A DNA stretch of 64,000 nucleotides, taken from the NCBI RefSeq assembly GCF_003634615.1, contig NZ_RBKX01000001.1, forward strand, positions 3,658,001 to 3,722,000, read 5' to 3'. The number at the start of each line of letters is the position of its first letter. Position 1 is the stretch's first letter. The translations under genes and the position numbers were made by a program. The notes beneath the pieces are model-generated. The model did no database searches. It was not told where the DNA came from and saw nothing but the letters and a program-made list of their open reading frames with translations. The DNA comes from Flavobacterium sp. 102. Its GTDB lineage: Bacteria; Bacteroidota; Bacteroidia; Flavobacteriales; Flavobacteriaceae. Shown here piece by piece: positions 1 to 64,000 of the stretch.

Positions 1-1
1 T

Positions 2-568
2 GTCTTATATTTATTTGTATTAGCTTTAAAATTAGAATTATCAAGTATTGCTAGGGCAGTTAGTTTTGGTATTACAGTAACAACGTTTTTTTGGACATAC
101 TATTTTACTGAAGGATGGAAATGGAAAATCTCTAGTTGGATGTTTTATCGCCCGAATATCAATGGTACTTGGGCAGGATTTATAATTTCTGACTATATTA
201 ATGAAAATGGAGATAAAGTTCCACCGATTGAATTTTACATCGTCATACGACAAAGCTTTATCAGAGTTCATTTTACAACCTTCACTAAGGATTTTGTTGG
301 AATATCTTATGCCGAAACGTTCGCTTTGAACGAGGATAAAGGTTTAAAGAATGTGGCTTACCTCTATAAAAAAGATTCAACCCAAAATAATGATGAACAT
401 TTGAGAGAAGGAGCAACTGAATTAAGATTGATAATTGGTAATGACGAAAAAAAATTAGAAGGTAAATATTGGAGTAATACCAAAACACAAGGAACAGTTT
501 CCGTCAAACAAATAAGTGAGAATCACGTTGATTCTTTTAGCAATGCTCAAAAAATAAAAAATGCATAA
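2..568 (+). CDS. Cap15-like membrane beta-barrel effector (OptE-like), 5' end outside window
   Basis: The frame is open from base 2, so the true start lies before the window; the internal ATG at 140 is not a credible start because transmembrane sequence precedes it. The visible 188 residues begin in a hydrophobic segment, continue through a second membrane helix (AVSFGITVTTFFWTYYF) and a W-rich linker, then a beta-rich domain opening with NINGTWAGF. This matches the layout of Cap15/2TM-beta effectors (two membrane helices plus a cyclic-nucleotide-sensing beta barrel). The stop overlaps the ATG of the mCpol gene by 8 nt, which suggests translational coupling. Known family role: membrane disruption controlled by cyclic dinucleotide. 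In Panoptes the ligand keeps the effector off; in CBASS it turns it on. I infer the former from the partner gene. The family call rests on topology and motif shape, not on an alignment. Confidence 0.75.
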   Translation, partial: VLYLFVLALKLELSSIARAVSFGITVTTFFWTYYFTEGWKWKISSWMFYRPNINGTWAGFIISDYINENGDKVPPIEFYIVIRQSFIRVHFTTFTKDFVGISYAETFALNEDKGLKNVAYLYKKDSTQNNDEHLREGATELRLIIGNDEKKLEGKYWSNTKTQGTVSVKQISENHVDSFSNAQKIKNA

Positions 569-938
569 TATTTATATTAGAATAGATTGCGACAATGTTG
601 GCGACAAAATTGAATTTGCGTTATATAACGACGACCCTGAAACAGCTCAAAAAATTAGTGATTCTATAAAAATCAATATAAAGTGGTTAATAGATAACAT
701 GAATCAAATTTCAAAGGGTAAAGTTTTACTCATTGGCTCTGATGATATTTTATTTGAAACCAATGAAGAATTTTTTAATATACAGAAACTGGAAAACCTT
801 AGACAAGAATTTTTTATGAAAACGAATATTACTTTAAGCATTGGAGTTGGAATCTCAATTATTGATGCCTTAACTAATTTGAATATTGCAAAGATCTCAG
901 GAAAAAACAGAATCATCTTAAATAGGCATTCCCTTTAG
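561..938 (+). CDS. Minimal CRISPR polymerase (mCpol), OptS-like cyclic nucleotide synthase
   Basis: A protein of 125 residues with the Cas10/GGDEF-type palm fold signature in miniature: metal-binding IDCDNVG near the N-terminus (Asp9, Asp11), a beta-hairpin GSDD (residues 59-62), and the C-terminal SIGVG...NIAKISGKN segment typical of Cas10 palm domains (Lys111, Lys115). The length fits stand-alone mCpol proteins. Its start overlaps the upstream effector stop by 8 nt. In the Panoptes defence system, mCpol constitutively makes a cyclic dinucleotide that holds a 2TM-beta effector inactive; phage sponges that strip cyclic nucleotides release the effector. The gene pair here matches that description. 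A lone GGDEF enzyme is unlikely because the protein is too short and lacks the GGDEF sequence itself. Confidence 0.8.
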   Translation: MHNIYIRIDCDNVGDKIEFALYNDDPETAQKISDSIKINIKWLIDNMNQISKGKVLLIGSDDILFETNEEFFNIQKLENLRQEFFMKTNITLSIGVGISIIDALTNLNIAKISGKNRIILNRHSL

Positions 939-985
939 AGATAGTCCTTTTAGACATTAAAGCTTGATTGACTGGAGGATGTCGT

Positions 986-1627
986 TTATATGTAATTCTT
1001 TAATTCTGTAATATAATAATTGAGCCCTGCTTCTTCTAATTTGGCTAATTCTCGGAAAGCGTCTCGATGGCAATGCCTGTATTTCTTTTTGCTTCCGCAA
1101 AAACATAATGCTGTTCTGTCAGGTTCTTGTTTACTCATAACCATATTTAAAGCCATTATGATATTGCTTATATTCTTTGTTTTAAGTATTTCATAAAAAA
1201 ATTCAATCCAACCTAACGCACCATGTGACCGCTCTTTAAGGAAGTAACCATTTTTCCTTCTGAAAGTTTGGTTAAACAGATAGGGCTGTACTTGTGATTT
1301 AATAAACTTTATTAAATCTATTCCATCATAACAAATAATCTTTTCTTCTGGTGGACTACATATACAGCAGTTCCCTTCAGCATAGATATGCCAGTCAATA
1401 TTTTTTGGGATTTTCCCACCAATCTCAAATAATTCCGGAAACTCATTTGGATAATTAATTCCTGCTCTAATTTCTATTTCATAACTATCCTCAAGACTTC
1501 CGTCTTGGCCAATTAAATCAAACATCCCGCGTAAAAAAGGAATATTGTTGTCAAATAAAAGAGTCAGCTTCGAAAATTCTTTAATTACCAAAGCCGACTC
1601 TTCTTCAAAAATTTTATATCCTTCCAT
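986..1627 (-). CDS. Prokaryotic E2-like enzyme of type II-short CBASS, with C-terminal SEC-C-like zinc knuckle
   Basis: A 213-residue product if translated from the ATG at 1627, which shares one base with the CD-NTase stop (TAATG); a GTG at 1639 is possible but less likely. Residues 1-100 resemble an E2 fold: YPNEFPELFE (about 59-68), then His80 and the cysteine cluster CCIC (Cys87, Cys88, Cys90) in the E2 active-site position. Residues about 170-190 carry CFCGSKKKYRHCH, a CxCG...CH zinc-binding knuckle like SEC-C. There is no E1 or JAB gene next to it, which fits the short form of type II CBASS, where the E2 acts on the C-terminus of the cyclase to raise its activity. Which Cys is catalytic cannot be decided from sequence alone. 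The gene converges on the mCpol gene with a 47-bp gap. Confidence 0.75.
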   Translation of the reverse strand: MEGYKIFEEESALVIKEFSKLTLLFDNNIPFLRGMFDLIGQDGSLEDSYEIEIRAGINYPNEFPELFEIGGKIPKNIDWHIYAEGNCCICSPPEEKIICYDGIDLIKFIKSQVQPYLFNQTFRRKNGYFLKERSHGALGWIEFFYEILKTKNISNIIMALNMVMSKQEPDRTALCFCGSKKKYRHCHRDAFRELAKLEEAGLNYYITELKNYI

Positions 1628-2565
1628 TACATAGCCCACGGACTAGAACCTGCGGCACCAACTGCGGCGGCAGAACGATTAACAGACGAGTTCTTATCTT
1701 CCCCATCAGGAAATCTATCACCTAAATGCTTTTGCCACAAACGGCTGGCTTTTAACTGGTTTTCTTCTTTCAAAGCCGCTTCAGCATCATCTAAGAAGTC
1801 TTTAAGATTGGATTTGAAATTCTTCTCACGAGCCTCCTCATAATCACCAAATAAGTCATCATTTGGAACCGCTGGTACAATACATTCAAATTTTCTATCC
1901 ATTTCCTTTTTTATCTCACGCAAAATATCAGTCAATAAAATATCGTCACGGTCATTTAGGACAATATTCTTTTTAGCATTTATTGCCAGAATAGTCATAG
2001 CAAGCCCGTTAGGCATTCTATGTCTTTTAAAATCACACCAAGCTTTCAAATACTTCACTGCTTTAATTATTTTTCCTTCGCTATCCTTATTCTTATTAAA
2101 CCAATCCACAACCGCTTTAGGATCGCTGTCTTCCCAACCATTATTTTTAACCGCAAGTTTATATTCCTGTCCGTCAATTTTATAATAAACCGGATGATCT
2201 ATTTCATAATCCCCTGCAAAAATATTCCGAATACATTTTTTACGATGTTCCGGAGTTGTTGAGGTATAGCCATTAACTGCATCCCAAACCCAACCTTGAA
2301 GTGTTGTCGCAGTTACATCAGGTTCTCTGAAAAAATAAACTCCGTCGTCAAGGTCACATATGTCGTCCTTAGTCCGTATTCCGGTTTTCATTTTATCAGA
2401 ACCTTGGATATAAAATTTTGGTTTATATGCAGGATGGTTGTCTTTAAAATATTTAACTATCCTGTCTCGCAGGTTAGTTTTTGATGTTGTCATTTTATTC
2501 CTTTTTGTAGAACTGATGGAGATTTTTCCATTATATTCTTGAAATAAGTTATTGCAATCTGCCAT
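1627..2565 (-). CDS. CBASS cyclic oligonucleotide synthase (CD-NTase, DncV/cGAS-like)
   Basis: A 312-residue nucleotidyltransferase. The GS motif is QGSDKMKTGIR (Gly55-Ser56), the paired metal Asp residues are in CDLDDGVY (Asp71, Asp73) and the third is in YEIDHPVYY (Asp123). This is the catalytic triad layout of cGAS/DncV-like enzymes. The C-terminus has the LWQKHLGDRFP segment common to CD-NTases, followed by a flexible Ala/Gly/Ser tail ending SPWAM, as expected for a cyclase whose tail is handled by an E2. It lies 3 nt after the phospholipase gene and overlaps the E2 gene by 1 nt, so the three form one operon. The product nucleotide cannot be read from sequence; pairing with CapV makes a cGAMP isomer plausible. 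Confidence 0.88.
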   Translation of the reverse strand: MADCNNLFQEYNGKISISSTKRNKMTTSKTNLRDRIVKYFKDNHPAYKPKFYIQGSDKMKTGIRTKDDICDLDDGVYFFREPDVTATTLQGWVWDAVNGYTSTTPEHRKKCIRNIFAGDYEIDHPVYYKIDGQEYKLAVKNNGWEDSDPKAVVDWFNKNKDSEGKIIKAVKYLKAWCDFKRHRMPNGLAMTILAINAKKNIVLNDRDDILLTDILREIKKEMDRKFECIVPAVPNDDLFGDYEEAREKNFKSNLKDFLDDAEAALKEENQLKASRLWQKHLGDRFPDGEDKNSSVNRSAAAVGAAGSSPWAM

Positions 2566-2568
2566 AAT

Positions 2569-3579
2569 TTAATCTTTTAAAAAGTTAATAATTTCTTTTA
2601 AATTCTTCTTTGCCAGCTCTTCGCCAACTGCTTCAAGTCTTTGTAAATCTTTTTTGCTCGAAGCATTTAAATCTATTGTATCACTTCCAAATTCATGCTG
2701 TATCCTGAGATATTTAAAGCCTTCCTTGTCTTTTGCTATAACACGCTCGAGGAATAATAAATATTGTTCTGTAATCTGTGCCTGGCTGTCCAAAATGATA
2801 TCCAGTAATCTTGGCTTTGGAAATAGCCAGTACCACATATCTTTCTCTTTCCAACTTTTTTTAATAATATGTTTTCCTTTCCCGGTACCTAATGACAATA
2901 CCTTTATTTCCGAAAAATCTTTATTCATCTTTTCGGTAGCTTCAAGAACTCCAATGAGGGCAGGATTATTGGCAAAAATTCCACCATCAATCATGTTTAC
3001 ATTAGTACCTTTTCCAAACTCATTAGAATAACTGAAAGTGTGAGGCGGAAAATAAATTGGGGCTGATGAACTGGAAAGCGCTGCCTCATGCGCAGGTATT
3101 TTGTAATCCCGGAAATAATCGTCGTGATGTTTTGTCTTGAGGATATTTATCTCACCTGTATTTCCATTAAATGTTGGTATGCATATGTTTGTTTTCAGGT
3201 CGTTTAAAAGTGGAACTTCGCCTCCATTAGCAGCTTTATATGCTTCTTCAAGTCTTTTTCGTAGTTTTTTATTACTATATATAGATGTAATTATTGCTCT
3301 TCCACTACGAGGCACTATCTTAAGATACCATTTCGGAAAAATTTCAACAGCATATTCATTATAAAAACGAACCAGTTCCGTTGAAGGTATTCCCAGAGCA
3401 ATTGCAATAGCAAGTATACTTCCTGTTGAAGTACCACAAATCAAATCGAAATGCTCGTATAATTTTTTGTCAGGATTTTTTTTCTTAAGTTCTTCTTCTA
3501 ATTCCGCAAGCACCTTAGCAGGAATCAGTCCTCTGATTCCCCCTCCATCGATAGATAATATTTTAAAATAATTTTTCAT
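2569..3579 (-). CDS. capV: CapV-type patatin-like phospholipase, CBASS effector
   Basis: A 336-residue patatin domain protein. It starts with the oxyanion loop SIDGGGIRGLIP (residues 9-20), has the nucleophile elbow GTSTG (Ser51) and the second catalytic residue in IDGGIFANNP (Asp198), so the Ser-Asp dyad is intact. It has no signal peptide. It is the first gene of the minus-strand operon with the CD-NTase and E2-like genes, the usual place of a CBASS effector. In CapV-type systems the cyclic nucleotide activates the phospholipase, which degrades the inner membrane and kills the infected cell. The activation by this operon's product is inferred from context. Confidence 0.9.
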   Translation of the reverse strand: MKNYFKILSIDGGGIRGLIPAKVLAELEEELKKKNPDKKLYEHFDLICGTSTGSILAIAIALGIPSTELVRFYNEYAVEIFPKWYLKIVPRSGRAIITSIYSNKKLRKRLEEAYKAANGGEVPLLNDLKTNICIPTFNGNTGEINILKTKHHDDYFRDYKIPAHEAALSSSSAPIYFPPHTFSYSNEFGKGTNVNMIDGGIFANNPALIGVLEATEKMNKDFSEIKVLSLGTGKGKHIIKKSWKEKDMWYWLFPKPRLLDIILDSQAQITEQYLLFLERVIAKDKEGFKYLRIQHEFGSDTIDLNASSKKDLQRLEAVGEELAKKNLKEIINFLKD

Positions 3580-3649
3580 ACCTTGATGCTTCTGATATAC
3601 AATTTTTAATTATTTTTGGTAAATGTCCGAACAAAAAACAGACAAAAAC

Positions 3650-3670
3650 TAGAACGGTTGATAAGTTCTA
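3650..3670. promoter_or_regulatory. Candidate operator between capV and LexA-like gene
   Basis: TAGAAC and GTTCTA form a 6-bp inverted repeat with a 9-bp spacer in the 113-bp divergent gap between capV and the LexA-like gene. Gapped AGAAC/GTTCT repeats are typical of LexA-family operators. A TATTTTTG box at 3611-3618 points toward the LexA-like gene, so the repeat would lie just downstream of its start of transcription. The assignment is inference. Confidence 0.45.
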
Positions 3671-3692
3671 TTTTTTGTTAATAAATATTTTA

Positions 3693-4295
3693 ATGAAGAA
3701 AATTCATAAAACTCAGGAAAAACTACTCGATATATTAAAATCAAATATCGATGACCCACTAACTATACGTGAACTTGCCACTTTAGTCGGAGAACAATCT
3801 CCAGGTGTTATCCATCATCATCTAGTTCAGCTTGAAAAAAAAGGGTATTTAAAACGTAATCCAAACAACCCCAAAGATTATACCATTATAGATTCAGGAG
3901 AAAAACTGGTAGTATATATAAATAAGTATGGTATTGCTCAATGCGGACCTAATGGTCTAATGATAGAGGATAACGTAATTGATAGAATCCCCATAGCATC
4001 AAGTTTATTAAAATTTTCCTCATCTGAAGCATTTATTGTCGAGGCACGTGGTGACTCAATGCAACCAAAGATTCATAGTGGCGACATAGTTATTGGAAAG
4101 AAACAAAACTTCGCAGAAAACAATGACATTGTGATATGTAGTTATCATGACGAAGTTATGATTAAACAAATAAGAAAAACAGATAATGGTTTCGTTTTAT
4201 ATTCTTTCAATCATGAAAAATATATTCCACGTTTAGTTGAAATAGAAGATTTAAGAATTGAAGGGATAGTAAAAAACATACTACATTATGACTAA
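3693..4295 (+). CDS. LexA-like self-cleaving transcriptional repressor (winged helix plus S24 peptidase)
   Basis: ATG at 3693 is chosen over an upstream in-frame TTG at 3675 because MKKIHKTQEKLLDIL matches the normal start of the LexA winged helix. The N-terminal 65 residues are a wHTH (RELATLVGEQSPGVIHHHLVQLEKKGYL). The C-terminal S24 domain has a Cys84-Gly85 cleavage bond, Ser122 in GDSM and Lys158 in EVMIKQI, spacing almost identical to E. coli LexA (84-85, 119, 156). So it should self-cleave under RecA/DNA-damage signals. It is divergent from the CBASS operon, which makes it a candidate regulator of defence rather than the housekeeping LexA; that role is inferred. Confidence 0.85.
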   Translation: MKKIHKTQEKLLDILKSNIDDPLTIRELATLVGEQSPGVIHHHLVQLEKKGYLKRNPNNPKDYTIIDSGEKLVVYINKYGIAQCGPNGLMIEDNVIDRIPIASSLLKFSSSEAFIVEARGDSMQPKIHSGDIVIGKKQNFAENNDIVICSYHDEVMIKQIRKTDNGFVLYSFNHEKYIPRLVEIEDLRIEGIVKNILHYD

Positions 4296-4308
4296 ATCAA
4301 TCTACAAG

Positions 4309-4347
4309 AGCCAAAAAAAAGACCACCTAAAGCGGCCTTTTTCTTTT
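4309..4347. terminator. Bidirectional terminator between convergent genes
   Basis: An imperfect GACCACC/GCGGCC stem flanked by runs of A and T lies between the LexA-like gene and the convergent XRE gene. Confidence 0.7.
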
Positions 4348-4359
4348 ACAGTAAATCTT

Positions 4360-4650
4360 TTACTCTTTTACTTCATCTAATAACACCTTTTTTAGAGCAT
4401 CATTCAACACATTAAAAGTAGTTTTCTTATCCTCTGCTACATCTTCATCACTCATTGCAAATAATAACAAATAAGCCATAGGGATGTTAAAGGCGTCACA
4501 TATCTTCCGAATAGTGTTTTTTTGAGGAAAGGAAGCATTAAGTTCTATTTGACTTAGAGCATTTACACTTATCTCACACAAGTCTGCCAATTCCTTTTGT
4601 CCCATTCCCTTTTGTTTTCGCAGCGATTTGATTGCAGTTCCTATTTCCAT
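4360..4650 (-). CDS. XRE-family helix-turn-helix regulator
   Basis: A 96-residue protein. Residues 5-62 are a clear Cro/CI-type HTH: IKSLRKQKGMGQKELADLC, then EISVNALSQIE and a third helix region FPQKNTIRKICDAFNIP. The C-terminal 30 residues are an acidic/basic helix that may mediate dimerisation. It is the last of three minus-strand genes and follows the 65-residue gene by 15 nt. It probably regulates its own operon through the palindromes at 5646-5672 or 5770-5788; that is inference. Confidence 0.85.
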   Translation of the reverse strand: MEIGTAIKSLRKQKGMGQKELADLCEISVNALSQIELNASFPQKNTIRKICDAFNIPMAYLLLFAMSDEDVAEDKKTTFNVLNDALKKVLLDEVKE

Positions 4651-4665
4651 AAAATTCTATTTATG

Positions 4666-4863
4666 TTAAAAATCATCCCAAAAATTGATATCAAAAAGCT
4701 TAAGCACTTCATTACTGATTTTTAAAACCATAATTAGGCTGCTTACAAACCCGGGGATATCGGGTGTCGCTCTGTCCAGTTTTTCTATTAATACTTTTTT
4801 GTCACTTTCTGATAAGTCAGATTCTTTTATCCTTTCTATAAGGGTATGTATGTTATTTTCCAT
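4666..4863 (-). CDS. Small acidic protein of unknown function
   Basis: A 65-residue protein, mostly helical in appearance: an N-terminal amphipathic half (IERIKESDLSESDKKVLIEKL) and a hydrophobic C-terminal half ending in an aromatic/acidic tail (FDINFWDDF). Its ATG at 4863 overlaps the end of the upstream gene by 28 nt in another frame and it is followed after 15 nt by the XRE gene, so it reads as the middle gene of a three-gene operon. I recognise no family. A small antitoxin-like or regulator-partner role is possible but unsupported. Confidence 0.55.
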   Translation of the reverse strand: MENNIHTLIERIKESDLSESDKKVLIEKLDRATPDIPGFVSSLIMVLKISNEVLKLFDINFWDDF

Positions 4864-5609
4864 TTTGGAGATTTGTTTGAATTAATATTGTTCAAAGCTT
4901 CTCCCAGTGTTTTTTGTACCGCTGAGAAGCATCGTGTAATCGATGGTAACAAAGCGGTAGCTGAATCTTCCTCAGCAGAAAATATATAGTAATGACCCGT
5001 AATTATAGTGGTGAATATTCGTGATTTTATATCGGTGAATGTCTGTCTAACTTTAGTTCTCCACTTTAACAAACGATAAATAAATGAAGGTCTTGGAAGA
5101 TCTACAGTTACAGCACTTGCAAATAAGTCGTGTATATCGAGATAAGTGTCAAACTGGTAACTTTCAATTTCTTGTTCAATTTCAAGATGTTTGATTCTTT
5201 TGAAAAAATAATCGCTAATTAATTCATTATCCAAATCAGACTTATAAATTTTCCCATTCCTTGCCGGTAAAATTCTATCATTAATTCGAATTTCAACTTC
5301 TGGCAAAAAGAAACTTTTTCGAACAAACTTCCCGAAAAAATCCCTTAACTCTTCCTGCTCCTTTAAAGTATACTTACTATAGTTGTTAGAAGCCTCTTTA
5401 TATAAAGATTTTATGGAGTGTGCATAAGCTAAAAGAATTACTTCAAGATGCTTATTGTTTAACCTTGTAAATTCCAAAAGCAACGGATTATATCCGGCAT
5501 CTCTCAGTAGTGCTTGAATAACAGAAATACTAATCCCAAATTCCTTTGCAATACTCCTTATGGAAATATTATATTCTCTTTCTTTTGAATTAAAACTAAA
5601 CCAGCTCAT
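4836..5609 (-). CDS. Unknown protein with N-terminal HTH-like segment
   Basis: A 257-residue soluble protein. Residues 14-45 (ISIRSIAKEFGISISVIQALL and following) look like a small HTH that could bind DNA or act as an IF2-N-like three-helix module. The rest is rich in charged and aromatic residues and matches nothing I know. It is the first gene of the operon with the 65-residue protein and the XRE regulator, and has a strong promoter (5626-5655) covered by a palindrome. Position in a defence block suggests an uncharacterised defence or regulatory function, but there is no direct evidence. Confidence 0.7.
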   Translation of the reverse strand: MSWFSFNSKEREYNISIRSIAKEFGISISVIQALLRDAGYNPLLLEFTRLNNKHLEVILLAYAHSIKSLYKEASNNYSKYTLKEQEELRDFFGKFVRKSFFLPEVEIRINDRILPARNGKIYKSDLDNELISDYFFKRIKHLEIEQEIESYQFDTYLDIHDLFASAVTVDLPRPSFIYRLLKWRTKVRQTFTDIKSRIFTTIITGHYYIFSAEEDSATALLPSITRCFSAVQKTLGEALNNINSNKSPKWKITYIPL

Positions 5610-5625
5610 ATATCATAATTTTAAG

Positions 5626-5672
5626 CAAAGATATACTATTTATTTAAAATTACAAGTAAAACTTGTAATTTT
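5626..5672 (-). promoter_or_regulatory. Promoter of the 5609-4360 operon with overlapping operator palindrome
   Basis: On the minus strand a TTG (5653-5655) is followed by 19 nt and TATCTTTG (5626-5633), a good Bacteroidota promoter just upstream of the ATG at 5609. Bases 5646-5672 are a perfect inverted repeat with 12-bp arms and a 3-bp centre (core TTACAAGT/ACTTGTAA) that covers the -33 element. This is the position of an autorepressor operator, plausibly for the XRE protein of the operon. Confidence 0.65.
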
Positions 5673-5769
5673 TTAATTTTTATTTTCTTTTAGATGTAGA
5701 GTTCTCATTTTGAAAGCGATTGTGTTAAACTCCAATATGTCTTATTCAGTTAAACTTTAATAAAAAAAC

Positions 5770-5788
5770 TGTTCACGTTCCGTGAACA
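5770..5788. promoter_or_regulatory. Palindromic operator-like site
   Basis: TGTTCACG and CGTGAACA are 8-bp arms around a 3-bp centre. A further half site GTGAACAC lies at 5799-5806. The arm length and spacing equal those of the palindrome at 5650-5668, although the sequence differs. It lies in the 384-bp gap between the XRE operon and the Fic gene. Confidence 0.45.
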
Positions 5789-5813
5789 AACAAAAAAAGT
5801 GAACACATAGTGC

Positions 5814-5832
5814 ATATCGCGATTTGCGATAT
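5814..5832. promoter_or_regulatory. Palindromic site, 7-bp arms
   Basis: ATATCGC and GCGATAT surround 5 bp. It lies 26 bp beyond the TGTTCACG palindrome in the same gene-free stretch (5610-5993); its role is unknown. Confidence 0.35.
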
Positions 5833-5993
5833 AAACAATAAGTAGAGGTACAACTTCTCAAGAAAATCAAACGATATCTAAAGATGCCCAGTTTAAATTT
5901 TTTCAAATCAACGGCGTTTATCGCCGCATATTAGCCAATACATAAATTATGCTAACCAAATCAACCCAGCCAAAAGAGTTTCTTGAAAAGTCA

Positions 5994-7541
5994 TTATCGG
6001 GAAAATAGTTCTAAATAAATAGCTTCCATCGCTTCAAATTCTGCAGCAGTAATTTCCTCAAAATATTTTTTTCTCCGATTAGGAAAAACACCTTTATTTT
6101 GATGAAGGTACATAATAACATCGCTTAGTCTCTTATCAGGCATATCTATCAATTGTTGGAGTTCCTTTTTTAGTTCGTCATAGCGTTCCAGGAAAAACAA
6201 CTCTTCAAGTAGGTCATGTTGAATGGTCGAGAATATCGTATTAGCGAGGTATTCACTTTGCAAAGTCAGGTCTGGATATTTAAAATAAGCGCTGACATCA
6301 TTTGCATTGTCTATACTCAAATCACCTTTTGTCGAAATCGTAAAACGAACACGCTGCATCAGAGGTTTAGAATAATCCTCAAGCACAGTATCATACTCAG
6401 CCATATTTTGCAACATATGCGCAGAAACAGGAATGATAACGCCTTGCTCAGCCAAACCATCCCGGGTAAGCATATCGTGAATCAAAAAACGGTGGATGCG
6501 TCCGTTCCCATCTAAAAAGGGGTGTATAAAAACGAACCCAAAGGCAATTATTGCAGCACGAGCAACTGCCGGAGTTCCTAAGGTTTTTGCTTCTGTTGCA
6601 GTAAGTCCTTTCATCATAGAATCAACCATAAGTGGAGGTGGACATACATAATGATAAATTTCTTCGCCTCGATAATTGGTTTGCCCAATATAATTTTGAA
6701 AATCTCGAAAACCAGGTTGAGCATATCGTGGGTCTACAATAGCATTTTGCAGCGTGGTTAAATTCTGTTCAGCCATTACCTCCGAAAAAGGCTGCTTCCC
6801 TGCTTGATAGAGTATATTGATAAACCGGTCTACACGGTCAGGCGATGGTTTTTCGCTTTCAATCTCGTAAGATGATCGAGTTTCCTTACGGTATAAATAT
6901 TGGGTGGCACGTTGAAATATTTCAGGAGAATAATCATTTTTAAGCCCTTCAATTTCACTCCTAATGTCTTTTGCAAGTAGCGCATCTAAAGCTTGCGTTT
7001 TTCGGATTATCGGGCAAAACTCCGGAACGCCCAATAAATTGTCATTAATCCGCCAGCGGGCATTTTTTATTACATTACCGGTAACATATCGGTCGGTGTC
7101 AAGCAAATCAGTATAATTGCCACTGACCTCATGGGTGATGTTTAATTTTCTATTGGTTAACCATTCATATAAATAACCTATCCTTCTTGCATAACGTCCG
7201 CTTGGGCTTTCGGAAATATAATGTAGAAGTTCCTGTTCTTCCAATCTGTCGAATACTGCCGCTAAAAGATCAAGATTCAAATCGTCATATTTCAGCATAA
7301 ATTCTATATGACCTGTCACAGTATCATTTTTAGGAGCATACTTGGGACCATAGGTTTGCTCAGTACTACTATCATGAGCCAGCTCAATTTTATCCCTTGT
7401 TCCAATATAGGAACGATGGGTTATACGATAATTACTGAGTCCAAAATGTGCTGCCAGCCAAAGGCTTCCTGCTGTTTGTATTGCCATAAGATGCGGTAAA
7501 AATGATATTGATGCAGTAAATGTAATAAAAAAGCCTTGCAT
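5994..7541 (-). CDS. Fic family protein (predicted AMP transferase)
   Basis: A 515-residue product from the ATG at 7541; an ATG at 7487 (MAIQTAGSLW) is an alternative start. Residues 340-351 are HPFLDGNGRIHR, a full Fic active site with the catalytic His, the phosphate-binding Asn and both Arg. Residues 223-229 (SSYEIES) match the inhibitory-helix motif [S/T]xxxE[G/N] with Ser in the final place, and lie before the Fic core as in class II Fic proteins. Such enzymes transfer AMP to hydroxyl side chains of target proteins and are held inactive by the helix. It stands alone with no evident antitoxin partner. The target is unknown. Confidence 0.85.
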   Translation of the reverse strand: MQGFFITFTASISFLPHLMAIQTAGSLWLAAHFGLSNYRITHRSYIGTRDKIELAHDSSTEQTYGPKYAPKNDTVTGHIEFMLKYDDLNLDLLAAVFDRLEEQELLHYISESPSGRYARRIGYLYEWLTNRKLNITHEVSGNYTDLLDTDRYVTGNVIKNARWRINDNLLGVPEFCPIIRKTQALDALLAKDIRSEIEGLKNDYSPEIFQRATQYLYRKETRSSYEIESEKPSPDRVDRFINILYQAGKQPFSEVMAEQNLTTLQNAIVDPRYAQPGFRDFQNYIGQTNYRGEEIYHYVCPPPLMVDSMMKGLTATEAKTLGTPAVARAAIIAFGFVFIHPFLDGNGRIHRFLIHDMLTRDGLAEQGVIIPVSAHMLQNMAEYDTVLEDYSKPLMQRVRFTISTKGDLSIDNANDVSAYFKYPDLTLQSEYLANTIFSTIQHDLLEELFFLERYDELKKELQQLIDMPDKRLSDVIMYLHQNKGVFPNRRKKYFEEITAAEFEAMEAIYLELFSR

Positions 7542-7911
7542 TTATGTAAAACAATTATTAAAATAAATATCTTTCGAAAAACTGCAGTAAAAAGGATATT
7601 TGTTTAGTAAAATTGATATTTTAAACACATAAAGTAGTAAAACGAATAAATTGTTAATCTAAGAACATTTCTTTTCGTTCAGTTTAAGCCGGTTATTTTA
7701 CATTCCAATTGCCACTCCTTGCCAACGCTCCTAAAAAAATTACTGTCACAGTTATTGGTACAATAACACGTTCACTGCGTGACTCATATCTTTGCTAACA
7801 GATAATAAAAATATCTTTGTAAAAAGATAAAATGAAAACTATAGCGGTTATTAAATAAATCCTATTTCTAAGTGTACCACTGTTTTTTTATAAGTATAAG
7901 GGTCTTTTTAC

Positions 7912-7945
7912 TGATGAACATCATCTCAACCCGTGATGGGCATCA
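7912..7945. promoter_or_regulatory. Paired CRP/FNR-type operators upstream of small RNA copy 1
   Basis: TGATgaacATCA (7912-7923) and TGATgggcATCA (7934-7945), centres 22 bp apart. The proximal centre is 33 bp from the centre of TATCTTTG at 7969-7976. There is no matching box on the other strand, so this pair looks unidirectional. Confidence 0.75.
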
Positions 7946-7968
7946 TCTTTATCCCGGGAAATCAGTTC

Positions 7969-7976
7969 TATCTTTG
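7969..7976 (+). promoter_or_regulatory. -7 promoter box of small RNA copy 1
   Basis: TATCTTTG fits the Bacteroidota TAnnTTTG element. There is no convincing TTG at -33, consistent with dependence on an activator bound at the palindromes just upstream. Confidence 0.65.
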
Positions 7977-7982
7977 GTAAAG

Positions 7983-8229
7983 ATTTAAGTTCATAAATAA
8001 AAACTAAAATACGGCAATAGCCATCAAGGTTTGATGTTTGTCACAGGTAGTTTGTACAGCTAAGGTTCCAAAAGGAAAAATAGAAAGTTTATGCCGGAAA
8101 TGAAGTATAGTTTCGCAGTAGTATTTGTTGTTCTCAAGCGAACTACAATTTTACGCTAAGAGATAAATTATAGTTTCCAACAAGCATCATGCAGAAGTCC
8201 CGGTTTCACCATCGGGACTTTTGTTTTTC
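7983..8229 (+). ncRNA. Putative small RNA, copy 1 of a duplicated intergenic element
   Basis: A gene-free stretch with its own promoter and terminator, related to 10628-10876. Shared blocks include TAAGTTCAT near the 5' end, TTGTACAGCT, AAGGAAAAA, GGAAATGAAGTATAGTTT and the whole AAGCATCATGCAGAAGTCCC terminator region, while the sequence between blocks has diverged. A second AAATTATAGTTT lies near 8170, so a motif is repeated inside the RNA. There is no conserved reading frame. Ends are estimated from the promoter box and the terminator. It lies upstream of the W-rich lipoprotein gene; a long 5' leader is an alternative, but the strong terminator argues for a separate RNA. Confidence 0.65.
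8196..8229 (+). terminator. Rho-independent terminator of small RNA copy 1
   Basis: AGTCCCG and CGGGACT pair around a 10-nt loop, followed by a T-rich tract. Confidence 0.85.
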
Positions 8230-8352
8230 TAACTTATCCCTTTAGTGGCCAGCTTTAAAAAAAAACAAGCATCAGTCCTATAAGGGATATCATGCACCAT
8301 CATCATCAACATATTTAAACATTTCCTATAATAATCCGAAAATCGTCAAAAC

Positions 8353-9264
8353 ATGAAAATACCTTTTGTCTTAAAAAATATGGGATGGATCTTCGGAGGT
8401 CTACTCCTTTTTTGCAGTTGCAGCAGCGTTGTACAAACCGACGGTGAAGAGCCACTTACCTATCAGGTTTTTTATGACCACCTTTCGCCTTATGGTACCT
8501 GGATTGAGTATCCCGGTTATGGAGCTGTTTGGAATCCCAACATTAGGGGAGATTTTAGTCCCTACCTCACCAATGGTCATTGGCAGGCAACCACAGCAGG
8601 CTGGGCTTGGGTCTCAGGATACAGTTGGGGTTGGGCAACGTTTCACTATGGGCGTTGGTATTATGATAATCGTTTTGGCTGGCTTTGGATACCCGGTTAT
8701 GAGTGGTCTCCGGCCTGGGTTGTTTGGGGCAGTGCAGCCGATTATTATTGCTGGGCTCCTTTAATGCCCGGTATTGATGTAACTATTATATATGATAGCT
8801 GGTCACCTCCTCCTTTTTATTGGAATCTGTGCCCACGTCCTTATCTTACCCATACGCATTTACATCACAACACAATTCGTGGTGATGGTGTCAGACCCGG
8901 AACCAGAATAAATACCCTCCGAAATTTTCAAACCACCTCAACCCACCATTTGTATTATGCTACCGGACCTGCTTTTGAAGAAGTACAAAGGGAGACCAGA
9001 ACCACTATTACTCCTATACCGATAGAGACCAGCAAGAGCATACCCAACCGAGCCACTTCTACCGGAATGCGTGTCTATAGCCCTTCTATTGAAACTCCGG
9101 AAATGCAACAACGCCGTTCCGCTAAACCAATCCCATCGGTTTACAGAAGTGCCGATATGCCAAGACAAAACAGCACTACCCCTACAATTCCAGATATACA
9201 ACGCAAAACGCAACGCAACAATATCAAAAGTCTTCCACAAGAGCGAAGTACAAAACGACGTTAA
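8353..9264 (+). CDS. DUF6600-like W/Y-rich lipoprotein
   Basis: A 303-residue protein with a lipoprotein signal (MKIPFVLKNMGWIFGGLLLFCSC; the lipobox Cys follows LLLF). Residues about 35-150 are extremely rich in Trp, Tyr and Gly with the pattern YGTWIEYPGYGAVW, NGHW, WGWATFHYGRW, GWLWIPGYEWSPAWV, which I associate with the DUF6600 family. The C-terminal half is a polar, Pro/Thr/Arg-rich tail of low complexity. It probably sits in the outer membrane or periplasm. It follows small RNA copy 1 and precedes a small membrane protein, at the start of the stress cluster. Molecular function is unknown. Confidence 0.75.
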   Translation: MKIPFVLKNMGWIFGGLLLFCSCSSVVQTDGEEPLTYQVFYDHLSPYGTWIEYPGYGAVWNPNIRGDFSPYLTNGHWQATTAGWAWVSGYSWGWATFHYGRWYYDNRFGWLWIPGYEWSPAWVVWGSAADYYCWAPLMPGIDVTIIYDSWSPPPFYWNLCPRPYLTHTHLHHNTIRGDGVRPGTRINTLRNFQTTSTHHLYYATGPAFEEVQRETRTTITPIPIETSKSIPNRATSTGMRVYSPSIETPEMQQRRSAKPIPSVYRSADMPRQNSTTPTIPDIQRKTQRNNIKSLPQERSTKRR

Positions 9265-9314
9265 AACGGATTTAGGATTAACGGAATTAACTACTTGAAA
9301 TACTATACCTTTTT

Positions 9315-9659
9315 ATGAAATTACTATTCGAGACATTCCTTATAGCTCACGGATTACTACATTTGCCGGCGTTTATACGAAGTTTTTTTGGTGAACCAAC
9401 TCCTAAGGCCAGAGAAACTGCTTCGAAAGGGTTGGGGATTTTATGGCTTACCGCTTCTTTGCTCTTTTTTTGTACAGCAGGCCTGCTTCACTATGATAAT
9501 GATTATTGGTGGACGGTGGCAGTTCCGGCTATTACCATATCTCAATTGGACATCATAACCCGCTGGAAAGAAACCAAATCAGGTACTTTAGTAAATCTTG
9601 TTATAGCAGTGGTAACTTATACTGTTGCCCATAATTTATGGCAATTGCATCAAAATTAA
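9315..9659 (+). CDS. Small integral membrane protein
   Basis: A 114-residue protein with about four hydrophobic stretches: LFETFLIAHGLLHLPAF, LGILWLTASLLFFCTAGLL, WTVAVPAITISQL and LVNLVIAVVTYTVAHNL. It lies 50 nt after the W-rich lipoprotein gene and probably shares its transcript. It is convergent with the next gene with only 4 bp between the stops. I do not recognise the family. Confidence 0.65.
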   Translation: MKLLFETFLIAHGLLHLPAFIRSFFGEPTPKARETASKGLGILWLTASLLFFCTAGLLHYDNDYWWTVAVPAITISQLDIITRWKETKSGTLVNLVIAVVTYTVAHNLWQLHQN

Positions 9660-9663
9660 TCTG

Positions 9664-10506
9664 CTATGCTGCAGTCTGATTTTCTGTTTCTTGTGCAGTA
9701 CGGTATTGTTGTGGTCTATTTTCACTGAGAAACCAAACCAAGAGTGCGAAGCTGAAAACATCGAGCAGTCCCATCATTACCATCACTGATAAATCACTTT
9801 CAATTCCTTTAAGGTATAAAACAGCAGTGAGGACAGCAATGGTAATATCCATCAAAATAAAGAACGTAAGTATTACCGGCGCAAAGAGTATACCAAGACG
9901 AGACTTTTTGAGAAGCAGGACGCCTGTGATAAAAACACCCGGTAAAAAAAGTGCCAAATCAATAACCTGGATACCATTGGTAAAGAGTCCGGTCTTCGCA
10001 AGACTTTGTGGTAAATTGCCTTTACTTAAAGCGGGAATTATCTCTGAAAGCCAAAGTGCGTAAAACAGTACGGCCATAATGAGAAAATAAATAGCTGTTG
10101 TTTTTGAGGCCAGTGTCTTACCGCTACTTTGCCAAATCAAATGCCAATGACTGACTATATAATAAACCAGCAGGTAAAAGGATAAACCCAATATTAAACA
10201 ATAGGAAAGAAACAACTGATTGAAATGAATATCAAAACAGTAGATAGTAAAGGTATAAGCAAGATAAAGGAAAATTCCGGGTTTGACTAAGCTTGCCCAA
10301 GCCTTATCTTTTAATGAAAACCAAGCCGTACATAACAGGGAAGGAACAATGACCAATATATTAATCAAATCCTGACCCATAGCCTGCACCTGCCAATTTT
10401 TTGTCTCCAGTTTATAGAAATCATGGTGTAGTAAACTGACACAACCAGTAATGACTATACTAATGGAAAGCAATAACTCTACAATAAAAATCGTTGTTTT
10501 TTGCAT
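9664..10506 (-). CDS. Polytopic membrane protein of unknown function
   Basis: A 280-residue protein with about eight predicted membrane helices and almost no soluble loops, ending in a polar QETENQTAA tail. It carries no motif I recognise. Its promoter is the clearest minus-strand member of the CRP/FNR-type set: TATTTTTG at 10526-10533 on the minus strand, exactly 33 bp from the nearer TGATN4ATCA palindrome, with a leader of about 13 nt. So it should be co-regulated with small RNA copy 2, which is transcribed from the same operator pair in the other direction. Confidence 0.7.
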   Translation of the reverse strand: MQKTTIFIVELLLSISIVITGCVSLLHHDFYKLETKNWQVQAMGQDLINILVIVPSLLCTAWFSLKDKAWASLVKPGIFLYLAYTFTIYCFDIHFNQLFLSYCLILGLSFYLLVYYIVSHWHLIWQSSGKTLASKTTAIYFLIMAVLFYALWLSEIIPALSKGNLPQSLAKTGLFTNGIQVIDLALFLPGVFITGVLLLKKSRLGILFAPVILTFFILMDITIAVLTAVLYLKGIESDLSVMVMMGLLDVFSFALLVWFLSENRPQQYRTAQETENQTAA

Positions 10507-10525
10507 ATAAAATTCCTTTATGCTA

Positions 10526-10533
10526 CAAAAATA
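10526..10533 (-). promoter_or_regulatory. -7 box of the minus-strand membrane protein gene
   Basis: TATTTTTG on the minus strand, centred 33 bp from the centre of the palindrome at 10557-10568. Confidence 0.65.
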
Positions 10534-10556
10534 AGAAGCCTATCCCAATAAAATCC

Positions 10557-10590
10557 TGATTACTATCATATCCTGCTGTGACCACTGTCA
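10557..10590. promoter_or_regulatory. Paired CRP/FNR-type operators serving two divergent promoters
   Basis: TGATtactATCA (10557-10568) and TGACcactGTCA (10579-10590) have centres 22 bp apart. Boxes lie 33 bp out on both sides: TATTTTTG toward the membrane protein gene and TACCTTTG toward small RNA copy 2. A TTG starts at 10594, 17 nt before the TACCTTTG box. Confidence 0.8.
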
Positions 10591-10613
10591 TCATTGTTCA
10601 CAGAAAACCATCC

Positions 10614-10621
10614 TACCTTTG
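10614..10621 (+). promoter_or_regulatory. -7 promoter box of small RNA copy 2
   Basis: TACCTTTG, centred 33 bp from the proximal palindrome centre, the same geometry as copy 1. Confidence 0.7.
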
Positions 10622-10627
10622 GTAAAG

Positions 10628-10876
10628 AAATAAGTTCATTAGATAGTATCAAGAACATGGTCAAGGTCATTATAGATAGGTGCTTGTCAGAGGCAATTGT
10701 ACAGCTGGGGTTCCAGAAGGAAAAACAGAACGTTTTTGCCGGAAATGAAGTATAGTTTTTGCAGTCGCCATTGCTGCCGCTCTTTAGGGGCGCAATTCAG
10801 TAACCAGAAATGAATTATCGTTTCTCACAAGCATCATGCAGAAGTCCCGGTCTCACTATCGGGACTTTTGTTTTTT
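10628..10876 (+). ncRNA. Putative small RNA, copy 2 of a duplicated intergenic element
   Basis: About 250 nt between an operator-linked promoter and a strong terminator, sharing ordered sequence blocks with 7983-8229. The internal motif appears twice: GAAATGAAGTATAGTTT near 10745 and GAAATGAATTATCGTTT near 10808. Between them ATTGC...GCAAT with inner GCC/GGC pairs forms a hairpin; in copy 1 the same interval has a different sequence but also can fold (GTAGT...ACTAC). That is what a structured RNA with covariation would show. There is no conserved reading frame. Ends are estimates. Confidence 0.7.
10843..10876 (+). terminator. Rho-independent terminator of small RNA copy 2
   Basis: AGTCCCG and CGGGACT around a 10-nt loop, then a T tract; arms identical to those of copy 1. 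Confidence 0.85.
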
Positions 10877-10975
10877 AGACTGTCAATGTTATACCAATTC
10901 AGTCTGGACTATTGGCAACCAATATCCAGATTAAAAAGATAACATGATTAATTGTCAATCGTTTATCAAAAGAAA

Positions 10976-11998
10976 ATGAAGAACTCCTACAGCCTTATTT
11001 TTTGTTTATTACTGTTAGAAATACTTTCGGTTTGTACTGTGGGATGTCAGCAAAAACAAAAAGCACAAACAGAAATCAGTCCCAAAAAAATCATTACTCC
11101 TCTTGAAACAGTCGGCAGCATTATTGATACCGCCGATTATGACCAGAGAATGTGGGCATTGAATAATAACGGAACTTTTGAAAATCGGAAAAATAAAACA
11201 CCCTATCCATTGCCGGGTGCTGTACTTCCTTATAAAAGAGTGGTAGCCTTTTATGGTAATTTGTATTGTAAAAGGATGGGGATACTTGGCGAACTCCCCA
11301 AAAATCAAATGCTTAATAAGCTTTTGGAAATGACCGAGCAATGGAAGTTGGCTGATTCTACCTTGCCAACCGTTCCTGCATTACATTATATTGCCATTAC
11401 CGCACAACGCCAACCCGGAAAAAACAATAAGTATAGACTTAGAATGCCTTTTAAGCAAATTGACACTATTGTAGCTTGGGCTAACTCTATTAATGGTATT
11501 GTTTTTTTAGATGTACAGGTAGGTCAGAGTTCTGTAAAAGAAGAAGTGAATACTTTAACCAAATACTTAAAACTTCCGAATGTGCATTTGGCCATTGATC
11601 CTGAATTTGCGATGAAAGAAGGGGAAATTCCAGGTACTAAAATTGGCACTTTGTCTTCACATACAATTAATGAGGCCATTTCTATTCTTGCTCATCTTGT
11701 GAAAGAAAATAACTTACCTCCAAAAATACTTGTAATACATCGTTTTACCAAAGCTATGGTTACTGACTATCAAAATATAAAACCCTGCCCTGAGGTGCAA
11801 ATCGTTATGAATATGGACGGTTTTGGCAACAAAGCCCTAAAGCGATCATCCTACCGAATAGCCATTTACCGGGAACCCGTTCAGTTTACCGGTTTCAAAT
11901 TGTTTTTTAAAAATGACACCCGAGACAAACAGCGGTTGTATACCCCTGAAGAGCTATTGTTGTTTAGTCCAAAGCCTATCTATATTCAATACCAATAA
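10976..11998 (+). CDS. Lipoprotein of unknown function, possible TIM-barrel-like domain
   Basis: ATG at 10976 is preferred to an upstream in-frame codon at 10952 because it begins a clean lipoprotein signal (MKNSYSLIFCLLLLEI... with lipobox VGC). The mature domain, about 300 residues, has alternating beta/alpha stretches such as RVVAFYGNLYCKRMGILGE, GIVFLDVQVG, VHLAIDPEFAM and KILVIHRFTKAMV. The run of beta-strand ends with Asp/Glu/His suggests a TIM-barrel enzyme or its relic. I know no named family with certainty. It sits between small RNA copy 2 and the BON/USP operon. Confidence 0.7.
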   Translation: MKNSYSLIFCLLLLEILSVCTVGCQQKQKAQTEISPKKIITPLETVGSIIDTADYDQRMWALNNNGTFENRKNKTPYPLPGAVLPYKRVVAFYGNLYCKRMGILGELPKNQMLNKLLEMTEQWKLADSTLPTVPALHYIAITAQRQPGKNNKYRLRMPFKQIDTIVAWANSINGIVFLDVQVGQSSVKEEVNTLTKYLKLPNVHLAIDPEFAMKEGEIPGTKIGTLSSHTINEAISILAHLVKENNLPPKILVIHRFTKAMVTDYQNIKPCPEVQIVMNMDGFGNKALKRSSYRIAIYREPVQFTGFKLFFKNDTRDKQRLYTPEELLLFSPKPIYIQYQ

Positions 11999-12195
11999 AC
12001 CCTACTGTCTTATTATTAAAGTACCAATGATTACAATACTAAGTCAAAATTGTTTTCACCACATTTAAGTTACTTTTAGGCAACCTTCTTTCTAATTGAA
12101 CAACGTTTAAGTCAATACGCTACAAAAGTTTTCTACAGAGAAAACAAAATCCACCGCTATTTTGACCCGTCAGTATAATTGCAGTCTATAAAGAC

Positions 12196-12229
12196 TGACC
12201 AGTATCATACTTCACTGTGATTTATATCA
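12196..12229. promoter_or_regulatory. Paired CRP/FNR-type operators upstream of the DUF4136/BON/USP genes
   Basis: TGACcagtATCA (12196-12207) and TGATttatATCA (12218-12229), centres 22 bp apart. GAACTTTG at 12253-12260, one mismatch to TAnnTTTG, is centred exactly 33 bp further. The rest of the 333-bp gap (11999-12331) shows no gene. Confidence 0.7.
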
Positions 12230-12331
12230 TTCTCCTTTACTGACTGTTTTTGGAACTTTGAAATAGAAATACTGCTTGAGTGTATTTGTGCATGATGGGC
12301 AGTAAATAACTCTGTACTCAATATCAACATT

Positions 12332-12949
12332 ATGAAAAATAAATATTACATCCTGTTTGCCTTTCTTATTGTACTCACAACTTCCTGCAGTTCTACCCAA
12401 ATTACCAGCAGTTGGCGGGATCCTGATAAACAAATTCATGCCGGCGATTGGAAAAAAGTACTTGTCGTTGCCTTATTGCGAAATGAAACCAATCGCCGCC
12501 GTGCCGAAGATGAAATGGTAAAATACCTTCATGGAAAAGGCATTACCTCGTACAGTTATTTGGGAGAAAACTTCAACCCAAAAAATGAAGAGGCACTCCG
12601 AAATAAAATTAAAGATGAAGGTTTTGACGCGGCCATTACTATGCGATTGATAGATGTGGAAAAAGAAAAAGTGTATACCCCCGAACAACATTATATGTAT
12701 CCGATGTACTATCGCAATTACAGCCACTATTATTACAGAAGTTGGAGCTATTACAGCACTCCGGGTTACTATACCATTACCAAGAAGTTTATTATTGAAA
12801 CGGTGATTTATTCTATTCCGGATGACCAAATAATATGGTCGGGCATCACTGAGACTTATGACCCTGCCGGAGTTGAAAAACTAACCGATGAAATTGCCCA
12901 TGCTATCCATAAAAAGATGTTGGAAGAAGGGTTTATCGAGAAAAAATAA
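12332..12949 (+). CDS. DUF4136-like lipoprotein
   Basis: A 205-residue protein with a lipoprotein signal (MKNKYYILFAFLIVLTTSC; lipobox TTSC). The start of the mature part, STQITSSWRDPD, and the middle DEGFDAAITMRLIDVEKEKVY resemble DUF4136-type periplasmic lipoproteins. Residues about 120-150 are a Tyr-rich run, and the end (ETYDPAGVEKLTDEIAHAIHKKMLEEGFI) is helical as in that family. It is the first gene after the operator pair at 12196-12229, with a leader of about 65 nt, and precedes the BON genes. The family call is from pattern memory only. Confidence 0.65.
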   Translation: MKNKYYILFAFLIVLTTSCSSTQITSSWRDPDKQIHAGDWKKVLVVALLRNETNRRRAEDEMVKYLHGKGITSYSYLGENFNPKNEEALRNKIKDEGFDAAITMRLIDVEKEKVYTPEQHYMYPMYYRNYSHYYYRSWSYYSTPGYYTITKKFIIETVIYSIPDDQIIWSGITETYDPAGVEKLTDEIAHAIHKKMLEEGFIEKK

Positions 12950-12993
12950 TAACCTCTAAAAACAAATACTGTTAACCTCTAAAACCTAAAACG

Positions 12994-13191
12994 ATGACCA
13001 TTCTAAAAAAACTAAAGGGTAAGTCATTTCATAAAAATGGCAAAAAAACAACTTCAAAACCTAGGGCTAAGAAAAGCACCATGGTTAAAGACCATCCACT
13101 TATGACCAAAAATTGGCCAAAGAATGTAAAAATTGTATTTGAAGATGAATTTTTAAACAATGCTCTTCAAGTCCATAACATTCTAGAGTAA
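12994..13191 (+). CDS. Small basic protein of unknown function
   Basis: A 65-residue protein. Its first 30 residues are highly basic (11 Lys or Arg, as in KLKGKSFHKNGKKTTSKPRAKK); the rest is mixed (NWPKNVKIVFEDEFLNNALQVHNIL). It sits 44 nt after the DUF4136-like gene and 31 nt before the first BON gene, in the same direction, so it is probably in the same transcript. A nucleic-acid-binding role would fit the basic end but is only a guess. Confidence 0.5.
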   Translation: MTILKKLKGKSFHKNGKKTTSKPRAKKSTMVKDHPLMTKNWPKNVKIVFEDEFLNNALQVHNILE

Positions 13192-13222
13192 CACATTTGT
13201 ATATCCTAAAAAACATACCATT

Positions 13223-13879
13223 ATGAAATCTGATGAAAATTTACAAAAAGACGTACAAGATGCGCTTAAATGGGAACCACAGTTGCGTGCTGCCGAAATT
13301 GGTGTCATTGCCAAAAACGGTATCGTAACCTTAACCGGTACCGTTGACAATTATTATAAAAAAAGCGAAGCTGAGAATGCCGCCAAAAAAGTGAGCGGTG
13401 TCAAGGCCATAGTTGAAAAAATTGAAATAAAAACTCCCGATTCTAAAAGCATTAATGATAACTATATTGCTGAAAAGATATTAAATGTTTTCAAATCTGA
13501 TTTTTCTATTCCTGACGAAAAAATCAAACTAAAAGTAGAAAAAGGATGGGTAACGCTGGAAGGCAATGTCAACTGGAACTATCAAAAAGAGGCAGCCAAA
13601 AATGCAGTTATTGATTTGATGGGAGTACGTGGCGTAACTAATAATATCATGACACGCACAAATCGCAATGATGCGATAAAGAAAACTGCTATTGAAAAAG
13701 CAATACATAACAATGCCGCTTTAGAGCATGACCATATAGAAGTATCGGTTAACAATAATGATGTGAAACTCTCCGGTTTGGTCGCTTCTTTCTTTGAAAA
13801 AGAAGAAGCAGAACGAATAGCTTGGAAAACGCCGGGTGTTTGGTCTGTTGACAATGAAATCGGGGTAGATTCCTTTTAA
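13223..13879 (+). CDS. Triple BON-domain protein (OsmY-like)
   Basis: A 218-residue protein made of three BON domains (about residues 1-70, 75-145, 150-218), each with the GIVTLTGTV or GWVTLEGNV type strand followed by AENAAKKVSGVKAVV-type helix and strand. It has no signal peptide, unlike E. coli OsmY. BON domains bind membranes or lipids and occur in osmotic-stress proteins. It is the first of two tandem paralogues here; a third (22544-23215) lies on the other strand. Probably part of the operon under the 12196-12229 operators. Confidence 0.88.
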   Translation: MKSDENLQKDVQDALKWEPQLRAAEIGVIAKNGIVTLTGTVDNYYKKSEAENAAKKVSGVKAIVEKIEIKTPDSKSINDNYIAEKILNVFKSDFSIPDEKIKLKVEKGWVTLEGNVNWNYQKEAAKNAVIDLMGVRGVTNNIMTRTNRNDAIKKTAIEKAIHNNAALEHDHIEVSVNNNDVKLSGLVASFFEKEEAERIAWKTPGVWSVDNEIGVDSF

Positions 13880-13910
13880 AATAAAATCAAAAAATTTAAA
13901 TACTCGTATT

Positions 13911-14582
13911 ATGAAAACAAATGAAGTATTACAAAAAAATGTACAGGAAGCCATAGCTTTGGAACCATTACTGGAGGCAGCAGAAATTGGTGTTACTGTA
14001 AAAGACGGGATTGTTACCCTAACCGGAACCGTTGATAATTATGTAAAAAAATTAGAAGCTGAAAATGCAGCAAAAAAAGTAACCGGTGTAAAAGCAGTAG
14101 TCGAAAAAATTGAGATTGACTATAATCATTCCATCCGAACAGATGAAGATATTGCAGCAGAGGCCTTAGAAGCTCTCAAATGGAGTGTTTCGGTTCCAGA
14201 CGACAAGCTTAAAATAATTGTCAGCCAAGGATGGGTTTACCTGCAAGGGGTTGTGGAGTGGAACTATCAAAAACATTCCGCAAAAAAAGCAGTAGAAACC
14301 ATTCCCGGTGTAAAAGGGGTCATCAATTCTATCCAAATCAAATCAGCCGATTTTGACAAAATAGAAAAACAAGCCATAGAAAGTGCCATCCATAGAAATT
14401 CATCGCTTTATGATAAAGCTATTGAGGTAGCAGTTACAGGTAGTGTCGTTACATTGACAGGGACAGTAAGTGCCTACTTTCAAAAAGAGGAAGCCGAAAG
14501 AATTGCATGGAATTCTCCAGGGGTATGGACTGTGAACAATCTATTGGCAGTTCACCAACTACTCCCTCAATCGGTATCCTAA
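13911..14582 (+). CDS. Triple BON-domain protein (OsmY-like), second copy
   Basis: A 223-residue paralogue of the preceding gene, 31 nt downstream. It keeps the opening LQKNVQEAIALEPLLEAAEIGV and three BON units with GIVTLTGTVDNYVKKLEAE, GWVYLQGVVEWNYQ and SVVTLTGTVSAYFQKEEAERIAW. The last unit is the best conserved between the paralogues. No signal peptide is evident, so it is predicted cytoplasmic or peripherally membrane-bound. Tandem duplication is the simplest origin. Confidence 0.88.
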   Translation: MKTNEVLQKNVQEAIALEPLLEAAEIGVTVKDGIVTLTGTVDNYVKKLEAENAAKKVTGVKAVVEKIEIDYNHSIRTDEDIAAEALEALKWSVSVPDDKLKIIVSQGWVYLQGVVEWNYQKHSAKKAVETIPGVKGVINSIQIKSADFDKIEKQAIESAIHRNSSLYDKAIEVAVTGSVVTLTGTVSAYFQKEEAERIAWNSPGVWTVNNLLAVHQLLPQSVS

Positions 14583-14666
14583 ATCTAATATACTAATTAG
14601 GCAAATTGAATAAAGGATTATTGGATTAATCTATCAATGCCATTGTAAAATAAAAAATCGCACACT

Positions 14667-15515
14667 ATGAACAAAATATTAGTAGCCGTAGATTTCTCGG
14701 CTAATTCGAGAAAAACTATACGTTTTGCCATTCAAATGGCCTCGCAGTCTAAAGCAGAAATAATTTTTTTCCATCTGGTGGGTCTCCTAGCTCCTACTTC
14801 AGATGCTACCTGGGATTATACTTATTACATTCAATTTCAGGAGGAAGAATTGCAGCGGAGTAAAAACCATTTGGTCAAATTAATTAAAGAGGTTTATAAT
14901 TCTAAATTACCATCGGGGGTAAAATACACTTGTGTTTGTCAATCAGGGAATGATATTGCAGACCAGATTATTTCATATGCTCAAAAACACAAGATTGATT
15001 TTATTTGCACCGGAGCAAGAGGGACGGGTGTAATGGCTAAACTATTTGGCACTGTTGCCCAACACTTAATTACTGATTCTCCTATTCCTGTTTTTGTCAT
15101 TCCAAAAAATTACCGATTAAAACCTCTAACTGATTTATGCTATGCCTCTGATATGGAAAACCCTGAAGTTGAAATAAAAAAAGTGCTGGCATTAGCCACA
15201 TCGTTAAGAGCCTCCGTTAAGGTACTTCATTTTGATTATGAAATAGGCTTACATGAAAATCAGGATAAATTAACGGCTATAGCTCAAAAATATGAAACCA
15301 AAAACATCAAGTTTCACTATAAAAAATTAGATGCCATTTATCCTTTACAAGATCATCTGAAAAGAGCCATTGCTTTATTTAAGCCTTCACTGGTAGTACT
15401 TTTTACGAAACAAAACAGAAAATGGTTTGACCGTTTGCTGCTTTCCAGCAAGTCGGCCGAGTTTTCATTCACTACTAAAGTACCGTTATTAGTATACCGA
15501 AAAATCAGACTATAA
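14667..15515 (+). CDS. Tandem universal stress protein (UspA domain x2)
   Basis: A 282-residue protein with two Usp folds. The first (residues 1-150) starts KILVAVDFSANSRKTIRFAI and ends with GARGTGVMAKLFGTVAQHLI...PVFVIP, which holds the ATP-binding G-x2-G-x9-G(S/T) signature. The second (about 155-282) is degenerate and lacks the glycine motif (LVVLFTKQNRKWFDRLLLSSKSAEF). This architecture is common in Bacteroidota. It follows the BON genes by 84 nt with no operator of its own in the gap and precedes a D-lactate dehydrogenase-like gene by 18 nt, which suggests read-through and a role in energy-limited or anoxic stress. Confidence 0.88.
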   Translation: MNKILVAVDFSANSRKTIRFAIQMASQSKAEIIFFHLVGLLAPTSDATWDYTYYIQFQEEELQRSKNHLVKLIKEVYNSKLPSGVKYTCVCQSGNDIADQIISYAQKHKIDFICTGARGTGVMAKLFGTVAQHLITDSPIPVFVIPKNYRLKPLTDLCYASDMENPEVEIKKVLALATSLRASVKVLHFDYEIGLHENQDKLTAIAQKYETKNIKFHYKKLDAIYPLQDHLKRAIALFKPSLVVLFTKQNRKWFDRLLLSSKSAEFSFTTKVPLLVYRKIRL

Positions 15516-15533
15516 ACCAACCCATTTCCAGCC

Positions 15534-16520
15534 ATGAAAATATTTGTTTACAGTACGCATCGCTTTGAAAAACCTTTTTTGCAAAAGGCAGCCAATGATA
15601 ACCACGAACTTATCTTTTCGGCTTTTGCCTTAGAGGCTGATACTGCAAAACTGGCCAATGGATGTAAAGCCATCATCGCATTCACCTCGGATGATTTGTC
15701 TGCGGATGTGCTAGACGACTTGTATTATCATGGTATTCGGTTTATTGCTTTGCGATCAGTAGGCTTTGATCATGTTGATTTGTTAAAAGCTAAGCAATTG
15801 GGTATTAAAGTTGCAAATGTCCCCAACTATTCTCCGTATTCTACAGCGGAACACGCAGTAGCACTACTATTAGCCTTAAACCGAAAACTTATGGTTGGTC
15901 AAAAATTAATGAAGCGCAATGATTTTTCACTCGATGAACTTATCGGTTTTGACATGTACCAAAAAACAATCGGAATTGTAGGTGTTGGTAAAATTGGTGG
16001 TGCATTTGCCAAAATAATGAGTGGTTTTGGCTGTCGTTTATTAGGTTACGACCCTATTGAAAACAAAGGATTAGCCTTAAAAACCGGTTTGGTCTATACC
16101 ACATTGGAGGAAGTTTGCCAGCAAGCGGATGTGGTTTCGATTCATTGTCCGTTGACACCGGAAACAAGGTATATGTTCAACAAGGTACTTTTTGCTCAAA
16201 TGAAAAAAGGTGTTTTACTAATCAATACGGCTCGAGGCAGTATTGTTAACACCATTGATTTATTGGCCGCTTTAGACAACAAAACCATAGCCGGAGCCGG
16301 TTTAGATGTTTATGAAAATGAAAAAGGCATTTTTTTCAGGAATCATCTCAATACAATTATTATTGATCAACTTTTTGATAAGCTACGCAACAATCAAAAT
16401 GTTATCATCACCGGTCATCAAGCGTTCCTGACCCAGGAGGCTTTGACTGATATAGCGACAACTACCTTTTACAACCTTAACCAATGGGAAAAAGGAAAGT
16501 CCAGCACTAACGAAATATAA
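15534..16520 (+). CDS. ldhA: D-2-hydroxyacid dehydrogenase, D-lactate dehydrogenase-like
   Basis: A 328-residue NAD-dependent enzyme of the D-isomer 2-hydroxyacid family. The Rossmann motif is IGIVGVGKIGGAFA (about residues 142-155). The catalytic Arg is in NTARGSIV, Glu in DVYENEKGIFF and His in GHQAFLT. The loop after ENEKGIFF is the one typical of LdhA-type D-lactate dehydrogenases rather than phosphoglycerate dehydrogenase. It reduces pyruvate to D-lactate and regenerates NAD in fermentation. It directly follows the universal stress gene, which supports a low-oxygen stress role for the cluster. Confidence 0.88.
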   Translation: MKIFVYSTHRFEKPFLQKAANDNHELIFSAFALEADTAKLANGCKAIIAFTSDDLSADVLDDLYYHGIRFIALRSVGFDHVDLLKAKQLGIKVANVPNYSPYSTAEHAVALLLALNRKLMVGQKLMKRNDFSLDELIGFDMYQKTIGIVGVGKIGGAFAKIMSGFGCRLLGYDPIENKGLALKTGLVYTTLEEVCQQADVVSIHCPLTPETRYMFNKVLFAQMKKGVLLINTARGSIVNTIDLLAALDNKTIAGAGLDVYENEKGIFFRNHLNTIIIDQLFDKLRNNQNVIITGHQAFLTQEALTDIATTTFYNLNQWEKGKSSTNEI

Positions 16521-16541
16521 CAAAAGTATAAACCTAACATC

Positions 16542-17300
16542 TTGGCCCTCTATTTTAAAAACAGTTTTAGTCTCGTAGGCAATATTGCCGCTTTCTCTTC
16601 CCGCTATTTTAAAGAAATTTTTAAATCGGGGTTTGAGTTCAGGGAGTTTATACGCCAATGTTACACCATTGGCTACAAATCTTTACCCTTGGTAACCATA
16701 ACCGGTTTTATTATGGGTTTGGTGCTGACGATACAATCACGGCCAGCCATGGCCAAGTTTGGTGCAGAGTCTTGGATACCCGGAATGGTTTCCCTTTCTC
16801 TAATCAGAGAGATTGCTCCGGTAATAACCGCATTGATTTGTGCCGGCAGAATATCCTCGGGTATTGGAGCTGAATTGGGTTCGATGAAAGTGACCGAGCA
16901 GATTGATGCCATGGAAGTTTCTGCTATCAACCCATACAGATACTTGGTAGTTACTCGAACAACTGCTACTACTTTAATGATACCCATTTTGGTGATGTAT
17001 GCTGATTTGATTGGGATTATGGGAGGCTATATAGGTGTAAACATGCACGGCGAAGTTAATATCGTTCGGTATTTTTCTCAGGTGTTTGAATCTTTGGAAT
17101 ATGTAGATCTTATACCCGCCACCATAAAAACTTTCTTTTTTGGTTTTTTTATCGGGATTATTGGTTGTTATGAGGGATTTAATGCTGCAAGCGGAACTGC
17201 GAGCGTGGGAAAAGCAGCCAATTCTGCCGTGGTTTCCGCCTCACTTAGCATCTTCATTATTGATATGATAGCAGTGCAAATAACTGATTTGCTTTTTTGA
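16542..17300 (+). CDS. mlaE: MlaE-type ABC transporter permease
   Basis: A 252-residue permease of the MlaE/Yrb family, with TTG as the likely start codon; the next in-frame Met would cut deep into the domain. Family features: FREFIRQCYTIGYKSLPLVTITGFIMG, the ELGSMKVTEQIDAMEVSAINPYRYLVVTR signature loop in the middle and GAELGSM just before it, and the C-terminal FFGFFIGIIGCYEGF. About five membrane helices. It is followed by the ATPase after 6 nt and the MCE protein. Together they form an inner-membrane machine that moves phospholipid between membranes. Confidence 0.9.
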   Translation: MALYFKNSFSLVGNIAAFSSRYFKEIFKSGFEFREFIRQCYTIGYKSLPLVTITGFIMGLVLTIQSRPAMAKFGAESWIPGMVSLSLIREIAPVITALICAGRISSGIGAELGSMKVTEQIDAMEVSAINPYRYLVVTRTTATTLMIPILVMYADLIGIMGGYIGVNMHGEVNIVRYFSQVFESLEYVDLIPATIKTFFFGFFIGIIGCYEGFNAASGTASVGKAANSAVVSASLSIFIIDMIAVQITDLLF

Positions 17301-17306
17301 TTTATC

Positions 17307-18086
17307 ATGGAAACTACTGAGAACATCTCCGACAAATCGAATAACTGGGCTACAGGCAATCCTTTAATAACATTTAAAGATGTTTATAAATTTTATGGCG
17401 ACAACAAAGTCTTGAATGGTATTAATTTTTCAGTTCATAAAGGAGAAAATCTGGTCATATTGGGTAGATCAGGTTCAGGGAAATCGGTTGCTGTTAAATG
17501 TTTGGTTGGCTTAACCAAGGTTGATAAAGGAGTAATAACCGTTATGGGGAAAGATATCACAAAGCTTGATGAGCAAGCCCTTAATCAAATCCGATTGAAA
17601 ATAGGCTTTCTATTTCAAAACGGAGCCTTATATGACTCCATGACTGTTAAGCAGAATTTGGCTTTTACTTTACAGCACAACAATAAAAAACTTAGCGAGC
17701 CTGAGGTAGAATCGGCTATACTGGAGGCATTGAACAATGTTGGTCTGGCAGAAGCCATAGATAAAATGCCTGCCGAATTATCGGGTGGTATGCGAAAAAG
17801 AATAGGTTTGGCCAGGGCTTTAATCATCAAGCCGGAAATTATAATTTATGATGAGCCAACGGCAGGTTTAGATACGATAACCGCTCGTGAAATCATTGAA
17901 TTGATTCGCAATATCAAACAAAACTATAATGCCACTTCTATCATTATCACACACGATTTAACCTGCGCCAAATATACCGGTGACAGAATTATTGTTTTAA
18001 AAGACGGTATCATCAAAGCCGAGGGCAGTTTTAGTGATATTGAAAATAATGCAGACGATTGGGTAAAATCATTTTTTGAGAAATAA
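17307..18086 (+). CDS. mlaF: MlaF-type ABC transporter ATPase
   Basis: A 259-residue ATPase. Walker A is GRSGSGKS (about residues 53-60), the signature is LSGGMRKR, Walker B is IIYDEPTAGLD, and the switch His is in IITHD. The LSGGMRKR form (Met in place of Gln) is typical of the MlaF subfamily. It starts 6 nt after the permease gene and ends 11 nt before the MCE gene. It powers the lipid transporter. Confidence 0.92.
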   Translation: METTENISDKSNNWATGNPLITFKDVYKFYGDNKVLNGINFSVHKGENLVILGRSGSGKSVAVKCLVGLTKVDKGVITVMGKDITKLDEQALNQIRLKIGFLFQNGALYDSMTVKQNLAFTLQHNNKKLSEPEVESAILEALNNVGLAEAIDKMPAELSGGMRKRIGLARALIIKPEIIIYDEPTAGLDTITAREIIELIRNIKQNYNATSIIITHDLTCAKYTGDRIIVLKDGIIKAEGSFSDIENNADDWVKSFFEK

Positions 18087-18097
18087 TTATAATAATC

Positions 18098-19156
18098 ATG
18101 AGCAACGAAACATCAAACAATTGGAAATTAGGCGCTTTTTTTTCCATGGGCATACTGCTGTTTGTAGTGGCTATCTATTTTATTGGTATTAATAGAAACT
18201 TATTTGGTTCCAACTTCGTATTGCGTTCCGAATTTAAAAATGTCAGCGGTCTGAAACAAGGCAGCAATGTGCGGCTTTCCGGAATTAACATTGGTACCGT
18301 TAACAAGATTGTTTTTATTTCAGATTCGTTGGTACTAGTGAAATTGCTAATCAGGAAAGATGTTCAGCAATACATCAAAACCGATGCTATTGCCAGTATC
18401 GGATCAGATGGGTTGGTTGGTGATAAAGTACTTATTATTTCACCAGGCAATAGTTCCAATACGCCGGTAAAAAACAATGATATCATTGCTTCTTTCAAAA
18501 CAATTGAAATAGAAGACATCCTTTCCAGTGTTAAAAAAAGTGCTGATAATACCAAAATAATTACGGATAAACTTATCGAATTCAGTAATAAAATGAATGA
18601 TAAAAATGGGCTGTTGGCTAAAATAATGACCAACAAAGATTTTGCTGTAAGAATTGACAATACCATAACCAATCTTCAAATCAGCGCCAAAGAAATTGCT
18701 CAATTTGCTCCTACCTTGAATAATAAAAATGGCATTGCCTCTAAAATTTTTACGGATAAAGAATGGGCCAACCGTATAGAGAACAGCCTTTCTGCTCTGC
18801 AAAACAGTTCCAATGACATTGCTCTTTTTACGGCCCAATTAAACGACAAAAACAATATCCTTTCCCAAATGCTTTCCAATGACACTATAGCACTGGCTTT
18901 GGAGAAAACGCTTTACAACCTGGAAAGCAGTTCGGCTGATTTAGTGAAATTCACTTCAAAAATCAACAATGATGAAAACGTTTTATCAAAACTCATTAAC
19001 AATCCAAAACTGGGAAAATCGGTCGATTCCACCTTAATTAACCTTGAAAAGAGGGTTCAAGAATTAAAGGAGCTCGAGGAAGCCGCTAAGAGTAATTTTT
19101 TATTAAGAGGCTATTTTAATAAAAAGAAAAAAGAAGCCAAAAAGCAAAATGAATAA
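18098..19156 (+). CDS. mlaD: MlaD-type MCE domain protein with four 41-residue C-terminal repeats
   Basis: A 352-residue protein. Residues 10-31 form an N-terminal membrane anchor and about 38-118 the MCE domain (FKNVSGLKQGSNVRLSGINIGTV). The C-terminal part holds four units starting at Asn167, Asn208, Asn249 and Asn290, an exact 41-residue period, with consensus N-x-K-N-x4-K-I...L-x-x-S-x3-I-x-x-F. A basic, helical tail (KKKKEAKKQNE) ends it. In MCE proteins the long C-terminal helices build a tube or needle across the periplasm, so the repeats could set its length. Third gene of the mla-type operon. Confidence 0.9.
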   Translation: MSNETSNNWKLGAFFSMGILLFVVAIYFIGINRNLFGSNFVLRSEFKNVSGLKQGSNVRLSGINIGTVNKIVFISDSLVLVKLLIRKDVQQYIKTDAIASIGSDGLVGDKVLIISPGNSSNTPVKNNDIIASFKTIEIEDILSSVKKSADNTKIITDKLIEFSNKMNDKNGLLAKIMTNKDFAVRIDNTITNLQISAKEIAQFAPTLNNKNGIASKIFTDKEWANRIENSLSALQNSSNDIALFTAQLNDKNNILSQMLSNDTIALALEKTLYNLESSSADLVKFTSKINNDENVLSKLINNPKLGKSVDSTLINLEKRVQELKELEEAAKSNFLLRGYFNKKKKEAKKQNE

Positions 19157-19185
19157 ATATACACAATCACTAAAACCTAAAAACC

Positions 19186-19578
19186 ATGAATGTAACAAAA
19201 AAAATCGGAATTTGGATGGATTATACCTCGGCACATGTTATGTCATTTTCGGAACAACCGAAAGAGATTGCCGTTATAGAATCCACATTTGAATCCAAAC
19301 TTAAATCCAAAGAAAAAGAAAAAGGAGAAAAGCATCTGCACTCACTGGCAAGACAATGCAAAACCGACTATTTTAAAAAAATAGCCTCAATTATTTTACA
19401 GTATGATAAAGTATTGCTTTTTGGCCCTACCAATGCCAAAGCAGAATTGTTTAATCTATTGTCTGAAGACCATCATTTCTTTAAAATCAAAACCTATTTA
19501 AAAGAGACCGGAAAAATGACGTTAAAACAAAGGAATAAAGTCATACACGAGCATTTTGCCAGTCCGATGTATAAATAG
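19186..19578 (+). CDS. Small protein resembling an eRF1/BaeRF-like domain
   Basis: A 130-residue soluble protein. The start KKIGIWMDYTSAHVMSF and the middle KVLLFGPTNAKAELFNLL, followed by a short helical Lys-rich end, resemble the alpha/beta domain of bacterial eRF1-like (BaeRF) proteins, where a GPT-type loop follows a core strand. Such proteins are linked to ribosome stress, but the catalytic parts of larger family members are absent. The residues 36-60 are strongly charged (FESKLKSKEKEKGEKHLHSL). It is 29 nt after the MCE gene and may be read with it. The assignment is tentative. Confidence 0.5.
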   Translation: MNVTKKIGIWMDYTSAHVMSFSEQPKEIAVIESTFESKLKSKEKEKGEKHLHSLARQCKTDYFKKIASIILQYDKVLLFGPTNAKAELFNLLSEDHHFFKIKTYLKETGKMTLKQRNKVIHEHFASPMYK

Positions 19579-19584
19579 GCTACA

Positions 19585-21663
19585 CTACCATAAAGTTTCT
19601 GAAAGATATCTGGGAAAGGAAAGGGTAAAAACCGTTCCTTTTCTTTCCCGGCTGTTGAAACTTATGGAACCTTCCAATAAGGCAATATAATTCTTTACAA
19701 TGGCCAATCCTAAACCGGTACCCTGAATATTTTTGGCATTACTGGCGCGATAAAACTCTGAAAACAGTTTCTTTTGGTCTTTAAACGGGATGCCAATTCC
19801 ATGATCCTGAATACTTATGGTTACCGTACTTTCATTTACTTGGGATTCAATTTGAATTTCTTTTCCATGTTCAGAGTATTTGCTGGCATTTGACAATAGA
19901 TTCAACAAAATATTTTTAAGTATTTTAGACGACTGGTTGATATAGGATTCGCCGGTATGCGAATAGTGAATACTTTGGTCATTCAGTTTGGCTAAAGCTT
20001 CTATTTCGCTAATGGTTTCAGTTATAAAATCGGGTAAATTAAATTCATTTACTTCAAAATCAATAAACCCTTTTCTCAGTTTTTCCAAGGTTAAGAAGTC
20101 ATTTAATATAGCATTAAGGTGGTTAACCAAACCCGAAATTCTGTCTAAATGTTTTGTAACCAGTTCTTGTTGATTGCTTTCAGTGTATTTTTTCAACAAG
20201 GAGGTACTGGACAAAATAGTTCCCAAAGGAGTTCTAAACTCATGCGAAGCAATCCCCAAAAAATTGGATTTCATTTCATTCAATTCTTTTTCTCTTGCGA
20301 GCGATTCGGTAAGTTCAAACGTACGTTGGGCCACTTTGGTCTCCAGTTCTTCCTGAAAGGCAATTTGAGAAGTCACATCTAACAAGATGGTTTGGGTTGT
20401 TGTTTTGGCCTCGTTTACTTTGACAAAAATGCTGGTCCAAAACAAACTTCCGTCTTTTCTTTTCATGTGTTGAATATTTCTCCGTTCACCATGCTCTATT
20501 AAGATAATCATATTATCCTCATACTCATTTGGATGTACATAATGATTGATTGGACTAAAGTTTTTTAATAAATCTTCTTTGGAATCATAGCCAAACAGTT
20601 CGACCCCGACATTATTGACAGCGGTTACTTTAGAGGTCGCTACATCCATAGTTAATATCGCTACCAACGCATTCGAAAAAATATCCCTGTATTGCTCTTC
20701 ACTTTGTTTAAGGGCTTCCTCACTTAGTTTGCGCTCGGTAATATCTGAGCGAATGGCCAGGTATTTATAGGGTTTTCCCTTTTCATTGAGAAAGGGCACT
20801 ATAGTAGTATCGACCCAATAAACAGTTCCGTCTTTTGCCTTATTTTTGATTTCCCCTTTCCAGATTGAGCCGCTACCGATAGTTTGCCAAAGATTATTAA
20901 AAAAGGATTTTTCATGATAGCCGGAATTAACGATGCGATGGTTTTGACCTATTAATTCTTCTTTAGTGTATTTTGAAATTTTACAGAAATTATCATTGGC
21001 ATATTGTATGGTTCCTTTCTCATCGGTTATAGCCACTATATCGGCAGCATCTAAAGCCACTTTATAATCTAAAATATCTTTGGCCAAATGGCCCGATTCA
21101 ATGCTTTGCTTGATTATTGTTTGCTCTAATTTTTGATTCAGTTGTTCTATTTTCTGGGAGCGATGGAAAAGCTCTGATTTTAAAGCGTCTATCTTTTCAT
21201 TTAAAGTAGCAGGCTTATCCTTATCAGAAGTATATATTTTTTCCAGTTCAACAAATTCGGTTACTTCTTTAATGCTGTGAAAAATATATTGGATTTCATT
21301 TTCATTATTGAGAATAGGTTTATTTATCGGATTCCAGTATTTTTCTTCGAAAACACCTGCAGTATTTTGAACGTCAAGCCTTATTACCGGCATGATATGT
21401 GTGATCTTGTTTTGTAGTACATACTCCAACGAAGCTCTGATTTGGGTCACTATACCGGACTTTCTATCGTTTGGATTATTGGGAAAAACATCAAAAAAAT
21501 TATCTCCTACCTTTGCCTCTTTTCTGATAAGATTGGCTGCGGTGTAAGCATCACTCATGGCCAATAGGGTTAAGTTGGGAGAAAGTGCTAAAAATAATCC
21601 GGGCGCCCCTTCAAATAAGGCTTTGAAATCAATTGGTTGTTGATGAATCATTGCTTGTTTCAT
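19585..21663 (-). CDS. PAS-domain sensor histidine kinase
   Basis: A 692-residue protein without membrane helices, so a soluble sensor. Order: PAS (about 10-140), coiled coil (about 150-195), PAS/PAC (about 200-312; YWVDTTIVPF...DITERK), PAS (about 320-435), then HisKA with SHEFRTPL (phospho-acceptor His474) and a HATPase domain with LLSNASKY, IQDHGIGIP and GTGLGLAIVKNY. All catalytic boxes are intact. It converges on the eRF1-like gene. No response regulator is adjacent; the nearest is the receiver-CRP protein at 23581-24630, three genes away on the other strand, the obvious candidate partner. Confidence 0.9.
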   Translation of the reverse strand: MKQAMIHQQPIDFKALFEGAPGLFLALSPNLTLLAMSDAYTAANLIRKEAKVGDNFFDVFPNNPNDRKSGIVTQIRASLEYVLQNKITHIMPVIRLDVQNTAGVFEEKYWNPINKPILNNENEIQYIFHSIKEVTEFVELEKIYTSDKDKPATLNEKIDALKSELFHRSQKIEQLNQKLEQTIIKQSIESGHLAKDILDYKVALDAADIVAITDEKGTIQYANDNFCKISKYTKEELIGQNHRIVNSGYHEKSFFNNLWQTIGSGSIWKGEIKNKAKDGTVYWVDTTIVPFLNEKGKPYKYLAIRSDITERKLSEEALKQSEEQYRDIFSNALVAILTMDVATSKVTAVNNVGVELFGYDSKEDLLKNFSPINHYVHPNEYEDNMIILIEHGERRNIQHMKRKDGSLFWTSIFVKVNEAKTTTQTILLDVTSQIAFQEELETKVAQRTFELTESLAREKELNEMKSNFLGIASHEFRTPLGTILSSTSLLKKYTESNQQELVTKHLDRISGLVNHLNAILNDFLTLEKLRKGFIDFEVNEFNLPDFITETISEIEALAKLNDQSIHYSHTGESYINQSSKILKNILLNLLSNASKYSEHGKEIQIESQVNESTVTISIQDHGIGIPFKDQKKLFSEFYRASNAKNIQGTGLGLAIVKNYIALLEGSISFNSRERKGTVFTLSFPRYLSETLW

Positions 21664-21754
21664 AAATTACTATTAAAAGTAGTTTAAATTACTTTATTTC
21701 AATCCGTAAACATTGAGATTCTTTGAGTTTTTTTTGCCAATGACATCCTATCAT

Positions 21755-22435
21755 TTAAAATAATTTATTAGCCACATCAGGGTATAACCGCAGAGATTTA
21801 CTTTTTACTTCGAACAAAACATAATAGACAACAGTACTGATTACAGCCGCAAAAAAACACCACACAGAAATAAGATAATTGTTATAATACATTTTAGTAA
21901 CCAAATAAGAAATCAAAATCGCCAATCCCAATAACCACATTCTTTTAAAATGTGAAAAAAAAGGCGGTAAAATGGTTACCAACACATAGAAATAACCTCC
22001 TATCCCCTTAAAAAGATCGGGGTAGGTTTGTAAATAAGTGATATGATAACCGTCGATTTCTGCTTTAACCCCATAAGTTATAAAGTACCACATCAAACTC
22101 AAAGAAACGATTAGTCCCAGTCCTGTAAAATAAGACAGTAATTGTCTTGCTGTTCGATTAATCTCCATTTGTTGTATTGACAAAGGCACCCAAATGGGCC
22201 AAACGATTTGAGCAATAATAATAAAAACCGCTGTACAAACTTTTTCGAGTTGGGCATGGCTTGAATTGGATAGCGTAATCCATAAAAAACCTTCAGCAAA
22301 TTGCTGTACCGCAAATAATAAAGGGATAACGGCAAAAAGGCGCTCATTTGGTTTGGTTGCTTTTTTAAAAGAGGCAATCCCTATTACGGTAAGTACCGCA
22401 CCTGCAGTAAAACTGACAGTAGCTGAAAAACACAT
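21755..22435 (-). CDS. DUF6629-like membrane protein
   Basis: The ATG at 22435 (MCFSATVSFTAG) is preferred over an in-frame start at 22471, since MCFSA is the typical opening of this family. The 226-residue protein has about seven membrane helices, with the FAVIPLLFAVQQFAEGFLW helix near the front. I associate this pattern with DUF6629. Function is unknown. It lies between the kinase and a BON gene on the same strand. Confidence 0.7.
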   Translation of the reverse strand: MCFSATVSFTAGAVLTVIGIASFKKATKPNERLFAVIPLLFAVQQFAEGFLWITLSNSSHAQLEKVCTAVFIIIAQIVWPIWVPLSIQQMEINRTARQLLSYFTGLGLIVSLSLMWYFITYGVKAEIDGYHITYLQTYPDLFKGIGGYFYVLVTILPPFFSHFKRMWLLGLAILISYLVTKMYYNNYLISVWCFFAAVISTVVYYVLFEVKSKSLRLYPDVANKLF

Positions 22436-22513
22436 AAGTTCTATATTAAAATTAATTAATCCTTGAAACATTTAAGCAATCATGCATACTGTTATATTTT
22501 CTGCCAACTGCAA

Positions 22514-22547
22514 TAAAATTACGGGAGCTAGGCTCCCGTAATTTTAT
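22514..22547 (-). terminator. Terminator after the third BON gene
   Basis: AATTACGGGAGC and GCTCCCGTAATT form a perfect long stem with a 3-nt loop and flanking A/T runs, overlapping the gene's stop codon. It may work in both directions. Confidence 0.8.
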
Positions 22548-23215
22548 TCAACAAAGTCATATTTATAATCAATTACCAGATTGTTGTCTACAAACCACAC
22601 TCCGGGAGTCTTCCATGCTATTTTTTCTGCCTCTTCTTTTTGATACAATGAAGTGACCGTTCCATCTAGGGTGACTTTATTGCTTTGAACAGTAACCCTA
22701 ATATCATCTGCATTTATAGCCCAGTGGCGGTGCAAAGCATTTTCGATAACCTTTTTCTCAAGCTCACTTTTATGCGCCGATTTTATGGTAATGTGGTTAA
22801 ATACTCCTTTAACACCCGGGATATTCTCAATAGCATGCTTGGCAGCTTCTTTCTGATAATTCCAGTTTACCTCTCCATTAAGTGTTATCCAAGCATCGTC
22901 CACTTCAATGGTTATCTTGTCATCGGGAACATTCCAATGGTTTTGCAGTGATTTCAACACATTGGCTGCAATTTCTTCATCTGGTTTGATTGCGGAATAA
23001 GGGTAATTAATGTCAATTTTTTCTACAACTGCCTTAACACCCGCTACCTCTTTGGCAGCAGCTTCAGCAGCAATTTTCTTATTATAAGCATTTACGGTTC
23101 CCGTTAAGGTTACAATTCCGTCATGTACTATAACGCCAATCTCGGCGGCATGCAATTGTGGTTCCCATTTAAGGGCATCCATTACATCTTTCTGTAGTTG
23201 TTCGTTGCTTTTCAT
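22544..23215 (-). CDS. Triple BON-domain protein (OsmY-like), third copy
   Basis: A 223-residue paralogue of the two genes at 13223-14582, closest to the first: the opening LQKDV-DALKWEPQL-AAEIGVI is nearly the same. Three BON units with GIVTLTGTV, AWITLNGEVNWNYQ and NKVTLDGTVTSLYQKEEAEKIAW. No signal peptide. It has its own promoter with the paired CRP/FNR-type operators (23312-23345), unlike the tandem copies that share one upstream. It ends inside a strong terminator, so it is monocistronic. Confidence 0.88.
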   Translation of the reverse strand: MKSNEQLQKDVMDALKWEPQLHAAEIGVIVHDGIVTLTGTVNAYNKKIAAEAAAKEVAGVKAVVEKIDINYPYSAIKPDEEIAANVLKSLQNHWNVPDDKITIEVDDAWITLNGEVNWNYQKEAAKHAIENIPGVKGVFNHITIKSAHKSELEKKVIENALHRHWAINADDIRVTVQSNKVTLDGTVTSLYQKEEAEKIAWKTPGVWFVDNNLVIDYKYDFVE

Positions 23216-23280
23216 TTTAATACGATTTAATTGTTACTTAAAACTATTGGATAAGCCGACAGTTTCTTTGAAATTCATTG

Positions 23281-23345
23281 TAAATTTATTTCTCTTCAGC
23301 TGTTGAGATACTGATAGAAATCATTCAAAAAAATGATTTAAAACA
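23281..23345 (-). promoter_or_regulatory. Paired CRP/FNR-type operators and -7 box of the third BON gene
   Basis: TGATagaaATCA (23312-23323) and a one-mismatch TGATttaaAACA (23334-23345), centres 22 bp apart. On the minus strand TAAATTTA (23281-23288), one mismatch to TAnnTTTG, is centred 33 bp from the nearer palindrome. Confidence 0.65.
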
Positions 23346-23414
23346 TGTTTACCTTAGGTTAATCTATACCAATACCCTCCCAAATAAGAATCCAAATACT
23401 TTTTTTTAAATATT

Positions 23415-23454
23415 AACAGTTGTTTGACGAGAGCCAAAAAAGTAAACAACTGTT
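23415..23454. repeat. Perfect 11-bp inverted repeat upstream of the receiver-CRP gene
   Basis: AACAGTTGTTT (23415-23425) and AAACAACTGTT (23444-23454) separated by 18 bp. The second arm ends 27 bp before the TATATTTG box. It could be a protein-binding site or a hairpin; no T tract follows, so it is not a standard terminator. Confidence 0.6.
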
Positions 23455-23480
23455 TTATAACAATTTATATCATATTTATA

Positions 23481-23488
23481 TATATTTG
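23481..23488 (+). promoter_or_regulatory. -7 box of the receiver-CRP gene
   Basis: TATATTTG, about 90 bp before the ATG. No TGATN4ATCA pair is found at the expected distance, so this gene does not seem to belong to the paired-operator set. Confidence 0.5.
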
Positions 23489-23580
23489 TTATAGCATATA
23501 ATAAACAAAACACAAAATAGGGATTTTGCCTCATTCTCTATTTTAATTGCTTAACCAATAGTATTGTAATCCTTTCTATT

Positions 23581-24630
23581 ATGAATAAGATACTCGTTAT
23601 TGAAGACAATTTTGAAATGAGGGATAATATTACCGAAATCCTACAATTGTCAAACTATGAGGTCTATTCTGCAGCCAATGGCAGAAAAGGGGTAGAAATG
23701 GCATTGAAACATTTACCCGATGTGATTTTGTGTGACATTATGATGGATGAATTAGATGGCTATGGCGTGCTACTAATGTTAGGCAAACATCCTGAAACGA
23801 GTACCATTCCTTTTATATTTATAACGGCGAAAACCCAAAAACAAGATTTGCGAAAAGGGATGGAAATGGGTGCTGATGATTATCTGATGAAACCCTTTGA
23901 TGATGTGGAATTATTAAATGCTATAGAAACCCGCTTAAAGAAAAGAGGGTTACAAAAAGATTTTTACAGCAAATCTATAGACCAAATGCAGGCGTTGGCT
24001 ACCGCGACAAAAGGACTTCCTGAATTAAAAAAAATTATTGACGACCGAAAGTTGCGCATTGTTCGTAAAAAGCAGGTTCTTTATTATGAAGGAGACAAAG
24101 TAACCGGCATTTATTTAATCCATAAAGGAAAAATTAAAACTACAAAAATTGCAGATGATGACCGCGAACTTACTACCGGCATCTATGATATCGATCAATT
24201 TGTTGGTGCTAATATTCTATTTTCCAGCGAACATTATATAGACAATGCGACGGCACTCGAAGAATGCTCACTTAGTTTCTTCCCTATACAGGAACTCGAA
24301 AAACTAATCAGTCAGTATCCTGATGTAGCCGGTAAATTTATCAAGATACTGTCTAATGAAGTTGGTGATAAAGAAGAGCAATTGCTACAAATGGCCTATT
24401 CTTCTGTTCGCAAAAGAATTGCCGAATCTTTGTTGAGTTATCACAAACAACACTGTACTAATGGGGAAAGCATCAATCTAACTCGTTATGAAATAGCCAA
24501 TTTATCAGGAACAGCTCCTGAAACGGTCAGTCGTACTTTAACTGATTTTGAAAACGAAGGGCTTATTGATAAAAACCGCAATGAGTTGGTATTACTCAAT
24601 CCACAAAAACTAAGCGGTTTAAGAAATTAA
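23581..24630 (+). CDS. Response regulator fused to CRP/FNR-type DNA-binding protein
   Basis: A 349-residue protein: receiver domain (1-120; acidic pocket IEDN, phospho-acceptor Asp52 in LCDIMMDELDG, Lys in LMKPFD), a cyclic-nucleotide-binding fold (about 155-270; EGDKVTGIYLIHKGKIK), and a CRP-type wHTH (about 285-349; LTRYEIANLSGTAPETVSRTL). The recognition helix has E-x-x-S-R like FNR (ETISR), which reads TGAT half sites. The Cys pattern of oxygen-sensing FNR is absent, so phosphorylation and not an Fe-S cluster is the likely input. It is the best local candidate to bind the TGATN4ATCA pairs across this cluster. Confidence 0.9.
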   Translation: MNKILVIEDNFEMRDNITEILQLSNYEVYSAANGRKGVEMALKHLPDVILCDIMMDELDGYGVLLMLGKHPETSTIPFIFITAKTQKQDLRKGMEMGADDYLMKPFDDVELLNAIETRLKKRGLQKDFYSKSIDQMQALATATKGLPELKKIIDDRKLRIVRKKQVLYYEGDKVTGIYLIHKGKIKTTKIADDDRELTTGIYDIDQFVGANILFSSEHYIDNATALEECSLSFFPIQELEKLISQYPDVAGKFIKILSNEVGDKEEQLLQMAYSSVRKRIAESLLSYHKQHCTNGESINLTRYEIANLSGTAPETVSRTLTDFENEGLIDKNRNELVLLNPQKLSGLRN

Positions 24631-24674
24631 GCCACAAAACCTATCTTTTTTCTTTTTTTTGGTTATCAAACTCG

Positions 24675-24739
24675 TGATACAAATCAACAATTGTAATGAT
24701 TTGCATCACCTATTATGCTGTTACTACGTTCTAAATTTG
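24675..24739 (+). promoter_or_regulatory. Paired CRP/FNR-type operators and -7 box of the hsp20 gene
   Basis: TGATacaaATCA (24675-24686) and TGATttgcATCA (24697-24708), centres 22 bp apart, then TAAATTTG (24732-24739), a full TAnnTTTG match centred exactly 33 bp downstream. Expected leader about 33 nt. Confidence 0.8.
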
Positions 24740-24778
24740 GCTTATTAAATTATTTGTTTAATTATAAATCAAATCAAT

Positions 24779-25234
24779 ATGACACTAGTAGCAACAAAAA
24801 AAAGAAACGGAAGATTGTTTCCTAAATTTATGGATGATTTCTTCAACAATGATCGATTTTTATTGGATTTCAACGGTGCATTTCCGGAAGTAAATTTCCA
24901 AAATGTTTTGCCAGAAGCCAATATCGTTGAAAACAAAAAAGAGTACCAAATTGAGTTAGCGGCACCCGGACTTGATAAAAAAGATTTCAATATTGAAATA
25001 AAAAACGGTATGTTAACCATTAGTGCCGAAAAAGAAGCCGAGACCAAAAGTGAAGATAAAAATTACCTCTCCAGAGAGTTTTCTTATAGTTCTCTTTATC
25101 GTTCTTTTGTTTTGCCCGACAACTTAGTAGCAGACAAAATTGATGCTAAGTATGAGAACGGTGTGTTAAAACTGAAACTACCCAAAAGTGAAGTCAGCAT
25201 TGCTGAACCTGTTAAACACATCAAAGTGAACTAA
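24779..25234 (+). CDS. Small heat shock protein, Hsp20 family
   Basis: A 151-residue protein with the alpha-crystallin domain from about residue 45: IVENKKEYQIELAAPGLDKKDF, GMLTISAEKE, and YENGVLKLKLPK, followed by a short C-terminal tail. The N-terminal arm begins MTLVATKKRNGRLFPKFMDDFF. These ATP-independent holdases bind unfolding proteins under stress. A second Hsp20 gene is cut by the right end of the window. This copy is under the paired CRP/FNR-type operators and ends at a strong terminator, so it is monocistronic. Confidence 0.92.
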   Translation: MTLVATKKRNGRLFPKFMDDFFNNDRFLLDFNGAFPEVNFQNVLPEANIVENKKEYQIELAAPGLDKKDFNIEIKNGMLTISAEKEAETKSEDKNYLSREFSYSSLYRSFVLPDNLVADKIDAKYENGVLKLKLPKSEVSIAEPVKHIKVN

Positions 25235-25250
25235 CTCAGGTTTACAACTG

Positions 25251-25279
25251 AAAACCCTGCCAAAGCAGGGTTTTTTTTG
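25251..25279 (+). terminator. Terminator after hsp20
   Basis: AACCCTGC and GCAGGGTT around CAAA, then eight or more T. Confidence 0.88.
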
Positions 25280-25339
25280 TTCCTATCCTAACTCATTTAA
25301 TAAAAGCAGTCAGATTTGTTATCGACCTGTTTCATCTTC

Positions 25340-25792
25340 TTAAACAGTCCGGTGCATTTCAACAATAATTTGAGGTATTATAGTAATCTCAGGCTTCAGC
25401 ATATTACTGATAATGCAGGATTTTGCCGAAACATCAAGTACTTTTAATCCTTTTCCACTATCGTGGCTATTACTAACCGTAATTGTGGGATGAATTGTAA
25501 TCTGAATTGCGTTTAACTTTCCTTCGGTTCTCTCCAGGAATAAGGTGGCAGTACAATCAAAACGAATAAACTTCATTCTCATTTTCTCAGCTACAGCTAA
25601 AAAAGTAGTCATAAAACAGCTGCTTACCGCTCCCGCTAATAAATGTTCGGGAGACCATAAACCAGCGATTCCTTTTGCAAATTCAGGTGGTGTGGCGACT
25701 TCGATTACGTTATTTAAAACCGGAGAGCTGATTTCACCTACTCTGCTTTCTTTCCAGGTGGTTTTTACTTGATAGGACAATATATTTTCCAT
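25340..25792 (-). CDS. OsmC family peroxiredoxin-like protein
   Basis: A 150-residue OsmC/Ohr-type protein: the EVATPPEFAKGIAGLWSPEHLLAGAVSSCFMTTFLAVAE segment has the Cys in the first helix and the late Cys in VSAKSCIISNML, the two redox cysteines of the family. OsmC proteins reduce organic hydroperoxides. It is the last gene of the minus-strand run starting with the universal stress gene at 27544, 69 nt after the small gene before it. Confidence 0.88.
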   Translation of the reverse strand: MENILSYQVKTTWKESRVGEISSPVLNNVIEVATPPEFAKGIAGLWSPEHLLAGAVSSCFMTTFLAVAEKMRMKFIRFDCTATLFLERTEGKLNAIQITIHPTITVSNSHDSGKGLKVLDVSAKSCIISNMLKPEITIIPQIIVEMHRTV

Positions 25793-25861
25793 AACCGATA
25801 AATCATTTTAAAGATTAATGGTATTGCTGTTTGAGGTTCACAAGAACATCGAATACAATTG

Positions 25862-26050
25862 TCATTGCTCTATATGTGGCAATAGCAGTAAAGGCATAGT
25901 ACTGCCCTTTTTGAGTTTTTCAGCAAGCTTTGCCGGCATTTTGTGACAAGCGCAGTTTTTGGCATGTTCAATGTGCCAAGCAAGCCTCTTTTCTTCTGTC
26001 GGTTTTTTTGGCATAGGATTCGCTTTATGCCATTCTTTGTTTAGTTTCAT
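25862..26050 (-). CDS. Small His/Cys-containing protein of unknown function
   Basis: A 62-residue protein. The centre, WHIEHAKNCACHKMPAKLAEKL, has Cys-Ala-Cys-His plus two His, enough to bind a metal. The ending is hydrophobic (MPLLLLPHI). Its ATG at 26050 overlaps the stop of the upstream membrane protein gene by 4 nt (ATGA type), good evidence for a real, translationally coupled gene. I recognise no family. Confidence 0.6.
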   Translation of the reverse strand: MKLNKEWHKANPMPKKPTEEKRLAWHIEHAKNCACHKMPAKLAEKLKKGSTMPLLLLPHIEQ

Positions 26051-26670
26051 AATACGATATTTAAATTAGCTTTGGTACTTACTCTAAAGAAAAATGCGAT
26101 TTCAATCATTGCCATAGTAAAAGAAATAATCCAAACTACACCTGCAAAATAAAATAAGGGATAAAAGAAGGAGAATATTAGTATCGGCACCAAAATAACT
26201 ATCCACAATAATGCCTGATAAATCCACCTATTTCCTTTAAGTGCAACTGCAAGAAACAAGGCCGATAAACTGATAAAAAAATAAGTCAGTGCATCAATAG
26301 CAATTAGAAAGTCATAGCGATCAAACAAGCCGTTATAAGAGCCCAGATTTCCTTGCAACATGTCTTCAAAAGGCATGGCAAATTGCATAATATATAACAT
26401 GACTATTTGACTACAATAAATTGTGGCAATACATAAGGCTATTAATGTCCATATTTTATTTTCTCTGCCCACACTATAATGCAGACTTACTACAATGAGT
26501 AAAAAAATTGGCGCCAATAAGAGCGGTGGCCAAAAAATCAATAGCGATTCTTTAATTCCTGAAATAAAATTCATATCCGTCAATGCTTGCAATAAACCGT
26601 AGACAAAAACTAATGCTATAGCTACAGCAGCTGACCAAAACCCAATTTTATGCGGTATATTTTTATTCAT
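26047..26670 (-). CDS. Polytopic membrane protein
   Basis: The ATG at 26670 (MNKNIPHKIGFWSAAVAIAL) is preferred; the frame extends upstream to 26802 but that part overlaps the universal stress gene. The 207-residue protein has about six membrane helices and few charges. It lies 28 nt after the universal stress gene and overlaps the next gene by 4 nt, so it belongs to a four-gene stress operon (USP, this gene, small His/Cys protein, OsmC). Function unknown. Confidence 0.7.
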   Translation of the reverse strand: MNKNIPHKIGFWSAAVAIALVFVYGLLQALTDMNFISGIKESLLIFWPPLLLAPIFLLIVVSLHYSVGRENKIWTLIALCIATIYCSQIVMLYIMQFAMPFEDMLQGNLGSYNGLFDRYDFLIAIDALTYFFISLSALFLAVALKGNRWIYQALLWIVILVPILIFSFFYPLFYFAGVVWIISFTMAMIEIAFFFRVSTKANLNIVL

Positions 26671-26698
26671 AATTTCTAATTTAGGAGCATAGTGTTTG

Positions 26699-27544
26699 TT
26701 ATTCTTCTTTCTGAGTTTCACAAATAGATAAAACCGGGATTTCTGTATGAAAAGCCAAGGTTTTTGATAAACTGTAGTGAAATAACTTTTCAAAAAAGCC
26801 ATAGTGATGTGTAGATAAGGTAATCCAATCTATTTTATGTAATTCGATAAAATCGGTTATGGTTCCTTCAACATCATTACTGGTTAAATGATAAAAGTTG
26901 ACCTCACTTTTAGGTCTTATTTTTTTCCATTCGGTGCTAAACTTTCTGTCCTGTCCTTTATCAATCTCTGACACCTGGAGGACATCTACCTGTGCCCCGA
27001 ATAACAGTGCCAAATTGTGCACCTTTCTAAGCATGTGGAGTTGTGACAAGTCATACTCCGTAAGGAAGAGAATTTTTTTAAGAGGTTTATAACTACACGT
27101 TTCCGGTATGGCTAAGACGGGAACCTTACTGTTGTTCATTATTTTTTGGGTTATAGTTCCCAAAAACACTTCTTTTAATCCGGTGGCTCCTTTAGTACCC
27201 ATTACAATAAAATCAACCTTCTCTTCTTCAGCAACTTTTAGGATTGTTGTTTCGGTGTCTCCTTCTTTTAAAGCATGGCGAACTATTACGCGTCCTAATT
27301 GTTCTTTTTCGGCAATAGCTCTCAATTTAGGCACTTCATCTTTGAAGTTTTCAAACTGTTCCCATTCAGTAATTTCATAATGCTCCAAAATAAAATCTCG
27401 GTAATCAACATAGGGTATAGTCATAACATCATATACATGCAACGTTATGATTTCAGCACCCATTTTTTTGGCCAAATGCAAGGCAAATTGATAAGCATTT
27501 AAAGATGTTCCGGAAAAGTCAACAGGAAAGAGAATTTTTTTCAT
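26699..27544 (-). CDS. Tandem universal stress protein (UspA domain x2)
   Basis: The start is the ATG at 27544 (MKKILFPVDFSGTSLNAYQFAL); the open frame runs further up but passes through the promoter. The first Usp domain (1-150) carries GTKGATGLKEVFLGTITQKI, the ATP-type glycine motif; the second (about 155-281) lacks it (STHHYGFFEKLFHYSLSKTL). Same architecture as the gene at 14667. First gene of a four-gene minus-strand operon under the operator pair 27600-27633, with a leader of about 18 nt. Confidence 0.88.
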   Translation of the reverse strand: MKKILFPVDFSGTSLNAYQFALHLAKKMGAEIITLHVYDVMTIPYVDYRDFILEHYEITEWEQFENFKDEVPKLRAIAEKEQLGRVIVRHALKEGDTETTILKVAEEEKVDFIVMGTKGATGLKEVFLGTITQKIMNNSKVPVLAIPETCSYKPLKKILFLTEYDLSQLHMLRKVHNLALLFGAQVDVLQVSEIDKGQDRKFSTEWKKIRPKSEVNFYHLTSNDVEGTITDFIELHKIDWITLSTHHYGFFEKLFHYSLSKTLAFHTEIPVLSICETQKEE

Positions 27545-27568
27545 GACAGATGGTCTTAGGATTCCAGT

Positions 27569-27664
27569 CAAAACTAACCTAAATGAATCACTGAAATAGT
27601 GATACATATCAAGTGTTACTGTGATTAAAATCAAGTAAACCCATCCTAAAATTTAAGACTTTTG
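27569..27664. promoter_or_regulatory. Divergent promoter with paired CRP/FNR-type operators
   Basis: TGATacatATCA (27600-27611) and TGATtaaaATCA (27622-27633), centres 22 bp apart. Minus strand: TAGTTTTG (27569-27576), centred 33 bp from the nearer palindrome, drives the universal stress operon. Plus strand: GACTTTTG (27657-27664), one mismatch to TAnnTTTG, at the same 33 bp, points to the gene at 27692. Confidence 0.78.
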
Positions 27665-27691
27665 ATTGAGTATCTATAATAAAACTAAATC

Positions 27692-28186
27692 ATGAAATCT
27701 ATCACTAAAAACAGTTCTTTACTACTTGTTCTCTTTATGTTAGCCTATACTTGTGCTAAAGAAGATTCCACCAGTGATACGGAAGAAATAATTATTGATA
27801 AAGACGAGGTGACTTTTGAGCATAAAAAAACCGTTGCTACTGCCACTGCTGAATGGAAAAAGTTTAACACTACTGCGGAAAAGTTATTGGCCATTACAGT
27901 TAGCAATTTAAAGTCATTATCCGTCATGAGGGAGAAAACCTTGATTGTTGATGAACAAGAATCTTTGTTCTTACTATACACACAAAGTAAAAATCAATAC
28001 AATGAACTTAAAAGTCGTCTGACGAGAGAAAATCTCTCTTTTAAGAAAGATATCCATAATTATAACAATCAAACCGAATACAGATATCGGGTGTTTAAAA
28101 ATCAGTTCCTTACCGACATCTTGGAATTAAATAACAATATGGAAGATATACTTGAGGAAATACAGGCAGGTCCGATGCTACCGTGA
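27692..28186 (+). CDS. Secreted or lipid-anchored helical protein of unknown function
   Basis: A 164-residue protein with an N-terminal signal (MKSITKNSSLLLVLFMLAYTCAKEDS); the LAYTC segment is a reasonable lipobox. The mature part is acidic at first, then a long Lys/Glu/Asn-rich helix with coiled-coil character (ESLFLLYTQSKNQYNELKSRL, and NNNMEDILEEI near the end). No family recognised. It shares the operator region with the divergent universal stress operon and precedes the transporter gene by 63 nt. Confidence 0.7.
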   Translation: MKSITKNSSLLLVLFMLAYTCAKEDSTSDTEEIIIDKDEVTFEHKKTVATATAEWKKFNTTAEKLLAITVSNLKSLSVMREKTLIVDEQESLFLLYTQSKNQYNELKSRLTRENLSFKKDIHNYNNQTEYRYRVFKNQFLTDILELNNNMEDILEEIQAGPMLP

Positions 28187-28249
28187 TTAAAAAAAAGAGT
28201 GCAAAATTTAAAGGCTTAAACCTTTGGAATATAACAAACAGAAATAGAC

Positions 28250-29713
28250 ATGCCCGCCTTTTATAAGACCTACAAAAAAGAGATCGGTTTAACAATGGGT
28301 GTATTGCTTAGTATGGCATGCTTTATTTCCAATCCGTTTGAAGTTACTTACAAGGCCAATCAGGTTCTTGCCATTGCTATTCTAATGATTATTTGGTGGA
28401 TTTTTGAGGCCATTCCTATGTCGATGGTGGCGTTGCTTCCGCTCCTTTTATTTCCTTTATTAAATATAATCCCTTTAAAAGAAATAGCTTATCATTATGC
28501 CGATCCTATTGTTTTTCTTTTTATGGGTGGCTTTTTCATTGCCATTGCCATTGAAAAATGGAATTTGAACAAAAGAATAGCCTTGAGTATCATTGGGATT
28601 ACCGGCACTAATGGTAATAGTATTATACTCGGATTTATTATGGCAACAGGAGCACTAAGTTTGTGGTTGAGCAACACGGCTACAACCATGATGATGTTTC
28701 CGGTAGCCCTATCAGTCATTCAGCTGGTTAAAACCCATAATAAAGATGAAAAAAGCACCTCTAACTTTTCTTTGTCGCTCCTGTTTTCAATTGCCTATGC
28801 CTCTAACTTTGCTGTAGGGACTATCATTGCCACGCCTCCCAATGTAGCCTATGTTGGTTATATCAAAGACCGGTTTGGTTACACCATTAATTTTGTTGAT
28901 TGGCTGCTTTTATTTATGCCACTAACTTTACTTTTGTTATTATTGCTTTATTGGTTTATTGTAAAGATTTTATATCCAAATAACATTAAGCACAGCAAAG
29001 AAGCAACCATTGCTATAAAGACTGCTCAAAAGGATTTAGGAAGTATTAGTGTGCCTGAAAAAAGAGTGTTGTTGCTATTTGCTATTACTGTATTCTTATG
29101 GATAACAAAAGATTTTCTTAACAAGGCTCAGGATTATTTGCTATTGGATGACACTAACATTAGTATGTTGGGTGCCCTCCTTTTGTTTTTAGTCCCTTCG
29201 GGGAATAAAGGCCGACGTTTTCCTGAAAGATTGATGGCATGGCCTGACGCTCGCCATATGGCATGGGATATTTTACTGCTTATTGGCGGAGGAATAGCAT
29301 TGGCTAATGCTTTGGAGACTTCTCAATTGATACACCAATTCGGTTTTGGTCTGGCTGACTATACCAGCAACAATCTGTTTATAATCATATTAATGGTAAC
29401 TGCGATTACTGTCTTTTTAAGTGAAATCATGAGTAATATTGCCATCGTACTTATTCTATCACCTATAGTGACTACGATGGCATTGGCATTAAATATCAAT
29501 CCTCTGTTTTTGGGCATCCCAATGACTTTGAGCGCCAGTTGTGCCTGTATGCTTCCGATGGGAACCCCACCAAATGCTATTATTTTTGCTAAAGGTCATA
29601 TAAAAATTGAGCATATGATTGTAACCGGGCTTTTCTTTAATATCATTTGCATTTTGCTCATCACTGTATTTTGCTGGTTCTTTTTGCCAAAAGTAATGGA
29701 TTTTCCATTATAG
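28250..29713 (+). CDS. DASS/SLC13 family sodium-coupled anion transporter
   Basis: A 487-residue protein with about 11-12 membrane helices. The family marks are the early WWIFEAIPMSMVALLPLLLFP, the Ser-Asn-Thr motif in SLWLSNTATTMMMFP, and its second-half counterpart SEIMSNIAIVLIL, with MLPMGTPPNAIIFA near the end. Both SNT/SNx sites that bind sodium and the carboxylate are present. The family moves C4-dicarboxylates, citrate or sulfate; which one cannot be told. A dicarboxylate importer would suit the fermentation genes in this cluster. Confidence 0.88.
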   Translation: MPAFYKTYKKEIGLTMGVLLSMACFISNPFEVTYKANQVLAIAILMIIWWIFEAIPMSMVALLPLLLFPLLNIIPLKEIAYHYADPIVFLFMGGFFIAIAIEKWNLNKRIALSIIGITGTNGNSIILGFIMATGALSLWLSNTATTMMMFPVALSVIQLVKTHNKDEKSTSNFSLSLLFSIAYASNFAVGTIIATPPNVAYVGYIKDRFGYTINFVDWLLLFMPLTLLLLLLLYWFIVKILYPNNIKHSKEATIAIKTAQKDLGSISVPEKRVLLLFAITVFLWITKDFLNKAQDYLLLDDTNISMLGALLLFLVPSGNKGRRFPERLMAWPDARHMAWDILLLIGGGIALANALETSQLIHQFGFGLADYTSNNLFIIILMVTAITVFLSEIMSNIAIVLILSPIVTTMALALNINPLFLGIPMTLSASCACMLPMGTPPNAIIFAKGHIKIEHMIVTGLFFNIICILLITVFCWFFLPKVMDFPL

Positions 29714-29943
29714 AGTTAGTATCAATTTATTACAAAAGTGAGTGAATTAGAGTTATCGATGTTCAGCGACTGCTGCAAAAACGCTAAAGTTATTAAAAGT
29801 TTTTACCAGTCTTAAAAACAGTAATCATGAATAATGAGTCAGTTGTGCTCTTTGAGTCATTGACATCTGATTGTTATCGGGATTGACTGACAGTATGTGG
29901 ACGATTGGGTTCTGCAATAATGAGGGTTTTCGACCCTACGGCA

Positions 29944-29961
29944 TCCCGATAGCTATCGGGA
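29944..29961. repeat. Perfect 18-bp palindrome
   Basis: TCCCGATAGCTATCGGGA in the gene-free stretch 29714-30452. GC-rich palindromes of this kind are dispersed in Flavobacterium-like genomes; function unknown. Confidence 0.6.
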
Positions 29962-30003
29962 CAGGATAAACTAGCTCAGTGCAGGTTAAGCTTAGGGTGA
30001 CCC

Positions 30004-30152
30004 CGCTCCCGCACGAATCCTTTCGTGTGGCTTCTAAAATACCAACCCACAGCTGACCGGTTCCCAAAACCTGTCAAGTGTACTATTTTCTCCAAAAACC
30101 AACTTTCCAGCATTTCCAAGCCTTCCCAGCCCGCAAACGAGCTTCGGACTCT
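30004..30152 (+). repeat. Dispersed intergenic repeat, copy A
   Basis: About 150 bp related to 31328-31475: both run from a CGCAC...CCTTTC-TGTGGCTTCTAAAA start through CCCAAAACCTGTCA, TCCAAAAACCAACTTTCCAG and CCAAGCCTTCCCAGC to a GAGCTTCGGA end. It lies before the lipoprotein gene at 30453. Confidence 0.75.
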
Positions 30153-30288
30153 CGAGAAAAGACTTCGGACTTACGAGAACAGTCATCGGAGGCATACGAA
30201 CACACTTCGGACTTCTACAAACGGGCTTCGGAAGGCTTCAACTGGTTATCGGACGGTTTCAAACGAGCTTCGGAGGGTTAAGAAGGGT
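30142..30288 (+). repeat. Seven tandem 21-bp degenerate repeats
   Basis: CTTCGG-type cores (CTTCGG, CATCGG or TATCGG) start at 30142, 30163, 30184, 30205, 30226, 30247 and 30268, an exact 21-bp period. In one frame they spell heptads such as ASDSREK and TSDLREQ, but the frame has no start signal or context of a gene. Confidence 0.8.
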
Positions 30289-30452
30289 CTGCTGACGGCG
30301 ACAAAAGCCCTTCCCTTCGACTGTCGCTCAGGGTGACAAATTGTGCAGTTGGATTGTTTTTAGTTTTGAAAGAGACTTATTTTCAAAAACAATTGTTTAT
30401 ATCATTTTCTTTTATATTTTTAACAAAATATTATAAATCTAAATCTTATCAA

Positions 30453-31250
30453 ATGAAAAAAATCTTTTATTTAATGACTTTCTCTCTGCTATTCCTTGTT
30501 TCCTGTTCAAGTGATGAAAGCTCTTCTGAAAGTGCATCTTCAGACCTTTTATTAAAGCAAATCATCGAAGGTGATGTTTTGTTTGGAGGAACTGTAACAA
30601 ATTATACGTATAACGGTAATAAGCTCGTTGAAATTAGACGTACCAACGATTCTGATGTCAATTCTCATATCTACACTTACACAGGAGATGTAATCACAAA
30701 AATTGAAAAGTTTGAAGTATACAACGCCGGAACAGTGGATGAGCAAACTGGACTTATTTCTACAGATGAGTTCCAGTACAATGCAAATAATCAATTGGTT
30801 CAATTTAAAACAACAACTCCAGATTCTGATGTGGAAAGAGTAACAACCTATGTTTACAATAGTGGCAATACAATTTCTCTTTCACAATATGAAAATTCTC
30901 CCGGTAATGCGCCCGAATTACTAAAAACGGGAACCATTACGTTACAAAATGGTGAAATCGCTCAGTTGCAAATCGTAAAAGAATTTGACTCGTATACCGA
31001 CAATTACACTTACGACACAAAAAATAGTATATTTAAGAATGTTGTGGGATATGATAAACTGCTTCTTACTCATATTATCGGAAAACAAGGTAGCCTAACG
31101 TTCGTCGATACAATTGTAGGCGGTGTTTCAAACAATTTTGTAAATGGTGGTGAGTTCGAATACACCTATAACTCTGATAATTATCCTTTAACAGCAGAAC
31201 AAAGCTGGTTTGGATCGGTACTGCACTCGTTCGAGTTTGTCTACTACTAG
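30453..31250 (+). CDS. Lipoprotein with repeated YD/RHS-like beta strands
   Basis: ATG at 30453 (MKKIFYLMTFSLLFLVSC) gives a lipoprotein signal with lipobox LVSC; the open frame extends upstream through repeats and is not coding there. The 265-residue protein has spaced Y-x-Y-(N/T/D) strands, such as TNYTYNGNKLVEI, IYTYTGDVI, FQYNANNQL, TYVYNSGNT, YTYDTKN and FEYTYNSDNYP, the pattern of flavobacterial lipoproteins with YD-like repeats. The start of the mature part is Ser-rich. Exported, probably to the outer membrane. No enzymatic motif. It is isolated between two repeat mosaics. Confidence 0.8.
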   Translation: MKKIFYLMTFSLLFLVSCSSDESSSESASSDLLLKQIIEGDVLFGGTVTNYTYNGNKLVEIRRTNDSDVNSHIYTYTGDVITKIEKFEVYNAGTVDEQTGLISTDEFQYNANNQLVQFKTTTPDSDVERVTTYVYNSGNTISLSQYENSPGNAPELLKTGTITLQNGEIAQLQIVKEFDSYTDNYTYDTKNSIFKNVVGYDKLLLTHIIGKQGSLTFVDTIVGGVSNNFVNGGEFEYTYNSDNYPLTAEQSWFGSVLHSFEFVYY

Positions 31251-31272
31251 AATATTCTTTAAGATATGAAAC

Positions 31273-31308
31273 AAACCCTTTAGAGCCTAAGCTCCTAAAG
31301 GGTTTTTT
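31273..31308 (+). terminator. Terminator after the lipoprotein gene
   Basis: AAACCCTTTAG and CTAAAGGGTTT pair around a loop with a T tract after it. Confidence 0.85.
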
Positions 31309-31327
31309 ACTATATTACAAATTCTAC

Positions 31328-31475
31328 GCTACCGCACAATTCCTTTCTTGTGGCTTCTAAAAATAAAACTTCACACCTGACAGCTTCCCAAAACCTGTCA
31401 GGTGTTCTATTCTCTCCAAAAACCAACTTTCCAGAATTTCCAAGCCTTCCCAGCTTAAGAACGAGCTTCGGAGGC
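31328..31475 (+). repeat. Dispersed intergenic repeat, copy B
   Basis: Matches copy A (30004-30152) over its length but has only one CTTCGG unit where copy A has seven. Beyond it, GTGGCAATTTTGAAA occurs twice (31500-31514 and 31540-31554). Confidence 0.75.
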
Positions 31476-31598
31476 TTACTGATGGTCTTTTAAATTCTTG
31501 TGGCAATTTTGAAATTGATTTTCGTTTTGCCACAGTTTTGTGGCAATTTTGAAAACAGTTTAAGAAATTGCCACAACTTTTTTTTTTAACGTTGACAA

Positions 31599-31727
31599 GC
31601 CCTTCGACTGCGCTCAGGGTGACAGATTGTGCAGTTGTATTGCTTTTGGTTTTAAAAAGAGAGTTTACTTTATTCTACCAAATGCTATTGATTCCGCTTA
31701 TTGTCACCCTGAGCGCAGTCGAAGGGC
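31599..31727. repeat. 26-bp perfect inverted repeat pair
   Basis: The 26 bases 31599-31624 (core CTTCGACTGCGCTCAGGG) recur exactly inverted at 31702-31727. A near copy on the plus strand is at about 30308-30334. Strings of this kind are common intergenic repeats in Bacteroidota. The 31251-31815 gap has no gene. Confidence 0.8.
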
Positions 31728-31815
31728 CATACTGAGAACAGACAACCGACAACTTACAACCCACAACATATAACTTTTAACTCCTAATTCTTATCTTTAC
31801 CAAAAAATTAAAACC

Positions 31816-33099
31816 ATGCAACACATCATCGACCGCTTCATCAGCTACGTCACTATCGATACCGAATCAGATCCGAATTCAACAACAACACCAAGTACCA
31901 AAAAACAATTCGATTTAGCCAACAAACTAGTCGATGAACTCAAAGCCATCGGCATGACGCAAGTCACCATTGACAAACACGGTTATGTGATGGCGACTTT
32001 GGCTTCTAATGTGAAACACGCCGTACCAACGATTGGTTTTGTCTCTCACTTTGACACCACGCCTGATTTCACCGGGAGAGATGTTAAACCACAAGTCATT
32101 CCTAACTATGAGGGTGGCGATATCATTTTGAATGCAGAACAAAACATCGTTCTTTCGCCTAGTTATTTCAAAGATTTATTGCAATACAAAGGGCAAACGT
32201 TAATCACGACTAACGGATTAACTTTATTAGGCGCCGATGACAAAGCCGGAATTACTGAGATTGTAACCGCAATGGAATATTTAATCCAACATCCGGAAAT
32301 CCAACACGGAAAAATCAGAGTATGTTTTACGCCTGACGAAGAAATTGGTCGCGGTGCCGATTTGTTTGACGTGAAGAAATTCGGTGCCGAATGGGCTTAC
32401 ACCATGGATGGCAGTCAGATTGGCGAATTGGAATATGAAAACTTCAATGCCGCGGGAGTGAAAATTACCTTTAAAGGAAAATCGGTTCACCCCGGTTATG
32501 CCAAAGGCAAAATGATCAACTCGATGTTAATCGCCAACGATTTCATCAACGAATTACCCAAAGGGGAAACACCGCAAGAGACGAAAGGTTACGAAGGATT
32601 CTTTCACGTGACCGGTTTAACAGGAAGCATTGAGGAAACCAAATTGGAACTCATCATTCGCGACCACGACATGAAGAAATTCTTGAAGCGAAAAGAATTG
32701 GTGCACAAAATCACGAAGAAATTCAATAAGGAATTTAAAAAGCAATTTGGGGAAGACATCGTCATCTGCGAAATCAAAGACCAATACTACAACATGAAGG
32801 AAAAGGTTGAACCGGTAATGTTTATTGTAGATTTGGCCGAAAAAGCGATGAAATCTTTAGGCATCAAACCTTTAATCAAACCGATTCGCGGTGGCACTGA
32901 CGGTTGTCGTTTGTCGTATATGGGATTGCCTTGTCCGAACATTTTTGCCGGTGGTCACAACTTCCACGGAAAGTATGAATACGTTCCGGTAGAAAGCATG
33001 CAAAAAGCGGTAGAAGTGATTGTGAAAATTGCGGAATTAACGGCTACTACTGATTTTACTAAAAAAGAAAAGAAAGCAAAGAAGACAAAGAAGAAGTAA
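31816..33099 (+). CDS. pepT: Peptidase T (tripeptide aminopeptidase)
   Basis: A 427-residue M20 family metallopeptidase. It opens IIDRFISYVTIDTESDP as PepT does, has the first metal His in GFVSHFDT, the bridging Asp in GADDKAG, the catalytic Glu pair in FTPDEEIGRG, Asp in YTMDGS, and the late His in FAGGHNFHGKYEYVP. All zinc ligands are present. It removes the N-terminal residue from tripeptides in the cytoplasm. The C-terminus has a Lys-rich addition (KKEKKAKKTKKK). Confidence 0.95.
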   Translation: MQHIIDRFISYVTIDTESDPNSTTTPSTKKQFDLANKLVDELKAIGMTQVTIDKHGYVMATLASNVKHAVPTIGFVSHFDTTPDFTGRDVKPQVIPNYEGGDIILNAEQNIVLSPSYFKDLLQYKGQTLITTNGLTLLGADDKAGITEIVTAMEYLIQHPEIQHGKIRVCFTPDEEIGRGADLFDVKKFGAEWAYTMDGSQIGELEYENFNAAGVKITFKGKSVHPGYAKGKMINSMLIANDFINELPKGETPQETKGYEGFFHVTGLTGSIEETKLELIIRDHDMKKFLKRKELVHKITKKFNKEFKKQFGEDIVICEIKDQYYNMKEKVEPVMFIVDLAEKAMKSLGIKPLIKPIRGGTDGCRLSYMGLPCPNIFAGGHNFHGKYEYVPVESMQKAVEVIVKIAELTATTDFTKKEKKAKKTKKK

Positions 33100-33111
33100 T
33101 CTTTTCAAGCG

Positions 33112-33723
33112 ATGAAAGAAGCCACTCGAGGCAAAGCCGAACAGAGCGGAGCTAAAAACCCTTGGATAAAAAACGAGCAATGGACCGAAGAAATCGGACT
33201 ATTGCGCGCCATTGTTCAAAAAACCGAATTGGTGGAAACCACTAAATGGGGTGGCGAAGTCTATACCATCAATAACAAAAATGTTTTGGGCATTGGCGGT
33301 TTTAAAAACTACTTTACCCTTTGGTTTTGGAATGGTGTTTTTCTGAAAGATGAAGCTAAGGTTTTAGTCAATGCTAATGAAGGCGTGACGAAAGCTTTGC
33401 GCCAATGGCGTTTTACGTCGGCTACCGAGATTGACGAAAAACTTATTTTGCGTTACATCAACGAAGCGATTGCCAACGAGAAAGCGGGTTTAGCGATTAA
33501 GCCTGAAAAGAAAGAAGCTTTGCCATGTGCGTTCTTTCAAGCGGCGTTGGATAAAAACAAAACTTTAAAAACTGCCTTTGAAAAGTTTACACCCGGAAAA
33601 CAAAAGGAGTTTTGGGAATACATGGCAACTGCCAAACAAGAGAAAACCAAAGTCACGCGGTTAGAGAAAATCACGCCGATGATTATGGAAGGTCGAGGTT
33701 TGAATGATCAATACAGAAAATAA
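33112..33723 (+). CDS. DUF1801 / YdeI family protein
   Basis: A 203-residue protein. Residues about 20-120 form a DUF1801-type domain (KTELVETTKWGGEVYTINNKNVLGIGGFKNYFTLWFWNG), and about 130-203 the YdeI/OmpD-associated C-terminal domain (LPCAFFQAALDKNKTLKTAFEKFTPGKQKEFWEYMATAKQEKTKVTRLEKI). The two domains often occur together. Function is unknown; frataxin-like fold is known for DUF1801. It lies 12 nt after pepT. Confidence 0.85.
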   Translation: MKEATRGKAEQSGAKNPWIKNEQWTEEIGLLRAIVQKTELVETTKWGGEVYTINNKNVLGIGGFKNYFTLWFWNGVFLKDEAKVLVNANEGVTKALRQWRFTSATEIDEKLILRYINEAIANEKAGLAIKPEKKEALPCAFFQAALDKNKTLKTAFEKFTPGKQKEFWEYMATAKQEKTKVTRLEKITPMIMEGRGLNDQYRK

Positions 33724-33761
33724 AAAAAGCCCTCTCGTTTTGAAACCAGAGGGCTTTTTAT
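33723..33761. terminator. Bidirectional terminator
   Basis: AAAAAGCCCTCT and AGAGGGCTTTTT form a strong stem between convergent genes. Confidence 0.88.
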
Positions 33762-33773
33762 TGCCATTTAAAA

Positions 33774-36700
33774 CTAAGATTTAATCAGTTTGAACCATTT
33801 TTGAGTATCAGCAGTTTTGAGTCTGACAAAATACAAACCGCTTTGTCCGCTAATGGACGAAGACACTTTGGTTGCATTATTAACTTGTGTTTCAGAAATC
33901 ATTTTACCGGTAATATCATAAACTTGTAAAGTAACCGATTCAAAAGAGTCATTCAATGTTATACTGAATTCACTCGCTGTAGGATTGGGAACAATAACTA
34001 GATTTTCTAAAGCGTCATTTGACCAATCGTTGTTGCTCAAAGTAGCATCATACTTAGAAACTCCACAACTTTCGGTAAAGCGAACTACTGATCCGTCAAC
34101 ACCATTAAACTCAGGCATTGTCAATCCAAAATCATGATAGATTGGTGTATCAGAAGTAGGATATCCCATATTCTTAGCCAAATAGAAATAATCGCCTGTT
34201 CCTTTGAAAAAGCCTGTAAATCCGTAAAAATGATTGACATTGCCACCATCGTTGTTTAAGAACAATCTTTTCAGATTTCCTGCTTCATCATATACTGAAA
34301 CGAAATAATCATACCTATTAATGGTTAAGCTATAGCCGTTCCCATTGGTACTGTCAAAAAGTGCAGTGCAATTATCTCCGTCGTTGGTATTGTTAAAAAT
34401 TTGGCCTACCACATGAATTTCATTTCCCGATTTCAACAAGTTTTCACCGTATCCATAATAAGTATGTCCCGAACCTCTAATCCATTGGCAAATACCATTG
34501 TTATTGACTTTAGCCACAAAATAAGGTCCGTTTTGTGTTGAAACGGTTGAACCGTCAGTGTTTTCGAAAACGTGTGTATAATTTAATGTTCCAAAATAAT
34601 TATAACCCGTTGAATTGGCTCCGGTAAGGTAAATAGTTCCGTCGGTTTCCACTATCATTTTATTGACGTAAGTCAAATCGCTTGGAAAACCATTGCCATC
34701 AATGGTACGGCTTCTGAGTTTCCACAGAATTTCACCATTAGGACTCATTTTAATTAAACCTATTTTACAGCCGTAGCTTCCGTCACCAGTGAAGGTTTCT
34801 GATATGCTATTACTTCCTGCCTGATATACTTGGGCTTGTAAATCGAAATCCATGGTGAAATAAATATTGTTGTTGCCATCAATGCCTAAATTGCTCAATC
34901 CAATTCTGTTGGCGGAATACAAATAGACTTTTGTATCCCAAATGACATTCCCCGAAGGAGAAAACTTTACGATAAGATTTGTGGCTTGAGGTGATACTAC
35001 CTGCAACCCTATTTCTTGTGACAAAGCACCATTAAAAAAGGTTTGAATGGTGGTGAAATTAAGATTCAAATCGGAAAGTGCTACCAAATTGTTTTGACTG
35101 TCCACTTCCATTTTTACAAATCCCATATAACTGTTTTGCCAATACCAAATCAGTTCGCCTTTCGGATTCAATTTAATCAAATAAAAACCGGCCTGATTGA
35201 GTGTTGCAGACAAATCGGTACTTCGTCCGGTATTGTCAATAAATTTTCCGATTCCTTTTCCTGAAATGTAAATATTACCGTTTAGGTCAACTGCAGTTGA
35301 ATAAACTCCATTGTCATTGTTATTGCCAAATGCGGTATTGATGTTATAAACCGTCCATTTTAGAACTCCATTTCTATCATATTTTGATAAATAACCTCCT
35401 TTTTTTCCGTCCAAATTGAGGGTAACCCCATGATTAGAATCGAAGATTTCATTAAAATACGTTCCGCTTAGCAAAAAACCATCAGCGGTAGGCGTCATTT
35501 GCGATATATCCGGATTATAACTTCCGGGCCAATTGGGATCATTGCTGTTATTGACCAATAAAAAACATTCTTCTGCTGCAGCATTGGGTTCAAAAATATT
35601 GGGTTTTGAAGCGATAACCGTATCATGACAATCGTTGTTAGACCAAGAATGTAAAGTAGTGGTCACTTGTCCCGGGGTAGTAAAAGATAGTTGCGGATTC
35701 GGAAGCGAGGACGACGGCGTAGAAGCATTAGGTGTAAATTGCCAAGCAAAGTTTTGAGAATCGGTCGTATTTTCAAAGAAATCTACCGGTTCATTGACTT
35801 CGGCATTAATCAATCCTGCATGAAAATCGGCTTTGGTTTCTTCTACCGTAATTAAGAAATTACCCGTAAATCTTCTACTGCAATTGGCCAAACTACTTTT
35901 GGTATCAATGTAATAGTTTCCGGTTACCTCAATCATTGCACTGTTAAAAGTTAAAGTTCCACCGGTACTTACTTGGCTTTGTCCATAATTTGAATTGGAT
36001 TGCCCTTCCATTCTTAAAGTATAAATGACATTCGGCTCTGTATCGGCAATTTGAATTTGAATTACTTCTTGCTTGCAAAGTATATTATCGCTTAGCGTAA
36101 CCGCTTTGTCAATTTGGGGCGGATTGACTATATGAATCACTTTGGTGTCGGTAGATTGTTCGCCTGCATTATTTTGCACCGTTAAAGAAATGGTATACTC
36201 GCCTAGAGAAGGAAAATTGTAATTAAATGAGTTGGCGCCGCTTTGAATTAAATTTCCGTTCGAATACCAACTATAAGAAGTACCGCTACCGGTAACTGCA
36301 TTGAGCGGTATAGAACCGGGATAACAACCACCATTGGCATTGATTCGAACATAAGGTTTTGTTGCACCACCGTTGCCGGTTGTTTTTAAAATCACACCAT
36401 TGTTTCCAAAAGCATAAAAATCAGTTGTACCGTCTTGCTTCCAAAAGTCATTGATGTGATGATTCAAAGAACTGGTTTGCCATTCGACAGTGACATTTTG
36501 AAAACTACTGGTTGCATAGGAACATCTATAGATGCCGTGGTTGGTACCGATATAAAAATTACTCGAATACAATATCATTCCATTGGCATCAAGCGGACCA
36601 TAATAATTTTGATTGTAGCGCGTCAAATAATTGGTTAGGGAAGACAGGTCGGTATGAGAAAATACATTATCGCCCAAAGCGTAAGTGTACGATGAATTAC

Positions 36701-37367
36701 TTGCCAAAGCCACATCAGTATTGATAATATTAGGTGTGGCCACTTCAGTAACATTACCAATGCTGGAACCACCTAATGAAGCTCTGAATACTTTCTGGTC
36801 TGAACCCATCAATATCGAACTACTCGAGGAACTTATACTCAGCAAATCGTCTGTTAACTCGGTGTTAATAGTAGTCAAAGCTGTATCTGTAAACGTAAGC
36901 AATAATCCGTCATCACCAACAGCTATATATTTACCCTGAGAATTAGAGTAATCCATTTTATTTAATTTTGAATTGGCGGCACCAATATACTTGATTTCGT
37001 ATGCCATAGACGGAAGCGAAATTTTGATAATAATGGCCTTATTGGTTGCAGTATCTTGACCACAAGCGTAAACAAATCCGGTATTGGAAGTATTGGTTTG
37101 ATTTGTATAACAATGGGTGAACACTGTATTCTCATAAATAGCTGCGTTTACTGTGTTATTGGTGATTTCAAATCTTGTCCAACTTCCTACTCCAGCGCCA
37201 CCGGTTGTTGTATAATACAATCCATTAGCACCGCTGGCCAAACCATTTTCATCCAGGAAAACCACTCCGGTCAAATCATCATTGATTCCGGTATTCAAGT
37301 CTGTCCATTGGGCATAAGAAAATGTTGCGTTAAAAAAAATCAGCAACAGCAAAGTAAAGTATTTCAT
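33774..37367 (-). CDS. Large exported protein with PKD domain and T9SS type A sorting domain
   Basis: Start at 37367 (MKYFTLLLLIFFNATFSYA) gives a signal peptide; the frame is open to 37400. Of 1,197 residues, the first 330 resemble a beta-propeller-like region of Thr/Ser-rich strands, about 335-415 is a PKD domain (GTSYSWYSNGNLIQS...FPSLGEYTISLTVQNNAGEQS), followed by SBBP-like repeats (GNIYISGKGIG, GTIYLTGANSTGYN). The end (LVIVPNPTASEFSITL...VYDITGKMIS...GLYFVRLKTADTQKWFKLIKS) is a type A C-terminal sorting domain, so it is exported by the type IX system and attached or released at the cell surface. Function likely adhesion or binding; not shown. Confidence 0.9.
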   Translation of the reverse strand: MKYFTLLLLIFFNATFSYAQWTDLNTGINDDLTGVVFLDENGLASGANGLYYTTTGGAGVGSWTRFEITNNTVNAAIYENTVFTHCYTNQTNTSNTGFVYACGQDTATNKAIIIKISLPSMAYEIKYIGAANSKLNKMDYSNSQGKYIAVGDDGLLLTFTDTALTTINTELTDDLLSISSSSSSILMGSDQKVFRASLGGSSIGNVTEVATPNIINTDVALASNSSYTYALGDNVFSHTDLSSLTNYLTRYNQNYYGPLDANGMILYSSNFYIGTNHGIYRCSYATSSFQNVTVEWQTSSLNHHINDFWKQDGTTDFYAFGNNGVILKTTGNGGATKPYVRINANGGCYPGSIPLNAVTGSGTSYSWYSNGNLIQSGANSFNYNFPSLGEYTISLTVQNNAGEQSTDTKVIHIVNPPQIDKAVTLSDNILCKQEVIQIQIADTEPNVIYTLRMEGQSNSNYGQSQVSTGGTLTFNSAMIEVTGNYYIDTKSSLANCSRRFTGNFLITVEETKADFHAGLINAEVNEPVDFFENTTDSQNFAWQFTPNASTPSSSLPNPQLSFTTPGQVTTTLHSWSNNDCHDTVIASKPNIFEPNAAAEECFLLVNNSNDPNWPGSYNPDISQMTPTADGFLLSGTYFNEIFDSNHGVTLNLDGKKGGYLSKYDRNGVLKWTVYNINTAFGNNNDNGVYSTAVDLNGNIYISGKGIGKFIDNTGRSTDLSATLNQAGFYLIKLNPKGELIWYWQNSYMGFVKMEVDSQNNLVALSDLNLNFTTIQTFFNGALSQEIGLQVVSPQATNLIVKFSPSGNVIWDTKVYLYSANRIGLSNLGIDGNNNIYFTMDFDLQAQVYQAGSNSISETFTGDGSYGCKIGLIKMSPNGEILWKLRSRTIDGNGFPSDLTYVNKMIVETDGTIYLTGANSTGYNYFGTLNYTHVFENTDGSTVSTQNGPYFVAKVNNNGICQWIRGSGHTYYGYGENLLKSGNEIHVVGQIFNNTNDGDNCTALFDSTNGNGYSLTINRYDYFVSVYDEAGNLKRLFLNNDGGNVNHFYGFTGFFKGTGDYFYLAKNMGYPTSDTPIYHDFGLTMPEFNGVDGSVVRFTESCGVSKYDATLSNNDWSNDALENLVIVPNPTASEFSITLNDSFESVTLQVYDITGKMISETQVNNATKVSSSISGQSGLYFVRLKTADTQKWFKLIKS

Positions 37368-37437
37368 AAAATTAGTTTGTTTCGATTTTTTCAAGAGCAT
37401 AAAAGTAGCAATTTAATTGACTCTTAAATATTTGAAA

Positions 37438-37480
37438 TAAAAAAAGTCCTCTTGTTTAAAACAAGAGGACTTTTTTTATT
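37438..37480. terminator. Terminator between yajC and the T9SS gene
   Basis: AAAAGTCCTCTTGT and ACAAGAGGACTTTT form a near perfect stem with A/T tracts on both sides. Confidence 0.88.
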
Positions 37481-37496
37481 TCATTCACTTAAGAAA

Positions 37497-37772
37497 TTAT
37501 ACTTTCTTATTCGCCGCCGCAGTCAATTCTAAAGAAATAGCTGAACGCTCAATCTTTAATTTTCCTGACATGGTTTCGATAACCGCAGTGCCTTCTGACA
37601 ACTCAGCAACTTTACCGTGAAAACCACTTTTGGTGATGATTTTATCGCCTACTTTTAAGCTTGATTCAAATTCTTTTTCTTGTTTGATTTTCTTTTGTTG
37701 CGGTCTGATCATAAAGAAATAGATCACCACAAACATTAATAAAAACGGTAAAAAACTAGTTAATTGTTCCAT
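37497..37772 (-). CDS. yajC: Preprotein translocase subunit YajC
   Basis: A 91-residue protein: one membrane helix (LPFLLMFVVIYFFMI), then the invariant RPQQKK, and GDKIITKSGFHGKVAELSEGTAVIE, the YajC core. It assists SecDF in protein export. Located downstream of DUF1573 and nusB on the same strand, a common Bacteroidota order. Confidence 0.95.
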   Translation of the reverse strand: MEQLTSFLPFLLMFVVIYFFMIRPQQKKIKQEKEFESSLKVGDKIITKSGFHGKVAELSEGTAVIETMSGKLKIERSAISLELTAAANKKV

Positions 37773-37785
37773 AATAATAAATAAT

Positions 37786-38283
37786 TTATTTTGCGCCTTT
37801 CGGAGCTTCGATGTTAGCTTTAATGGTTAGTATTTTGGTTCCTTCTTTGTTGTTACACATGATGGAAACGGTTTTGGTTGTTTGACCGGTCTTTCCTGTT
37901 GAATCAAAAGACACTTTTATATTTCCTGATTCACCGGCTTTGATTGGCGTTTTAGGATATTCCGGAACGGTACAACCGCAAGAACCTTTGGCAGAAGTGA
38001 TTACCAAATCGGTTTCTCCTGTATTTTTAAACTCAAAAACATAACTTGGTTTGTCTCCTTGTTGGATGGTACCAAAATCATGCACTTCATGGTCAAAAGA
38101 CATTACCGGATATTTTGTATCTGTCGCAGCTTGAACAAGCGGCACATCATTAATATTGGCTTCCGGTTGTTGTACTGCAATAGTATCTGCACCAGAATTG
38201 TTTTCAGTAGTATTGTCTTTTTTACAAGCTGTTGTCAGCGCTAATAAAGCTACAACCGCAATTAGATTGATTCTTTTTTTCAT
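37786..38283 (-). CDS. DUF1573 lipoprotein
   Basis: A 165-residue protein with signal and lipobox (LALTTAC). The mature domain has the DUF1573 signature: FDHEVHDFGTIQQGDKPSYVFEFKNTGETDLVITSAKGSCGCTVPEYPKTPIKAGESGNIKVSFDS, an Ig-like fold with the invariant CGCT. Envelope-located. Lies 13 nt before yajC in transcription order and 9 nt after nusB, so one operon. Confidence 0.92.
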   Translation of the reverse strand: MKKRINLIAVVALLALTTACKKDNTTENNSGADTIAVQQPEANINDVPLVQAATDTKYPVMSFDHEVHDFGTIQQGDKPSYVFEFKNTGETDLVITSAKGSCGCTVPEYPKTPIKAGESGNIKVSFDSTGKTGQTTKTVSIMCNNKEGTKILTIKANIEAPKGAK

Positions 38284-38292
38284 AGTCTATAA

Positions 38293-39231
38293 TTACATTA
38301 AACCTCTACCGGTTTTTTTAATTTTATCTTCTGTTTGAAATTCTTTGACCAAATTATCCAAAATCCCGTTGATAAAAATACTGCTTTTAGGGGTTGAATA
38401 TTCTTTGGCAATTTCCAGATACTCATTAATGGTCACTTTGATTGGAATAGATGGGAATTTCAAGAACTCACAAATCGCCATTTTCAAGATAATGGTATCG
38501 ATTTCGGCGATTCTATCAGCATCCCAATTTGGGGTTTTGTCGATGTATTCCTTGGCCAATTCAATTTCGTTTAAAACGGTTTTTCTGAACAAGTTCCCCA
38601 CGAATTCTTTGTCTTCTTCGTCTTTGTAAAGCTTTACTACTCTGAACTCGCCTTTCTCAGACACTTGTTTTAACTGCTTTTGAATTTGGGTATTCACTAC
38701 GGGAATATCATCTGTCCAAGTCAGTTTGTTGTCTTCTAAATATTCGTAGAGCTTTTCATTGGGCGCAATGAGTTCCGTGAACATATCAACCACAAACTGC
38801 TTGTCTTCTTCAAAATTATTCTTGCGATTGCTCATGTACTTGGCATACAAATCGCTTTGCTTGATGTCATTGAGTAAAATCAAAATATAGTCATCGTTCA
38901 ATGACCAGTTGTTGATTTTTCTTTTTTCTAAAGCGATACTCAACGAGTTATTCTCTTCCAATTGCAGCAAAACTGCATTATTGACAAACTTGTGGTTGGG
39001 ATTTTTTTCTTCAGGCGTGGCCAAATGTTTTTTGCTGGAAGCTTCCAAAAAAACAATCTCCTTTTTTCTGATTTCTGTCAACGTAGACAACATGATTAAA
39101 TACAAATCCTGAATGTTATCAATGCTTTGGATTAAGAACTTTTCTTCTTTCTCCATTTCATCAGAATTCTTTTGATGCATTGCATAAATGGATTGCATCA
39201 CTTTTACTCGAATATGTCTTCTGTTTAACAC
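38293..39231 (-). CDS. nusB: Transcription antitermination factor NusB
   Basis: A 312-residue protein, about twice the E. coli length; Bacteroidota NusB commonly has the longer form. It opens with RRHIRVKVMQSIYAMHQ, the NusB start, and its C-terminal half is the canonical domain (RIAEIDTIILKMAICEFLKFPSIPIKVTINEYLEIAKEYSTPKSSIFINGILDNL). It binds boxA RNA and NusE in rRNA antitermination. First gene of the nusB-DUF1573-yajC operon. Confidence 0.93.
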   Translation of the reverse strand: MLNRRHIRVKVMQSIYAMHQKNSDEMEKEEKFLIQSIDNIQDLYLIMLSTLTEIRKKEIVFLEASSKKHLATPEEKNPNHKFVNNAVLLQLEENNSLSIALEKRKINNWSLNDDYILILLNDIKQSDLYAKYMSNRKNNFEEDKQFVVDMFTELIAPNEKLYEYLEDNKLTWTDDIPVVNTQIQKQLKQVSEKGEFRVVKLYKDEEDKEFVGNLFRKTVLNEIELAKEYIDKTPNWDADRIAEIDTIILKMAICEFLKFPSIPIKVTINEYLEIAKEYSTPKSSIFINGILDNLVKEFQTEDKIKKTGRGLM

Positions 39232-39254
39232 CTGTAAGAACTTTTAAAAATTAA

Positions 39255-39282
39255 CAAAGCGAAAGAATTTCTTTCGCTTTGC
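39255..39282 (-). terminator. Hairpin between leucine dehydrogenase and nusB genes
   Basis: AAAGCGAAAG and CTTTCGCTTT pair around a short loop; it likely ends the leucine dehydrogenase transcript. Confidence 0.65.
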
Positions 39283-39311
39283 AAAAATAGTAATATTTTA
39301 AAACCTAATAA

Positions 39312-40418
39312 TTATTTATTCGCGTTTTCTTTTTTTCTTTGGTCAATTCTGTTTTGCGCGATTTGCATGGCTGCTTGTTGCGTCGTCATATTGTTGATGT
39401 CAGCAAAATTGAAAATCTCTAACGTAGTATTGTAGATATTCTCCGTTTTTCTCATCGCTTCGTCTTTACCATATTTTACGATTTCACCGTAAACATTGAT
39501 AATTCCGCCTGCATTGATTAAGAAATCAGGCGCATAAGCAATCCCTCTTTCTCTTAAAATTTGACCGTGAATCGCTTCTACCGCTAATTGATTATTAGCT
39601 GCACCGGCAATTACTTTCGCTTTGATTTTGTGAATGGTTTCGTCGTTGATAGTCGCACCTAAAGCACAAGGCGAATAGATATCAACATCAGCGCTGTATA
39701 AGTCTGCCCCGGTGAAAATTTTGGCACCATATTTAGCAACCATATTTTCCATTTTATCTTGGTGAATGTCGGCTACAAAAACTTCGGCACCTTCTTTTCT
39801 CAAATAGCTAATCAACGTTTCACCAACGTGACCTGTTCCTTGTACTAATACTTTTTTACCGTCTAATTTCTCAGAACCGAATTGGTATTTGGCCGCAGCT
39901 TTCATTCCCATGTAAACGCCATAAGCCGTAACCGGAGAAGGATTTCCGGAACCTCCGATTGACTCAGAAATACCAGTAACATGATTGGTTACTTTGTGAA
40001 TTCTGTCCATGTCTTCAGTGGTAGTTCCAACGTCTTCTGCCGTGATGTATTTTCCGCTTAAAGAGTCTACAAACTCACCAAAACGTGTAATCATTTCAGG
40101 CGTTTTATCTATTTTAGAATCTCCGATGATAACCGCTTTTCCACCACCAAGGTTTAAACCGGTGATAGCCGATTTGTATGTCATTCCGCGTGAAAGTCTT
40201 AAAACGTCATTTAATGCTTCCCATTCGTTAGCATAATTCCACATTCTAGTGCCACCCAATGCCGGTCCCATAACTGTATTATGAATACCAATAATTGCTT
40301 TTAAACCTGTATCTTTGTCATTACAAAAAACGATTTGTTCGTGATTGTCAAAAGAAAGTTGACCGAAAACAGGATCCATCTTTTTTAGCTCGACCGGTGT
40401 AGTGATTTCTGAAGTCAT
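39312..40418 (-). CDS. ldh: Leucine dehydrogenase (Glu/Leu/Phe/Val dehydrogenase family)
   Basis: A 368-residue protein of the amino acid dehydrogenase family. The catalytic Lys is in LNLGGGKAVIIGD, preceded by ALGGTRMWNY and followed by the Asp in TAEDVGTT; the NAD-binding Rossmann start is VLVQGTGHVGETLI. The size and IHNTVMGPALGGTR segment point to leucine dehydrogenase and not glutamate dehydrogenase. It interconverts branched-chain amino acids and their keto acids, feeding branched fatty acid synthesis that is typical of Bacteroidota. Confidence 0.9.
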   Translation of the reverse strand: MTSEITTPVELKKMDPVFGQLSFDNHEQIVFCNDKDTGLKAIIGIHNTVMGPALGGTRMWNYANEWEALNDVLRLSRGMTYKSAITGLNLGGGKAVIIGDSKIDKTPEMITRFGEFVDSLSGKYITAEDVGTTTEDMDRIHKVTNHVTGISESIGGSGNPSPVTAYGVYMGMKAAAKYQFGSEKLDGKKVLVQGTGHVGETLISYLRKEGAEVFVADIHQDKMENMVAKYGAKIFTGADLYSADVDIYSPCALGATINDETIHKIKAKVIAGAANNQLAVEAIHGQILRERGIAYAPDFLINAGGIINVYGEIVKYGKDEAMRKTENIYNTTLEIFNFADINNMTTQQAAMQIAQNRIDQRKKENANK

Positions 40419-40459
40419 AATGAAGTAGTATTAATTTAAGACTTTGTAAAAAGTCGGTA

Positions 40460-40493
40460 CAAAAATAAAACATTATTCAATAAAACTCATCAA
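40460..40493 (-). promoter_or_regulatory. Promoter of the leucine dehydrogenase gene
   Basis: On the minus strand a TTG (40491-40493) and TATTTTTG (40460-40467), 23 nt apart. Confidence 0.55.
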
Positions 40494-40612
40494 TATCACG
40501 AATAATTAGCAAATTGTTAATAAACTCAATTTTAATCAAGAATATAATAATTTAATTATTTTCAACATTTTAACAAATATTAAGTCGTAATTCCCATTTC
40601 TGCAAAATTAAC

Positions 40613-42370
40613 ATGAAAGAACTTCAATATTTAAACAAATACTTTGTCAAATACAAATTCCATTTTTTATTAGGAATTTTAATCACTATAGTTGCACAAA
40701 TCTTTTCTCTTTTTACTCCGAAATTGGTAAGCCAATCTTTTCAAGCCATAGAGAGTTTTCACAGCACCAAAATGACGAGTGAAATGATTAAAGCCGAATT
40801 AATAGAAAATGTCTTTTGGATCATCGGCACGACCTTGATTGCCGGCGTCTTAACTTTTTTGATGCGCCAAACCTTAATCGTAATGTCGCGCCACGTAGAG
40901 TTTGATTTAAAAAATGAAGTCTTCAAACACTACGAAGTTTTAGACCAAAATTTCTACAAACGCAACCGAACCGGTGATTTGATGAACCGTATTAGTGAAG
41001 ACGTTGGAAAAGTACGAATGTACGTTGGGCCAGCCGTAATGTACACCATCAACACTTTTATCCGATTTACCGTCGTGATTATTTATATGTATAATGTATC
41101 ACCGCTATTAACCTTGTACACCCTATTACCATTGCCGATTTTGTCTTTTATCATTTTCAGATTAAGCACAGAAATCAACAAGCGCAGCACGACATTCCAA
41201 CAATATTTATCTAAGATTTCGAGTTTTACCCAAGAGATTTTCTCCGGAATTCGCGTGGTGAAAGCGTATGCTTTGGAAAAACAATACCAAGAGGAAATCA
41301 TTGATTTGGCCAAAGAGAGCAAAACCAAAAGCATGAGTTTGGCACGAGTACAATCACTATTTGGTCCGTTGATGATTGCTTTGATTGGCGTGAGTAACTT
41401 GGTCGTGATTTATTTTGGTGGCTTAATGTACATTGAAGGAACCATAAAAAGCATTGGAACCATTGCCGAATTCATCTTGTATGTGAACATGCTGACTTGG
41501 CCTGTAGCTTCAATCGGTTGGGTTTCGTCCTTAGTTCAAGAAGCCGAAGCCTCTCAAAAAAGAATCAATGAGTTCTTGAAAATTGAACCGGAAATCAAAA
41601 ATAAAGCACAAGAAAACACTAACATACAAGGAGAAATAGAATTCAAAAACGTGACTTTTACTTATGAAGATACCGAAATCACAGCCTTAAAAAACATTTC
41701 GTTTACTGTTAAAAAAGGGGAAACGTTGGCGATATTAGGTCAAACCGGTTCCGGAAAATCAAGTATTCTTTCTCTAATTACACGAATGTATGACATCAAA
41801 GAAGGCCAAATCAACATTGACGGCAAAGCAATAGATCAAGTCAATTTATACGATTTGCGAAACAGTATCGGGATTGTGCCTCAAGATGCTTTTTTGTTTT
41901 CGGACACTATCAAAAACAACATTAAATTTGGCAAAGAAAATGCTACTGATGAAGCAGTAATGACGGCGGCTAAAAACGCAGTGGTTCACGATAATATCAT
42001 GAATTTCAATGCCCAATATGAAACCATCTTAGGAGAACGAGGCATTACGCTTTCCGGTGGACAAAAACAAAGAGTTTCCATTGCGCGAGCGATTATCAAA
42101 AACCCGCAGATATTGCTATTTGATGACTGTTTATCGGCCGTTGACACCGAAACCGAAGAGCAAATTTTAAATAATCTGCTCCAAATTTCTAAAGATAAAA
42201 CTACAATTATTGTGAGTCACCGAGTTTCTTCGGCTAAGAATGCCGACAAAATTATCATCATTGAAGAAGGCCAAATCATCCAAGAAGGTTCTCATAATCA
42301 ATTGGTAAACCAACCGGGGTATTATGCTGAATTGTACTTGAAACAACTTTCGGAAAAAGAATTAAATTAA
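40613..42370 (+). CDS. ABC-type exporter, fused membrane and ATPase domains
   Basis: A 585-residue half-transporter: six membrane helices (about 15-310), then an ATPase with Walker A GQTGSGKSS, signature LSGGQKQR, and Walker B ILLFDDCLSAVD. The catalytic Glu after Walker B is Asp here (FDDC), a change known in MsbA/YheI-like exporters where it can weaken hydrolysis and sometimes marks the degenerate member of a heterodimer; no partner gene is adjacent. Substrate unknown (drug or lipid). Confidence 0.9.
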   Translation: MKELQYLNKYFVKYKFHFLLGILITIVAQIFSLFTPKLVSQSFQAIESFHSTKMTSEMIKAELIENVFWIIGTTLIAGVLTFLMRQTLIVMSRHVEFDLKNEVFKHYEVLDQNFYKRNRTGDLMNRISEDVGKVRMYVGPAVMYTINTFIRFTVVIIYMYNVSPLLTLYTLLPLPILSFIIFRLSTEINKRSTTFQQYLSKISSFTQEIFSGIRVVKAYALEKQYQEEIIDLAKESKTKSMSLARVQSLFGPLMIALIGVSNLVVIYFGGLMYIEGTIKSIGTIAEFILYVNMLTWPVASIGWVSSLVQEAEASQKRINEFLKIEPEIKNKAQENTNIQGEIEFKNVTFTYEDTEITALKNISFTVKKGETLAILGQTGSGKSSILSLITRMYDIKEGQINIDGKAIDQVNLYDLRNSIGIVPQDAFLFSDTIKNNIKFGKENATDEAVMTAAKNAVVHDNIMNFNAQYETILGERGITLSGGQKQRVSIARAIIKNPQILLFDDCLSAVDTETEEQILNNLLQISKDKTTIIVSHRVSSAKNADKIIIIEEGQIIQEGSHNQLVNQPGYYAELYLKQLSEKELN

Positions 42371-42440
42371 TTGTTGTTTGGTAACAAAAATTTTACCATT
42401 TTTGAACTATATAGAAACACTACTAATTGACTGAAAGAAT

Positions 42441-42821
42441 ATGAGAGAAAATGATATGTTAGAAAAAGATGAGATTTTTTCTAAAGTTTTAAGAGCGGGA
42501 AGAAGAACTTATTTCTTCGATGTGAGAGCCACCAAAGCAGATGATTACTACATAACCATTACCGAAAGCAAAAAGTTTACTGAAGAAGATGGTTCTTTTC
42601 ACTTCAAAAAACATAAAATTTATTTGTACAAAGAAGATTTCGCAGCTTTCACTGATATTTTAGAAGAAATGACTACTTATGTTTTGAACCACAAAGGCGA
42701 AGAAGTAATTTCAGAAAGACACCAAAAAGATTTCAAAAGAGAATACCAACAAGAAACTGCCGAAGAAACCAAAACTACTTCTGAAAAGAGTTTCACCGAT
42801 ATTGATTTTGACGATATTTAA
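42441..42821 (+). CDS. PUR family DNA/RNA-binding protein
   Basis: A 126-residue protein with the PUR-like repeat (FSKVLRAGRRTYFFDVRATKADDYYITITESKKF and KHKIYLYKEDFAAFTDILEEMTTYV), which is the bacterial Pur-alpha-type (formerly DUF3276) fold seen in Bacteroidota and spirochaetes. A short acidic tail of low complexity follows. It binds single-stranded nucleic acid. A separate gene 70 nt after the exporter. Confidence 0.88.
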   Translation: MRENDMLEKDEIFSKVLRAGRRTYFFDVRATKADDYYITITESKKFTEEDGSFHFKKHKIYLYKEDFAAFTDILEEMTTYVLNHKGEEVISERHQKDFKREYQQETAEETKTTSEKSFTDIDFDDI

Positions 42822-42898
42822 TTGAAAAAGTAATTAGGCAATAGCCATAAGTAATAAGTCCGAAGCTGAAAAGTTTTGGACTTTTTAAATTCATTGAT

Positions 42899-43117
42899 AT
42901 GCAAAAATTTACAGATTTTATAAACAAGTATGGCATTGTATTTCATGGATTGAGTATCGTATTTTGGCTCTGGCTGATTTCAAACGGGATTCAAACCATG
43001 CAAACCGAAGAATTGCCATTGACTAAGAAATTGGCTTTTGGTGGTTTGATTATGTTTTTGTTTTTGTCGATTTTTAATTTGTACAGAGCAATCAAACAAA
43101 GAAACCAAACGAAATGA
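42899..43117 (+). CDS. Small membrane protein
   Basis: A 72-residue protein with two hydrophobic segments (GIVFHGLSIVFWLWLISNGI and LAFGGLIMFLFLSIFNLY) and a basic end (KQRNQTK), so the C-terminus is probably cytoplasmic. Its stop overlaps the ATG of the next gene by 4 nt, which supports it as a real, coupled gene. Family not recognised. Confidence 0.6.
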   Translation: MQKFTDFINKYGIVFHGLSIVFWLWLISNGIQTMQTEELPLTKKLAFGGLIMFLFLSIFNLYRAIKQRNQTK

Positions 43118-43743
43118 AAGTTCTCAAACTGATATCATTCTTCCTTTTCTTTGTAAATCTAAATTTACAGGCCCAACAAAACAAAACTTTTGATAGCCTT
43201 ACGGTTGAATTCAACAAATTAAAAGAAGTAAGCAATATCAATAAAAAAGACAAAACTATTCTGAAGTTACTGAACAGTTTGTATGACGAGACATTACAGG
43301 CAGATGACGGATCTTTAAGCCAAAAGACCATTGCAAAATACCAAGCTTTCAAAGAAGACTCCAAGCTTGCCAATTGGCCTGTGTTTTATCTTTTTGAGAC
43401 TTATCAAAACGAAATTACGCAAACCGAACTGGGCAAGAAAAAAAACAACAAAGATCTCAGAGTAGCTTTAATGAAAATTCTTTCCGGCGAATTAATAGAC
43501 TTATACCAAACCATTCCGCCCATAATTTTAGTTTATATGGGAGAAGCTTTGATGAATTCGGGCGCTAACTCCAGAGCACAAAATCATTTTAAAATGTCCT
43601 TGGAATTTTACCCGGAATCTATTCCTTTAAAAGTTTATAGTTATTTACTGGCCGATGATAAAACTGCAAAAGAAGCTATTTCGGCCGACTTGACGAAAAA
43701 TCACAAAAATCATTGGATGGTTAAACAGTTTTTGACTAACTAA
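43114..43743 (+). CDS. Secreted protein of unknown function
   Basis: A 209-residue protein with a signal peptide (MKVLKLISFFLFFVNLNLQA). The rest is helical with a TPR-like feel near the end (ILVYMGEALMNSGANSRAQNHFKMSLEFYPESIPLKVYSYLLAD), so an exported TPR-type scaffold is possible. It is coupled to the preceding small membrane protein and its stop overlaps the convergent CsaA-like gene by 4 nt. Confidence 0.68.
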   Translation: MKVLKLISFFLFFVNLNLQAQQNKTFDSLTVEFNKLKEVSNINKKDKTILKLLNSLYDETLQADDGSLSQKTIAKYQAFKEDSKLANWPVFYLFETYQNEITQTELGKKKNNKDLRVALMKILSGELIDLYQTIPPIILVYMGEALMNSGANSRAQNHFKMSLEFYPESIPLKVYSYLLADDKTAKEAISADLTKNHKNHWMVKQFLTN

Positions 43744-44075
43744 CCTATACGCAAACCATTCTCGACTTTCAAATCCGAAGTCAGTAAAACAATATCATTA
43801 TCAGCTCCGACCGAACCTAAAACCAAACATTCGCTCATAAAATTTCCGATTTGCTTTTTGGGAAAGTTAACCACGGCGACAATCTGTTTGCCCATTAAAT
43901 CTTCTTTAGCATATCGCTTGGTAATTTGTGCAGAAGATTTCTTTATGCCTATTTCGGCACCAAAATCAATCACCAATTGATACGCCGGTTTCCTAGCTTC
44001 CGGAAAATCGTTTGCTTCTAATATAGTTCCGATACGCATTTCAGTTTTTTCAAATTCTTGCCAAGTTAATTCCAT
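43740..44075 (-). CDS. csaA: tRNA-binding (CsaA-like) protein
   Basis: Start at the ATG 44075 (MELTWQEFEKTEMRIGTI); an upstream TTG at 44084 is less likely. The 111-residue protein is a single OB fold of the tRNA-binding type (EMRIGTILEANDFPEARKPAYQLVIDFG, GKQIVAVVNFPKKQIGNFMSECLVLG), the same as in MetRS C-terminal domains and CsaA. CsaA acts as a chaperone in some bacteria. Convergent with the preceding gene. Confidence 0.9.
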   Translation of the reverse strand: MELTWQEFEKTEMRIGTILEANDFPEARKPAYQLVIDFGAEIGIKKSSAQITKRYAKEDLMGKQIVAVVNFPKKQIGNFMSECLVLGSVGADNDIVLLTSDLKVENGLRIG

Positions 44076-44211
44076 ACTCTTCAATTTAATCAGTAAACAA
44101 ACCTAAGAATTATAAAAATATGTTCCCTAATTGTATAACGCTTTTTTAGGTCAGAAGTGTAATTTTATAAATCAATTTTGAAGTAAAATTCAATTATAAA
44201 AATACCGCAAG

Positions 44212-45105
44212 ATGAAAGAATACCACGTAGACCATGAACCGGATTTAAGAGAAACTAATTTCTTAGTTCAAGAAAATTCAACCGATAAATATATCGAAAC
44301 CGCTCCCAATGTTAAACTGTATGTCAAAGATTATGGTTACGGAAAACCGGTGATTTTGATTCACGGTTGGCCATTGTCTAACGAAATGTGGGAATACCAA
44401 ATGGAAGCTTTAGTCGAAAATGGCTTTAGGGTAATTGCTTATGACCGTCGTGGTTTTGGTAAATCTTCACAACCTTGGAATGGTTACACTTATGATACAT
44501 TAACCGATGACTTAAAATCGATTATAGACCAATTGGATTTATCCGATGTCACGCTGGTTGGATTCTCTATGGGCGGCGGCGAAGTTGTACGTTATTTCAG
44601 TCGCTATGGCGGAAAAAATGTTTCTAAGGCTGTCCTGATTTCCTCCGTTACACCTTTCCGTTTATGGACAGAAAACAATCCTGATGGCAATCTTCCGGAA
44701 AAAAATGAAGCCACCGCCCAAAAAATTAAAGAAGACCGAATTGGTTTTCTGGATGGTTTTGGGAAAACATTCTTTGGCGCAAGTATGCTAACCAATCCTT
44801 TGAGTTCTTCTTTGTTGGATTATTTCAAAATGTTGTGTTCGTTTGCTTCTCCTCGTGCGACTTTAGAATGCGCCAAAGCGTTTTCGACTACCGATTTTCG
44901 GAATGAAATGGCAGCGGTAAATGTCCCAACTTTAATCATCCACGGCGATGAAGATGAAATCGTTCCGATTGAAGTCTCTTCAGAAAAATCGGCAGCCATG
45001 ATTCAAAATAGCCAATTTATAGTGTATGAAGAAGCACCACACGGATTGTTTTACACAGAACGAGAGCGATTGAATAAAGACTTAATTGCGTTTTTGAGTT
45101 CTTAA
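44212..45105 (+). CDS. Alpha/beta hydrolase, cofactor-free haloperoxidase-like
   Basis: A 297-residue hydrolase with the HGWP oxyanion segment (IHGWPLSNEMWEYQM), the nucleophile elbow GFSMGGGE (catalytic Ser), Asp in IIHGDEDEIVP and His in APHGLFY: a complete Ser-Asp-His triad. This matches the non-heme chloroperoxidase/arylesterase group. The first 30 residues (MKEYHVDHEPDLRETNF) are an extra leader of no known role. Substrate unknown. Confidence 0.88.
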   Translation: MKEYHVDHEPDLRETNFLVQENSTDKYIETAPNVKLYVKDYGYGKPVILIHGWPLSNEMWEYQMEALVENGFRVIAYDRRGFGKSSQPWNGYTYDTLTDDLKSIIDQLDLSDVTLVGFSMGGGEVVRYFSRYGGKNVSKAVLISSVTPFRLWTENNPDGNLPEKNEATAQKIKEDRIGFLDGFGKTFFGASMLTNPLSSSLLDYFKMLCSFASPRATLECAKAFSTTDFRNEMAAVNVPTLIIHGDEDEIVPIEVSSEKSAAMIQNSQFIVYEEAPHGLFYTERERLNKDLIAFLSS

Positions 45106-45129
45106 TTCAAAAACCCAATGATGAAAATC

Positions 45130-45164
45130 CGGAGCGCACTTCTACCAGCACTTCGGGTTTTTTA
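45130..45164 (+). terminator. Terminator after the hydrolase gene
   Basis: CCGGAGCGC pairs with GCACTTCGG (one mismatch, one G-T), followed by TTTTTT. Confidence 0.6.
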
Positions 45165-45262
45165 TTTATCAAACCGTATCGTTTTTATATAGTACTGTTA
45201 ATCTAAAAGTTGAATATATTTTATACATTTAGGTTTTAATAAATCACGCTAAGGTTAATGCT

Positions 45263-46489
45263 ATGAAAATTGCCCTGTTTACCAATGAATTTCCACCAAA
45301 TATTTACGGCGGCGCCGGAGTTCATATCGATTTTCTGAGTCAGGAATTGGCAAAATTAGGTAAAGTCGAAGTGCGTTGTTTTGGCAACCAAGAAGAAGCT
45401 ACTGCGTCAATGAACGTATTGGGAATTCAATCCTCATTGACCAAACCCGAAGACGACAACAATCCGCATCTCAAGATGTTTCACAACTTGAGCAAAAATG
45501 TCGAAATGTCGCAACATACTTTACAAGCTGATATCATTCATTGTCATACTTGGTACACGCATTTGGCCGGAATCTTTTCGAGAGAATTGTTGCAATCGCC
45601 TTTGATACTGACAACGCATAGTTTAGAAACGCATCGTCCTTGGAAAGTGGAACAACTCGGCAATGGTTATTTTTTGTCGCGTTGGATTGAAAATCATGCG
45701 TACAATACCGCTGACGGAATCATAGCCGTGAGCGAACAAATGAAAACTGATGTCATTGAGGCTTATGGCGTGGCACCTGAAAAGGTAACAGTCATTCACA
45801 ACGGCATTGATCCCGATTTTTATGCACCAACATTTGATCACGATTTATTGTCAGCATACGGCATCAATCCTGGTATTCCTTTTGTGCTTTTCGTAGGCCG
45901 AATTACACGTCAAAAAGGAATTTCACAATTGATTTCGGCTGCAAAATATTTTAATACTAATTGCCAAATAGTGCTTTGCGCCGGCGCGCCGGATACACCG
46001 GAAATAGCGAAAGAAACTGAAGAATTGATAGCCGATTTGAAAGCCAATCGCAATTGTGTTATTCTAATTTCAGAAATGTTACCTCGCGAAAAAATCAAAG
46101 TGCTTTACAGTCACGCACGCGTTTTTGCTTGTCCATCGTTATACGAACCATTCGGCATCATCAATCTCGAAGCCATGTCGTGCGAAACTCCGGTTGTCGG
46201 AAGTGCGGTTGGCGGTATTCCCGAGATTATAGTCGAAGGTGAAACTGGTTATTTAATTGAATTGGAAAGCATTTCCCGAACCGATTTTAACCCCAAATAT
46301 CCCGAAGCTTTTCAGAAAAATTTTGCCGCTAAAGTCAATCAATTATTAGATGATGAAAATTTGGCCACAAAAATGGGCAAAGCCGGAAGAAAAAAAGTTT
46401 TAGAGAAATTCAGTTGGGCCTCAATCGCCAAAACAACTTATAGCTATTACGAAACCGTAATCCATCGATTTGAAAAAGAAAAAGCGTAA
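45263..46489 (+). CDS. glgA: Glycogen synthase, GT4/actinobacterial type
   Basis: A 408-residue glycosyltransferase of the GT-B fold: it opens KIALFTNEFPPNIYGGAGVHIDFLSQEL, the KxGG-like donor loop variant (YGGAG) of GlgA-type enzymes, then VIHNGIDPDFY, LFVGRITRQKGI, and the acidic motif ACPSLYEPFGIINLEAMSCETPVVGSAVGGIPEII. The length suits the shorter actinobacterial-type GlgA/GlgM. It is 27 nt before glgC, so one operon. A trehalose or maltose-phosphate forming GlgM role is the alternative. Confidence 0.85.
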   Translation: MKIALFTNEFPPNIYGGAGVHIDFLSQELAKLGKVEVRCFGNQEEATASMNVLGIQSSLTKPEDDNNPHLKMFHNLSKNVEMSQHTLQADIIHCHTWYTHLAGIFSRELLQSPLILTTHSLETHRPWKVEQLGNGYFLSRWIENHAYNTADGIIAVSEQMKTDVIEAYGVAPEKVTVIHNGIDPDFYAPTFDHDLLSAYGINPGIPFVLFVGRITRQKGISQLISAAKYFNTNCQIVLCAGAPDTPEIAKETEELIADLKANRNCVILISEMLPREKIKVLYSHARVFACPSLYEPFGIINLEAMSCETPVVGSAVGGIPEIIVEGETGYLIELESISRTDFNPKYPEAFQKNFAAKVNQLLDDENLATKMGKAGRKKVLEKFSWASIAKTTYSYYETVIHRFEKEKA

Positions 46490-46516
46490 AAAGTCAACCA
46501 CCAAACGGTAATTATC

Positions 46517-47791
46517 ATGATAAATAAAAGCACACTAGCCATTATTTTAGGTGGCGGACAAGGTTCAAGATTGGCGCCATTAACACAAACCCGCTCTAAA
46601 CCTGCCGTTCCGATTGCCGGAAAATACCGTTTGGTAGACATTCCGATATCGAATTGTATCAACTCAGATATCAAGAGAATGTTTGTGTTGACGCAATTCA
46701 ATTCGGCATCCTTAAACCAGCACATCAAAAACACTTATCATTTTAGTCATTTCAGCACGGCATTTGTAGATATTTTAGCCGCTGAACAAACGCCTGACAA
46801 CATCACTTGGTTTCAAGGCACAGCCGATGCGGTTCGACAATGTATGCATCACTTTATGAACCATGAATTTGATTATGCACTGATTTTATCGGGAGACCAG
46901 TTGTATCAAATGGATTTCAACTCGATGATTAAAGCACATCATGATGCCGGAGCGAATATTTCGATTGCCACTTTACCGGTAACGGCGAAAGAAGCACCTG
47001 AATTCGGAATCTTAAAAACTGATGCCGAAAATTACATCACTTCCTTCATCGAAAAACCACATGTGAGTTTGTTACCCGAATGGACTTCTGAAGTCAGTGA
47101 AGAATCTCAAGCTGAAGGCAAACATTATTTGGCGTCGATGGGAATTTATATCTTCAATAAAGATTTATTGGTGGAATTAATGAAAAATCCTGACACCAAA
47201 GATTTTGGAAAAGAAATTATTCCGCAAGCGATTGGCAAACAAAAAATATTAAGTTATCAATATGAAGGCTATTGGACCGACATTGGAAACATTGATTCAT
47301 TCTTTGAAGCCAATTTAGGTTTAACGGATGATATTCCGAAGTTTAATTTATTTGACAATTCGAGTAAAATTTACACTCGCGCCAGGGTTTTACCGCCATC
47401 AAAAATCACCGGTTCATCTACCGTTGACAAATCTGTTATTGCCGAAGGTTGTATACTGAATGGCGCTACTGTTGAACATTCTGTGATTGGGATTAGAAGT
47501 CGCGTAGGTTATGGTTCAACCGTAATCAATTCGTATTTAATGGGAAATGATTATTACCAAAATCTGGAAGAAATCAGAACCAATTCTTTACATGGCGTTA
47601 TCAACATAGGTATTGGCGAACGTTGTTTTATTAACAACACCATCGTCGACAAAGATTGTAGAATCGGCAATGACGTCCGACTTAACGGCGGAAAACATTT
47701 AGAAGATACCGATACAGAATTATACACGATAAAAGACGGCATTATCGTCGTCAAAAAAGGCGCTATACTTCCTGATGGTTTTACTGTATAA
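46517..47791 (+). CDS. glgC: Glucose-1-phosphate adenylyltransferase
   Basis: A 424-residue enzyme. N-terminal catalytic domain with GGGQGSRLAPLTQTRSKPAVPIAGKYRLVDIPISNC, ILSGDQLYQMD and SFIEKP; C-terminal left-handed beta helix from about 300 (CILNGATVEHSVIGIRSRVGYGSTV). This makes ADP-glucose from glucose-1-phosphate and ATP, the substrate of glgA directly upstream. Branching enzyme is not nearby. Confidence 0.93.
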   Translation: MINKSTLAIILGGGQGSRLAPLTQTRSKPAVPIAGKYRLVDIPISNCINSDIKRMFVLTQFNSASLNQHIKNTYHFSHFSTAFVDILAAEQTPDNITWFQGTADAVRQCMHHFMNHEFDYALILSGDQLYQMDFNSMIKAHHDAGANISIATLPVTAKEAPEFGILKTDAENYITSFIEKPHVSLLPEWTSEVSEESQAEGKHYLASMGIYIFNKDLLVELMKNPDTKDFGKEIIPQAIGKQKILSYQYEGYWTDIGNIDSFFEANLGLTDDIPKFNLFDNSSKIYTRARVLPPSKITGSSTVDKSVIAEGCILNGATVEHSVIGIRSRVGYGSTVINSYLMGNDYYQNLEEIRTNSLHGVINIGIGERCFINNTIVDKDCRIGNDVRLNGGKHLEDTDTELYTIKDGIIVVKKGAILPDGFTV

Positions 47792-47825
47792 AATAAAAAA
47801 CACTCCAAAAGAGTGTTTTTTATTT
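47792..47825. terminator. Bidirectional terminator
   Basis: AAAAAACACTC and GAGTGTTTTTT stem between glgC and the convergent cytochrome gene. Confidence 0.85.
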
Positions 47826-47826
47826 A

Positions 47827-48129
47827 TTATTGCATCGTCAAATAATTGTAGATTTTTTGACCTTGTAAATCATCCAATTTGGCTTTCTTTTGCATACTCA
47901 AAACAATCGGTTTCCATTGTTCGGCATTGAAATCACTTGCCTTATACAGAGAATGACATTTGGCGCAATTATTTTCGTAAAGCGATTTTCCTTCCGCTAA
48001 TTCCGGAGTCATAACTGTGGCTATTGTAACTCCTTCTTTTTTTACTTCCGTTGTCGCGACAGCCGTTTTCGAGGCACAGGAATAAATGATCGTGGCTAAA
48101 ACAGCCAAGGCAAGTACTTTATATTTCAT
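47827..48129 (-). CDS. Lipid-anchored c-type cytochrome
   Basis: A 100-residue protein with lipobox (ATIIYSC) and a single haem motif CAKCH (NNCAKCHSLY), a later Met in VLSMQKKAKL that can be the distal ligand, and no further domain. A small periplasmic or outer-membrane-facing electron carrier. Convergent with glgC. Confidence 0.88.
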   Translation of the reverse strand: MKYKVLALAVLATIIYSCASKTAVATTEVKKEGVTIATVMTPELAEGKSLYENNCAKCHSLYKASDFNAEQWKPIVLSMQKKAKLDDLQGQKIYNYLTMQ

Positions 48130-48159
48130 ATTTTTTTGTTATTGGTTGAAGTAAATATA

Positions 48160-48196
48160 AAAAAAAATCCCAACCGTTAATGATTGGGATTTTCTT
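48160..48196. terminator. Terminator downstream of the PPIase gene
   Basis: AAAATCCCAA and TTGGGATTTT stem between the cytochrome gene's promoter side and the PPIase stop. Confidence 0.75.
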
Positions 48197-48219
48197 TTAA
48201 TCAAAACTTAAGTTTTATA

Positions 48220-49155
48220 TTATCCTTTCACGTCCATCAATTCTACATCAAAAATCAAAGTCGCATCCGGTGGAATTACGCCACCAGCGCCGCTTGAACC
48301 GTAACCCAAATAAGACGGAATCACAAAACGCGCTTTGTCACCTACTTGCAACAAGGCGATTCCTTCGTCCCAACCTTCAATTACGTGACCTTTTCCTAAA
48401 GGGAATTCGATTGGTTTTTTGCGAGGATACGAACTGTCAAATACTTTTCCGCTTTCTAAAGAACCTTGGTAATGCACAGAAACTGTTTTGCCATTTTCCG
48501 CTTGTTTACCATTTCCTTTTTGGATGAATTTGTAACGCAAACCGCTTTCCGTTTTTTCAAAACCGGCGGCTAATTTTTCCATTGATTCTTCGGCTTGCTT
48601 TTTAGCCTCTTCTATTCTTCTTTGTCTTGAACCTTCAAAAGTTCTGAACGCTTCAATCGCATTCCATTTTTGAGCTTCATCACCTACTCTAACGATTTCC
48701 AAAGTTTCTATGGAATCGCCTTGTGCTACTGCGTCAACAATATCTTGTCCTTCCACTACGTGACCAAAAACAGTGTGTTTTCCGTCTAACCAAGTTGTTG
48801 GAACGTGTGTGATAAAAAACTGAGAACCGTTACTTCCCGGACCGGCATTGGCCATTGACAAAACGCCTGGTTTATCGTGTTTTAACGTTGGGTGAAATTC
48901 ATCATCAAAGTTATAACCAGGACCGCCGGTTCCAATACCTTGCGGACAACCGCCTTGAACCATAAAATCCGGAATTACTCTGTGGAATTTTAATCCGTCA
49001 TAGTATGGTTTTCCCATCGGACGTGCTGAATTCTCTAATTGTCCTTCGGCTAAGCCTACAAAGTTTCCAACCGTTCCCGGTGTTAAATCGTGTGTTAGTT
49101 TTACTAAAATCGAACCTTTGTTCGTGTTGAATTTAGCGTATATTCCGTTTTCCAT
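48220..49155 (-). CDS. Peptidyl-prolyl isomerase, cyclophilin-FKBP fusion
   Basis: A 311-residue protein without a signal peptide. Residues about 1-165 are a cyclophilin (YDGLKFHRVIPDFMVQGGCPQGIGTGGPGYNFDDEF and GSQFFITHVPTTWLDGKHTVFGHV); a charged linker (about 175-200) follows; residues 205-311 are an FKBP domain (GKTVSVHYQGSLESGKVFDSSYPRKKPIEFPLGKGHVIEGWDEGIALLQVGDKARFVIPSYLGYG). Two different isomerase families in one chain. Cytoplasmic folding catalyst. Confidence 0.93.
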   Translation of the reverse strand: MENGIYAKFNTNKGSILVKLTHDLTPGTVGNFVGLAEGQLENSARPMGKPYYDGLKFHRVIPDFMVQGGCPQGIGTGGPGYNFDDEFHPTLKHDKPGVLSMANAGPGSNGSQFFITHVPTTWLDGKHTVFGHVVEGQDIVDAVAQGDSIETLEIVRVGDEAQKWNAIEAFRTFEGSRQRRIEEAKKQAEESMEKLAAGFEKTESGLRYKFIQKGNGKQAENGKTVSVHYQGSLESGKVFDSSYPRKKPIEFPLGKGHVIEGWDEGIALLQVGDKARFVIPSYLGYGSSGAGGVIPPDATLIFDVELMDVKG

Positions 49156-49255
49156 TGTACTATTTTTTTAAAAATCTGGTGCAAAGGTACTATATTATAT
49201 TGTAAATTTGGTTACTGAAAATCCAAAACGATTTAGCCCATAACAATTGAAATCA

Positions 49256-50056
49256 ATGGAAAACAATCCTGACTACAGAGCAGTAAACAAACAAACTTGG
49301 AACCATAAAACGGATGTTCACATTGCTTCCGAGTTTTATGATGTTGAAGGTTTTTTGAATGGAAAATCGACTTTAAACGATATTGAATTACCCTTATTAG
49401 GCGATGTTTCCGGTAAAAAGATATTGCATTTGCAATGTCATTTTGGACAAGACACTATTTCATTGGCCAGAATGGGTGCCAAAGCCACAGGCGTTGACTT
49501 ATCAGATAAAGCCATTGAACGCGCCAAAGAATTTGCACAAAAACTAAATCTAGATGTGACTTTTGTTTGTTGTGACATTTATGACGCACCAACTTTAATT
49601 GACGAAAAATTCGACATCGTTTTTACGAGTTATGGTACTATAGGTTGGTTTCCTGATTTGGAGAAATGGGCGAATGTTGTTTCGCATTTTTTAAAGCCGA
49701 ATGGAAAATTTGTCATGGCCGATTTTCATCCCGTGGTTTGGATGTTTGACAATGATTTTGAAACCGTTTTTTATCATTATTTTAATGTGGAACCGATAGT
49801 GGAAAACGAAACCGGAACTTACGCCGACCGCGATGCCGAAATTGAAACTAAAACCATCACTTGGAACCATCCGATTTCTGAAATTTTAAATAGTTTAATT
49901 CAAAGCGGTTTGGAAATCAATTCGTTTAACGAATATGACTATTCGCCTTATAATTGTTTTAATAAAACAGTAGAATTTGAGAAAGGGAAGTTCCGAATTA
50001 AACCATTGGAGAATAAAATCCCGATGGTGTATTCGATTATGGCTTCGAAAAAATAA
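49256..50056 (+). CDS. Class I SAM-dependent methyltransferase
   Basis: ATG at 49256 (MENNPDYRAVNKQTWNH) is preferred to a TTG at 49247. The 266-residue protein has the SAM motif VSGKKILHLQCHFGQDTISLARMGAKATGVDLSDKAIE (about 50-85) and the DIVFTSYGTIGWFPDLEKWANVVSHFLKPNGKFVMADFHPVVWM segment typical of small-molecule methyltransferases. Substrate unknown. A stand-alone gene before trmD. Confidence 0.85.
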   Translation: MENNPDYRAVNKQTWNHKTDVHIASEFYDVEGFLNGKSTLNDIELPLLGDVSGKKILHLQCHFGQDTISLARMGAKATGVDLSDKAIERAKEFAQKLNLDVTFVCCDIYDAPTLIDEKFDIVFTSYGTIGWFPDLEKWANVVSHFLKPNGKFVMADFHPVVWMFDNDFETVFYHYFNVEPIVENETGTYADRDAEIETKTITWNHPISEILNSLIQSGLEINSFNEYDYSPYNCFNKTVEFEKGKFRIKPLENKIPMVYSIMASKK

Positions 50057-50190
50057 ATTTCTAATAAACACTGAAACCCTAGCCCCGATAGAAGTGGAAA
50101 TCCTTTTGGATTATCCTGTAGCAAAGCGGAAGGAAAATACAATAAGATTGGAACGGATAGCGGGAAATAGCTTCTAAAAAAACTTCTTTC

Positions 50191-50198
50191 TATATTTG
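50191..50198 (+). promoter_or_regulatory. -7 box of trmD, implying a leaderless or near-leaderless mRNA
   Basis: TATATTTG ends 4 bp before the trmD ATG at 50203. Confidence 0.5.
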
Positions 50199-50202
50199 CA
50201 CC

Positions 50203-50880
50203 ATGCGAATAGACATCATTACCATATTACCTGATTTATTGCGAAGTCCTTTTGAAGGCTCGATTATGAAACGCGCCATTGAAAAAGAATTGGTGGAAGT
50301 TCATTTTCACAATTTGAGAGACTATACGACCAACAAACAAAAAAGCGTTGACGATTACCAATTTGGCGGCGGCGCAGGAATGGTCATGATGGTGCAACCA
50401 ATAGATGATTGTATCACGCATTTGAAAAGCCAAAGAACCTACGACGAAATCATTTACATGTCGCCTGACGGAGAAACGCTGAACCAAAAAATGGCCAATA
50501 CGATGTCGATGTATGAGAATATTATCATCCTCTGCGGGCATTACAAAGGCGTTGACCAACGCGTTCGCGATCATTTTATTACCAAAGAAATCTCGATAGG
50601 CGATTATGTACTTTCGGGAGGCGAAATTGGTGCGATTGTGTTTTGCGATGCGATTATCCGACTGATTCCGGGTGTTTTGAGTGATGAAACGTCGGCTTTA
50701 ACGGATAGTTTTCAGGACAATTTATTATCGGGACCAATATATACCCGACCAGCCGATTACAAAGGTTGGAAAGTGCCGGAAGTATTGACCAGCGGTCATT
50801 TTGCCAAAATTGACAAATGGCGCGAAGACATGGCGTATGAGCATACCAAAAAAAGAAGACCTGATTTACTCGAAGACTAA
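50203..50880 (+). CDS. trmD: tRNA (guanine-37-N1)-methyltransferase
   Basis: A 225-residue SPOUT enzyme: [27 protein letters not shown] start, [26 protein letters not shown] and [31 protein letters not shown], the trefoil-knot SAM site. It methylates G37 of tRNAs to prevent frameshifting. It is in its usual neighbourhood near rplS, with a Gfo/Idh gene inserted between. Confidence 0.95.
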
Positions 50881-50882
50881 TT

Positions 50883-51893
50883 ATGGAAAAACCGATTGTT
50901 ACTGCTTTGTTGGCTTACGGAATGTCGGGCAAAGTTTTTCACGCACCGTTTTTGGCGACCAACAAAGGTTTTGAGCTTTATGCGGTTTTGGAACGAAATG
51001 AGAAGAAAGCTGTAAACGATTATCCTGAAATCATCAGTTTTTCTGCTATTGACGAATTACTTTCGGATGAAAAGATAGAATTAGTAGTAATCAACACGCC
51101 GAATAATACTCATTTCGATTATGCTAAACAGGCTTTAGAATCAGGCAAACATGTCTTAATTGAAAAACCCGCAACCACAACTCCGGAAGAATTTGAAATC
51201 CTTTTGGCTTTAGCCGAAAAAGTAAACCGGAAAGTTTTTGTTTACCAAAACCGACGTTGGAGCAGTGATATTACTGCTGCAAGAGAAATTATCAACTCAG
51301 GAAAATTAGGCGACGTTATCGAAATACATTTGCGATTTGACCGATATCGTCCAACTATTAGTGCTAAAACTTTTAAAGAAACCCCGATTCCAAGTAGCGG
51401 TATTTGGTATGATTTAGGTTCGCATTTGATTGACCAGGCGATTTCTATTTTTGGAAAACCTGTCAGTCATTATAGAAGTAAAAACAGCTATCGCGAAAAC
51501 TCGTTAGTCGATGATTTTGCGTTTATGCATATCGTTTTTCCAAATAAAGTCAATGTGTTTATCACCACGAGTATGTTGGTTTCCGATGCACAAGCCGGCA
51601 TTGTAATTCACGGCACCAAAGGCAGTTTCATCAAAGAATTTTGCGACGAACAGGAAAATCAGTTGATTGACGGCATGTCACCATTGGATTCAAATTTTGG
51701 TAATGAAAAGCCCAATAAAGAAGGGAAACTGACTTACATCAATGCCAATAATGAAACTATAGTTGAAATGATTCCGTCAATTAAAGGAAACTTCAATGCT
51801 TTGTTTGATGAAGTTTATGAAAGCATTCGCAAGAGGAAATCTTTCTCAATTGACAATCAAGACATTATAGAACAATTAAAACTCCTAACTTAG
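50883..51893 (+). CDS. Gfo/Idh/MocA family oxidoreductase
   Basis: A 336-residue NAD(P)-dependent oxidoreductase. The N-terminal Rossmann domain (1-120) has VTALLAYGMSGKVFHAPFL and VVINTPNNTHFDYAKQALESGKHVLIEKPATTT (Lys of the EKP motif), and the C-terminal alpha/beta domain has GIWYDLGSHLIDQAI with the likely catalytic His. It starts 2 nt after trmD, so it is co-transcribed. Substrate unknown (sugar or related). Confidence 0.9.
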   Translation: MEKPIVTALLAYGMSGKVFHAPFLATNKGFELYAVLERNEKKAVNDYPEIISFSAIDELLSDEKIELVVINTPNNTHFDYAKQALESGKHVLIEKPATTTPEEFEILLALAEKVNRKVFVYQNRRWSSDITAAREIINSGKLGDVIEIHLRFDRYRPTISAKTFKETPIPSSGIWYDLGSHLIDQAISIFGKPVSHYRSKNSYRENSLVDDFAFMHIVFPNKVNVFITTSMLVSDAQAGIVIHGTKGSFIKEFCDEQENQLIDGMSPLDSNFGNEKPNKEGKLTYINANNETIVEMIPSIKGNFNALFDEVYESIRKRKSFSIDNQDIIEQLKLLT

Positions 51894-51939
51894 GATAAAA
51901 AAACTCATAATTCATAACTCATAATTCGTAATTCTTTTT

Positions 51940-51947
51940 TATATTTG
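51940..51947 (+). promoter_or_regulatory. -7 promoter box of rplS
   Basis: TATATTTG. Transcription would start near 51953, giving a leader of about 67 nt that includes TCTGG/CAGA pairing; a bL19 leader element is known from Flavobacteria and may be present, though I cannot confirm its structure here. Confidence 0.5.
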
Positions 51948-52019
51948 CACCCATATTTGACTAACCTCTGGCGAAAACCGTGAATGTTGCTCAGATTTCA
52001 AACCATAATAGTCTTAAAA

Positions 52020-52370
52020 ATGGCAAATTTAGTAGATTTCGTTAACAACGAATTATCAACAAAAAAAGATTTCCCTTTATTCGGAGCTGGTGATACAATC
52101 ACTGTATACTACGAAATTAAAGAGGGTGAAAAAACAAGAACTCAGTTTTTCAAAGGAGTTGTAATCCAAAGAAAAGGTGCAGGATTGACTGAAACTTTTA
52201 CCATCCGTAAAATGTCTGGCGCAGTTGGTGTAGAGCGTATCTTCCCAGTAAACATGCCGGCTTTACAAAAAGTTGAAGTAAACCAAAGAGGTAAAGTTAG
52301 AAGAGCTCGTATCTACTACTTTAGAGAACTTACCGGTAAAAAAGCAAAAATCAAAGAAAGAAGAAGATAA
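52020..52370 (+). CDS. rplS: Ribosomal protein bL19
   Basis: The start is the ATG at 52020 (MANLVDFVNNELSTKKDFPLFGAGDTITVYYEI), the family's usual start; the frame upstream to 51984 is leader. 116 residues with KTRTQFFKGVVIQRKGAGLTETFTIRKMSGAVGVERIFPVNMPALQKVEVNQRGKVRRARIYYFRELTGKKAKIKE. A conserved 50S protein at the subunit interface. Confidence 0.97.
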   Translation: MANLVDFVNNELSTKKDFPLFGAGDTITVYYEIKEGEKTRTQFFKGVVIQRKGAGLTETFTIRKMSGAVGVERIFPVNMPALQKVEVNQRGKVRRARIYYFRELTGKKAKIKERRR

Positions 52371-52385
52371 TTCTAAACTTTGTAC

Positions 52386-52423
52386 TTATAAAAACGCCTC
52401 GATATTATCGGGGCTTTTTTATG
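52386..52423 (+). terminator. Terminator after rplS
   Basis: ACGCCTCGAT pairs with ATCGGGGC around a short loop, then TTTTTT. The 277-bp gap to icd also holds an AT-rich tract with partial direct repeats (ATTATCAATTT at two places near 52475-52512). Confidence 0.78.
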
Positions 52424-52566
52424 TTTAAAAATTAGTCTAAAAAATTGTCATTTTGCTATTTTAAGTTGCGCTAATTATCAATTTACTAATTTAAACCTCG
52501 CATATTATCAATTTGACAATTCAATCGATTTCGTTCAAAACCAATGGAGCGTAATCGTGATTTACT

Positions 52567-52574
52567 TATATTTG
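52567..52574 (+). promoter_or_regulatory. -7 promoter box of icd
   Basis: TATATTTG, about 73 bp before the ATG of icd. Confidence 0.5.
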
Positions 52575-52590
52575 CATGGCTTGAAAATGA

Positions 52591-54870
<2,280 letters not shown>

Positions 54871-54889
54871 TGGTAATTGATATATTTAT

Positions 54890-54921
54890 AAAAAAGCGAC
54901 TTAATTAAGTCGCTTTTTTTA
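54890..54921. terminator. Bidirectional terminator after icd
   Basis: AAAAAGCGACTTAATTAAGTCGCTTTTT is a perfect palindromic stem, shared with the convergent gene that ends at 54919. Confidence 0.88.
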
Positions 54922-55599
54922 TTTCTGTTCTTGTAAACCGCCATCGTCTTTTAGGATAACCAATTTGGCTTTTACACCCGTAGTCAGATTCCATTTATTG
55001 GTGGTTACCATGCCTTTCTTATCGTCAAAAATTACGAATTGGGCTGTATTCGGACCGGATTCTCCTTGGTTTAAAGCTTCGATTTCTATTTTGTTGATTC
55101 CTTCGTTTAAGTCTAAATACACTTCTTTGAAACTAACTTCTAATAAAATAGCATCAACCACAATTTTATCATTTAGCCAAATTCTAACCAAATCTCCGTC
55201 AGGCGCTTCGTGGTCTCTGCAAGCAATACTAATGACCTTAGAGCCTGTTTTAAATTGGCCTAAAAAACTATCACTCTTGAATTTTTCCAGAATTTCACCA
55301 TCACTACTTTTCCTATTCATTCTTTCCGTGTAGGGTTTTGAAGGATCTTCAAACTGCTCTTTCTCCATTATATTCTTCTCCTCTTCCGTCTTCTTTTTAA
55401 GCAAAGAAACATTCTCTAACAATTTGTCTTTCTTATCAAATATACTCGGATAAGTAATCGATTTTGAGGAAGTTGGAGCAATTTGCCCTGAAGGATTCGT
55501 AACAGGAGCTATTTTCAAAGTCTTCTTGGGTTGTTCAAATTGAGCTAACCCCTTAAAACTGAAAATTAATATAAATAATAGCGTAAAACCTGCCTTCAT
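54919..55599 (-). CDS. Secreted protein, conserved in Flavobacteria-like genomes
   Basis: A 226-residue protein with a signal peptide (MKAGFTLLFILIFSFKGLAQ). A Lys/Glu-rich middle (about 60-105) leads to a beta-rich C-terminal domain (KVISIACRDHEAPDGDLVRIWLNDKIVVDAILLEVSFKEVYLDLNEGINKIEIEALNQGESGPNTAQFVIFDDK), which has the look of a carbohydrate-binding or Ig-like fold. No catalytic motif. Function unknown. Confidence 0.75.
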   Translation of the reverse strand: MKAGFTLLFILIFSFKGLAQFEQPKKTLKIAPVTNPSGQIAPTSSKSITYPSIFDKKDKLLENVSLLKKKTEEEKNIMEKEQFEDPSKPYTERMNRKSSDGEILEKFKSDSFLGQFKTGSKVISIACRDHEAPDGDLVRIWLNDKIVVDAILLEVSFKEVYLDLNEGINKIEIEALNQGESGPNTAQFVIFDDKKGMVTTNKWNLTTGVKAKLVILKDDGGLQEQK

Positions 55600-55733
55600 T
55601 ATAACTTATTTTTGAATAGTGAAAATACTCAATTCTCTAAAAATTACTGCTTTCTATTAACCAAACCTTAACAAATGATTATGAGGAAATTACTAATTTT
55701 ATTAAGAATTTTGTATTTCCTAAAGCCAAATTT

Positions 55734-58106
55734 ATGCCAAAAAATATTTTCACTCCTATCTTTTTAATTTTATTAACGTTTCAACTCCATTCACAACAAA
55801 AATACACCATTAATGGTTTAGTTTCTGATGGTAGAAATAAAGAAACATTAATTGGGGTTTCCTTGTATATAGAAGAAACAAAAACCGGACTAACCACCAA
55901 TGAATACGGTTTTTATTCTATTACTTTGCCCAAAGGAAATTATACATTATCGGTTAGTTATGTGGGCTACAAAACCATAACAGAAACCATAGAACTTACT
56001 CAAGATACCCGGAAAAATTTCTTAATTACTGAAAGCAGCCAACAACTTGACGAAGTCGTAATTGTTCAAAACAGCAAACGCGTGGACGTCAGAAAGCCTG
56101 AAATGAGTGTCAACAAACTCACCATTCAGGAAATCAAAGAAATGCCGGTGATATTTGGTGAAGTCGACGTTATCAAATCGATATTAACGCTTCCGGGAGT
56201 TACCAATGCCGGTGAAGGACAATCGGGATTCAACGTTCGCGGAGGCGGTGCTGATCAGAACTTGGTTCTATTAGACGAAGCTACCATCTTTAATTCCTCG
56301 CATTTATTCGGTTTGTTTTCGGTTTTTAATCCCGATGCCATTAAAGATTTGAAACTCTATAAAGGTGGCATTCCGTCAAGATACGGTGGTCGATTGTCTT
56401 CCATCTTAGACATTTACCAAAAAGAAGGAAACAAAGACTCTTTTCACATGAATGGCGGTATTGGACTTATTTCCAGTAGAATTTTAGCCGAAGGACCAAT
56501 TGTAAAAGGCAAAGGTTCCTTCGTTTTTGCCGGAAGAGGTTCTTATGCACATCTATTTCTAAAACTGGCGGATAATCCAAACTCGGCTTATTTTTATGAT
56601 TTGAACACCAAATTGAGTTATTCCATCAATGAAAAAAACAATATTTATCTTTCGGGATATTTTGGTAGAGATGTGTTCCAACTGAACAATAGTTTTGTCA
56701 ACACTTATGGAAATGCGGTTCTCAATTTTAGATGGAATCATTTGTTTTCAGACAAATTGTTCTCCAATATGTCGATGATTTATTCTGATTATTATTACGG
56801 TCTCAAATTAGACATCATTGGATTTAATTGGGATAGCGGAATCAAAAACTACAATTTCAAATACGATTTCAAACATTATTTGACTAACAAACTCAAACTT
56901 ACTTACGGTATACAAACCCATTATTACGATTTCAATCCGGGTAAAATTGAGCCTACCAGTGAAGAATCAGGTATTAATGCAGACCAATTGGAGAAAAAAT
57001 ATGCTTTAGAAAATGCCGTTTATTTAGATGCGGAACACCAAATTTCTAAAAACCTTGCCCTTTCTTATGGTCTTCGATTTAGTTCGTTTCTGCGTTTGGG
57101 CCAACAAACGATGAATACTTATGCCAACAATCAACCGGTGACATTTAATTCCCAATTTTTAATCTACGAAAGTGCAGAACCCACCGGAACTGTTAGTTAT
57201 GGTAAAAATGAAACGATAGCGAATTTTGAAAACCTGGAACCTCGTTTTGCCATTGCTTACACCTTAAATGAAGACCAGTCTGTAAAAGCCAGTTATAACC
57301 GAATGTCGCAGTATTTGCATTTGATTTCAAATACGCAATCGCCAACACCTTTGGATGTTTGGGCACCAAGTGACCAATATTTGAAACCTCAGATTTTAGA
57401 CCAAGTAGCTTTAGGTTATTTCCGAAATATAAGCGATGATTTGTATTCACTTGAAGTCGAAACTTTTTTCAAAAAAATTAAAAATCGTGTCGATTATATT
57501 GACGGAGCCAATTTAATAGCCAACGAAGCTATTGAAAGAGTGGTCTTGAACGGAAAAGCAAGAGCTTACGGATTAGAAGTCTTGTTCCGAAAAAACTCCG
57601 GTCGTTTCAAAGGTTGGGTTTCTTATACGTTGTCAAGATCAGAACAGCAAGTTGACGGAAGAACTCCGGAAGAAATCGGAATTAACAACGGCAGATGGTA
57701 TAGAACCGGCTTTGACAAAATGCACAATTTGGCGGTGGTAGCGAATTACAAATTAAATGAAAAATGGCGTTTTAGTTCCAATTTCACTTTGCAAACCGGA
57801 CAACCTGTGACCTTTCCAACCGGACAATATGAATACCAAGGCATCACAGTTCCGATTTTTAGCTCCAGAAACGAAAACAATTTACCCTTGTACCATCACT
57901 TAGATGTCTCGGCTACTTTGACACCAAGAAAAAACAAAGGCAGAAAATGGCAAAGCGAATGGGTTTTCGGGATTTACAACATCTACAACCGAATGAATTC
58001 CGCCTCTATTACCTTCAGACAAAATCAAGAAACCGGTAATAATGAAGCCATCAGATTGTCTATTTTCGGAATTGTGCCAAGTGCTACTTATAACATTAAA
58101 TTTTAA
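55734..58106 (+). CDS. TonB-dependent outer membrane receptor with carboxypeptidase-like N-terminal domain
   Basis: A 790-residue protein: signal peptide (1-20), a CarboxypepD_reg-like/beta-sandwich domain (about 22-100; INGLVSDGRNKETLIGVSLYIEETKTGLTTNEYGFYSITLPKGNYTLSVSYVGYKT), a plug (about 120-230; GVTNAGEGQSGFNVRGGGADQNLVLLDEATIF) and a 22-strand barrel to the C-terminal Phe. It is a SusC-type-less TonB receptor and is paired with a DUF4249 lipoprotein 4 nt downstream, a pairing seen in Bacteroidota for unknown substrates. Confidence 0.92.
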   Translation: MPKNIFTPIFLILLTFQLHSQQKYTINGLVSDGRNKETLIGVSLYIEETKTGLTTNEYGFYSITLPKGNYTLSVSYVGYKTITETIELTQDTRKNFLITESSQQLDEVVIVQNSKRVDVRKPEMSVNKLTIQEIKEMPVIFGEVDVIKSILTLPGVTNAGEGQSGFNVRGGGADQNLVLLDEATIFNSSHLFGLFSVFNPDAIKDLKLYKGGIPSRYGGRLSSILDIYQKEGNKDSFHMNGGIGLISSRILAEGPIVKGKGSFVFAGRGSYAHLFLKLADNPNSAYFYDLNTKLSYSINEKNNIYLSGYFGRDVFQLNNSFVNTYGNAVLNFRWNHLFSDKLFSNMSMIYSDYYYGLKLDIIGFNWDSGIKNYNFKYDFKHYLTNKLKLTYGIQTHYYDFNPGKIEPTSEESGINADQLEKKYALENAVYLDAEHQISKNLALSYGLRFSSFLRLGQQTMNTYANNQPVTFNSQFLIYESAEPTGTVSYGKNETIANFENLEPRFAIAYTLNEDQSVKASYNRMSQYLHLISNTQSPTPLDVWAPSDQYLKPQILDQVALGYFRNISDDLYSLEVETFFKKIKNRVDYIDGANLIANEAIERVVLNGKARAYGLEVLFRKNSGRFKGWVSYTLSRSEQQVDGRTPEEIGINNGRWYRTGFDKMHNLAVVANYKLNEKWRFSSNFTLQTGQPVTFPTGQYEYQGITVPIFSSRNENNLPLYHHLDVSATLTPRKNKGRKWQSEWVFGIYNIYNRMNSASITFRQNQETGNNEAIRLSIFGIVPSATYNIKF

Positions 58107-58109
58107 ACT

Positions 58110-58928
58110 ATGAAAACCATATATTTTAGTTTGCTGATTGTCCTTTTTTCATTCACCTCTTGTGAAAAAGTCATTGATGTTGACTTATCAACTTCGGAAC
58201 CAAGGTTAGTAATTGAAGCCTCCATTCAGTGGCTTAACGGAACTCCCGGAAACGAACAAATCGTCAAACTTTCCACTACGACAGATTACTTCTCCGGTGA
58301 AATTCCACCGGTTACTGATGCGGTAGTTTACATTACTAACAGTTCCAATGTCGTTTTCAATTTTACCCAAGATACAGAACTCGGAATTTATAAATGCCTT
58401 AATTTTATTCCCGTGGTGAATGAAACTTACACTTTAACCGTTATCTATGAAGGCGAAACGTATACTTCTACAGAAAAACTCTTAGATACGCCAACGGTAA
58501 CCCGAATCGAACAAGATGATGAAGGCGGGATTCTAGGCGATGAAGTTGAAGTGAAATTCTTTTTTGATGATTTAGTCAATGAAACCAATCACTATATGGT
58601 TAGAATTGATGATCCTTACAAAGTCATTCCAGAATACGGTGTGATTGAAGATCGTTTTTTTCAAAACAATGAAATGTTTGGTTTGTATTTTAGTGAAGAT
58701 TTAAAACCAAACGATACTTTAAAATTCACTTTAAACGGAATTACCTTAAACTACTATAATTACATGGACATTTTATTGGAACAAACGGGTTCAAATAGTA
58801 TGGGACCATTTTCTACACCAACCTCAACCGTAAGAGGAAATATAGTCAACCAAACCAATTTCAACAATTTTGCTTTGGGTTATTTCCGACTGAGTAAAAC
58901 CGAAATTTCAGAGTATATCATTCAGTAA
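58110..58928 (+). CDS. DUF4249 lipoprotein
   Basis: A 272-residue protein with lipobox (FSFTSCEKVIDVDLS); the CEKVIDVDL segment after the Cys is a hallmark of DUF4249. Beta-rich mature part. Probably surface-exposed or at the outer membrane and working with the TonB receptor directly upstream (3 nt gap). Confidence 0.9.
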   Translation: MKTIYFSLLIVLFSFTSCEKVIDVDLSTSEPRLVIEASIQWLNGTPGNEQIVKLSTTTDYFSGEIPPVTDAVVYITNSSNVVFNFTQDTELGIYKCLNFIPVVNETYTLTVIYEGETYTSTEKLLDTPTVTRIEQDDEGGILGDEVEVKFFFDDLVNETNHYMVRIDDPYKVIPEYGVIEDRFFQNNEMFGLYFSEDLKPNDTLKFTLNGITLNYYNYMDILLEQTGSNSMGPFSTPTSTVRGNIVNQTNFNNFALGYFRLSKTEISEYIIQ

Positions 58929-59010
58929 GAAGCACAAAATACTAAGTGTTTTTTAATTACTTTTACCGTAGGAACTTTATGCTTCCGACAGCTAACTCAT
59001 TACTCAAAAA

Positions 59011-59673
59011 ATGTCATCACATCACATCGTTCGCGACGACCAAGAACCGGCTTTAATTATTGCCAATGGAGAAGCTTGTAGCGCTGAACTATTAGGACAA
59101 TTGCTTGAATGGTCACCATTGGTCATAGTCTTAGATTCTGCTATTGAACGGGTTTTAGAATTAGGGATTAAAGTTGATGTATTATTAGGCGATTTTGACC
59201 GAGGTTTTGATGCTGACTATTACAAAGAAAAACAATATCCGATTGAAATTGTGTACGCGCCCAACCAAGACAAAACTGATTTGGAAAAAGCCTTTGACTA
59301 TTTAATCGAAAAAGGACATAAAGCAGCGAATGTCATTTGGGCCACCGGAAAACGTGCCGATCACACCATCACTAATTTAACGAACATCGTTGCTTACCGA
59401 AATAAACTGAAAGTGGTTATTTTGGACGACCATTCCAAAGTGTTCTTATTACCCAATACTTTTGAAAAATGGTACACAGAAAACACCATTATTTCACTGA
59501 TTCCCATCGGAAAAGTAAGCGGCATTACCACTCGAAATCTTTTCTATTCATTGACCCAGGAAGAATTGACCATCGGTTACCGAACCGGAAGCAGCAACCA
59601 CGTTACCACAGACGGAATTGTATCAATTTCCCATACCGAAGGCGATTTATTGCTGATGGAATGTTGGGACTAA
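59011..59673 (+). CDS. Thiamine pyrophosphokinase
   Basis: A 220-residue protein with the TPK pattern: ANGEACSAELL, VIVLDSAIERVLELGIKVDVLLGDFDRGF (catalytic acidic GDFD), APNQDKTDLEKAFDYL, ATGKRADHTITNL, and the C-terminal thiamine site domain (GITTRNLFYSLTQEELTIGYRTGSSNHVTTDGIVSIS). It converts thiamine to thiamine diphosphate. Translationally close to rlmF (15 nt gap). Confidence 0.9.
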   Translation: MSSHHIVRDDQEPALIIANGEACSAELLGQLLEWSPLVIVLDSAIERVLELGIKVDVLLGDFDRGFDADYYKEKQYPIEIVYAPNQDKTDLEKAFDYLIEKGHKAANVIWATGKRADHTITNLTNIVAYRNKLKVVILDDHSKVFLLPNTFEKWYTENTIISLIPIGKVSGITTRNLFYSLTQEELTIGYRTGSSNHVTTDGIVSISHTEGDLLLMECWD

Positions 59674-59688
59674 TTAAAAAAACAACCC

Positions 59689-60672
59689 TTGAAAACTCAA
59701 AACAGTTCAGAAAAAACTACTTTACATCCTAGAAATCCACACCGATTTCGATACGATTTTGAAGCCTTGATCAAAGTTTGTCCGGAGTTGAAAAGTTTTG
59801 TTCATACCAACGAACACAAAATAGGCTCGAGCGATAGCGAACAGGCGAAGCAAACCGTGGATTTCAGTAATCCTGATGCTGTAAAAGCACTGAATAAAGC
59901 CTTACTGATTTTCCATTACGACATTCAAAATTGGGATATTCCTGCCAACTATCTTTGTCCGCCAATTCCCGGAAGAACTGATTATATTCATTACATCGCA
60001 GATTTATTGGCTACAACGAATAACGGAATCATTCCTGAAGGCGAAACTGTAGTCGGTTTGGACATTGGTATTGGTGCCAATTGCATTTATCCGATTATAG
60101 GAAATAGCGCTTATGGCTGGAGTTTTGTTGGTACTGATATCGATGAAAAAGCGCTTCAAAATTGCAAAAAAATTATCGCTGAAAACCCAAAGTTAATTGA
60201 TGCCATTAGTTTACAATTACAAGTCGAACCAAGATTTATTTTCAAAAACATTATTTTGCCCGAAGACAAATTTGCTTTCACCATTTGCAATCCGCCCTTT
60301 CACAACTCGGCTGAAGAAGCGGCAAAAAGTGCGTTGCGCAAAGTGAATACTTTAAATGATAAAAAGACCTCAAATCCCATTTTAAATTTTGGTGGTCAAA
60401 ATGCAGAATTGTGCTGTAATGGTGGCGAAATCGGATTTATTACCCAAATGATTTATGAAAGTGCCAAATATCCGCTGCAATGTTTATGGTTTACGACTTT
60501 GGTTTCCAAAAAAGACAATTTGAAAAGCATTTATAAAACGCTAAATAAAGTTAGCGCCGCCGAGATCAAAACCATTGATATGGCGCAAGGCCAAAAGATA
60601 AGCCGCTTGGTCGCCTGGACATTTCTTTCGCCAAAACAACAAACCGAAATGATTAATTCGTTAAACTTATGA
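59689..60672 (+). CDS. rlmF: 23S rRNA (adenine-1618-N6)-methyltransferase
   Basis: A 327-residue protein starting at TTG (59689); no in-frame ATG lies before [16 protein letters not shown]. Family marks: the HPRNPHRF start, [35 protein letters not shown] (SAM site), [12 protein letters not shown] (NPPF catalytic motif), and the C-terminal [11 protein letters not shown]. It methylates A1618 of 23S rRNA. Its stop overlaps the NUDIX gene start by 4 nt. Confidence 0.94.
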
Positions 60673-61250
60673 GTAACCCAAAAATAGAAATCCTCAAATC
60701 AGAAATCCTTTCAGACAATTGGTATGTGCTCCGAAAAATCACTTACAACTATCTCAAAAAAGACGGCAATTGGGAAACGCAAATTCGCGAAGCATATGAC
60801 CGAGGAAATGGCGCCACGATTTTGTTATATAACAAAAAAGCTAAAACGGTAATCTTAACACAACAATTCCGCTTACCAACGTATGTCAATGGCAACGAAA
60901 CCGGAATGATGATTGAAGCCTGCGCCGGATTATTAGACAAAGACAACGCCGAGGAATGTATCAGAAGAGAAACTGAAGAAGAAACCGGTTATCAAATTTC
61001 CGCTGTAGAAAAACTATTTGAAGTTTATATGTCTCCAGGTTCCGTTACCGAAATTGTCCATTTCTTTGCTGCCGAATATACCAAGGACATGAAAGTCAAT
61101 GATGGTGGCGGAATACAAGAAGAACAGGAAAACATCGAAGTTTTAGAGCTCAATTTTGACCAAGCTTACAACATGATTGCGTCAGGAGAAATCAAAGATG
61201 CGAAGACAATTATGTTATTACAATATGCAAAAATCAATGGTTTAGTTTAA
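60669..61250 (+). CDS. nudK: NUDIX hydrolase, NudK-like GDP-mannose or ADP-sugar pyrophosphatase
   Basis: A 193-residue protein with the Nudix box [22 protein letters not shown] (residues about 97-118; form Gx5Ex7REUxEExGU) and preceding [16 protein letters not shown]. This matches the NudK/ADP-ribose pyrophosphatase type. It overlaps rlmF by 4 nt, so is translationally coupled. Confidence 0.88.
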
Positions 61251-61353
61251 ATTTTATTCTTTGTAACTTAGCCACTCAGCAACATAGTAACTTGCTCCGC
61301 TGCGCTCTACACAATTCGCACTGCGTGCTCGGGTTAGCCACAAATTATTTATT

Positions 61354-63351
61354 ATGAAATTCCAAGTCGTATCCGAATACCAACCTACCGGTGACCAACC
61401 ACAAGCCATTGACAAATTAGTCAAAGGGATTGTAAGTGGTGAAAAATACCAAACGCTTTTAGGCGTTACCGGTTCCGGAAAGACATTTACTATGGCAAAT
61501 GTGATTCAGGAAGTCGAGAAACCGACTTTGGTTTTGGCTCACAATAAAACCTTGGCCGCGCAATTGTATTCAGAGTTTAAGCAATTTTTTCCGAACAATT
61601 CCGTACAGTATTTTGTGTCTTATTACGACTATTACCAACCCGAAGCCTACATTCCGGTTACCGGCGTTTTTATCGAAAAAGATTTATCCATCAATGACGA
61701 ATTAGAAAAACTGCGTTTAAGCACTACTTCTGCCCTATTATCCGGCCGTAGAGATGTTTTGGTTGTGGCTTCTGTTTCTTGTTTGTATGGTATCGGAAAT
61801 CCGGTGGAATTTCAAAAAAATGTAATTTCGATAGACAAAGGTCAAGTGATTTCTCGCACCAAATTATTACACCGCTTAGTCCAAAGTTTATACTCCAGAA
61901 CTGAAGTGGAATTCACACCCGGAACTTTCAGAATCAAAGGCGACACCGTGGAAATTTTCCCAAGTTATGCGGACGAACCTTTTCGCGTGCATTTCTTTGG
62001 CGATGAAATTGAAGAAATTGAAGCTTTTGATCCAAAAACTGCGAAAGTTTTTGAACGCTACGAAAAACTAAATATTTATCCCGCCAATATGTTTGTAACG
62101 TCACCCGATGTTTTGCAATCAGCAATTTGGGATATCCAACAAGATTTGGTCAAACAAGTCGATTATTTTAAAGAAGTCGGCAAACATCTTGAAGCCAAAC
62201 GTTTAGAAGAGCGTACCAATTTCGATTTGGAAATGATACGCGAATTGGGTTATTGCTCCGGCATTGAGAATTACTCAAGATATTTAGACCGTCGACTTCC
62301 GGGAACACGACCTTTCTGTTTACTCGATTATTTTCCCGATGACTATTTGATGGTTGTCGATGAAAGTCACGTAACAATTTCGCAAGTACATGCCATGTAT
62401 GGTGGTGATAGAAGTCGGAAAGAGAATTTGGTCGAATATGGTTTCCGATTACCGGCTGCGATGGACAACCGTCCGTTAAAGTTTGAGGAATTTGAGAGTA
62501 TGCAAAACCAAGTCGTTTATGTTTCGGCAACACCTGCAGATTATGAATTGCAAAAATCGGAAGGCATTTATGTGGAACAAGTGATTCGTCCAACAGGATT
62601 ATTGGATCCGATTATTGAAGTACGGCCGAGTTTGAACCAAATTGATGATTTAATCGAAGAAATTCAGTTGCGTTGCGAAGCCGATGAACGCGTTTTGGTC
62701 ACCACCTTAACCAAAAGAATGGCGGAAGAACTGACCAAATATTTAACCAAAGTTTCGATTCGTTGTCGATACATTCACTCAGATGTTGATACTTTGGAAC
62801 GGGTAGAAATCATGCAAGATTTGCGCAAAGGTTTGTTTGATGTTTTAATTGGTGTAAACTTACTCCGTGAAGGTTTAGATTTACCCGAAGTATCGTTGGT
62901 TGCGATTTTAGATGCAGATAAAGAAGGTTTTTTGCGAAGTCATCGCTCTCTGACGCAAACCGTTGGACGCGCTGCGCGAAACGTCAACGGCAAAGCGATT
63001 TTGTACGCTGATAAGATTACCAACAGTATGCAAAAAACCATAGACGAAACCAATTATCGTCGGGAAAAACAAAGCGCTTACAACACTTTACACGGTTTGG
63101 AACCAAAAGCATTGAATAAAAGCTTAGGAAATGCTTTGAGTAGCAACTCTGTTTCTACACAATATTTTGAAGATAAAATTGCCAAAGCTGCCGAACCCGA
63201 AAGCCTTTATTTATCCAAACCCGAAATCGAAAAAAAAATCCGTGACGCCCGAAAAGCGATGGAAAAAGCGGCTAAAGATTTAGACTTTATGCAAGCGGCA
63301 AAGTTTCGCGATGAGATTCAGGCGTTGCAGAGTAAATTAGCGATCACTTAA
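61354..63351 (+). CDS. uvrB: Excinuclease ABC subunit B
   Basis: A 665-residue protein: Walker A GVTGSGKT, the beta-hairpin [77 protein letters not shown], helicase motif VI [9 protein letters not shown], and a C-terminal UVR domain ([20 protein letters not shown]). Nucleotide excision repair. uvrA and uvrC are not in the window. Confidence 0.97.
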   Translation: [665 protein letters not shown]

Positions 63352-63360
63352 TCGAAAGCT

Positions 63361-63777
63361 ATGAAAAGTATTTTTACCAATAAGGCAGAAACCCCAAACG
63401 AAGTCCAACTTCAGGAAGCTTTAGGTAAAACTTATGTTTATTGGCAAACTTTTGCAGAACATACCAAAAAATTATATCCAAAAGCCATCTGTGAATGGAA
63501 CTTCTCAAGCGAGAAATTCGGTTGGAGTCTCAGAATTAAGGACAAAAAAAGAGTGATTATTTACTTACTGCCAAGGGATAACTTCTTTAAAGTCGCCTTT
63601 GTTTTTGGTCAAAAAGCCACTGATGAAATTATGACAAGTAACATCTCTGAATCCATAAAAAAAGAACTGTTAGCCACTAAAGTACATGCTGAAGGTCGTG
63701 GCATTCGAATCGACATTAAAGATGAAACTTTACTAAACGATATATTAAATCTCATTGAAATAAAGATCAACCATTAA
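63361..63777 (+). CDS. DUF3788 protein
   Basis: A 138-residue protein opening SIFTNKAETPNEVQLQEALGKTYVYWQTF with CEWNFSSEKFGWSLRIKDKKRVIIYLLPRDNFFKVAFVFG, the DUF3788 core. Function unknown. It begins 9 nt after uvrB and may be read through. Confidence 0.85.
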   Translation: MKSIFTNKAETPNEVQLQEALGKTYVYWQTFAEHTKKLYPKAICEWNFSSEKFGWSLRIKDKKRVIIYLLPRDNFFKVAFVFGQKATDEIMTSNISESIKKELLATKVHAEGRGIRIDIKDETLLNDILNLIEIKINH

Positions 63778-63779
63778 AT

Positions 63780-63811
63780 AAAAAAGCGTCCTGATTTAGG
63801 ACGCTTTTTTC
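63780..63811. terminator. Bidirectional terminator
   Basis: AAAAAGCGTCCT and AGGACGCTTTTT form a perfect stem between convergent genes. Confidence 0.9.
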
Positions 63812-63813
63812 AT

Positions 63814-64000
63814 TTACAAGATATCAATCAATCGCTTCGGTTTGGGTAATGCTTCTTGTTTTTTAGGCAAGGTTATCCATAATACTCCGTTCTCATAATT
63901 GGCATTGATATCCTCTGTATTCACCGTTTCAGGTAAAGTAAAGGCTCTTCTGAAAGCCGCATAACTAAACTCTCTTCGGGTATATCTTCCGTTATCGTCT
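63814..64000 (-). CDS. Hsp20 family small heat shock protein, 3' part only
   Basis: The minus-strand frame to the window edge encodes 61 residues of the alpha-crystallin domain end: YTRREFSYAAFRRAFTLPE, NYENGVLWITLPKKQ, then PKPKRLIDIL and stop. The strand pattern FSY-F-R-F-LP matches the hsp20 gene at 24779 (EFSYSSLYRSFVLPD, YENGVLKLKLPK) but differs enough to be a separate gene. N-terminal part lies outside the window. Confidence 0.88.
   Translation of the reverse strand, partial: DDNGRYTRREFSYAAFRRAFTLPETVNTEDINANYENGVLWITLPKKQEALPKPKRLIDIL

Follow-up and report, generated by a model that had tools for sequence, protein, structure and literature searches.

We describe a cluster of stress-associated genes in Flavobacterium sp. 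102 in which six intergenic regions each carry two TGATN4ATCA-type sites at one rigid spacing, and in which a single gene encodes a receiver domain fused to a CRP/FNR-type protein. We propose that this fusion protein would bind the paired sites, be phosphorylated by a histidine kinase, and activate stress genes and two small RNAs with class II geometry. To this model as a whole we assign a probability of roughly three in four.

Paired sites share a fixed geometry

The window analyzed here is a 64,000-nt stretch of the genome. A sequence-only reading had proposed that it holds six 34-bp pairs of sites with centers exactly 22 bp apart, and all six were found where they had been placed (Table 1). 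Scored against TGATN4ATCA-N10-TGATN4ATCA, they carry 0, 2, 1, 1, 0, and 0 mismatches in coordinate order, and they are the only pairs in the window with at least 14 of 16 matches at spacing 22. At the remaining spacings between 12 and 44, zero to two such pairs occur, and a first-order Markov null (30 runs) predicts 0.03 at spacing 22; the exact spacing is therefore upheld as the only one enriched. These data confirm that the six-pair pattern is real and far above chance. Two pairs, at 10557 and 27600, serve divergent promoters, as had been read. The same reading placed a TAnnTTTG box, full or with one mismatch, exactly 33 bp from the proximal center. The full box stands at this distance on 5/12 pair sides, and at least five of its six positions match on 8/12, while every other distance reaches at most two sides; the claim holds for these eight sides, but the other four, including the regulator-facing side of the pair at 23312, have no box there.

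Table 1. Features of the gene cluster (positions in the window)
Feature	Position	Strand	Details
Paired site 1	7912..7945		8/8 + 8/8
TATCTTTG box, full	7969..7976	+	33 bp from proximal center
sRNA copy 1 (candidate)	7980..8229	+	start inferred from box; intrinsic terminator 8191-8224
TATTTTTG box, full	10526..10533	-	serves membrane protein 9664-10506 (minus strand)
Paired site 2, divergent	10557..10590		8/8 + 6/8
TACCTTTG box, full	10614..10621	+	
sRNA copy 2 (candidate)	10625..10876	+	terminator 10838-10871
Paired site 3	12196..12229		7/8 + 8/8
GAACTTTG box, one mismatch	12253..12260	+	
Co-directional genes after pair 3	12332..19578	+	lipoprotein-like (by eye), two BON proteins, Usp, D-2-hydroxyacid dehydrogenase, three ABC/MlaEFD-like genes (by eye), 130-aa protein of no stated identity; possibly one operon despite the gap 12949-13223
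Histidine kinase, 692 aa	19585..21663	-	several PAS domains; proposed partner
DUF6629 protein and BON protein	21755..23215	-	co-directional with kinase, behind minus side of pair 4
TAAATTTA box, one mismatch	23281..23288	-	
Paired site 4	23312..23345		8/8 + 7/8; between BON gene and regulator
Receiver-CRP fusion regulator, 349 aa	23581..24630	+	Response_reg 4-116, cNMP_binding 160-246, HTH_Crp_2 279-345
Paired site 5	24675..24708		8/8 + 8/8
TAAATTTG box, full	24732..24739	+	
Hsp20 gene	24779..25234	+	
Usp gene	26699..27544	-	start at internal ATG, inferred
TAGTTTTG box, full	27569..27576	-	
Paired site 6, divergent	27600..27633		8/8 + 8/8
GACTTTTG box, one mismatch	27657..27664	+	
164-aa protein, then Na_sulph_symp-family transporter	27692..29713	+	164-aa protein matched no Pfam family

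The regulon is local in this genome and recurs in relatives

A search of the whole 3.82-Mb genome for the pair with its box returned eight matches, all within a 20-kb cluster, and a reversed-pattern control returned none; thus defined, the regulon does not extend beyond the cluster at this stringency. The pair alone occurs ten times with up to two mismatches, six of these in the cluster; of the outlying four, three lie within ORFs and one is intergenic, and none was recovered by the search that included the box. With up to three mismatches, 56 places match the pair vs 23 for the reversed pattern, so weaker regulon members may exist elsewhere. A genome-wide regulon was considered and is unsupported at this stringency, given that all eight pair-and-box matches are clustered.

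The possibility that coding DNA matches as often as promoters is countered by the confinement of these eight matches to the cluster and by counts in relatives, where the two-site model gave 136 intergenic vs 4 coding matches in DNA that is 87% ORF. In the flanks of regulator relatives (one collection of which comprises at least 80 loci), spacing 22 alone stands out; of 96 full-box cases distributed over 720 cells, 51 combine spacing 22 with distance 33, and the next cell holds six. Counts over relatives omit the duplicate loci L114, L115, L126, and L136, and the grouped counts (spacing 22; 22/33 cells) also omit L112. By group, a box-bearing pair is present at 5/5, 21/39, 23/37, and 10/32 loci, the groups being assigned by hand and the Flavobacterium group containing one locus (L111) at 40% identity. 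Among 249 Flavobacterium genomes, the pair with its box was found in 27 of the 36 that encode the regulator (own genome excluded), leaving nine without a match, vs 21 of the 212 that do not encode it (Fisher 9e-16); these genomes were tallied by hand, with G442, at 40% identity, counted among the 36. A 22-bp pair is not clear in relatives near 40% identity: 29 loci of ~4 kb hold no 14/16 pair at spacing 22, and 18 loci with wider flanks hold five such pairs at this spacing vs at most four at any other. In those 18 loci, one perfect site lies 33 bp from a full box in 14 cases, the next distance giving two. The same double-site design recurs in many Bacteroidota.

A receiver-CRP fusion is the probable regulator

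A CRP/FNR-type regulator had been predicted from the window. The prediction is supported by a CRP/FNR-family gene inside the cluster, between pairs 4 and 5, and the fusion to a receiver goes beyond it; the sequence-only reading gave no name for the regulator gene. Pfam places receiver (PF00072, 2.1e-26), cNMP-binding, and Crp-type HTH domains (PF00027, PF13545, and PF00325 above cut-offs) in one protein, with no match to a LuxR-type family across its 349 residues. An AlphaFold2 model was used for domain layout only. Receiver residues E8, D9, D52, T82, and K104, which we take to be the phospho-acceptor Asp with its acidic, Thr, and Lys partners, are identical in 17/17 relatives, as expected of a response regulator. 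By virtue of this receiver, the CRP/FNR fusion is a predicted two-component response regulator. Residues E314, V316, S317, and R318, presumably within the recognition helix, are likewise invariant in all 17. Of the cysteines C51, C229, and C292, only C51 is invariant, and the 17 aligned relatives reveal no FNR-type N-terminal cysteine cluster in the fusion. The column that we assume to hold the cAMP-binding Arg of the CRP phosphate-binding cassette contains D or E, never Arg, in 17/17. The fusion is probably the regulator of the pairs.

Related regulators commonly adjoin a histidine kinase: in 100/114 loci a same-strand kinase gene is no more than 600 bp away, and 14 loci lack one there. A FixL-like PAS match occurs in 92/114 loci, within 1.5 kb of the regulator in 81 and away from it in 11. 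A representative domain has FixL as its best PDB match (4e-31), and the axial His is present in 86/92 matches (absent in six) and the Arg in 79/92 (absent in 13), which characterizes these as FixL-type, predicted heme-binding PAS domains. In the window, the core of the kinase at 19585–21663 is the nearest in its own genome to the kinases adjoining related regulators, and this core suggests that it is probably the regulator's partner. A FixL-type heme PAS was not found in this kinase, FixL appearing only within chimeric PDB chains; the best PDB matches of its PAS are 3ewk, Aer (8dik), and 2gj3, and this PAS appears to resemble Aer/NifL-type sensors.

The families behind the sites include Hsp20, Usp, BON, and hydroxyacid dehydrogenase, with cbb3 oxidase (FixO, COX1) in some relatives, all among 25 of 66 families listed; the tally omits 9 of 106 box-bearing sides, where an ORF of 100 aa with an ATG start was absent from the adjoining 700 bp. 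Because these genes lie behind the sites, the signal is suggested to be oxygen limitation or redox stress.

Two paralogous small RNA candidates

The promoters of pairs 1 and 2 precede structured RNAs of ~250 nt each, and the two candidate small RNAs that had been noted here prove to be conserved paralogs. All six genomes with strong matches to them encode the regulator. The new putative small RNA is common to near relatives, probably with the same control as here. Against Rfam 15, five matches at E ≤1 in 7000–30500 all fell below gathering scores and were not taken as real, and a sigma-70 scan of 7900–13300 was near background (21 vs 16.6). A loop motif of the RNAs has three exact matches genome-wide, including one in each of the two sRNAs, and no target was inferred from it. 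BLAST matches of 22–43 bp in four genomes (G226, G249, G259, and G445; E 3e-5 to 6e-4) were left uncounted, as were RNA-model matches in 11 further genomes (E 0.002–0.009) and at L080 (E 0.006); two of the 11, G392 and G549, were searched for the regulator, which was absent at E 1e-50.

Proposed mechanism and alternative explanations

In the proposed mechanism, the pairs would be operators of the fusion protein, whose receiver would be phosphorylated by a histidine kinase, of the FixL-like heme PAS type in most relatives and probably the multi-PAS kinase in this genome. Two adjacent dimers would share one face of the helix, 22 bp being about two turns, and might be bridged by their receivers. 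The geometry would place the sites at −40 and −62, the proximal dimer lying ~40 bp before the start and next to the −33 region, consistent with class II activation of the TAnnTTTG promoter. The output would be a stress or energy-limitation set (Hsp20, Usp, BON, and hydroxyacid dehydrogenase, joined by cbb3 oxidase in some relatives) together with the two paralogous sRNAs. Such a circuit would resemble FixL–FixJ–FixK in which a single protein takes the parts of both FixJ and FixK.

Lone TGATN4ATCA-like sites are frequent in an AT-rich genome, but the six observed pairs vs the null of 0.03, the single cluster of 8/8 matches with none in the control, and the recurrence in relatives already refute an artefact of chance or base composition, which we consider negligible. 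The genome also encodes two other CRP/FNR proteins (196 and 226 aa), and TGAT resembles known CRP/FNR half-sites. That one of these binds the pairs and the fusion is merely a neighbor is nonetheless improbable: their helices read VETVIR and TESCIR, vs E..SR in the fusion, and among Flavobacterium genomes the presence of the pair with its box tracks that of the fusion gene. We give similarly little credence to a fusion that binds the pairs and represses, or that activates by a geometry other than class II. Pair 4, whose side toward the regulator gene has no box at 33 bp, would suit this explanation. Yet the distance from proximal center to box is fixed over 51 full-box cases in relatives, and the proximal sites precede the box instead of covering it, both as an activator would require; a repressor would be expected to tolerate more positions.

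Instead of separate small RNAs, the candidates could be extended, attenuator-bearing 5′ leaders belonging to the genes at 8353 and 10952/10976, since each lies upstream of a same-strand ORF. This appears unlikely, as both close with a near-identical terminator-like hairpin and T run, the two downstream proteins look unrelated by eye, and one genome (G523) carries two copies in tandem, ~330 bp apart. A somewhat stronger doubt attaches to the input: the circuit may operate as described with a signal that is neither oxygen nor redox, or with a partner other than the kinase at 19585–21663. That kinase is encoded on the strand opposite to the regulator, ~1.9 kb away, and another part of the genome contains a 2209-aa frame with a further PAS match to a FixL-like kinase (32%, 2.3e-16). 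The FixL-like PAS beside most related regulators, the resemblance of the local kinase's PAS to 3ewk, Aer, and 2gj3, and a target set that includes cbb3 oxidase and dehydrogenases argue against this alternative. The preferred model remains a fusion that would be phosphorylated and would activate with class II geometry.

Significance and comparison with known systems

In the open-licence PMC literature searched (including PMC9723704 and PMC4999443), neither a receiver-CRP regulon nor this sRNA was recognized in Bacteroidota. We see the evidence as evenly balanced on a broader proposal, that of a Bacteroidota-wide, one-step oxygen or redox pathway in which a FixL-like kinase (flavin-type in this clade) would directly phosphorylate a CRP/FNR activator uniting the roles of FixJ and FixK. 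Its rigid double operator would accommodate two receiver-bridged dimers, and its kinase would have swapped a heme sensor for a flavin sensor with the core retained. In Flavobacterium the activator would control a new sRNA family together with a dormancy-type stress set. This would provide a whole testable circuit for Bacteroidota, from sensor kinase and phosphorylatable CRP/FNR activator to operator-promoter ruler, targets, and sRNA family. Moreover, the rigid 22/33 geometry offers an immediate means of prediction in the phylum's other genomes, and the apparent exchange of heme and flavin sensors on one kinase core poses a testable evolutionary question.

Mycobacterial DosR places Usp and Hsp20-type genes under two-component control, as proposed here, but its output domain is LuxR-type whereas that of the fusion is Crp-type. 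With CRP the fusion shares the cNMP-binding fold and Crp HTH; it differs by the D or E at the presumed cAMP-Arg position and by its added receiver. Escherichia coli FNR recognizes TGAT..ATCA-type half-sites through an E..SR helix, activates as class II from near −40, and counts the sRNA FnrS in its regulon. The half-sites, the helix, the position suggested by geometry, and the putative sRNAs are all alike here; unlike FNR, the fusion has a receiver in place of the FNR-type cysteine cluster, and its operator is tandem. FixL–FixJ–FixK of Alphaproteobacteria offers further parallels: a FixL-like, predicted heme PAS kinase beside most regulator relatives, a receiver, a CRP/FNR-type activator without FNR Fe-S cysteines, and cbb3 oxidase targets in some relatives. 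FixK, as described in PMC4999443, carries no Fe-S cluster and receives its input via FixLJ. The present system departs from this cascade in the double operator with its 22-bp spacing and in the other PAS type of the proposed kinase. Furthermore, the transcriptional relay there runs through two proteins, FixJ (a receiver with a LuxR-type HTH) and FixK, whereas here the receiver and the CRP/FNR activator form one 349-aa chain, a merger that would replace the relay with a single phosphorylation step.

Paired operators and promoter boxes in the cluster

All six paired TGATN4ATCA sites claimed by the sequence-only reading were confirmed at their places in the window (table), and at a spacing of 22 bp they are the sole pairs matching at 14 or more of 16 positions, other spacings giving 0-2. 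The TAnnTTTG box lies exactly 33 bp from the proximal site centre on 8 of the 12 pair sides, and is full in five of those eight. When the 3.82-Mb genome, a single contig, was scanned with the 65-bp pattern of pair plus box (up to three mismatches), eight places matched, every one inside the cluster; a reversed-pattern control matched nowhere in the genome. The proposal of a previously unannotated regulon under putative CRP/FNR-type class II activation is supported and gains a named probable actor, the receiver-CRP/FNR fusion encoded among the pairs (the regulator), while at this stringency its scope shrinks to the cluster that holds all eight genomic matches.

Features of the cluster and its left flank, in window coordinates
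Feature	Position	Description
Left-flank genes	986-7541 (-)	E2-like protein, oligonucleotide cyclase, phospholipase effector, Fic-domain protein
Pairs 1 to 6	7912-7945, 10557-10590, 12196-12229, 23312-23345, 24675-24708, 27600-27633	Double TGATN4ATCA sites
Candidate sRNAs	7980-8229, 10625-10876	Behind pairs 1 and 2 on the plus strand; full pair and box promoters
MlaEFD-like genes	16542-19156 (+)	Three genes
Window kinase	19585-21663 (-)	692-aa multi-PAS histidine kinase
Regulator	23581-24630 (+)	349 aa, between pairs 4 and 5; receiver, cNMP-binding domain, Crp-type HTH

Across 17 aligned relatives of the regulator, receiver residues E8, D9, D52, T82 and K104 and helix residues E314, V316, S317 and R318 are the same in all 17, D or E invariably takes the place of the cAMP-binding Arg, and C51 is the sole invariant Cys; functional roles for all of these positions are our assumption. 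The AlphaFold2 model comprises the receiver, a low-confidence linker (128-142) and a long helix (247-291); with a pTM of 0.40, it gives no reliable picture of how the domains are arranged. None of the best 60 of 175 PDB sequence matches spans both halves of the protein. A protein search that scored 8000 candidates gave at least 7994 at E 0.001 or better, and the closest named homologues among the matches listed are from Flavobacterium. At E 1e-60 or better the regulator has a patchy distribution: 85 of the 199 family genomes sampled encode it, as do 37 of the 249 from the genus, among them the window's own. One Bacteroidota-type relative (66% identity) comes from a record titled Bifidobacterium breve MAG, which is probably mislabelled.

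The geometry recurs beside regulator relatives

We compared 114 loci around regulator relatives once four duplicates were removed (113 for grouped counts). Pairs at spacing 22 matching at 15 or more of 16 positions number 13 in 5/5 of the closest loci, 14 in 12/39 Flavobacterium loci, 22 in 14/37 Mucilaginibacter/Pedobacter-type loci and 9 in 7/32 others; any other spacing from 12 to 60 yields at most three per group. With 14 or more matches the counts are 16, 40, 63 and 21 in the same order, and at most 9 elsewhere. Among 278 pair sides, a full box stands at 33 bp in 51 cases (runner-up distance 32 bp, 6 cases) and a box of 5/6 or better in 107 (runner-up 12); over 720 combinations of spacing and box distance, the 22/33 cell alone holds 51 of 96 full-box cases. 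Box-bearing pairs occur in 5/5, 21/39, 23/37 and 10/32 loci of the four groups. By a mask that assigns 86.6% of this DNA to ORFs, spacing-22 pairs are intergenic in 136 cases and coding in 4; at spacings outside 21-23, 186 are intergenic, 119 coding and 23 at edges. The logo of 106 box-bearing sides reveals a distal site flanked by A- and T-rich DNA and a looser proximal site, TGAYN4RTCAT; relative to a full box, perfect single sites are more frequent at 55 bp (distal, 44) than at 33 bp (proximal, 20). In 18 loci of relatives at ~40% identity (L203-L220), which show no clear pair, a lone perfect TGATN4ATCA lies 33 bp from a full TAnnTTTG in 14 cases, perhaps a one-dimer form of the same switch.

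A core CRP/FNR protein might instead bind these pairs. In 249 scanned Flavobacterium genomes, pair and box (up to two mismatches) occur in 27 of 36 genomes with the regulator, own left out, vs 21 of 212 without it (Fisher 9e-16), the reversed pattern occurring four times in total. The pair alone (up to one mismatch) follows the same trend (19/36 vs 37/212; 2e-5). Because the pattern tracks the regulator gene, a core protein is disfavoured as the binder.

A paralogous RNA pair

Pairs 1 and 2 are each followed, on the plus side, by a stretch of DNA; the two stretches are paralogous (74.5% identity over 259 columns) and end in near-identical terminator-like hairpins, and each folds better than 200/200 shuffles (z -4.2 and -4.1). 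An Rfam search with the family gave no match above the gathering score. BLAST across the 249 genomes found homologues in G219, G363, G387 and G393, with short weak matches in four more. A covariance model built on five sequences and run over 398 genomes matched strongly in these four, the own genome and G523, and weakly in 11. G523, absent from model building, carries two tandem copies (1.6e-31 and 1.2e-29) ~6 kb from an 82% identical regulator, so that all six strong-match genomes encode the regulator. A pair and full box lie immediately upstream in 7/7 copies with upstream DNA; the G393 copy ends at a contig edge. Across eight copies, two-sided changes fall at 15 base pairs vs 6.5 in shuffled and 3-7 in slid controls, in a structure-fitted alignment biased towards structure. 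Genomes with strong matches have regulators at least 66% identical, and 80 sources, mostly neighbourhoods of more distant relatives, returned the two window copies, one weak match and nothing else; the sRNA thus appears, as far as seen, to be a near-clade trait. Members of the family also contain two hairpin-like repeats, ATGAAnTATAGTTT.

A sensor kinase with an apparently exchanged sensor

In 100/114 loci the regulator has a same-strand histidine kinase no more than 600 bp away (92 upstream, 8 downstream); of the remaining 14, ten lack a kinase match and four have a more distant kinase on the opposite strand. The kinase of Mucilaginibacter lappiensis (L129) has FixL as its top PDB match (4e-31), with DosP lower in the list. 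PAS domains resembling its own occur in 92/114 loci; 81 of them are no further than 1.5 kb from the regulator, and the His is retained in 86/92 and the Arg in 79/92. Of all kinase cores in the window's genome, the window kinase has the most similar one (46%, 2.3e-57; second best 2.1e-25). The five loci most closely related to the window have no FixL-like PAS match, and in three of them a kinase core lies ~3 kb off. For the window kinase PAS (residues 209-320), the nearest structures are 3ewk, the aerotaxis receptor and 2gj3; 3ewk is MmoS and 2gj3 is NifL, and all three bind FAD. Since the core is related and the PAS is of another type, the sensor seems to have been swapped on one and the same kinase core. 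Elsewhere in the genome, a 2209-aa frame contains a PAS sequence (G000:C1:3167153-3167563) with 32% identity to the FixL-like one.

The window kinase is the final gene of a co-directional BON-DUF6629-kinase run that follows pair 4 on its minus side, and may therefore be controlled by its own pathway. Five HisKA ORFs that follow box-bearing pairs in relatives (L129, L131, L132, L184, L185) stop just ahead of the regulator gene.

Genes behind the sites

In relatives, box-bearing pairs precede 97 ORFs, whose Pfam-type matches include, among the matches listed, 2-Hacid_dh (13), HSP20 (12), Usp (10), BON (9), HisKA (5), Pyridox_ox_2 (4), DUF6629 (4), COX1 (3) and FixO (3); a median of 33 nt separates the inferred start from the ATG. 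In Flavobacterium psychrophilum, cbb3 oxidase is upregulated under oxygen limitation, in a study whose main text does not mention Crp or Fnr (PMC9723704). The MlaEFD-like genes, assigned by eye to an ABC system, continue the BON-BON-Usp-dehydrogenase run behind pair 3, and have relatives in 18-25 of the 114 loci. The first three left-flank genes together resemble a CBASS defence operon in composition, and next to them is the gene for the Fic-domain protein, a match to the PADLOC candidate PDC-S24 (3e-176).

Proposed mechanism and comparison with FixLJ-FixK

Two regulator dimers would bind 22 bp apart on the same DNA face, the proximal one ~40 bp upstream of the inferred start, as in class II activation, where the activator is placed ~40 bp before the start. 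As a guess, the receivers might bridge neighbouring dimers, which would account for so rigid a spacing; that the proximal site is the looser of the two is consistent with cooperative aid from the distal dimer. In Alphaproteobacteria, FixK, which has no Fe-S cluster, acts downstream of FixLJ, as outlined in PMC4999443. Here, in contrast, receiver and CRP/FNR activator are joined in one protein, so that the transcriptional relay would be reduced to a single phosphorylation.
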